Below are positions 1-22,142 of a stretch of DNA of 22,142 nt, one piece after another. Below the pieces are notes generated by a model. That model saw only the letters and a program-made list of their open reading frames with translations, had not been told where the DNA came from and made no database searches. The first letter of the stretch is position 1. Every line of letters starts with the position of its first letter. This stretch comes from a virus. The translations under genes were made by a program, and so were the position numbers. Location of the stretch: the IMG/VR virus record IMGVR_UViG_3300044858_001172, positions 1-22,142 of that record. One strand, given 5' to 3'.

Positions 1-1
1 T

Positions 2-1189
2 GCTGACCGCAATCAGGCCCGTATCGTCTTTGAAGATACAAAACGCATGATTCAGAACTCAGAGCTCAGTGAGCATGTCAAGGTTTACCGAGATGCCATC
101 TTGGTTCCAGCCACGAACAATGTCTACAGAGTGCTATCAGCCGATGCTCCAAGGCACGAAGGTCTCAGTCCGACTATGGTTCTGTTCGATGAGCTTCACG
201 CTCAGCCCAACCGATCACTGTTCGATGTTATGTCGCTGGCCCAAGGAGCTCGTGGCAAGGCATCAACGCTCATTGCCATCACAACAGCGGGTGTCAAGAC
301 AGAAGCAGCATCCGGTAAAGACACGATTGCTTATGAGCTTTATCAGCGAGGTCAGAAGATTACTCGAGGCGAGATAGACGACCCAACCTTCTTTATGGCA
401 TGGTGGGAAGCACCAGCCGAGGCAGATCACCGACTTGAAGAGACTTGGAAGGATGCCAACCCAGGTTTTGACGACATTTGTGCTAAATCCGACTTTGAAA
501 GTGCCGTTCTGAGAACACCAGAGGCAGAATTTCGGACTAAACGCTGCAATCAGTGGGTTTCAACGCAATCTGCATGGCTTCCGACAGGTTCTTGGGACAA
601 ATTGACCGAAGATTTCGAGATTTCGGTTGATGAGGACTATGTTTTGGGCTTTGACGGCTCTTATGCCTCAGATTCCACCGCTTTATGCGTTTGCACCATC
701 CCAAAAGACGGTGAAAAGCCAAAAGTCAAGCTAATTCGCACTTGGGAGAAGAACTTTGGCGTAGATGACGATTCTTGGCGGGTTCCAATGGAAGAAGTCA
801 AGCAAACAATCATTGATTACACCCAGAAATACCCAAAAGTCCGTGAAATAGCCTGTGACCCCTACCGTTGGGCATCAATGATGCAAGAACTTGACGAGTT
901 AGGGCTTCCGATTGTCGAATACAAGACCAACTTGCTAAATCTTATGATTCCAGCAACTCAAAAAGTGTTCGATGCGGTGATGGAACAGACTTTCATGCAC
1001 GATGGCAACCCAGCTCTGGCTCGGCACATTGACAACTGCGTCATCAAGATGGATCACCGAGGACAGAGAGTGACAAAAGAGAGCAGTAACTCAAAGAAGA
1101 AGATTGACAACGCTATCGCCTTCATTATTGCCTACGACAGAGCAACTGTGGGTAGAATGGAAGAGGTAGTGCCACAAGTATTTGTATAG
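2..1189 (+). CDS. terL: Terminase large subunit (5' truncated by window edge)
   Basis: ATPase-nuclease motor that packages phage DNA into the prohead. The frame is open from base 2, before the first ATG at 47, and reads sensibly there (ADRNQARIVFEDTKR), so the gene starts outside the window; 395 residues are visible and the Walker A part is missing. A Walker B-like stretch with the catalytic acidic pair (MVLFDELHA) lies near base 176. The C-terminal half looks like an RNase H-fold nuclease: an acidic motif (GFDGSYASDST) near base 653, ACDPYRW near base 852 and NAIAFIIAYDRA near the end. The family is the HK97/Terminase_1 type. Portal, protease and HK97 capsid downstream give the canonical order. 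The identification is firm; the true length is unknown. Confidence 0.93.
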   Translation, partial: ADRNQARIVFEDTKRMIQNSELSEHVKVYRDAILVPATNNVYRVLSADAPRHEGLSPTMVLFDELHAQPNRSLFDVMSLAQGARGKASTLIAITTAGVKTEAASGKDTIAYELYQRGQKITRGEIDDPTFFMAWWEAPAEADHRLEETWKDANPGFDDICAKSDFESAVLRTPEAEFRTKRCNQWVSTQSAWLPTGSWDKLTEDFEISVDEDYVLGFDGSYASDSTALCVCTIPKDGEKPKVKLIRTWEKNFGVDDDSWRVPMEEVKQTIIDYTQKYPKVREIACDPYRWASMMQELDELGLPIVEYKTNLLNLMIPATQKVFDAVMEQTFMHDGNPALARHIDNCVIKMDHRGQRVTKESSNSKKKIDNAIAFIIAYDRATVGRMEEVVPQVFV

Positions 1190-1198
1190 GCGGTTATT

Positions 1199-1336
1199 TT
1201 GGCAACAGTTTTACAAATCGCAGGAGCCGCACTGGTGACAATAGGCGTAAGCGTTATTTTCCTACCAGCGGGACTAATCGTAGGCGGTATTGCCACTTTA
1301 GTATTCGGTTTAGCGATGGAGCGAGTAAGTGCTTAG
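1199..1336 (+). CDS. Small hydrophobic membrane protein between terminase and portal
   Basis: A 45-codon TTG-started frame fills the gap between terL and portal. Its stop at 1334-1336 overlaps the portal GTG start (1329) by 8 bases, a coupling arrangement like that of the neighbouring genes. The product is almost entirely hydrophobic (ATVLQIAGAALVTIGVSVIF, then proline, then LIVGGIATLVFGLAM) and ends with a short polar tail (ERVSA), so one long or two short helical hairpin membrane segments are expected. The TTG is preceded by a weak AGGCGG. TTG starts are also used by the major tail gene here, so this is not out of character. No function is recognised. Without the overlap and the filled gap it could be dismissed as chance. 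Confidence 0.6.
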   Translation: MATVLQIAGAALVTIGVSVIFLPAGLIVGGIATLVFGLAMERVSA

Positions 1337-2696
1337 TAGATTATTTGAAAAACGAGCAATCTCGTTTCAAACCATCTGGGGATCTGGTGACTTCCTAGAA
1401 ACTCAGAGCAACGCTGGGGTCAGGATTGATTCTGGCACTGCTTTGCATGTCAATCCGGTCTTTTCCGCTGTCTCGCTCATCAGCGACACAATCTCGACAC
1501 TACCCGTAGATGCTTACATCCGCAGAGATGGTGCTCGCTTTGCTTTCCGCCCAAGACCATCATGGATTACCAAGCCAGATGTTGACACAACCAAAGAAGC
1601 CTTCTACGGCTCAATCATTGTCTCGCTACTCCTAGACGGAAACGCATTTATTCGGTTGTATTCAAATTCGTCAGGCGAGATTGTCAACATGACAGTTCTA
1701 AACCCGATGGATGTCGAAATCAAACGCAATGGCATCGGTCAGGTCGGCTTTGTCATCAAAGAAGAGAAGAGAATGCTCTCTTCAGATGAGATTGTCTTTA
1801 TTCCCGATGTAGTTCGCCCAGGACACATCCGTGGAGTGTCAAGAGTAGAAGCACTGAAGGAAAACTTCGGCTTAGCTAAGGCATTAGAAAACTATGCAGC
1901 TAAATTCTTCGGTTCAGGCACTCAGACCTCTGGTGTCATCGAGATTGACGGCAACCTTACGGCAGATCAAGCCAAGGTCATGCAAGAAGCATTCGATTCA
2001 CGCCACAAGGGATGGGCAAAGGCACACAAGACAGCAATCCTGTCGGGCGGAGCGAAATACAAGCCAACTAATGTGCCAAACGACCAAGCTCAGTTCCTAG
2101 ACAGCCGCAGAATGGCTGTTGAAGATGTTGCTCGTGCTTTCAACATTCCACCACACCTACTTGGACTACCAGGCACAAACTCTTATGCATCAGTCGAGCA
2201 GAACAACCTTGCTTGGGTAACTCACTGCCTCCGACCAATCGTTCAGAAGATTGAAGGTGCACTATCACCGCTAATGGCTCGCTACCCAGGTGGAGAGAAC
2301 GCATTTATTCGGTTCAACCTTGATGGCCTACTTCGTGCAGACATCAACTCAAGAATGGCTGCATTTTCGACTGGTTTACAAGCTGGCTTCTTGACAATCA
2401 ACGATGTGAGACGACTTGAGGACTTGACACCAATCATGGATCCGTCAGCCGACACTGTTCGTGTGCCTCTGGCCAATGTCAACATTGATGCCGCCGACCT
2501 ATCTGCTCAGACAGAACGAGTAGACATGGCTCAGAGATTGATTCAGGTTGGATTCGACCCAGTAGACGCTCTGGAGAAACTCGGTCTACCTGCTATTGAT
2601 CACACTGGCGTTCCAAGCGTTCAGTTGCAGAATGCCGGTCAGTCACAAGACCCAGCAGCTGTCAAAGAAACTTACGGGGTAGAAGATGGCAATTAG
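1329..2696 (+). CDS. Portal protein, HK97 family
   Basis: Forms the dodecameric ring at the unique capsid vertex through which DNA enters and to which the neck attaches. The 455-residue length is typical of HK97-type portals. Recognisable segments include the clip/wing region (LLDGNAFIRLY, SSDEIVFIPD), the block GVSRVEALKENFGLAKALEN, and the crown-proximal helix after SYASVEQNNLAW. It starts with GTG inside the end of the small membrane gene, and its last 11 bases overlap the next gene. Two copies of ATTCGGTT (1650, 2307) and one CTTCGGTT (1907) fall inside it, in two different codon phases. The identification is strong from the motifs and from its position after terL. Confidence 0.92.
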   Translation: MLSRLFEKRAISFQTIWGSGDFLETQSNAGVRIDSGTALHVNPVFSAVSLISDTISTLPVDAYIRRDGARFAFRPRPSWITKPDVDTTKEAFYGSIIVSLLLDGNAFIRLYSNSSGEIVNMTVLNPMDVEIKRNGIGQVGFVIKEEKRMLSSDEIVFIPDVVRPGHIRGVSRVEALKENFGLAKALENYAAKFFGSGTQTSGVIEIDGNLTADQAKVMQEAFDSRHKGWAKAHKTAILSGGAKYKPTNVPNDQAQFLDSRRMAVEDVARAFNIPPHLLGLPGTNSYASVEQNNLAWVTHCLRPIVQKIEGALSPLMARYPGGENAFIRFNLDGLLRADINSRMAAFSTGLQAGFLTINDVRRLEDLTPIMDPSADTVRVPLANVNIDAADLSAQTERVDMAQRLIQVGFDPVDALEKLGLPAIDHTGVPSVQLQNAGQSQDPAAVKETYGVEDGN

Positions 2697-2949
2697 CAAT
2701 GGCACAACTTCAGTTGGAACCGTGGCCACTGCTATTGATGGTGTATGGACTAATCCATCAATAATTACCATTCACAATAACGACAACACCGCTGAGGTTT
2801 ATCTTGGTGGAAGTGGTGTAACAATAAGCACTGGGCTACAACTTGTAAAGCTTGAGAGCTATCAATTTCAATTACAACCCCTAGAACAAATCTATTGTGT
2901 AAGCACTAAAAACGGACACAATGTTAGTTGGATGAGGCAGACAATCTAA
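2686..2949 (+). CDS. Small beta-rich virion-type protein of unknown function
   Basis: An 87-residue protein with a threonine- and asparagine-rich, beta-strand-like composition (IITIHNNDNTAEVYLGGSG, then a hydrophobic strand and LQPLEQIYCVS). This pattern resembles small single-domain beta-sandwich proteins often found near portal or fibre genes in tailed phages, whose function is usually not assigned. The ATG at 2686 overlaps the portal stop by 11 bases, and the TAA overlaps the next ATG as TAATG, so it is translated in the same coupled series. A head-decoration or fibre-anchoring role is a guess from position only. No signal peptide or membrane segment is visible. Confidence 0.7.
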   Translation: MAISNGTTSVGTVATAIDGVWTNPSIITIHNNDNTAEVYLGGSGVTISTGLQLVKLESYQFQLQPLEQIYCVSTKNGHNVSWMRQTI

Positions 2950-3293
2950 TGATCAACCCAGGCAGATACAACATCACGGCATACCAAGGTGCAACATACG
3001 ACCTAAACCTGACTTGGACAATCGGTGGTTCGGCTGTCAATCTGACAAACTACACGGCTGCTATGCAGGTTCGCACTACTCCAGCAGCAACCGCAACTAT
3101 CTTTAGCCTGACCAACGGCACTGGTATCACACTCGGTGGAACTGCCGGCACAATCGCCGTGACAATCGGTGCAACTGCTATGGGTGCAGCAGAAGCAGGG
3201 CAGTATGTTTACGATTTAGAGCTAAACTCTGGTTCAACTGTTACAAGACTGATTCAGGGAACTTTCCAAATCCAAGCTGAGGTCACTCGGTAA
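2949..3293 (+). CDS. BppU-N-like immunoglobulin-type phage structural protein
   Basis: 114 residues from ATG 2949. A longer frame begins at 2928, but 2949 forms a TAATG stop-start overlap with the upstream gene, the coupling used by its neighbours, and the seven extra residues look like read-through of that gene. The sequence has the pattern known from the N-terminal domain of phage upper-baseplate proteins and their relatives: [29 protein letters not shown], a G/T-rich turn ([15 protein letters not shown]), then [10 protein letters not shown] and a final strand [12 protein letters not shown]. This is a small beta-sandwich often linked to fibres. It directly precedes a collagen-like gene, so it may be the particle-attachment module for that fibre. 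That pairing is inferred. Confidence 0.7.
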
Positions 3294-4126
3294 TGTCAGC
3301 CTCTGTCCTAGAGATTACTGAAACAAACACACTTGTTTCGGTTCAAAATTCGGTTGTAAATGTTGGCGTAACTGAAACCAACACAACCGTAACTTTAGGC
3401 AACTCTGGCCCGCAGGGCATTCAAGGTATTCAGGGAGCAGTTGGCCCAGCTAACACGCTCACTATAGATTCGGTTACAGCAAGTGCTCCAGGCGGAGACG
3501 CTGAGGTAACAGTTTCTGGAACTGCACCCAATCAAACTCTTAGCTTTGTCATTCCAAGGGGAGAACAAGGCCCACAAGGTATTCAAGGTGCAACGGGTGC
3601 AACCGGTGCTACTGGAGCCACTGGTGCAACGGGAGCAACAGGTGCAACGGGGCCACAGGGCCCACAGGGTGAGCAAGGTATCCAAGGGGCGACTGGCCCT
3701 CAAGGCGAGACTGGCCCACAAGGGCTACAGGGTGAGCAAGGAATTCAAGGTATTCAGGGTGACACTGGCCCGACAGGCCCACAAGGTGAAACAGGCCCAG
3801 AAGGGCCACAAGGCATACAGGGGGAAACTGGTGCTAGTGGGCCACAGGGCGAACAAGGTATTCAAGGCATTCAAGGAGAGACAGGGCCGCAGGGGCCTCA
3901 AGGTATTCAAGGAGAAACGGGGCCACAAGGGCCACAAGGTATCCAAGGTGCAACAGGAGCAACTGGAGCGACAGGCCCCGCTGGAGTAGTTGCTGCTACT
4001 TCTCCGATTACTTACAACTCAGGAACTCAAACTGTTGGCATTGATGTAAATGCCGCAGGTATCACAATAAACGGCACGGCTGTCGCACTCGGTGGAACTG
4101 TTGTCGTGGAAGCGAGGCTGGCATAA
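3293..4126 (+). CDS. Collagen-like fibre protein (putative head fibre)
   Basis: 277 residues. A beta-rich N-terminus (1-38) leads into a short Gly-X-Y block (39-51). A conserved-looking linker follows ([20 protein letters not shown] to LSFVIPRG), then an uninterrupted Gly-X-Y tract from G90 to G231 (47 triplets), and a C-terminal beta segment ending VVVEARLA. X is mostly P, I, A or E and Y mostly Q or T, typical of bacterial and phage collagens that trimerise without hydroxyproline. A 47-triplet triple helix would be a thin rod of roughly 40 nm. It lies between portal and protease rather than with the tail genes, so a capsid-attached fibre is more likely than a tail fibre (inference). The start is fixed by a TAATG overlap. 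Confidence 0.85.
3560..3985 (+). repeat. Gly-X-Y coding repeat tract
   Basis: Tandem 9-base units coding for [12 protein letters not shown] and EQG triplets. The first part contains seven consecutive ATG tripeptides. Codon choice varies among copies (for example gcaacgggt, gcaaccggt, gctactgga), so the repeats differ at DNA level, which would limit slippage. They generate long spurious frames on both strands. Confidence 0.9.
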
Positions 4127-5718
4127 TGCCCTATTACATAACTGACAAATCTTCAGAATGCTCAAGCTGGGCAGTAGTCAAAGAAGATGGCGAAGTCATG
4201 GCTTGCCACAACACCAAAAAAGAAGCACTTGACCAGATGGTAGCTATCTCATTATCAGAAGGCATTGAGCCAGGTGGCGAAAGAGACATTCGTGCATTAC
4301 CAGGCGACCTCAAAGTCGGTGACTATGTATCTTGGAACTCTTCGGGCGGTAGGGCTCGTGGCGAAATTCAAGAGATTGTAGACAACGGATCTATCAATCC
4401 ACCTAATTCTTCGGTTACAGTCAATGGCACGGAAAAAGACCCTGCTGCCTTGATTCAGGTATACCAGCCAGTCAGAGACGGATGGGAAGATACGGATGTG
4501 TATGTTGCCCACAAGTTCTCCACACTTACAAAGATTGCTCCACTTCCTGAACCCAGTGATGAACCAGAAGATGAAGAAGAAGATGACGATATGGAAGAAA
4601 ACTCCATGTCTGAAACAGAATACCGAGAAGTAAACCTAGAGCCCCCAGCCTACATGCGAGCAGCAGCTCGTAGAGGTCTCAAATACTACGAAGAGGGGTA
4701 TGGCGGAGATGGCTTGGTTGAAAGAACAATCCGTGAGGCGAGAGCGATGGCAGCTGGCAATGTCACTGCTGATAAATGGGTTAGGATTCGGGCTTGGATT
4801 GCTCGTCATCTTCCTGATTTGGATAGTCCCGCCGCAAGACCTGATTCGCCTGATTATCCTAGCCCTGGTGTAGTTGCACACTTGCTTTGGGGATCAGGCC
4901 CATCAAAGAGAGCAGCACAACGAGCACTCACTTATGCAGAAGGTGTAGTTGCTAGAATTGAAGAAGAAAATGAAGGCCGAGCGAAAGGCGAAGCATTGTC
5001 AAAGATAGAAACACGCAGAACTCCAACCTCCATCGAGGTTCGTGAAGAAGGCGATGGCATGAGATTCAGTGGCTACGCTGCTGTATTCAATTCTGCTAGT
5101 GAGCCCCTGCCTTTTATCGAGAGAATCGCACCAGGTGCATTCCGCAAATCCCTGAGAGCTCGCAATGACATCAAGTTCCTTTGGAATCACGATGCTGGCG
5201 AGGTTCTTGGCTCAACTCGTGCTGGAACTCTTATGCTTACAGAAGATGACAAAGGTTTGAGGGTTGATGGTCTACTACCGAACACTTCTCGTGGTCGTGA
5301 TGTTGCTGAGCTGCTACGCCGTGGAGATGTTGACGCAATGAGCTTCGGCTTTAGTGTTCCTGCTGGAGGAGATTCATGGTCAGAGGATGGCTCAGAGAGA
5401 ACCTTGAATTCGGTTCGTCTATTCGAGGTCTCCTTGGTTAGCTGGCCAGCATATACCGCTACGGCTGGCACTGTTGCTGTTCGTGGCCTAGACAAGATTG
5501 CTAAGAGAGCTGACATTGACGCTGATGCTCTAGCAGATGCTGTTTACAAACTTGAGGAAGGCGAAACTCTTACCGAGGATGAGGGTCGTCTAATTCAGCA
5601 AGCCGTAGAAACCCTGATGCCAAAGTCAGAGGGATCAGAGCCTAGCGATAATTCGGTTGGACAGGCTATGCTGGCACTGAAGAAGAAGAAGCTCGAACTA
5701 CTACTGAATGGAATCTAA
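4126..5718 (+). CDS. Prohead protease (S78) with N-terminal accessory domains
   Basis: 530 residues, about 2.5 times a plain HK97 prohead protease. Visible parts: residues 1-50, a small domain (YYITDKSSECSSWAVV) of unknown role; 60-138, a compact beta domain (GDYVSWNSSGGRARGEI to HKFSTLTKI) matching the DUF2945/HVA1 TUDOR-like pattern; an acidic linker 142-160; 165-280, a helical domain (PPAYMRAAARRGLKYY, VVAHLLWGSGPSKRAA) of the kind often fused to phage proteases; and 293-455, the protease, with the likely catalytic His355 in WNHDAG and Ser406 in MSFGFS. The last 75 residues are charged and helical, possibly scaffold-like. The protease trims the capsid delta domain after assembly. The fusion suggests the N-terminal domains are delivered inside the prohead. 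Start by TAATG overlap. Confidence 0.88.
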   Translation: MPYYITDKSSECSSWAVVKEDGEVMACHNTKKEALDQMVAISLSEGIEPGGERDIRALPGDLKVGDYVSWNSSGGRARGEIQEIVDNGSINPPNSSVTVNGTEKDPAALIQVYQPVRDGWEDTDVYVAHKFSTLTKIAPLPEPSDEPEDEEEDDDMEENSMSETEYREVNLEPPAYMRAAARRGLKYYEEGYGGDGLVERTIREARAMAAGNVTADKWVRIRAWIARHLPDLDSPAARPDSPDYPSPGVVAHLLWGSGPSKRAAQRALTYAEGVVARIEEENEGRAKGEALSKIETRRTPTSIEVREEGDGMRFSGYAAVFNSASEPLPFIERIAPGAFRKSLRARNDIKFLWNHDAGEVLGSTRAGTLMLTEDDKGLRVDGLLPNTSRGRDVAELLRRGDVDAMSFGFSVPAGGDSWSEDGSERTLNSVRLFEVSLVSWPAYTATAGTVAVRGLDKIAKRADIDADALADAVYKLEEGETLTEDEGRLIQQAVETLMPKSEGSEPSDNSVGQAMLALKKKKLELLLNGI

Positions 5719-5719
5719 G

Positions 5720-5914
5720 ATGCCAAGCAAAGAAGAAATCAAAAAGGCTCTCCTAGCTGCTGCTGGAAACCCTGAATCAGGTGCAATCGTTTCGGTTGTA
5801 GATGACATGGCTAAGGCAGTAGAGAAGCTTCTGAAGCCAGAAGAAACTGTTGAAGTTGCTTTTGACAAGACCAATAGAGAAACACGGGTCACCGCACCTA
5901 TTGAAAAGCGGTAA
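5720..5914 (+). CDS. Small helical protein between protease and capsid genes
   Basis: 64 residues from ATG 5720 (MPSKEEIKKALLAAAGNPES). An in-frame ATG at 5708 would add four residues and overlap the protease stop. I prefer 5720 because GGA at 5710-5712 is suitably spaced and the sequence from MPSKEE looks like a natural N-terminus. Charged and amphipathic throughout (VVDDMAKAVEKLLKPEE), ending in a basic tail (APIEKR), with no membrane segment. Small proteins in this position occur in many actinobacteriophages without a known role. It is the last gene before a terminator-like hairpin. Confidence 0.7.
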   Translation: MPSKEEIKKALLAAAGNPESGAIVSVVDDMAKAVEKLLKPEETVEVAFDKTNRETRVTAPIEKR

Positions 5915-5919
5915 GCACT

Positions 5920-5953
5920 AGCCTCCTGTTTTCTTGGTTCAGGGGGCTTTGCT
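5920..5953 (+). terminator. Intrinsic terminator-like hairpin before the capsid gene
   Basis: AGCCTCCTG (5920-5928) pairs with CAGGGGGCT (5940-5948), nine pairs with one G-T wobble, and an 11-base T-rich loop. Only a short T-run follows (TTTGCT), so termination may be partial, allowing some read-through from the portal unit. Confidence 0.6.
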
Positions 5954-5977
5954 ATGTCTAGCGTGTCCTACCTCCTG

Positions 5978-5991
5978 TAAACTTTTACTAT
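5978..5991 (+). promoter_or_regulatory. Candidate capsid promoter (-10 region)
   Basis: TAAACT (5978-5983) and the overlapping-phase TACTAT (5986-5991) fit the actinobacterial -10 pattern TANNNT. The context GTAAACTT recurs at 13046, also just after a terminator. No good -35 is seen. The resulting leader would be about 80 bases and carries a GTTGA-GCG-TCAAC inverted repeat (6020-6032) and a strong AAAGGAG ribosome site (6062-6068) five bases before the capsid ATG. Confidence 0.35.
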
Positions 5992-6073
5992 CGGATGTGA
6001 GTTAGCTCTGCCGTGTTCAGTTGAGCGTCAACGCCACTGGTAAATCATTAGTAAGAGAAATAAAGGAGACTAA

Positions 6074-7234
6074 ATGTCTGAGTTTGTAAAGGCTCAGCAG
6101 GAGCTCCGTGCCAACCTCACTGAGCAGATTCGAGATGTAATCGAAGGTGCTGAGAAGGAAGGCCGTGGGCTTGACGCTGCTGAACTTGAGAAAATTGACC
6201 GCATTGAGGCCGACATCCGCAAGGCTGACGAGACCATTGCTGTCGCACAGCGTAACGAGGAACGCCGCCTAGAGGCTTCCGTTGCTGCTAAGGGATTTGT
6301 TCCATCGGTGAGCGAAAGCCGTTCAGCCGCTGACATTTTCCGTTCACTTGCCAAGGGAGAAGAGCGTAACTACGAGTTCACTCGTGCTGCTCTAACTCCA
6401 TCATCCAACACCGTTCCTAAGTCGTTCTACGACCAGGTATTCGATGTTGCTCGCCTAGTAGGCCCAATGCTAGAGGTTCCAGAGGTTATCAACACCACTT
6501 CCGGTGAAGACCTAACCATCCCAACCCTAACTGCCTACAGCACTGCTACCTTGACCTCCGCTGGTGGAACTGTATCGGCTTCCGAGCCTACCTACAGCTC
6601 AATCACTCTCGGAGCTTACAAGTATGGCTTCCTCATCCAGGCCGCCAACGAGCTAGTAACAGACGCTGGTTTTGACCTAGCTTCTCACCTTGCTAACCAG
6701 GCTGGTAACGGCATTGGTTACGGTGTGAACAATGTTCTAACCCTAGGTGACGGATCTGACAAGCCACGAGGCATTGTTCCTGCTGCTGGTTCTGGTATCA
6801 CTGGTGGAACTGCCGTAACAGGCCAGTTCACCGCTGACAACCTAATTGACCTTGCTTACTCGGTTGACGGTGCAGTTCGCCGTATGCCAGGTGCAGCATT
6901 CATGGCAAACGGTGCAACCATCGGAAAGATGCGTAAGCTCAAGGACACCGCTGGCAACTACCTATACCAGGTAGGCGTTGGCTACCCTGACACCTTCGCT
7001 GGCTTCCGTGTAATCGAGAACCCACACATGGCGGACACTGGCCTTTCGGCAAAGTCTGTATTGTTCGGTGACCTCTCGTCATACAAGGTTCGTGTAGCAG
7101 GTGGAATCCAGGTTGCTTCTAGCCAGGACTTCGCATTCAACACCGATCTGACCACATGGAGATTCTTGATTCGCCTTGACGGTGACATCACTCACAGCTC
7201 CCATGTCAAATACTTCATCGGAAACGCTGCTTAG
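6074..7234 (+). CDS. Major capsid protein, HK97 fold
   Basis: 386 residues, the usual length. Residues 1 to about 100 are charged heptad-rich helix (EQIRDVIEGAEKEGRGLDAA), the delta/scaffold domain normally removed by the prohead protease. Residues from about 105 on show HK97 capsid landmarks: TPSSNTVPKSFYDQV, LEVPEVINTTSGEDLTIPTL, the E-loop and A-domain area, the spine helix around QAANELVTDAGFDLASHLAN, GIGYGVNNVLTLGDG, and a late GGIQVASSQDFAFNTD block. It has the best Shine-Dalgarno in the window (AAAGGAG, spacing 5) and sits alone between two terminators, which suits high-level expression. It lacks the TTCGGTT heptamer that marks most neighbours; a CTCGGTT near-match is the closest. Confidence 0.95.
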   Translation: MSEFVKAQQELRANLTEQIRDVIEGAEKEGRGLDAAELEKIDRIEADIRKADETIAVAQRNEERRLEASVAAKGFVPSVSESRSAADIFRSLAKGEERNYEFTRAALTPSSNTVPKSFYDQVFDVARLVGPMLEVPEVINTTSGEDLTIPTLTAYSTATLTSAGGTVSASEPTYSSITLGAYKYGFLIQAANELVTDAGFDLASHLANQAGNGIGYGVNNVLTLGDGSDKPRGIVPAAGSGITGGTAVTGQFTADNLIDLAYSVDGAVRRMPGAAFMANGATIGKMRKLKDTAGNYLYQVGVGYPDTFAGFRVIENPHMADTGLSAKSVLFGDLSSYKVRVAGGIQVASSQDFAFNTDLTTWRFLIRLDGDITHSSHVKYFIGNAA

Positions 7235-7254
7235 TTTCTGACGAAATAAGCGAG

Positions 7255-7295
7255 ACCCACCCAAGTTGTAGGTTGCTTGGGTGGGTTTCTTTTTA
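7255..7295 (+). terminator. Strong intrinsic terminator after the capsid gene
   Basis: ACCCACCCAAG (7255-7265) and CTTGGGTGGGT (7276-7286) form a perfect 11-base-pair stem with a 10-base loop, followed by TTCTTTTT. It isolates the capsid transcript from the glycosylation genes. Confidence 0.93.
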
Positions 7296-7307
7296 TACAC
7301 TGTGACT
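7296..7307 (+). promoter_or_regulatory. Leaderless promoter of the glycosylation operon
   Basis: TACACT (7296-7301) fits the TANNNT -10 box and is followed by exactly six bases (GTGACT) and the ATG at 7308. There is no Shine-Dalgarno sequence, so transcription would start at or next to the A of ATG. The same box-N6-ATG spacing occurs at 11169 and 20312. No clear -35; the position overlaps the tail of the terminator. Confidence 0.5.
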
Positions 7308-8495
7308 ATGGCAACCTACGACCTACTAAAAGCTGCTATCGCATTCGGTAGCAATTCACCAGGAACACCTACCGGTTACGGACAGCAGGGCAAGCAACTA
7401 ATCACTCGCATGCTTAGGCATGGAATGAAGGTAGCTGCTCTCAGTAACTACGGACTTGAAGGCCAGCAAACAGAGCTAGTATTCGGTTCAAATAAAATCC
7501 CACACTACCCAAAGGGACTGACACTTTATTCTGCGGATGTCTACCCAATTTGGGCAGCAGACTTCCACGGCAAGCATCCTGACTACAAGCCGTATCTAAT
7601 GACGCTCTACGATGTTTGGGTTTACAACCAGATGGACTATAAGGGCGACATAATCTCATGGGTTCCGATGGATCACCTAACCATCACACCAGCGGTTAGA
7701 GAGTTTCTAATAAAACCAAATGTCATTCCTGTAACGATGGCTCCACATGGTCAAGAGATTATGGAAGGGCTCGGTTTGGAATCTACCTACATCCCTCACG
7801 GTATAGATACGAATGTCTACAAACCTACATTTGAGATTTCAGGAAAAGATGTAAGAGAGTTTATGGGAATTCCTGAAAATGCATTTTTAGTCGGAATAGT
7901 TGCAGCTAACAAATCAAATGGTCAGATTCATCGCAAGGCTTACGCTGAAAACCTGCTTGCCTTCGCTATGCATCTCAAATCGCATCCAGATAGTTTGCTT
8001 TACATTCACACTGAACCAGGCAGAGGCTACGGTGGATTTGACATTGCTGTTCTACTAAAGGCAATGGGAATACCTAAAGACAATGTTCTTATGCCAGACC
8101 CATACTTACTCAGAGCCGGATACCCAGAAGAGCACATGGCTGGCTTCTACACCGCAATGAATGTGTTGCTTAGCACCTCATACGGAGAAGGCTTCGGTAT
8201 ACCGACAGTCGAGGCACAAGCCTGTGGCACACGAGTTATCACAAGTAACTACGCCGCATCTAAAGACCTAGCCTCAGAAGATAGCTGGAAGATTGATGGT
8301 CAGCCGTTCTGGGATGAGGCTCAAGGAAGCTTCTTCCAGATACCTTCGGTCAATTCGATAGTCAGGGCACTAAACGAAGCTTATGAAGCAGATCGTGCTA
8401 AAAGCGAAAAGGCGATTGCCTTTGCTAAGCAATTTGATGCTGACAAAGTGTGGAACGAGAACTGGGTTCCATTCTTCAAGAAGCTGTTGAAGTGA
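7308..8495 (+). CDS. GT-B glycosyltransferase, GT4-like
   Basis: 395 residues. I chose ATG 7308 over a longer frame from GTG 7281, because that start lies inside the terminator stem and its added residues (MGFFLYTVT) come from the T-run. The protein has two Rossmann-like halves. The N-terminal half holds a glycine-rich acceptor-side loop (SNSPGTPTGYGQQG), and the middle has an IPHGIDTNVYKP segment typical of GT4 enzymes. The C-terminal half holds LVGIVAANKSNGQ and the EX7E motif GEGFGIPTVEAQACGT that binds the nucleotide-sugar donor. Donor and acceptor cannot be told. First gene of a four-gene coupled operon inserted between capsid and connector genes, so virion glycosylation is a reasonable hypothesis. 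Confidence 0.88.
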   Translation: MATYDLLKAAIAFGSNSPGTPTGYGQQGKQLITRMLRHGMKVAALSNYGLEGQQTELVFGSNKIPHYPKGLTLYSADVYPIWAADFHGKHPDYKPYLMTLYDVWVYNQMDYKGDIISWVPMDHLTITPAVREFLIKPNVIPVTMAPHGQEIMEGLGLESTYIPHGIDTNVYKPTFEISGKDVREFMGIPENAFLVGIVAANKSNGQIHRKAYAENLLAFAMHLKSHPDSLLYIHTEPGRGYGGFDIAVLLKAMGIPKDNVLMPDPYLLRAGYPEEHMAGFYTAMNVLLSTSYGEGFGIPTVEAQACGTRVITSNYAASKDLASEDSWKIDGQPFWDEAQGSFFQIPSVNSIVRALNEAYEADRAKSEKAIAFAKQFDADKVWNENWVPFFKKLLK

Positions 8496-9514
8496 AGATA
8501 ACTGCCCTAGCTCCATTCCCGTTTGTAGGAGCTCAATTTGGTGGCGGGGAAAGAATCTACAACTTACTTAGCCGTGTGGAAAACGAAATAGATGTTTTGA
8601 TTCCAACATTCGGTGAACCGCAACGCATGAGGCACAACAACCTAACGCTTACAGCATTACCGTTGCCTCACTATGTGCGTCACAAGGAATGGGATTTAGC
8701 AGTTATAGAAGGCACTCCTGAGACCTTCAAATCAGTCCTAGGAATCATTGAGCCTGACCTAATTATTCTTGAGCATCCTTGGCAAGTAGAGGCAATCCAA
8801 ACTCAAAGATTCGTTTATGATGCACACAATAACGAAACAAGAATCAAACAACTTATCGGTGGCCCAGAAATACAAGAAGCTACTGCCAGAGTGGAAAAGA
8901 TTGCTTTACAAGCAGATCATGTGACTTATTGCTCTACTGAAGATGAGATTCAGTCTGATAGTCCGATGACTTTGATACCAAATGGTGTCAATCTGCCACC
9001 AGAGGTAAACACAAAAGGATTCGGTTCAGACATTCTTCTCTTTGTCGGTAGCGGTCATCCGCCAAACATAGGTGCGGCTATGGCCCTTGCAAGTATTGCC
9101 GAGTTCTTGCCAGATTACCAGATAGTCATTGCTGGGCAGTGCAGTCAATTCATTCGTAGCAATCAGCCAAATGTCAAACTGCTGGGGCATGTAGAGCCAT
9201 CAACCCTACATCAGCTATTCCTATCAGCTCATGCATTTGTAAACCTTATGGGGGCAGGATCAGGCACCTCACTAAAGGTCATCAAGGCAATCAGCTATGG
9301 ACTACCAGTTATTAGCACCATAGTTGGAGCTAGGGGCTACAGCACGGGTTGTTTGATAGCTAGAACGCCACAGGAAGTCACAGAATGGCTAGATAAGCTA
9401 AAGACACCACTTCAATACAAAAGTGTCTCAGAATCGAATCTAGAGCTTGCCAAGGGGTATTCTTGGGATGTTATTGGCAAACGATTCAATGAAACAGTAT
9501 TCTCGGTGGTCTGA
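8492..9514 (+). CDS. GT-B glycosyltransferase, GT4-like, with degenerate donor motif
   Basis: 340 residues from GTG 8492, whose GTGA overlaps the upstream TGA. The frame is open further upstream, but the sequence from VKITALAPFPFVGAQFGGG is a classic GT4 N-terminus (beta strand, then glycine-rich loop). Later segments: DLIILEHPWQ, VYDAHNNE, VTYCSTEDE, TLIPNGVNLPPE, ILLFVGSGHPPNIGA (start of the C-terminal Rossmann domain) and GSGTSLKVIKAISYGLPVI, the donor-binding position. The first acidic residue of EX7E appears to be replaced there (serine/glycine context), with a lysine motif instead, so chemistry or donor may differ from the first enzyme. It shares the operon with another GT-B, a GT-A and an epimerase. 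Confidence 0.85.
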   Translation: MKITALAPFPFVGAQFGGGERIYNLLSRVENEIDVLIPTFGEPQRMRHNNLTLTALPLPHYVRHKEWDLAVIEGTPETFKSVLGIIEPDLIILEHPWQVEAIQTQRFVYDAHNNETRIKQLIGGPEIQEATARVEKIALQADHVTYCSTEDEIQSDSPMTLIPNGVNLPPEVNTKGFGSDILLFVGSGHPPNIGAAMALASIAEFLPDYQIVIAGQCSQFIRSNQPNVKLLGHVEPSTLHQLFLSAHAFVNLMGAGSGTSLKVIKAISYGLPVISTIVGARGYSTGCLIARTPQEVTEWLDKLKTPLQYKSVSESNLELAKGYSWDVIGKRFNETVFSVV

Positions 9515-10170
9515 TGAAACTTATAGTTCCAGTCCTAAACCGCTATGACCTGCTCAACAGAATGATTGAGAGCATTGACTATCCAGTTGAAAGACTTTTG
9601 ATTATTGACAATGGCTGGGGAATTCATCAAGGTTTGGAAGGGCCCGTATCAAACAATCCAAATGTGTTGGCAATGGATGTAATAAACATTTATAGCAACC
9701 TAGGTATAGCACCTGCTTGGAATCTAGGAGTAAAGAATTACCCCTTTGAAGAAGTCTTTTACTTCACTTCAAATGATTGTGTGTTTGCTCCAGGGACTTT
9801 ACAAAAACTTCAGCAAGAATCCGCCGCAGACAAAGTGACAATCTCTGAGATGTGGCCTCATTGGCAACTATTTTCGGTTGGAGCAAAAGTCTTTGAAGCC
9901 TGTGGGTTATTCGATGAAGCTATCTTCCCGATGAACTTTGAAGATGATGAATTTGAATGGAGGGTTACAGAAATGGGGTTTTCAGTAACCAAAGCCAATT
10001 TGCCCATGATCCATGACGGGCAAATGACCTTCAAGAGCAACAATCACTATGCTGCTAGGAACTCAGAAACTTACAGAGCCAACGAAGCTTACTTCAATCA
10101 GAAAAAACAAGAGAATCGACTAAATTCAGGAGAATGGTCTTTGGTCATACGGAGAAGGAATAACTGGTGA
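9514..10170 (+). CDS. GT-A glycosyltransferase, GT2-like
   Basis: 218 residues, start fixed by a TGATG overlap. It begins with the GT2 signature strand and loop (MKLIVPVLNRYDLLNRMIES), then LLIIDNG and the conserved SNLGIAPAWNLGVK helix that contacts the nucleotide. The metal-binding DXD position appears as TSNDCVF. The catalytic region follows, with GLFDEAIFPMNFEDDEFEWR and a late conserved histidine (MIHDG). Most relatives are cytosolic or peripheral and need no membrane segment, and none is visible. The 3' end overlaps the epimerase start by four bases. Likely adds one sugar of the glycan built by this operon; the donor is not deducible. Confidence 0.85.
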   Translation: MKLIVPVLNRYDLLNRMIESIDYPVERLLIIDNGWGIHQGLEGPVSNNPNVLAMDVINIYSNLGIAPAWNLGVKNYPFEEVFYFTSNDCVFAPGTLQKLQQESAADKVTISEMWPHWQLFSVGAKVFEACGLFDEAIFPMNFEDDEFEWRVTEMGFSVTKANLPMIHDGQMTFKSNNHYAARNSETYRANEAYFNQKKQENRLNSGEWSLVIRRRNNW

Positions 10171-11165
10171 AAGTATTCATTACTGGCATAGCCGGATTCT
10201 TGGGCTCACACCTAGCCGATAGATTTTTACAAGAAGGACATTCGGTTGTGGGGGTAGATTCGCTGATTGGCGGTTATGTTGATAATGTCCCCGATGGTGC
10301 AAGATTTTATGCCCGAGACTTGGTAAAAGATTCGGTTCAGGATTTATTGACTGATGTTGATTTAGTCATTCATGCTGCTTGCACTGCCTATGAGGGCCTG
10401 AGCGTGTTTTCCCCAGCACTGGTTGTCTCCAATACAACCCAAGCTACTACAGAGCTTCTATCTCAGTCAATCAAAGCAAAGGTAAAAAAGTTCGTTTACT
10501 TATCAAGCATGGCTCGATACGGCACGATTGATACTCCGTATACAGAGGATATGCAGCCTAAGCCACAAGATCCATACGGTATAGCAAAGCTGGCAAGCGA
10601 AAAGCTAGTGGAAAATCTATGCAACACACACGGGCTTGAATGGGTTGTTTTAGTGCCACATAACATCATTGGCCCAAGACAAAAGTATGACGACCCGTTT
10701 AGAAATGTCGCCTCAATCATGGCTAATAGGTTGCTTCAGAATCAACCCCCGATTATCTATGGCGATGGTCAGCAAATGCGATGCTTTAGCTTTATTCAGG
10801 ATGTTGTAGACCCTCTTTATGTTGCCTGTATGTCAGACGAGGCATTGGGGCAGGTAATAAACATAGGGCCAGACGAAGAACCAATCACTATCAATGAATT
10901 GGCAGAGAAGCTACAAAGCATTGTCGGCACGACATTCAAGCCTATCTACACCGGCGGTAGACCGCAGGAAGTAAAGATAGCTCTATGCAGCAGTGACAAG
11001 GCAAGAAGGCTACTTGGGTATCAAACCTCTACGACCCTAGAAAATGGCTTGAGGGAACTGGTTGATTGGATAAGGGCTAGAGGGGTAAAGGATTTTGAGT
11101 ATCACCTACCCATAGAGATTGAGAGTGATCGCTTACCCGCCACATGGTCTCAGCGTTGGTTCTAG
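10167..11165 (+). CDS. NAD-dependent nucleotide-sugar epimerase/dehydratase (extended SDR)
   Basis: 332 residues from GTG 10167 (GTGA overlap). The Rossmann motif TGIAGFLGSH is at residues 6-15, followed by the acidic strand end VVGVDS, DLVIHAACTAYEG, LSSMARYG, and the catalytic YGIAK (YXXXK) with the usual upstream serine. The substrate-side block VPHNIIGPRQ and the C-terminal lobe (FSFIQDVVDPL, VINIGPDEEPITINELAEKL) are those of the UDP-glucose/GDP-mannose epimerase-dehydratase group. It probably makes or modifies the activated sugar used by the three transferases before it. The exact product is unclear because epimerases and 4,6-dehydratases share these motifs. The tail (LPATWSQRWF) is an extension beyond the core fold. 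Confidence 0.9.
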   Translation: MKVFITGIAGFLGSHLADRFLQEGHSVVGVDSLIGGYVDNVPDGARFYARDLVKDSVQDLLTDVDLVIHAACTAYEGLSVFSPALVVSNTTQATTELLSQSIKAKVKKFVYLSSMARYGTIDTPYTEDMQPKPQDPYGIAKLASEKLVENLCNTHGLEWVVLVPHNIIGPRQKYDDPFRNVASIMANRLLQNQPPIIYGDGQQMRCFSFIQDVVDPLYVACMSDEALGQVINIGPDEEPITINELAEKLQSIVGTTFKPIYTGGRPQEVKIALCSSDKARRLLGYQTSTTLENGLRELVDWIRARGVKDFEYHLPIEIESDRLPATWSQRWF

Positions 11166-11167
11166 CT

Positions 11168-11180
11168 GTAGAATAAAAGC
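11168..11180 (+). promoter_or_regulatory. Leaderless promoter of the neck/tail operon
   Basis: GTAGAAT (11168-11174), six bases (AAAAGC), then ATG 11181. There is no Shine-Dalgarno. The 16-mer GTAGAATAAAAGCATG differs by one base from 20311-20326, which also leads straight into a start codon. No convincing -35. Confidence 0.55.
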
Positions 11181-11777
11181 ATGGCACTCACCAACGCATA
11201 CTGCACTCTGCAAGAAGTCAAAGACGCACTCAGAATCACAGATTCGGTTGACGACACAATTCTGGAGCTGAGCATTGAAACGGCTTCTCGGCAGATTGAT
11301 GACATCTGCGAAAGGCAGTTCTATCAGACCGTTGGTGCGACCAGAATCTTTGCCCCCAGAGACAGTTTCGTGTGCGAAATTGATGATTTGGTCAGTCTTA
11401 CCAGTCTAAAAACCTCCACCGCTGCTGATGGAGTATTCGATGTGACTTGGGCAGCTAAGGACTACCAACTAGAGCCACTCAACAGTCTTGCTGGGGGCAT
11501 TCCCTCTCCTGCTACACAAATCAGAGCTATTGACGACTATTGGTTCCCTCTTGCAATGGAAGAAGCAACCGTGCAGGTAGTTGGAACATTTGGTTGGAGC
11601 TCAGTGCCACGAGCAATCAAGATGGCAACGATTCTTTTGTCCATGAGACTTTACAAGCGTATGGATTCACCACTTGGTGTTGCTGGCGTGGGCGAACTGG
11701 GCGTTATCCGTGTAAGCCGTATTGACCCAGACATCGAAGCCTTGATTATGCCATTCAAGAAAATGAGGATGGCTTAG
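11181..11777 (+). CDS. Head-tail connector (adaptor) protein
   Basis: 198 residues with the adaptor pattern of the HK97 gp6/SPP1 gp15 type. The N-terminal helix TLQEVKDALRITDSVDDTIL is followed by a second helix with ASRQIDDICERQFYQ, a beta insertion (TRIFAPRDSFVCEIDDLVSL to YQLEPLN), and a C-terminal segment with GTFGWSSVPRAIKMATILLS. Such proteins form the ring beneath the portal. The ATG is placed six bases after a TAGAAT box with no ribosome site, suggesting a leaderless message. In many siphophages this gene directly follows the capsid gene; here the sugar cassette separates them. The stop overlaps the next GTG. Confidence 0.85.
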   Translation: MALTNAYCTLQEVKDALRITDSVDDTILELSIETASRQIDDICERQFYQTVGATRIFAPRDSFVCEIDDLVSLTSLKTSTAADGVFDVTWAAKDYQLEPLNSLAGGIPSPATQIRAIDDYWFPLAMEEATVQVVGTFGWSSVPRAIKMATILLSMRLYKRMDSPLGVAGVGELGVIRVSRIDPDIEALIMPFKKMRMA

Positions 11778-12178
11778 TGAGCATCAGTGACATCAGAGAC
11801 GGCTTAGCAACTAACCTAGCTACCATCCCTGGGCTGAGAACAGCGTCTGAGCTAATTGATAATCCAAGCCCTCCAGTGGCTTTAGTTGGCTTGGAATCAG
11901 TTGAATACGATCAGGCTTATCAAAGCGGTCTAAACCTTTATACATTCACCATCACGGTAATAGTTGGTCGTGCAGCAGAACGCACGATGCAAAGAAAGCT
12001 TGATTCTTACATGTTTCCTTCAGGCGAGCAGTCTGTCAAGGTTGCGGTAGAATCAGACAGGACACTATCGGGTTTGGTTCAAGACCTTCGGGTTGTGAGC
12101 TCAGGTTCGGTGGGGTCTATAACCATAAACGACCAAACCTACTTGGCGGCTGAATTCACAGTCACCGTCTATGCATAA
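11777..12178 (+). CDS. Tail terminator / tail completion protein
   Basis: 133 residues from GTG 11777 (TAGTG overlap with the connector stop). The pattern ISDIRDGLATNLATIPGLRT, then PPVALVGL and YTFTITVIVGRAAERTMQRKL, ending in a strand set (TYLAAEFTVTVYA), matches small tail-terminator proteins that cap the tail tube. Position between connector and major tail protein supports this. A separate stopper gene is not visible between connector and terminator. Confidence 0.75.
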   Translation: MSISDIRDGLATNLATIPGLRTASELIDNPSPPVALVGLESVEYDQAYQSGLNLYTFTITVIVGRAAERTMQRKLDSYMFPSGEQSVKVAVESDRTLSGLVQDLRVVSSGSVGSITINDQTYLAAEFTVTVYA

Positions 12179-12189
12179 AAGGAGATAAA

Positions 12190-12603
12190 TTGGCAAAGTT
12201 CATTGCTACAGGCACCAAGGTGACCTTGAACGGTAACGATTTCTCCAGCTCGTGTGCGAGAGCAGAGCTGGTGATCAACGCCGCCGAGGTGACCACAACA
12301 GATTTCGGTTCAAATGGCTGGACTGAAGTTATTGGGGGCCTAAAATCAGGTCAGGTTTCACTTGACTTCCACAGCGACTTTGGAACAGGTGCTGTATCCC
12401 GTATTTTCCAGCCTTTAGTTGGAACAATCGGAACAGTAGTTCTAATCGCTGCTAACGGAACTGCTGCATCGCAGAACACCCCTGCATATACAGCAACCGT
12501 GCTAATCAACAGCTTCACCCCAGTTAGCGGTGCAGTTGGAGACCTAAGCACATTCTCAGTTACCTTCCCGACCACCGGAGAAGTTAGCTACGCAACTGCA
12601 TAA
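12190..12603 (+). CDS. Major tail (tube) protein
   Basis: 137 residues, small for the family but with the expected features: IATGTKVTLNGNDFSSSCARAE at the start, a long beta-sandwich and the final strand VTFPTTGEVSYATA. It starts at TTG 12190, set by a strong AAAAGGAG ribosome site five bases upstream; no ATG is nearby in frame. Its place immediately before the frameshifting chaperone and the tape measure is diagnostic. It contains one TTCGGTT (12304) read as Phe-Gly-Ser. Confidence 0.85.
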   Translation: MAKFIATGTKVTLNGNDFSSSCARAELVINAAEVTTTDFGSNGWTEVIGGLKSGQVSLDFHSDFGTGAVSRIFQPLVGTIGTVVLIAANGTAASQNTPAYTATVLINSFTPVSGAVGDLSTFSVTFPTTGEVSYATA

Positions 12604-12612
12604 GGAGCAAAA

Positions 12613-12864
12613 TTGAAAATCAACCTACAAGTTACTTACGAGAATGGAACTAAGAAGCTCGTTGTTTGCAACGCAGCAGATCTAGTTGCTTTCGAAGATA
12701 AGTATGAAGTATCAATTTCAGCTATCGGAGCCGAGACCAAGTTGAGCCACTTGCTCTTCTTGGCTTGGCATTCCGAGAAGCGAACCGGCTCGACAAAAGA
12801 CGACTTCGACAAGTGGCTGGAAACAGTTGCTTCGGTTGGAGATTCTGACAGCGACCCAAAATAA
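12613..12864 (+). CDS. Tail assembly chaperone, short form (G)
   Basis: 83 residues from TTG 12613, with GGAG five bases upstream. An acidic and amphipathic protein (VTYENGTKKLVV, LVAFEDKYEVSISA, TKLSHLLFLAWHSEKR) ending in a flexible tail (SVGDSDSDPK). In lambda-like phages the short form G and the frameshifted GT coat the tape measure during tail tube assembly. The last two sense codons lie in a CCCAAAA slip site. The length is short for G but common in small siphophages of actinobacteria. Confidence 0.85.
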   Translation: MKINLQVTYENGTKKLVVCNAADLVAFEDKYEVSISAIGAETKLSHLLFLAWHSEKRTGSTKDDFDKWLETVASVGDSDSDPK

Positions 12865-13010
12865 GGGGGCTGGGGGATTCCTCAGCTCACTGGTTTATCG
12901 CTGGTCTTGCCGTAGAAACTGGCATAGCACCAAGTGTTTTGATGCAAGAATCAGAACGCATGCTATGGACTATGCATAGATGGCTTGTAGCAAGAAACAT
13001 GCCTAAATAG
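12613..13010 (+). CDS. Tail assembly chaperone, -1 frameshift product (GT)
   Basis: A -1 shift at CCCAAAA (12855-12861) moves reading into the frame beginning ATA at 12861, which stays open to TAG 13008-13010 and adds 49 residues for a total of 132. The added segment (AHWFIAGLAVETGIAPSVLM, then SERMLWTMHRWLVARN) is the helical T domain typical of GT proteins. It has no start codon with a ribosome site of its own near 12865, and it exactly fills the otherwise empty 200 bases before the terminator. The T domain recruits tube subunits to the tape measure. Confidence is high because slip site, spacer, hairpin and protein pattern agree. Confidence 0.88.
12855..12886 (+). promoter_or_regulatory. 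Programmed -1 ribosomal frameshift signal
   Basis: The slippery heptamer C CCA AAA (12855-12861) is phased correctly with the G reading frame and followed directly by its TAA stop. After seven bases (12862-12868) a hairpin can form: GCTGGGG (12869-12875) pairs with CCTCAGC (12880-12886), seven pairs including one G-T, with a GATT loop. Slip site, spacer and structure match the textbook design. Confidence 0.85.
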
Positions 13011-13012
13011 GG

Positions 13013-13041
13013 AAGCCGCCCTTCGGGGCGGTTTTTCTTTT
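13013..13041 (+). terminator. Intrinsic terminator after the chaperone gene
   Basis: CCGCCC (13016-13021), a TTCG tetraloop and GGGCGG (13026-13031), followed by TTTTTCTTTT. Flanking AA/TT pairs can extend the stem. It separates the tube genes, needed in high copy, from the tape measure unit. Confidence 0.92.
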
Positions 13042-13046
13042 AGCGG

Positions 13047-13052
13047 TAAACT
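13047..13052 (+). promoter_or_regulatory. Candidate -10 box before the minor tail gene
   Basis: TAAACT just after the terminator T-run, in the context GGTAAACTTGTA, which resembles TGTAAACTTTTA at 5977 before the capsid gene. A start near 13059 would leave a very short leader containing AAGGA (13056-13060) ahead of TTG 13065. No -35 is recognised. Confidence 0.35.
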
Positions 13053-13064
13053 TGTAAGGATTGA

Positions 13065-13772
13065 TTGGCGGTAATCTTGGCTTTTCCCAAAATAGCAACA
13101 GAACTAGGCATGAAGTCTGGGGGATTCGGTTCAGCCAACACTCTGCGAATTGAGATTACTAACTGGAATGAAGTCATGGCGGTTATCAAAGACCTTGACC
13201 AGACTTACATCAAGACCCTTAGAAGAGACTTCCGAGAGATAGGTAAAGACGCTCAGGGAGCTGTCAAAAGGGCTATTCCAAACAAAGCCAACCCGCCTAT
13301 GTCAGGTATGCGTCAGGTGCACTTTGGTCGCTTGGCTTGGGGTAGCACGCATGGCAAGGGAGCAAAGCCCTCTAAGTCGGTTCTAATTCAGTTGCCAAAT
13401 ACCCGTAAAAAGAAATACCGTGAGATGGAAAGAATCCCCATTCTTCGGTTGCAAATCGGATCTCCAGCCACAGTTCTATTTGACATGGGTGGTCGTGCAA
13501 GATACGCCAAGGGCCGTAAGGGCCTAACCCCTATCTATGACTACATGTATACAATCAACGGTCAAAAAGTCCCAGGCAAGCGTCAGCACCGTGTAGTGCC
13601 AATGGCCTTTGCAAAAGGAACTGCAAATGCTAAGAGCAAACTACAAATGACTGCTTCCCGCATTGTCTACCCAGCAGCAGAAAAGGCAATGCCAGCAGTT
13701 ACTCGTAAAATTAGACAAAAGATTTTTGAAATCAATCAGAAGATTGAACTCGAGTTGCTAAGGAAGAGCTAA
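13065..13772 (+). CDS. Basic minor virion protein, gp10-like neck or tail component
   Basis: 235 residues, strongly basic. The TTG at 13065 has AAGGA (13056-13060) just upstream; TTG 13077 and ATG 13110 are alternatives. The part after the first 25 residues (LRIEITNWNEVMAVIKDLDQ, then LRRDFREIGKDAQGAVKRAIP) resembles the helix of HK97 gp10-like neck proteins and the minor tail proteins that lie before the tape measure in many actinobacteriophages. The middle has RQVHFGRLAWGSTHGKGA and a VLFDMGGRARYAKG loop. It ends in a long charged helix. The role is uncertain: in the classic order gp10 comes before the tail terminator, so it may be a tail-tube or tape-measure partner instead. Confidence 0.65.
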   Translation: MAVILAFPKIATELGMKSGGFGSANTLRIEITNWNEVMAVIKDLDQTYIKTLRRDFREIGKDAQGAVKRAIPNKANPPMSGMRQVHFGRLAWGSTHGKGAKPSKSVLIQLPNTRKKKYREMERIPILRLQIGSPATVLFDMGGRARYAKGRKGLTPIYDYMYTINGQKVPGKRQHRVVPMAFAKGTANAKSKLQMTASRIVYPAAEKAMPAVTRKIRQKIFEINQKIELELLRKS

Positions 13773-16700
13773 ATGGCAGGAAAGATAAATGTCAATCTAA
13801 CCACGATTGTCCAAGGCTTTGCTCGTGCTACTCAGCAGTTCAATCAACTCGGTCAGGGCATCAATAACCTTGGTAAGGCAGCAGGTTTAGCCGGTCTAGC
13901 ATTTACCGCATTCCAGGTCGGAATGAGGGGTGCCGACTTTGCGGTTGATGCCATCTCTGGAGCTAGAGACCTTGAGCGTAACCTGCTCGGTCTCAAGTCT
14001 GTATTTGAGCAAGTCACTCCTCAGATGCGTAACTTTTCTAAAGTTGCCATAGATGTTGGTCTATCTCAAAACGAAGCAGCTAAGGCTTCAACATTTATTG
14101 GTTCGGTTCTAAAGCAATCTGGCTTTTCGATTGAAGAAACTGCCGACCTAACTGAGCGTCTGGTTAGGTTGGGAACTGACCTATCGCTGACCTATGGATA
14201 CGATGTTCAAGAAGCTTTGTTGGGTATGACTGCTCTCTTCCGTGGAGAGTATGACCCGATTGAGAAGTTCGGTGTTGCTCTGAAGCAATCCGAAATCAAC
14301 TCGGAACTAGCAGCAAGAAAACTAGATCATCTGACTGGTGCAGCTAGAAGATTTGCAGAACAGCAAATCCGTGTAGAGCTTCTATTCCAGCGATCTGCCG
14401 ATGCCCAGGGTGCATTTGAGCGTGGCACTGGAACCCTTGCTGTAGAACAACTCAAGCTGGCTGCCACCTTCAATAACATGCGTGACACGGTTGCATTCAA
14501 TCTGCTACCTGCCCTAGGACAGCTCACACAATCTTTGCGGGAATCACTTGAAGGCTATGAGCCTGAAATCAAAGAGATTTTCAATGACCTAGTTCCAATC
14601 ATCCAGAGCCTAAACACAACGCTGATGCCAGCTCTTGCCAAGCTGGGTATGGCTGTTATTGAAACATTCGGTCAGGTAGTCAAGCTAATTGGAGCCATGC
14701 TTGACCCCACAACTAGGGTTGGCGAATCCGTCTCGGCACTATTTATCCAGATACAGTCGCTCTTCCAGACAATCACTGGCGAGCAGTTAACTATTGAAGC
14801 TGTATTTGCTGGTATTACCGAGGCTGTTCGGTTTGTGGCAGATGCTATTCAAAGCGTTATTTACTTGGTTGAAAACACGGTCATTGGCCTCAAGGTCTTG
14901 GGAGACATGGCTTATGCCTTCTTTACTGGAGACTGGAGCAGACTACTCAATACTGACTGGACAGGCCAGATAAAGTCTCAAATTGCCATCAAGGATGCTG
15001 TAAATGCTCAAAGACTTGCAGTTGTTCAGCTCAATCAAGAGATTGCTAATCAGAAGGATGCTCTTGAGCGAGGCAACCGAGCTTGGGCTAATTCATGGAT
15101 GGCCCGTGGTGAGTGGGCTATCAAAGAAGGTCTTGTTCCTGACCCTAAGCAGATAATCACTGGCACGGATTCAGATGCCGATACAAAGACCAAGAAGGCA
15201 ATCAAAGACTATGTTGCCGACTTCCAAAAGAATCTACAAGATGAAATTCAAAAGCAGACCGCTACTGAGCAGCTAAGGCTTCGTGGTGCTTCTGAGGGCT
15301 TGATTAGCTCCATCCTTGCTGGTGAAGGCTGGATGAAGGTTTGGCAGCAAATCAAGTCAGGCAAGATTGTTCTTGCAGACCTACAAAATCAGTTTTACAG
15401 GACAGCAGCTGGAGCTAAAGAACTAGCAGCAGAAGCTAAAAAAGCCGCCGATGAAATAGAACAATATAACGAAGAAGTTACCGCAATCGATACACGCCTT
15501 GAGGAAGAACTAAAGGCGATTGCTGAAAAGGCTAAAGAAGCCAGGATGGGCTTTGCTGATCTTTTGGCTGGCTTTGATGTTTTACCAACCATTGAGCGTG
15601 CTATGGGCAGGTTTGAGGAGCAATTTGTTTCTCAGCTTGATTCCATCGAAAACGCACTCAAGTCTGCATTCCAGAATAAAGACCTTCTACAAGAGGGCTA
15701 TGACAACCTCCGTGCTTATGCACGAGCTGAGCTTGCTGAGCTTCAAAAGATTGGTCGTCAGCGTGACGAACTAGCCGAGCGATTCGACCTAGCCAAGGGC
15801 TTGATTGATAACTACAAGCGAGCCTTTACTGCTGCCCTTGATCTAACCTCACTATTCGGTCAGCTAAAAGAAGAGACTGAGACCCGCACCGTAACCTCCG
15901 TAAGCCGTGCTCTGATGCGTCTGGGAGGCTCTATGCGAGAGTTTGAGGTCACAATCTCTTCTACCTATGAAGAGACCATAGGTGGCATCCAAAACAAGAC
16001 ACAAGGCATCCTAGAGGGCTTTAGGGCTATGGCTGAGAAGGCCCGCACCTTTGCCGAGAATCTACGCAAGCTCCGTGATATGGGATTGAACGGCATGCTA
16101 TTCAACCAGTTGGTCGAGGCTGGTATTGAGGCTGGTGGAGAAACTGCCCAGGCTCTAGTAGAGGGTGGCAAGGACACAATCAATGAGCTCAATGATTTGT
16201 TTGAAGAGATTGATGCTGTAGGTGGTTCTCTAGGTGAGGAAGTTGCTTCTTCGCTCTACGGCACTGGCATTGACATGGCTAACGGGCTACTCGAGGGTAT
16301 TCGGTCAAAGCAAGCTGAGCTGGAGAATCAAGCTCGTGTCATGGCTCAAGCCTTCAACGCCGCCTTCCAAGCATCTCTGAGCGTTCAGGTAGACATTGCT
16401 GCCAAGGCTGCTGCCGATGCTGCTAGGGCAACTGCTGCTAGCGAGATTGCTGCTATTCCAGTCCCAGAGGCCCTCAAGGAGCCGCCAAAGATTGATCAAG
16501 CTGCTCTGACGAGAATCCGTGAACTAATTGCTCAAGCAAGTGCCTACATAACTAGCGTAGGAGACGCTACAAAACGAGCTGGTGCTGAAGTCAAGAGAAA
16601 CATCTACAGAAGCCTTGAAGCAGATATTGAAGCAGGTAGAGCCATTGACCTATCGGGTATTCGGTCAGGTATGAGCACGGCAGAGCTTGCTGCTGCTGCC

Positions 16701-16853
16701 ACAGCTGCTGGAGGAACCACAGTCAATAACTATTATGTGAATGTCACAGCAGACAGCAGAGTAAGCGGTGCCAGAGCAGGTGAGGCGACAGTCGAGGCTC
16801 TGACTAAGTTTGGAGCTATAAACGGAAACTTCAATGTATCGGTGGCTATCTAA
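13773..16853 (+). CDS. Tape measure protein
   Basis: 1026 residues, the longest gene, starting at an ATG directly after the upstream TAA. The N-terminus (LTTIVQGFARATQQFNQLGQ) is followed by a hydrophobic stretch (AAGLAGLAFTAFQVGM) and the common phage tape-measure block (VAIDVGLSQNEAAKASTFIG, LTERLVRLGTDLSLTYGYDV, ALLGMTALFRGEYDPIEKFG). A long helical body has coiled-coil segments, notably KELAAEAKKAADEIEQ and LEEELKAIAEKAKEA. The C-terminus has TTVNNYYVNVTADSRV. At about 1.5 angstroms per residue it would set a tail of roughly 150 nm. No peptidase or lysozyme domain is evident. Two GGGTATTCGGTCA segments (near 16296 and 16656) encode GIRS twice. Confidence 0.95.
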   Translation: MAGKINVNLTTIVQGFARATQQFNQLGQGINNLGKAAGLAGLAFTAFQVGMRGADFAVDAISGARDLERNLLGLKSVFEQVTPQMRNFSKVAIDVGLSQNEAAKASTFIGSVLKQSGFSIEETADLTERLVRLGTDLSLTYGYDVQEALLGMTALFRGEYDPIEKFGVALKQSEINSELAARKLDHLTGAARRFAEQQIRVELLFQRSADAQGAFERGTGTLAVEQLKLAATFNNMRDTVAFNLLPALGQLTQSLRESLEGYEPEIKEIFNDLVPIIQSLNTTLMPALAKLGMAVIETFGQVVKLIGAMLDPTTRVGESVSALFIQIQSLFQTITGEQLTIEAVFAGITEAVRFVADAIQSVIYLVENTVIGLKVLGDMAYAFFTGDWSRLLNTDWTGQIKSQIAIKDAVNAQRLAVVQLNQEIANQKDALERGNRAWANSWMARGEWAIKEGLVPDPKQIITGTDSDADTKTKKAIKDYVADFQKNLQDEIQKQTATEQLRLRGASEGLISSILAGEGWMKVWQQIKSGKIVLADLQNQFYRTAAGAKELAAEAKKAADEIEQYNEEVTAIDTRLEEELKAIAEKAKEARMGFADLLAGFDVLPTIERAMGRFEEQFVSQLDSIENALKSAFQNKDLLQEGYDNLRAYARAELAELQKIGRQRDELAERFDLAKGLIDNYKRAFTAALDLTSLFGQLKEETETRTVTSVSRALMRLGGSMREFEVTISSTYEETIGGIQNKTQGILEGFRAMAEKARTFAENLRKLRDMGLNGMLFNQLVEAGIEAGGETAQALVEGGKDTINELNDLFEEIDAVGGSLGEEVASSLYGTGIDMANGLLEGIRSKQAELENQARVMAQAFNAAFQASLSVQVDIAAKAAADAARATAASEIAAIPVPEALKEPPKIDQAALTRIRELIAQASAYITSVGDATKRAGAEVKRNIYRSLEADIEAGRAIDLSGIRSGMSTAELAAAATAAGGTTVNNYYVNVTADSRVSGARAGEATVEALTKFGAINGNFNVSVAI

Positions 16854-18070
16854 TGGCAATGCCAATCGAGAAGGTTGAAGTAGGTTTCGACACTAGCTTC
16901 TCTGGAGCAGGAAACTTCTTTGTTCTTGACGATGCTACAAAGGGTCAGCTAGATAATACTTCCTACCCATTGGGCGGATTGACTTTTATTGATGTTACTG
17001 ACAGGGTAAGAAACTTCAGCATCTCTAGGGGTCGCTCTAACCTATTCTCAGCCTTCCCAGCGGGTCAGCTAAATGTTGAGTTCAATAACCACGACAGGGC
17101 TTTCGATCCGCTATACGCTCAGTCGCCATTCGCCGGCAACATCGTGCCTAGGCGTGAAATCCGTGTATCAACAGACGATGTAGTTCAGTATGTCGGTTGG
17201 ATAGATGACTGGGGATTCAGCTATTTGCCCAACGGAGATTCGGTTGCAGAAGCTATCGCCTATGACGCTACAAGCATTATCTCTGGTCAGACCTTGGCTG
17301 CTGGAACACCCACTGCCCAGCTCACAGGTGCTCGTGTTTCTAACATCCTTGACCAAATCAACTGGTCGCCAGAGGAAAGAAACATAGAAGCAGGTGTAGC
17401 AACCCTAGGCACGGCAGTAATTGATGCCAATACAAATGCTATGAATTACCTACAGACCATTGCTCTATCTGAGCCAGGCTTGGTATTCGTAGACAAGATT
17501 GGTCGTCTAACTTTCCTAGATCGCACGCAAAGCCCTACCTCTACAGGCTTAGTTCAGTTCGGTGGAACAGGCATTCCATTCCAGTCGGTAGATGTCAGCT
17601 ATGGATCTGACAACCTCTACAACGAAGTAGTCCTAGACCGAGTAGGTGGAGGAACGGCGACAGCCACAGACACCCAAAGTGTCACAGATTACGGTCTTAG
17701 AACCCTCAGTCAGTCTGGCCTATTGCTGAATACCGACCTAGCCCTAGCAGAACTCGCCTTAGTGCTCGCCCAGCAATACTCACAGCCTGAATACAGATTC
17801 AGCAGCCTAGAGGTCGCTATTCACAAACTTGACCCCGCTGAGCAGGAAGATGTGCTGGGCTTAGAGCTCGGTTCGATAGCAAAGATAGTTTTCACCCCTA
17901 ACGGCATAGGAGACGCAATCCAGCGTTTCGTGCAGGTAATCTCAATAAATCACACGGTAAACCCACAAAACCACTTTATAGAGTTTGGCTTCCAGTCACT
18001 TGACGCTGCCTATCTAGTCCTAGATGATGCAGAGTTTGGTAAGCTAGACCTATACAGTTTGAGCTGGTAA
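16853..18070 (+). CDS. Tail tip / minor tail protein
   Basis: 405 residues. The TAATG overlap with the tape measure stop sets the start, although a second ATG lies two codons on. The protein is beta-rich. Segments VTDRVRNFSISRGRSNLFS, LNVEFNNHDRAFDPLYA and IRVSTDDVVQYVGWIDDWGF match the minor tail proteins that follow the tape measure in many actinobacteriophages and act as distal tail/hub components. A short motif near the N-terminus (VLDDATKGQLD, 24-34) recurs at the C-terminus (VLDDAEFGKLD, 389-399). No separate distal tail and tail-associated lysin genes are present, so this may be the main tip component. Contains one ATTCGGTT at 17238. Confidence 0.8.
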   Translation: MAMPIEKVEVGFDTSFSGAGNFFVLDDATKGQLDNTSYPLGGLTFIDVTDRVRNFSISRGRSNLFSAFPAGQLNVEFNNHDRAFDPLYAQSPFAGNIVPRREIRVSTDDVVQYVGWIDDWGFSYLPNGDSVAEAIAYDATSIISGQTLAAGTPTAQLTGARVSNILDQINWSPEERNIEAGVATLGTAVIDANTNAMNYLQTIALSEPGLVFVDKIGRLTFLDRTQSPTSTGLVQFGGTGIPFQSVDVSYGSDNLYNEVVLDRVGGGTATATDTQSVTDYGLRTLSQSGLLLNTDLALAELALVLAQQYSQPEYRFSSLEVAIHKLDPAEQEDVLGLELGSIAKIVFTPNGIGDAIQRFVQVISINHTVNPQNHFIEFGFQSLDAAYLVLDDAEFGKLDLYSLSW

Positions 18071-18077
18071 GGAAATC

Positions 18078-18704
18078 ATGGCAGGTCTCGGCTATAAAGT
18101 ATTCACAGCGGGCGAAGTTCTAACCGCCGCTAATGTCAACGGCTATTTGATGGAGCAGTCTGTCATGGTCTTTGCTGGCACTGCTGCCAGAGGATCAGCC
18201 CTAGGAACTGCCGTTGCTGAGGGTATGGTGGCTTATTTAAGCGATACCAATACCCTTCAGTATTACGATGGCTCAGCTTGGCAGAATGTGTCACAACCTG
18301 GCGACATTACCGCTGTAACTGCTGGCACTGGTTTAACCGGCGGTGGAAGCTCCGGTGATGTAACTCTAAATGTAAATTATGCGGCCCTAAATTCTCCAAC
18401 CGGAACTGTAACCGCTGCCTATACCGCAGTAGCAGCAGACAACAATGAGCTTCTAATTGCAGCAGGAACAGTTGCCTACACAATCACGGTTCCAGATGTC
18501 CTGTCCATTGGTGGGCGTTTGGACATTGTTCGTGATTCATCAGGAACCGTAACTATTGCCGCAGGAACAGGCATAACTGACTGGGCAGGTGCTGGCACTG
18601 CTGGAACTGCCGTAACCTTCAAAATGGATCAAAGATATAATGCTGCAACTGTATTCAAAACTGGTGCAGGTGCTTACCGAGTAGTTGGAAAGATAACTGC
18701 ATAA
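18078..18704 (+). CDS. Tail fibre / minor tail protein with trimeric-fibre repeats
   Basis: 208 residues. The ATG at 18078 is preceded by AAGGA with good spacing. The N-terminus (GYKVFTAGEVLTAANVNGYL, QSVMVFAGTAARGSALGTAV, VAYLSDTNTLQYYDGSAWQN) is a widespread phage module thought to join fibres to the tail tip. The rest is low-complexity beta (GDITAVTAGTGLTGGGSSGD, typical of trimeric fibre shafts, then VAYTITVPDVLSIGGRLDIV). It probably forms the stem to which the following small modules contribute. Its TAA overlaps the next ATG. Confidence 0.8.
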   Translation: MAGLGYKVFTAGEVLTAANVNGYLMEQSVMVFAGTAARGSALGTAVAEGMVAYLSDTNTLQYYDGSAWQNVSQPGDITAVTAGTGLTGGGSSGDVTLNVNYAALNSPTGTVTAAYTAVAADNNELLIAAGTVAYTITVPDVLSIGGRLDIVRDSSGTVTIAAGTGITDWAGAGTAGTAVTFKMDQRYNAATVFKTGAGAYRVVGKITA

Positions 18705-19291
18705 TGCCTATTCCTTTAGGAGTTCTTGCTGTTGCGGGAGCAGGGGCAGAGCCAGTTGTTGCTGGTAATGCTTATGAATGGCTTGAAACGCAAATTTTGG
18801 GGAGCGACACTACCTCTGTTACATTTTCTAATGTCAATTCAAATTATGGCTCTACTTATCAGCATTTGCAATTGAGAATTCTTGCTAGAACAGATAGAAA
18901 CGATACTGATGATTTTATTATGTTGCGATTCAATGGGGATTCTGGGAATAATTACACCTCTCACAACGTGAGAGGCAATGGAAGCAATGTTCAGTCAAGC
19001 AATCCTAGAACAAACTATCAAAACATAGAAATCAATTCAATAACCGCTAATACTCAAACAGCAAACAGTTTCGGTGCGGTGATAATTGATATTCTTGATC
19101 CTTTTGAAACCACAAAAAACACTACGATTAGGGCTATGACTGGTCTTACTGGAAGCTATAACTATGTAAGCCTCAATAGCGGGCTTTGGAATTCTACATC
19201 TGCTATAACCACTATTTTTCTAGACCAATTTTTTGGAACAGTTTTCAAAACTGGCTCTCGTTTCTCTCTATATGGTCTGAGGAGTTCATAA
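18704..19291 (+). CDS. Receptor-binding-type fibre module 1
   Basis: 195 residues, TAATG start. After a hydrophobic N-terminus (MPIPLGVLAVAGAG) comes the pattern YEWLETQILGSDTTSVTFSN, YQHLQLRILARTDRND, MLRFNGDSGNNYTSH and a final RFSLYGLRSS. This layout resembles single-domain jelly-roll tail fibre proteins of environmental phages. The two following genes share the skeleton (VTF or AF strand, TY..L.L strand, N.DSG.NY turn, closing LYG), so they look like diverged tandem copies. A role in host recognition is inferred. The composition is more A/T-rich and asparagine-rich than upstream genes. Confidence 0.75.
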   Translation: MPIPLGVLAVAGAGAEPVVAGNAYEWLETQILGSDTTSVTFSNVNSNYGSTYQHLQLRILARTDRNDTDDFIMLRFNGDSGNNYTSHNVRGNGSNVQSSNPRTNYQNIEINSITANTQTANSFGAVIIDILDPFETTKNTTIRAMTGLTGSYNYVSLNSGLWNSTSAITTIFLDQFFGTVFKTGSRFSLYGLRSS

Positions 19292-19764
19292 TGCCTACTG
19301 CTACTTATATTGCTTTGGCTAATATCACGCTAACTGGAACTGATAACTCAGTTGCTTTTACTTCTATCCCTGCCACCTACCGAGACTTGGTTTTAGTTTG
19401 GAATGGTGATTCAACTTCTGTTGGGGTTAGGCTAAACAGCGATTCAGGCTCAAACTATCCACAGGTATTTACTCAAAACGCAAGTAGCTACAGCTCAACC
19501 GATACCTCTATTGCGTTATCCAATTTTGGATGGTCTGGTAATCCGCATATGTTTATCTGCAACATCATGGACTATTCAGCAACAGACAAACACAAAACAG
19601 TTCTTAGTCGAGCAAGCATTGAAACAGCAACTACTGGTCGCTCGGTAATTATGCACGCCGCAAGATGGGCAAACACAAATGCTGTGAATACTGTGACTGT
19701 TTTCAACTTTTCTGGAAACATGAGTGCAGGGGTTACGATTGCCCTTTACGGAATAGTGAGCTAG
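19291..19764 (+). CDS. Receptor-binding-type fibre module 2
   Basis: 157 residues from ATG 19291, set by a TAATG overlap and GAGGAG upstream; the 35 extra codons open before it are read-through of the previous gene in another frame. The skeleton matches module 1: ANITLTGTDNSVAFTSIPAT, YRDLVLVWNGDSTS, VRLNSDSGSNYPQV, FICNIMDYSATDKHKTVLSR, and the closing strand VTIALYGIVS. Probably an alternative or partner host-binding subunit; the family resemblance is seen by eye and not tested by structure. Confidence 0.75.
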   Translation: MPTATYIALANITLTGTDNSVAFTSIPATYRDLVLVWNGDSTSVGVRLNSDSGSNYPQVFTQNASSYSSTDTSIALSNFGWSGNPHMFICNIMDYSATDKHKTVLSRASIETATTGRSVIMHAARWANTNAVNTVTVFNFSGNMSAGVTIALYGIVS

Positions 19765-19766
19765 AC

Positions 19767-20303
19767 ATGAGTGCTTGGACAGTTATTGCACATACTGAGG
19801 TTGGAAGCGGTGGAGCTGCAAACATTACCTTTTTGAATGTGGGAAATATTCCAGCAACTTATACCGATTTGGTAATTCTTTGTTCCCTGCGTTCAACTCA
19901 AGCTTCTAGCGTTGAACAGATAAGACTTACCATAAATACATCAACTGCAAACTTCACTAAAAGATTCTTGCAAGGAAACGGAAGTGCAACTGATTCTTTT
20001 AGTGGCAGCGATAGTCAAACTGGTTACGCTTCATCAGGCAACAACACCGCAAGCACCTTTGGAAATGCGATGATTTACATTCCAAACTATGCTGGCTCTA
20101 CAGCAAAGTCAATTTCAGCAGATGTAGTTACTGAGAATAATGCAACCGAGGCCTTTCAGGTGATTCACGCTGGACTTTGGAACATAACTGATGCCATTAC
20201 AAAAATTGCTATTTCAACTCAAAACGGCAATCTTGCTCAATATTCATCCGCAACCCTATACGGAATTACCAAGGGTTCAAGCGGCGGAGTAGTCGTTAGC
20301 TAA
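19767..20303 (+). CDS. Receptor-binding-type fibre module 3
   Basis: 178 residues from ATG 19767, two bases after the previous stop; an upstream ATG at 19665 lies inside module 2 and is unlikely. The same skeleton recurs: TEVGSGGAANITFLNVGNIP, ATYTDLVILCSLRST, IRLTINTSTANFTKR, NAMIYIPNYAGSTAKSISAD, and SATLYGITKG. It has a short glycine/valine C-terminal tail. The ribosome site is weak, so translation probably depends on coupling. It closes the tandem set before a new promoter-like box. Confidence 0.72.
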   Translation: MSAWTVIAHTEVGSGGAANITFLNVGNIPATYTDLVILCSLRSTQASSVEQIRLTINTSTANFTKRFLQGNGSATDSFSGSDSQTGYASSGNNTASTFGNAMIYIPNYAGSTAKSISADVVTENNATEAFQVIHAGLWNITDAITKIAISTQNGNLAQYSSATLYGITKGSSGGVVVS

Positions 20304-20310
20304 AGAACAG

Positions 20311-20323
20311 GTAGAATAAAAAC
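20311..20323 (+). promoter_or_regulatory. Leaderless promoter before the coiled-coil/lysis genes
   Basis: GTAGAAT (20311-20317), six bases (AAAAAC), then ATG 20324. The 16-mer GTAGAATAAAAACATG is 15/16 identical to that at 11168-11183. The nearest AGG is too far upstream to serve as a ribosome site. It may give the lysis genes their own transcript. Confidence 0.55.
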
Positions 20324-20572
20324 ATGACAGACAGACCAACACGCCTAGTTGTAGATTGCAGCCTTCCTGAAGGCCACCCTGACAAGGTGCAGATTATTCC
20401 CCTAACCGATGCTGAGATTGCAGAGCGTGAGGCACAAGCCGCACAAGCCGCTATCGAACAGGCTGAGAGGGAAGCTGCCGAGGCTCAGAAACAGGCAAAC
20501 AAAGAAAGTGCAAAGGCAAAGCTCGAAGCACTAGGTCTATCAGAGGCCGAGATACTCGCACTTCTAGGCTAG
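20324..20572 (+). CDS. Small charged coiled-coil protein
   Basis: 82 residues. A short N-terminal beta part (RLVVDCSLPEGHPDKVQIIP) is followed by LTDAEIAEREAQAAQAAIEQ and a long alanine/glutamate-rich helix, ending in KLEALGLSEAEILALL. Proteins of this make-up sit after tail fibre genes in many phages and are sometimes taken for fibre assembly helpers; the function is not established. Its ATG follows a -10-like box by six bases, and it ends two bases before the next gene. Confidence 0.75.
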   Translation: MTDRPTRLVVDCSLPEGHPDKVQIIPLTDAEIAEREAQAAQAAIEQAEREAAEAQKQANKESAKAKLEALGLSEAEILALLG

Positions 20573-20574
20573 TC

Positions 20575-20817
20575 ATGGCTGAGGAAACAAACGGCGTTCG
20601 CATAACGCAACGAGACATCTACGAAAAGCTCATCGAGGTTCAATCGGTGCAGATTGAGCTTGTTGCCGATATCAAAAACCTCAAAGACTTACCTGCCCGC
20701 ATGAATCGAGTAGAACAGAAACTCGCTCGCATGGAGTGGATTGAGAAGCTGGTTTTCACGGCTTTAGGATCGGGCATCACAGGCTTCATCGCAGCACTCT
20801 GGGCATTACTGCGATGA
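20575..20817 (+). CDS. XhlA-like membrane-anchored coiled-coil protein (lysis accessory)
   Basis: 80 residues: a polar helical N-terminus (RITQRDIYEKLIEVQSVQIE, then ARMNRVEQKLARMEW) and one C-terminal membrane segment (LVFTALGSGITGFIAALWAL). This layout is that of hemolysin XhlA-type proteins, found with holin and endolysin genes. The TGA stop overlaps the endolysin ATG (ATGA). It probably associates with the membrane from the cytoplasmic side and assists lysis. Confidence 0.75.
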   Translation: MAEETNGVRITQRDIYEKLIEVQSVQIELVADIKNLKDLPARMNRVEQKLARMEWIEKLVFTALGSGITGFIAALWALLR

Positions 20818-21236
20818 GACACCCGTTCTCTAAAAAGACAATTACCTCCCGATTCGGTGCAATCAAAGGCCGTGTTATCCCGCACCGTGGACTGGACTAC
20901 GCACCAAAAGAAGGCACACGCATTCCCGCTGTCAGCGGTGGAACCGTGCAGGTTGTCAAGTGGTCAAGCATTCTTGGTTGGGTGTTGGTGCAGACTGCCT
21001 GGGATTCGGTCAATGACAAAGTTGTTTACATCGGCTACTGCCACCTGCAAGAAGAGCCGAAGCTAAAGCCTGGAACAATCATCACTCAAAGCCAGACAGT
21101 CGGCAAAGTAGGCAATACGGGATCAGCGAGCAAGGGAGCTCACTTACACCTCACTATCGGCCCTAGGGTCAATTCAGTATTCTTCGGCACCGTCTTTGAC
21201 CCTGAGAAGTTTATTGACGAGCGACTAGATGCCTAG
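20814..21236 (+). CDS. Endolysin, M23 family peptidase
   Basis: 140 residues, a nearly bare catalytic domain. The zinc-binding motifs of LytM/M23 endopeptidases are present: HRGLDY (HXXXD) near residue 24 and GAHLHL (HXH) near residue 109, with the family's ITSRFG start, AVSGGTVQVV strand and GKVGNTGSASKGAHLH block. The substrate is expected to be peptide cross-links of peptidoglycan. There is no signal peptide, so export would depend on the holins next to it. No separate cell-wall-binding domain is visible. A virion-associated role is possible but less likely given the holin context. Confidence 0.9.
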   Translation: MRHPFSKKTITSRFGAIKGRVIPHRGLDYAPKEGTRIPAVSGGTVQVVKWSSILGWVLVQTAWDSVNDKVVYIGYCHLQEEPKLKPGTIITQSQTVGKVGNTGSASKGAHLHLTIGPRVNSVFFGTVFDPEKFIDERLDA

Positions 21237-21450
21237 TTGGAAGCATCGCCGTAGGCTTATTTACATGAGCTTTGCGTTGTCTGCCCTAATGATTCTTTTC
21301 GGTGCGGCTACCTACGCCTCTGACAGTTCGGTTAGCAGGGAACTGATAATCGGGGGAGTTGCCTTGATTTCTATAATCCTTACCGCTTATACTGCATTTG
21401 CTACATACGAAGATGTAAAGATAAGGAAGCGGGACAATGAAGATATTTAG
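21229..21450 (+). CDS. Putative holin with two membrane segments
   Basis: 73 residues overlapping the endolysin end by eight bases. Basic N-terminus (MPSWKHRRR), membrane segment 1 (LIYMSFALSALMILFGAAT), a short loop, membrane segment 2 (ELIIGGVALISIILTAYTAF) and a charged tail (VKIRKRDNEDI). The two-helix, basic-tail layout and position fit a class II holin or a holin partner. No family is recognised by name. Confidence 0.7.
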   Translation: MPSWKHRRRLIYMSFALSALMILFGAATYASDSSVSRELIIGGVALISIILTAYTAFATYEDVKIRKRDNEDI

Positions 21451-21634
21451 CGTTGCATTTTGGAGAGATTATGCAGGAGAGCGAGCTGTAAAGACCGTAG
21501 CTCAGTCGGCAATAGCTTTCCTAGGAACAGGATCTATGGGTCTGTTTACGATTGATTGGGTAAGCTTGGCTTCGGTTTCACTTGGTGCCGGATTTCTTTC
21601 AATCCTGACCTCAGTTGCTTTCAAAAAGGACTAA
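21437..21634 (+). CDS. Holin, r1t-like
   Basis: 65 residues overlapping the previous gene by 14 bases. The sequence FWRDYAGERAVKTVAQSAIA, then FLGTGSMGLFTIDWVSLASV and SLGAGFLSILTSVAF is close to the r1t-type holin pattern common in actinobacteriophages: amphipathic start, two membrane segments, short lysine tail (FKKD). It is the last gene of the late region; a structured non-coding stretch and a terminator follow. Confidence 0.85.
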   Translation: MKIFSVAFWRDYAGERAVKTVAQSAIAFLGTGSMGLFTIDWVSLASVSLGAGFLSILTSVAFKKD

Positions 21635-21644
21635 GCTAGTCTTG

Positions 21645-21702
21645 CTCGGCTGTTATTCGACATCCTTGTTCGCTTGTCCATAAGCCTCCTAGCTAAGCCG
21701 AG
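21645..21702 (+). other. Long-range inverted repeat at the end of the late operon
   Basis: CTCGGCT (21645-21651) is complementary to AGCCGAG (21696-21702), enclosing 44 bases. It could cap the 3' end of the late mRNA just before the terminator. I tested it for a tRNA and rejected that. No gene is seen in 21635-21705. Confidence 0.4.
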
Positions 21703-21705
21703 TAG

Positions 21706-21733
21706 CCCCCGTCTAAATGGCGGGGGTTTCTTA
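21706..21733 (+). terminator. Intrinsic terminator of the late operon
   Basis: CCCCCGTC (21706-21713) pairs with GGCGGGGG (21719-21726), eight pairs with one G-T, followed by TTTCTTATTT. It ends right before a TTGACA box. Confidence 0.88.
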
Positions 21734-21734
21734 T

Positions 21735-21762
21735 TTGACAAACATTCGGTTAGTCGTATACT
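21735..21762 (+). promoter_or_regulatory. Consensus sigma-70-type promoter for a short RNA
   Basis: TTGACA (21735-21740), a 16-base spacer and TATACT (21757-21762), the best promoter in the window. Transcription would begin near 21769. The spacer contains ATTCGGTT (21744-21751), the only intergenic copy of a heptamer otherwise found in coding sequence. There is no downstream gene on this strand in the window before a terminator. Confidence 0.75.
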
Positions 21763-21768
21763 TATCTT

Positions 21769-21835
21769 GAGAGTGTTGCTCTCCTTCTAGTTAGTTAGCA
21801 GAAGCCCCCTAGGTTCTTCCCTAGGGGGTTTCGCT
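21769..21835 (+). ncRNA. Putative small structured RNA
   Basis: Between a consensus promoter and a perfect terminator lie about 65 bases with no start codon in good context. They can fold into three adjacent hairpins: GAGAG/CTCTC (21769-21773, 21779-21783), CTTCT/AGAAG (21784-21788, 21800-21804) and the terminator CCCCCTAGG/CCTAGGGGG (21805-21813, 21820-21828). The RNA would end at about the stop codon of the convergent whiB gene, so it could also interfere with that transcript. The function is unknown; existence is predicted from sequence only. Confidence 0.5.
21805..21835 (+). terminator. Terminator between the small RNA and convergent whiB
   Basis: A perfect nine-base-pair stem CCCCCTAGG (21805-21813) / CCTAGGGGG (21820-21828) with loop TTCTTC, followed by TTTCGCTT. 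The symmetrical stem could work for both strands; the T-rich side favours + strand transcripts. Confidence 0.85.
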
Positions 21836-22089
21836 TATCTGTCAGTAGGAGTAGTGCCACCCCAGATGCCGTAGGGCTCACGGGCCGTCATTGCATAATC
21901 AGCACAAAGCTGCTGAACAGGGCACTGGGAACAAATCTTTAGGGCAAGTTTCTTCTCGGCAAAGTAGCCGTTATCGGTGTTATAGGAATCTTCGGGAAAG
22001 AAAATGTGAGGCACTTGCTCACAGACAACCCCGCCATTCTTCTTGATTGCCCACTGGAGCTTCATGTATTTCTTCTGAGATTCTTTCAA
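21835..22089 (-). CDS. WhiB-family iron-sulfur transcription factor
   Basis: Four cysteines in the WhiB order (C-X29-C-X2-C-X5-C: GVVCEQ, then ICSQCPVQQLC), an early FFPED motif and the GIWGG turn of the Wbl family leave little doubt. Such proteins bind a 4Fe-4S cluster and act with the host sigma factor's region 4. The frame extends to TTG 22137 (100 residues), but I prefer TTG 22089 (85 residues), because AGGTGG lies seven bases upstream and the extra region looks like a promoter. ATG 22065 is a further alternative. It is convergent with the late genes and likely the first rightward-lying gene of a leftward early or regulatory region. Actinobacteriophages often carry whiB; it points to an actinobacterial host. 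Confidence 0.92.
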   Translation of the reverse strand: MKESQKKYMKLQWAIKKNGGVVCEQVPHIFFPEDSYNTDNGYFAEKKLALKICSQCPVQQLCADYAMTAREPYGIWGGTTPTDR

Positions 22090-22108
22090 AATGTCACCAC
22101 CTATGTGT

Positions 22109-22137
22109 ATGTTAGTCACTAAGTCATAGGAGGACAA
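22109..22137 (-). promoter_or_regulatory. Candidate whiB promoter
   Basis: On the - strand, TTGTCC (22137-22132), a 17-base spacer and TAACAT (22114-22109) give a plausible promoter, with a start near 22102 and AGGTGG right after it. The -35 box coincides with the TTG that would start the longest whiB frame, arguing for the shorter protein. Moderate match only. Confidence 0.4.
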
Positions 22138-22142
22138 ATTGG

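What the first reader, a model, noticed from the sequence alone, without database searches (positions are those of the whole stretch)
622..21751. Over-represented, strictly one-strand heptamer TTCGGTT (consensus ATTCGGTT)
I count 28 TTCGGTT on the + strand against 0 on the - strand; a random heptamer is expected about 1.4 times per strand in this length. Fifteen are the octamer ATTCGGTT (expected about 0.3). Codon phase varies: TCG-GTT (Ser-Val) in most, TTC-GGT-T in six, CGG centred in four, and one non-coding, so protein sequence alone does not explain it. The core hexamer TTCGGT is also polar (about 44 against 2). Copies thin out in the capsid gene and in the fibre region (17.2-21.3 kb). 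Possible roles: asymmetric operator ('stoperator' as in L5-like phages), Chi-like recombination site, packaging or replication polarity mark, or an RNA-level signal, since polarity equals transcription direction. It does not match the Chi sequences I know from E. coli, B. subtilis, L. lactis or S. aureus.
Basis: partly seen in the sequence, partly recalled or inferred. Interest (0 to 1): 0.82.

Follow-up and report, generated by a model that had tools for sequence, protein, structure and literature searches.

The report
One-way DNA word in actinobacterial phages
A family of viruses, probably of freshwater actinobacteria, carries one short DNA word dozens of times, almost always facing the same way, with an extra cluster beside a DNA-damage type switch, which looks like the docking sites of one direction-reading protein that has not been identified.

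Summary
A protein- and codon-preserving shuffle gives 2.6 (most 9 of 1000) against 26 in genes. It is the most enriched 7-mer of the window's genes, and its positions turn over among relatives. In ten mapped genomes TTCGGT/TTCGGTT is 3.6-7.5-fold enriched in late and early genes.

Outside the window I found 1-9 same-facing copies, often about 11 bp apart, directly 3' of an HNH gene and before LexA-type boxes, in 66 of 73 loci. Array word and scattered word vary together for two of the four main variants tested, so one factor probably reads both.

Right of the array, in mostly rightward genes, forward sites vanish and reverse sites are enriched (38 modules: 7 against 77; partly codon usage). 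Polarity is therefore not simply transcription direction.

Best reading: dispersed operators of one asymmetric DNA-binding regulator, stoperator-like (0.4). Main rival: a Chi-like polarity signal (0.25). Neither reader nor host was found; no sampled candidate host genome is comparably enriched.

The parts
622..628 (+). TTCGGTT in terminase large subunit gene, TCG-GTT phase
1303..1310 (+). ATTCGGTT in small hydrophobic open frame 1199-1336, TTC-GGT phase
1650..1657 (+). ATTCGGTT, portal gene, CGG phase
1908..1914 (+). TTCGGTT, portal gene, TTC-GGT phase
2307..2314 (+). ATTCGGTT, portal gene, CGG phase
3337..3343 (+). TTCGGTT, collagen-like gene 3293-4126
3348..3355 (+). ATTCGGTT, core 12 bp after the previous site
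3468..3475 (+). ATTCGGTT, collagen-like gene
4410..4416 (+). TTCGGTT, head maturation protease gene
5408..5415 (+). ATTCGGTT, protease gene
5651..5658 (+). ATTCGGTT, protease gene
5791..5797 (+). TTCGGTT, ORF 5708-5914
7481..7488 (+). ATTCGGTT, glycosyltransferase gene, TTC-GGT phase
9019..9026 (+). ATTCGGTT, ORF 8495-9514, TTC-GGT phase
9873..9879 (+). TTCGGTT, ORF 9514-10170
10240..10247 (+). ATTCGGTT, ORF 10167-11165
10330..10337 (+). ATTCGGTT, ORF 10167-11165
11242..11249 (+). ATTCGGTT, head-tail connector gene
12304..12310 (+). TTCGGTT, ORF 12190-12603, TTC-GGT phase
12831..12837 (+). TTCGGTT, ORF 12613-12864
13124..13131 (+). ATTCGGTT, ORF 13065-13772, TTC-GGT phase
13444..13450 (+). TTCGGTT, ORF 13065-13772, CGG phase
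14102..14108 (+). TTCGGTT, tape measure gene
14827..14833 (+). TTCGGTT, tape measure gene, CGG phase
17238..17245 (+). ATTCGGTT, ORF 16853-18070
21327..21333 (+). TTCGGTT, ORF 21229-21450
21571..21577 (+). TTCGGTT, ORF 21437-21634
21744..21751 (+). ATTCGGTT, the one non-coding copy, between two convergent genes
21835..22137 (-). WhiB-like gene, leftward; its homologues were used to test whether polarity follows transcription

Best explanation
TTCGGT(T/C), usually preceded by A, is the asymmetric binding site of one sequence-specific DNA-binding factor. Its main operator is an array of 1-9 same-facing sites, often about 11 bp apart, in the gap between the end of the early genes (HNH gene) and a LexA-type promoter. 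The window does not include that gap; the sister phage g1 (contig G001) does. Dozens of further sites, all facing the same way, are spread through the late and early genes and kept by synonymous choice. By architecture the closest known logic is the operator-plus-stoperator system of L5-like mycobacteriophages: the factor would block or terminate rightward transcription through structural and replication genes, insulate the LexA-controlled module from read-through, and leave that module free of forward sites so that it can be expressed. Shown: the sites, enrichment, polarity, array, LexA-type boxes, forward 5-mer depletion in the module, joint variation of array and scattered words. Inferred: the factor itself, that it binds DNA, that LexA acts there, and that transcription is stopped.
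For: Over-representation beyond protein and codon usage and in ten mapped genomes: TTCGGTT 119 against 20.5 in late genes, 35 against 4.7 in early genes. Position turnover with sites kept: L055, 64% DNA identity, has 11 sites, and 2 of 17 aligned window sites are shared. Array: 66 of 73 HNH loci with at least 200 bp of following sequence have one or more TTCGGT (11 of them only one), 65 also a LexA-type box at <=1 mismatch; 84 of 194 spacings are 11 bp, with further peaks at 21-25 and 33-34, as for proteins side by side on DNA. Boxes GAAC-N4-GTTC follow the array and in several loci a TTGACA-type promoter by eye; the box fits the Streptomyces LexA motif tCGAAC-N4-GNNCGa (PMC9380542, passages). 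A second unit, TTCGGT or its variants then LexA-type boxes, follows another gene's end in L284, L303 and L297. Same last-base preference in the array (T 164, C 83 of 249) and in scattered sites (T and C highest). Joint variation: where the array has TTCGGTY, scattered TTCGGTY is 6.7-fold enriched (30 records), otherwise 2.1-fold (6 records), p 0.0003; TTCAGTY 3.5 against 1.6 (2 and 34 records), p 0.01. Forward TTCGG depleted in the module: 3 against 11.6, range 5-17 of 100 shuffles.
Against: Reverse sites are enriched in the module: TTCGG 58 against 36.4, range 26-50, AACCGAA 33 against 13.9, max 25 of 500; the 6- and 7-mer there (17 against 11.3; 9 against 4.2) stay inside the shuffle range. 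A one-way transcription block does not explain this. Reverse TTCGGT is also somewhat low in late (24 against 35.9) and early genes (17 against 23.6), within range. In leftward whiB the word faces with the genome (20 of 80 loci, 19 at one homologous position), never with the gene. Stoperators of L5 are 13-mers in short intergenic spaces (PMC9283540, passages); here 27 of 28 are intragenic and the core is 6-7 bp. No repressor was recognised (by eye; no systematic search), and no early gene separates motif-rich from motif-poor relatives. Of 59 LexA-type boxes elsewhere in the loci only 15 have TCGGTY within 170 bp upstream. CTCGGTY (p 0.17) and TTTGGTY (p 0.46) do not vary with the array significantly.
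Confidence: 0.4

Rival explanations
1. Chi-like or replication-polarity signal: the word is read by a DNA motor or nuclease (host RecBCD/AdnAB type, or the phage's own YqaJ exonuclease and partners) and its orientation is set by position on the linear genome: forward from the terminase end to the array, reverse from the array to the other end, so polarity switches at the array and at the genome ends.
For: Polarity switches right of the array though most genes keep their direction and is forward again beyond TerS. Four contigs (G783, G787, G789, G790) begin 44-79 bp before the TerS match, which suggests a genome end there; G784's match starts at base 20 and is partial. Leftward genes carry genome-facing sites. 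Short word, all codon phases, positions turn over. Lambdoid phages lacking recombinases over-represent Chi, and lambdoid Chi sites are concentrated between replication genes and terminase (PMC3784561, abstract and passages; section 8).
Against: No comparable enrichment in 299 family or 394 class genomes; in 820 kb of one single-contig small genome TTCGGTT ranks 214th among 7-mers (153 in sense against 81.7), with only a mild strand bias, 89/72 in the first 420 kb and 60/93 in the last 400 kb fetched. Periodic arrays tied to LexA boxes are not a Chi feature known to me. These phages encode a YqaJ-type recombination nuclease. The true host is unknown, and Chi in E. coli itself is only 2.3-fold enriched, so a modest host signal could be missed.
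Confidence: 0.25
2. Iterons: the array is the replication origin and the word is the initiator's site; scattered copies tune initiation or mark a strand for priming.
For: Direct repeats at ~11 bp beside a promoter-like region; polarity switch at the array.
Against: The putative replication proteins of g1, G785 and G782 look different by eye while the word is the same; each finds relatives in only 6 of 11 other motif-rich phages. Scattered polar iterons through 30 kb have no precedent known to me. Skews at four-fold sites shift gradually, with no clear break at the array.
Confidence: 0.12
3. Orientation trap for a Type III or similar two-site restriction enzyme, as for phage T7, whose 36 EcoP15I sites are all head-to-tail.
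For: One-way sites protect T7 from EcoP15I (PMC12707154, passages).
Against: Protection explains loss of one orientation, not a several-fold gain of the other nor an array beside LexA-type boxes.
Confidence: 0.06
4. RNA-level signal in the transcripts, for example a termination or decay mark.
For: In the window polarity equals transcription direction; arrays sit just after the ends of genes.
Against: Reverse enrichment in a mostly rightward module and genome-facing copies in leftward whiB.
Confidence: 0.08
5. By-product of protein sequence, codon usage or codon-pair habit.
For: The codon expectation itself is skewed in some segments: 42.5 reverse against 5.2 forward in the modules.
Against: Shuffles, three codon phases, the non-coding array and word specificity.
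Confidence: 0.01

Closest known systems
Stoperators of L5-like (Cluster A) mycobacteriophages
   Same: Many asymmetric sites over the genome, one orientation in the bulk of the genome, plus sites at a promoter; actinophage.
   Different: 6-7 bp core against 13-mer; nearly all intragenic here; orientation reverses in a module whose genes mostly do not; no repressor identified; main array sits beside LexA-type boxes.
Chi (RecBCD hotspot) in lambdoid phages
   Same: Short, over-represented, independent of codon phase; dense stretch between replication genes and terminase.
   Different: Higher density (about 0.2 Chi/kb in lambdoids), periodic array beside LexA-type boxes, word varies within one phage group, no comparable host enrichment found, YqaJ nuclease present.
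KOPS / SRS translocase-orienting words
   Same: Polar words that face a common point from both sides (recalled).
   Different: Known from chromosomes and dif (recalled); here on a ~30-35 kb phage with the switch at a LexA-type promoter.
T7 EcoP15I site orientation
   Same: All copies of an asymmetric word head-to-tail in a phage.
   Different: Explained by avoidance of the opposite orientation; no array known to me.

Membership tests
L5-type stoperators | asymmetric site repeated across the phage genome | tested here: met
L5-type stoperators | orientation follows direction of transcription | tested here: not met
   holds in late and early genes, reversed in the mostly rightward module and not followed in whiB
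L5-type stoperators | sites in short intergenic spaces and at promoters | tested here: not met
   27 of 28 intragenic in the window; but an array at a promoter-like region in relatives
L5-type stoperators | 13 bp site bound by a phage immunity repressor | tested here: inconclusive
   core 6-7 bp, array consensus about 11-12 bp; no repressor recognised by eye, no systematic search
L5-type stoperators | bound repressor stops elongation | not testable with these tools
   needs bench work
Chi | over-represented and polar in the phage | tested here: met
Chi | over-represented and leading-strand biased in the host | tested here: inconclusive
   host unknown; no comparable enrichment in sampled genomes, mild strand bias in one
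Chi | protects DNA from or redirects a nuclease | not testable with these tools
   needs bench work
Iteron origin | direct repeats at the origin bound by a matching initiator | tested here: inconclusive
   repeats yes; origin not located; putative initiators differ between phages with the same word
Type III site orientation (T7-like) | opposite orientation avoided, no need for excess of the other | tested here: not met
   large excess of one orientation; the opposite is at most mildly depleted

The most novel reading that the evidence does not exclude
A genome-wide, direction-reading DNA code of a phage group: dispersed words face a pivot array beside a LexA-type promoter from both sides of the linear genome, independent of transcription, and array and dispersed words vary together. 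It is neither Chi, KOPS nor stoperator but a new way to give a phage genome an internal direction, for example for tracking from site to promoter, loop formation or end-specific processing.
Probability: 0.3. Interest if true: 0.88.

Novelty: new variant of a known kind. Interest (0 to 1): 0.72.

Why it matters
Polar words that organise whole genomes (Chi, KOPS, stoperators) are few, and each led to a machine. Here sequence alone gives the word, its variation together with an array, and a switch point beside LexA-type boxes, in uncultured actinophages.

Tried and rejected
Host Chi by enrichment: ATTCGGTT in 299 genomes of the family and 394 of the class of MAG G008 never exceeds about 0.08/kb on both strands (my reading of the tables), against 0.68/kb on one strand in the window. 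260 kb of contigs of G008: 14 in sense against 13.2 expected. Samples of 7-40 kb from ten small genomes: from none to about three-fold (G120 9 against 2.9; G239 7 against 3.5, antisense 9 against 3.5). 820 kb of G212: 153 in sense against 81.7, antisense 138 against 101.4, rank 214. Arrays ATTCGGT-N4-ATTCGGT in hosts: 8 of 398 genomes, one hit each, about the chance number by my estimate.

Gene that explains the word: a C5 methyltransferase, named by eye, looked specific, but motif-rich L121 (TTCGGTT 0/15) shows another gene at that place by eye. In one search, ORFs of three reference genomes found in at least 5 of 11 other motif-rich and in none of 4 motif-poor phages are all in the late region. 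Mutation source: neighbours not depleted. UUCG tetraloop: the base before is mostly A, not C. Other words: the best 7-mer of 19 records without the word on top has z 5.0-9.2, against 13.4 and 14.6 in g1 and g2; but L055, L016, L120 and L123 reach only 6.4-9.3 with the word, and in L121 it is not among the top five. Capsid relatives in genome contigs: one, 47%; capsid profile in 398 family genomes: 6 matches at 1e-20, strong only in MAG G008. The search with the G785 leftward gene returned only its own contig. In print: 'TTCGGTT' with 'phage' gave five unrelated papers; LexA, SOS box, phage and Microbacteriaceae together gave none.

Caveats on counts: the search for related loci kept the best 80 of 170, 195 and 94. 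Ten of 12 genomes were mapped; G791 and g2 lacked a marker and were dropped. The ten further contigs were chosen among HNH relatives. ORFs in most scripts come from a longest-ORF picker, so some false ORFs enter; in modules it gives 23.4 kb rightward and 5.7 kb leftward. Loci are related to one another; one search thinned modules to 38 of 65, one search used 36 records, and no tree correction was made.


Full report
Names. g1 = contig G001 (L098+L099), g2 = G002 (L100+L101), g5, g6, g7 = G005-G007, all turned so that genes run right; TerS = small terminase subunit; module = the small-gene stretch between array and TerS.

What was checked. TTCGGTT is on the + strand 28 times and on the - strand never; ATTCGGTT 15/0; TTCGGT 44/2. 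A shuffle that keeps every protein and total codon usage gives 2.6 on average and at most 9 of 1000 against 26 in genes. Nineteen of 58 Ser-Val pairs use TCG-GTT (3.0 expected) and 17 of the 19 are preceded by T. Among all 7-mers of the window's genes scored against such a shuffle TTCGGTT is first (z 13.8); the best word not overlapping it has z 6.7. In the window the core TTCGGT is exact; T, C or G is favoured after it and A before it. In relatives CTCGGTY is also enriched, 3.4-4.1-fold.

What the window is. A virus record of 22,142 bp from a phage with terminase, portal, head protease, capsid, glycosyltransferase, connector, tape measure and WhiB genes. The nearest named phage is Pontimonas phage phiPsal1, capsid 66%, terminase 56%, so the host is probably an actinobacterium; this is inference. 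g2 is 99.96% identical to window 1330-22142; g1 is a near relative that extends into the early region.

Relatives. Most close relatives keep the word and its polarity; L019 (1/1), L020 (5/2) and L023 (0/0) do so weakly or not. Sites turn over: in L016 11 of 16 aligned window sites are shared while the locus has 16; in L021 1 of 6 while it has 6; in L055 2 of 17 while it has 11. Most of the more distant capsid relatives lack the word or its polarity; L055 and L069 keep it. Ten full contigs of 27-37 kb, chosen among HNH relatives, show TTCGGTT 27/1, 26/2, 20/1, 26/0, 14/5, 13/0, 19/8, 16/1, 13/3 and 12/1 in the order G782-G791, turned so that genes run right.

The array. A scan for three neighbouring copies led to relatives with tandem copies just 3' of an HNH gene. 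Among 80 HNH relatives, 73 have at least 200 bp after the gene; 66 of these have one to nine TTCGGT (11 have one), 65 have both the word and a LexA-type box at one mismatch or less, and 7 have no TTCGGT. Of 194 spacings 84 are 11 bp, with peaks near multiples of 11; the unit is about GATTCGGTYRG. After the boxes comes, in several loci by eye, a TTGACA-type promoter, and then small mostly rightward genes up to TerS. Among relatives poor in the word, L109 and phiPsal1 have no copy in the stretch after the HNH gene, g7 none, g6 one, and the g5 contig ends about 60 bp after the gene. The array lies outside the window; in g1 it has three copies and three boxes.

One reader for array and scattered sites. 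Both prefer T then C after the core. Where the array has TTCGGTY the scattered word is 6.7-fold enriched (30 records), where not 2.1-fold (6 records), p 0.0003; TTCAGTY 3.5 against 1.6 (2 and 34 records, p 0.01); CTCGGTY 4.1 against 3.4 (p 0.17); TTTGGTY 1.5 against 1.3 (p 0.46). The last two do not support joint variation. Four minor variants were also scored: TTCCGTY p 0.045 with one record, TTCGGTA p 0.18 with one record, two not in any array. No correction for tests or ancestry was made.

Polarity. In ten of 12 genomes that could be mapped TTCGGT forward/reverse is 301/26 in late genes, 102/21 in early genes, 44/1 in the array and 2/21 in the module, ten of the 21 from G788. In 38 non-redundant modules, 106 kb, it is 7/77. 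Codon usage explains part: in rightward CDS of the modules reverse 66 against 42.5 expected (max 61 of 500), AACCGAA 33 against 13.9 (max 25), forward 3 against 5.2, within range. With per-genome shuffles TTCGG in the module is 3 against 11.6 forward and 58 against 36.4 reverse, both outside 100 shuffles, while the 6- and 7-mer stay inside. In late and early genes reverse TTCGGT is 24 against 35.9 and 17 against 23.6, both inside the range. In 80 whiB loci the gene carries 20 genome-facing and no gene-facing copies, but 19 of 20 are one homologous position. A leftward gene of G785 has one genome-facing copy; a leftward 208-codon ORF of G784 has none. Exceptions: in the L284/L303 group a second array-and-box unit inside the module faces forward. 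Four contigs begin 44-79 bp before the TerS match, so I place a genome end near TerS, by inference.

Mechanism. The ~11 bp spacing, the place between a gene end and LexA-type boxes, and the joint variation favour a DNA-binding regulator with a main operator and dispersed sites, as in L5-like phages, whose 13-mer sites follow transcription and lose function when reversed (PMC9283540, passages). The reverse enrichment in a mostly rightward module does not fit that logic and favours a signal read along the DNA, as for Chi. Lambdoid phages without recombinases over-represent Chi (median O/E 3.12), and Chi is concentrated between replication genes and terminase (PMC3784561, abstract and passages; section 8). 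I weigh the two at 0.40 and 0.25. No candidate reader separates motif-rich from motif-poor genomes, so it may be a conserved phage protein of changed specificity or a host factor. Host-family genomes sampled show no comparable enrichment, but the host is not known.

Novelty. I found no report of this word in the library (open-licence papers only). The kind, a polar dispersed site, is known; the coupling to LexA-type boxes, the array that varies with the scattered sites, and the switch of polarity within mostly one transcription direction are, to my knowledge, not.

Noticed in passing
g1 11625-11701 and homologous places in L258-L334: One to three LexA/SOS-type boxes GAAC-N4-GTTC in front of a module of small genes; 54 of 73 loci have a perfect one within 250 bp after the HNH gene. 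These phages may be switched by the host SOS response.
   Followed up: partly
g1 4288-4845 and 4616-5587; L123 3291-4593 (-): A gene that looks by eye like a C5 cytosine methyltransferase lies in two overlapping frames in both phages, which may be two genes or a frameshift.
   Followed up: no
window, coding strand: CTGCAG and AGGAGG are absent from genes (12.1 and 10.7 expected by shuffle): possible restriction-site and ribosome-binding-like avoidance.
   Followed up: no
window, coding strand: TCAAAGA is the most enriched 7-mer not overlapping the word (15 against 2.9).
   Followed up: no
G007 (L107, L108): A relative poor in the word has GGATCTC/GAGATCC enriched on both strands (20 and 19 against about 3), a palindromic word of another kind.
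   Followed up: no
window 1199-1336: Small hydrophobic open frame between terminase and portal, start TTG. A similar-looking ORF at the same place in G785 has homologues in 8 of 11 motif-rich and 0 of 4 motif-poor phages; homology to the window's frame was not tested.
   Followed up: partly
window 3293-4126 and 7281-11165: A collagen-like repeat gene, and a glycosyltransferase gene followed by further genes that look like sugar genes, inside the structural operon.
   Followed up: no
G008 (MAG), contigs C7, C29, C59, C87, C197: A Microbacteriaceae MAG contains several contigs of such phages; the bulk sample has GC 60% against 51-54% for the phage contigs, so it may not be their host.
   Followed up: partly
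L191, L142, L163, L159: Contigs without detected protein similarity to g1/g2 share a cluster of four or five TTCGGTT with spacings 42, 141, 12, 11.
   Followed up: no
L089 (phiPsal1) 16110-16683: GTGGTGG is strongly one-sided (22/1), but many copies crowd in one stretch and it does not stand out against the codon shuffle.
   Followed up: partly

What the first reader, a model, noticed from the sequence alone, without database searches (positions are those of the whole stretch)
21735..21835. Candidate small RNA between the late operon and whiB
A consensus promoter is followed within about 65 bases by a perfect terminator and no gene. The predicted transcript folds into three consecutive hairpins, and its 3' end abuts the stop codon of convergent whiB. 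A free-standing promoter-terminator pair at the late/early junction suggests a regulatory RNA or a transcription-interference device.
Basis: partly seen in the sequence, partly recalled or inferred. Interest (0 to 1): 0.62.

Follow-up and report, generated by a model that had tools for sequence, protein, structure and literature searches.

The report
Phage sRNA matching early-gene start sites
Next to its lysis genes this uncultivated phage of aquatic actinobacteria appears to carry a tiny free-standing RNA gene whose exposed stretch is complementary to the ribosome-binding sites of a block of small early genes, and in other phage families both sides of that match change together, which suggests that one RNA controls a whole gene block.

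Summary
In detail: an 11/12 sigma-70 promoter (21735-21762), a predicted RNA of about 65-70 nt (from about 21769) and a terminator (21801-21832) whose tail overlaps the stop codon of convergent whiB. There are two hairpins, not three. The unit recurs, diverged, in several phage groups, either between lysis genes and whiB or beside the early-gene block. Its architecture is constant: 5' hairpin, exposed CU-rich linker, terminator. Best reading: a trans-acting antisense sRNA. The linker (CUCUCCUUCUAGUUAGUUAG) is complementary to RBSs of a small-gene block upstream of terminase (ACTAAC-n-GAAGGA; up to 19 pairs). In phages whose sRNA reads CUCUCUCU, those RBSs read GAGAGAG (22 sites, 15 at RBSs, 1 expected, p=8e-16). 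Own sRNA beats swapped sRNAs across 15 phage sets (permutation p=5e-5, not corrected for relatedness). The likely effect is repression of translation of the early block. Expression and direction are untested. Closest precedents: P1 c4 RNA and P22 sar (RBS antisense, one target). Cluster K mycobacteriophages have unexplained 13-nt "start-associated sequences"; their single reverse copy sits in a hairpin loop, so the same logic may apply there.

The parts
21735..21762 (+). sigma-70 type promoter TTGACA-16-TATACT
   Evidence: only TTGAC-N17-TATANT site in each of eight related records
21769..21783 (+). 5' hairpin GAGAGU-GUU-GCUCUC at the predicted RNA start
   Evidence: fold; all pairs kept in four families with one two-sided change (G-C to A-U)
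21779..21798 (+). anti-RBS segment CTCTCCTTCTAGTTAGTTAG; its part 21784-21800 is the exposed linker
   Evidence: unpaired probability 0.94-1.0 over most linker positions; complementary to block RBSs of the same phage type
21801..21832 (+). intrinsic terminator of the sRNA; tail runs to about 21840 over the whiB stop codon
   Evidence: stem kept while the apical loop varies among relatives
21644..21732 (+). structured holin 3' UTR with conserved CATAAGCCTCCTAGCT and the late-operon terminator (21704-21728); possible second anti-RBS RNA
   Evidence: fold z=-3.7; two compensatory double changes in the 7-bp stem against L008
21835..22137 (-). convergent whiB gene (neighbour, not part of the unit)
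   Evidence: PHROG 472 WhiB, E 1e-15

Best explanation
The unit is a gene for a trans-acting antisense sRNA of about 65-70 nt. Shown in sequence: a near-consensus promoter and a dedicated terminator; a 5' hairpin and the terminator flank an exposed CU-rich linker; the linker is complementary, beyond the Shine-Dalgarno core, to the RBSs of several small genes in a block just upstream of terminase in the same phage type; sRNA and RBSs change together between phage families. Inferred: host RNA polymerase transcribes it, the RNA pairs with those RBSs during infection, blocks ribosome entry and lowers translation of the whole block together, probably as a timer that shuts off immediate-early functions. 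Genes of the block that are translationally coupled mostly have ordinary RBSs and would follow the gene upstream.
For: Unit conserved in position and architecture across diverged families. G002 (94-98% identical to the window) has block RBSs ACTAACTAGgAAGG, ACTAACgGAAGGA, ACTAACaGAAGGA and one AACTAGAAG-aaga-GGAGAGCAAC, 19 pairs. Swap test: G002 block RBSs pair with the window-type linker (mean -19.2) but not with CU-repeat linkers (-7.7 to -11.4); CU-repeat phages show the reverse. GAGAGAG: 22 sites in G009-G012, 15 at RBSs, 0.99 expected, p=8e-16; window-type phages 4 sites, 0 at RBSs; records without a seen unit 10 sites, 2 at RBSs. ACTAAC in block RBSs: 8/17 in the window superfamily, 1/93 elsewhere, p=5e-7. 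Own against swapped sRNAs over 15 phage sets: p=5e-5 for match length, 1.5e-4 for energy. Further families with the unit beside the block and 10-12 nt matches: L393, L406, L414, L418. Linker accessible; net energies favour three block genes, not the capsid gene.
Against: No transcript has been seen. Part of every match is the generic SD/anti-SD core. Families are related, so p-values overstate independence (about three to four sequence classes). A shuffled-sRNA test was significant only for G002. After opening costs two of five block genes of G002 are near zero net energy. L424, L395 and G017 show no special match. The window record itself does not contain the block; it is read from near relatives.
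Confidence: 0.68

Rival explanations
1. The sRNA carries a generic anti-Shine-Dalgarno stretch and acts mainly on host mRNAs (host shut-off); the fit to phage RBSs is a by-product of purine-rich RBSs.
For: All linkers contain CUCC- or CCUU-like anti-SD cores; no host transcriptome was tested.
Against: Matches extend beyond the SD (ACTAAC; GAGAGAG is a poor SD), sit in one gene block, and follow sRNA type in swap tests.
Confidence: 0.13
2. A cis device for whiB: transcription interference, or an antisense RNA to the whiB 3' end.
For: Convergent, the tail overlaps the whiB stop codon; whiB has no clear terminator of its own on the minus strand.
Against: The terminator stops the RNA at whiB; similar units lie beside the early block, away from whiB, in L393, L399, L402, L406, L414, L418; phiPsal1 has it after the holin with no adjacent whiB.
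Confidence: 0.09
3. The block mRNAs act on the sRNA (sponge), or the sRNA activates the block, so the direction of control is the opposite of repression.
For: Complementarity alone does not give direction; several mRNAs carry the site.
Against: Sites lie on the SD itself at normal spacing to the start codon, where pairing normally hinders ribosome binding.
Confidence: 0.06
4. Chance promoter in front of an ordinary double terminator; no RNA gene.
For: An 11/12 promoter is expected about 0.2 times per window by chance.
Against: Promoter kept at the same place in diverged relatives, unique in each record.
Confidence: 0.04

Closest known systems
c4 antisense RNA of phages P1/P7 (PMC12197685)
   Same: Phage-encoded antisense RNA that blocks an RBS of its own phage, with complementary segments exposed by RNA structure.
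   Different: c4 has essentially one target (ant) and is linked to it; here one free-standing gene fits several unlinked early genes. No Rfam match to the C4 family.
sar RNA of phage P22 and OOP RNA of lambda (general knowledge; P22 sar cited in PMC12197685)
   Same: Short phage antisense RNAs from a dedicated promoter and terminator.
   Different: Encoded opposite their single target; here the main targets are elsewhere in the genome with short imperfect pairing.
PreS of lambda and VpdS of phage VP882 (PMC12197685)
   Same: Trans-acting phage sRNAs.
   Different: Hfq-linked and described as acting on host genes or host and phage mRNA levels; here the predicted targets are a block of the phage's own early genes, and Hfq dependence was not tested.
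Start-associated sequences (SAS) of cluster K mycobacteriophages (PMC3203893)
   Same: Extended shared RBS motif at many early genes; a single reverse copy lies between genes in a hairpin loop in K1 phages.
   Different: Other motif, other phage group; function of SAS unknown; the reverse copy is missing or degraded in TM4, Pixie, Marshawn and SirPhilip.

Membership tests
Trans-acting antisense sRNA (functional class) | Own promoter and terminator, no conserved reading frame | tested here: met
   the short TTG frame is lost in L001-L006
Trans-acting antisense sRNA (functional class) | Exposed segment complementary to several mRNAs encoded elsewhere | tested here: met
Trans-acting antisense sRNA (functional class) | Transcribed, and changes target translation or stability in cells | not testable with these tools
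   No expression data held for this phage
C4 antisense RNA (P1/P7, Rfam) | Match to the Rfam covariance model | tested here: not met
   only two sub-threshold hits to other families, outside the sRNA
Cis-antisense RNA to whiB | Conserved position overlapping whiB | tested here: not met
   Overlap is only the stop codon; comparable units lie away from whiB in other families
Cluster K SAS system | RBS motif GGGATAGGAGCCC | tested here: not met
   Block RBSs here read ACTAAC-n-GAAGGA

The most novel reading that the evidence does not exclude
Many actinophages, including isolated cluster K mycobacteriophages, use one dedicated small RNA to control a whole early-gene regulon through matching extended RBSs: a private RBS code per phage in which sRNA and RBSs co-evolve. 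This would also explain the SAS motifs that have been unexplained since 2011.
Probability: 0.4. Interest if true: 0.87.

Novelty: new variant of a known kind. Interest (0 to 1): 0.76.

Why it matters
Phage antisense RNAs known to block RBSs typically have one target each. A single sRNA fitting a block of early genes, with both partners changing together across phage families, would be a post-transcriptional master switch for phage takeover in abundant aquatic actinobacteria. It gives a concrete, testable hypothesis for the start-associated sequences of cluster K mycobacteriophages, and a way to find such RNAs by computer: look for the single antisense copy of a phage's shared RBS motif.

Tried and rejected
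Rfam: nothing at the sRNA. Nucleotide searches of cultured phages: no useful relative. Peptide coding: the short TTG frame is not conserved. Dinucleotide-shuffled sRNA control: significant only for G002; a weak null, since shuffles of CU repeats keep CUCUCU; replaced by swap, motif-count and permutation tests. A single best target (gene X, 73-83 aa, G006 4783-5004) was considered first: its RBS switches with sRNA type, but it is not the top target everywhere and its net energy is unfavourable in G002. Cluster K: the loop fits SAS in K1 phages and, with a bulge or mismatches, in Ekdilam and Cain, but not in Pixie, Marshawn or SirPhilip, so kept as suggestive only. A unit-like element in G017 (L303) showed no matching RBSs. 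Pattern scans for promoter or linker found only already known families plus chance hits. RNA-based prophage replication (PMC7157519) was considered: no par cassette is adjacent, and phiPsal1 is described as lytic.

Full report
What is there. The promoter TTGACA-16-TATACT (21735-21762) is followed by a predicted RNA starting near 21769 and ending at a 13-pair terminator (21801-21832); the tail overlaps the stop codon of convergent whiB. The fold has two hairpins separated by an unpaired linker. The window is a whole 22142-base virus record; it is 99.96% identical over 20.8 kb to a longer record, G006, and 94-98% identical to G002. In these records the main genes run on one strand in the order terminase, late genes, lysis, sRNA unit, whiB (opposite), early genes, and finally a block of small genes just upstream of terminase.

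Is it conserved? Near relatives (L001-L007, L011) carry the unit with a kept terminator stem but a variable apical loop. L008 (whiB 73% identical) has a diverged unit: TTGACA-16-TATAGT, a re-paired hairpin and the shared CTCCTTCTnGTTAGTTAG. L013-L021 have promoter-like sequence, hairpin(s), a pyrimidine-rich linker and a terminator at the same place beside whiB. The pattern TTGAC-N17-TATANT occurs once in each of eight records and always at this unit. Scanning with the neighbouring exonuclease found further units about 390-510 bp upstream of that gene in L333, L334, L336, L341, L342 and L346/L348, while other relatives lack it there. The 5' hairpin keeps all pairs in four families, with one two-sided change.

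What does the linker match? Listing the RBSs of the small-gene block showed that genes with their own start (not overlapping the previous stop) tend to share an unusual RBS, while most overlapping genes have ordinary ones. In G002, of the window type, RBSs read ctACTAACTAGGAAGG, ACTAACGGAAGGA and ACTAACAGAAGGA, and one coupled gene reads AACTAGAAG-aaga-GGAGAGCAAC; the reverse complement of the sRNA is GCTAACTAACTAGAAGGAGAGCAAC. More distant relatives (L387-L389, about 74-78% DNA identity to G002 in this region) keep ACTAAC or ACTAACTAAC in these RBSs. In phages whose sRNA reads CUCUCUCU (G009-G012) the block RBSs read GAGAGAG.

Tests. Swap test: energies separate by sRNA class. Motif count: 15 of 22 GAGAGAG sites at RBSs against 1 expected, p=8e-16; few in other phages. 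ACTAAC: 8/17 against 1/93, p=5e-7. A scan with the gene upstream of the block gave 80 loci. In several families a TTGACA promoter followed by a CU-rich RNA lies beside the block itself, with RBSs matching that RNA: L393 (CTTTCTCTC / GAGAGAAAGG), L406 and L414 (CTCCTTTCTCTCTC / GAGAGAGAAA, up to 12 nt), L418 (CTCCTTTCGTGT / ACACGAAAGGA; CCTTTCCCTG / CAGGGAAAGG), L399 (weaker, 8 nt). Permuting sRNAs among 15 phage sets gave p=5e-5 (match length) and 1.5e-4 (energy). These p-values do not correct for relatedness: there are about three to four clearly distinct sequence classes, and L395 and L424 do not fit. Accessibility: linker unpaired probability is 0.94-1.0 over most positions; net energies favour three block genes and not the capsid gene, and are near zero for two block genes.

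A deposited phage genome. Pontimonas phage phiPsal1, described as lytic and no longer available (PMC6106888), has after its holin a hairpin TATCTA...TAGATA, the linker GCCTTCCTCTCTTGG and a terminator, and early genes with AGAGAGGAAG-like RBSs at 18869, 20328 and 22076. Its promoter is weak.

Mechanism. The simplest reading is an antisense sRNA that covers the SD of several early mRNAs and lowers their translation together. Pairing potential is shown; transcription, pairing in cells, repression and timing are inferred. Whether the purpose is early shut-off, dosage control or protection from superinfection is open.

Relation to known systems. c4 RNA of P1/P7 is nearest in mode of action (RBS antisense; PMC12197685); no Rfam family matches. 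Pope et al. [quoted passage not shown] That copy (Anaya 59870, Adephagia 58682) lies between genes in the apical loop of a long hairpin, and the loop sequence is the same in eight of the fourteen genomes aligned. In Cain and Ekdilam the loop still allows most pairs to an unchanged SAS; in Pixie, Marshawn and SirPhilip it does not, and no good reverse site was found in the right arm of TM4. This is suggestive only. A library search for papers linking SAS with small RNA found none.

A second element. The holin 3' UTR (21644-21732) forms a stem with two compensatory double changes against L008 around an invariant CAUAAGCCUCCUAGCU, whose reverse complement contains AGGAGG and so resembles an RBS. 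It may be a second anti-RBS RNA made with the late transcript; not pursued.

Noticed in passing
21644-21732: Holin 3' UTR is a structured element with two compensatory double changes against L008 and an invariant anti-SD loop CCUCCUAG; possible second antisense RNA.
   Followed up: partly
L269 34860-34920 (Anaya 59860-59920) and L271 (Adephagia about 58660-58720): The single reverse copy of the cluster K start-associated sequence lies in the apical loop of a long intergenic hairpin: candidate anti-SAS RNA in K1 mycobacteriophages.
   Followed up: partly
L268-L282 alignment A1: A block GCTTTTAGACT...CACAACTGTGCCCAAAACGGCCCC...GGGGCCGT upstream of the anti-SAS hairpin is strongly conserved in cluster K phages, including Pixie; in some records short ORFs are annotated over it.
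   Followed up: no
L311 3073-3144, L315 3073-3144: In two relatives a tRNA-like gene (ARAGORN, odd anticodon loop) lies upstream of the exonuclease where others carry the sRNA unit.
   Followed up: partly
L013-L021 terminator loops; G009 3400-3576, L391: Terminator loops of several sRNAs are C-rich (ACCCCCUU, UUUCCCCCCUUUU) and complementary to other RBSs (GAAGGGGGGG, AAAAAGGGAAAA) of the same phages, perhaps a second pairing site.
   Followed up: no
L393 7127, L394 7154, L414 5068: Near-consensus promoters (TTGACA-16-AAGAAT/CAGAAT) lie directly in front of the first gene of the small-gene block, so target mRNAs may also be immediate-early.
   Followed up: no
window 3293-4126: Long collagen-like GPQG/GATG repeat protein in the late operon.
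   Followed up: no
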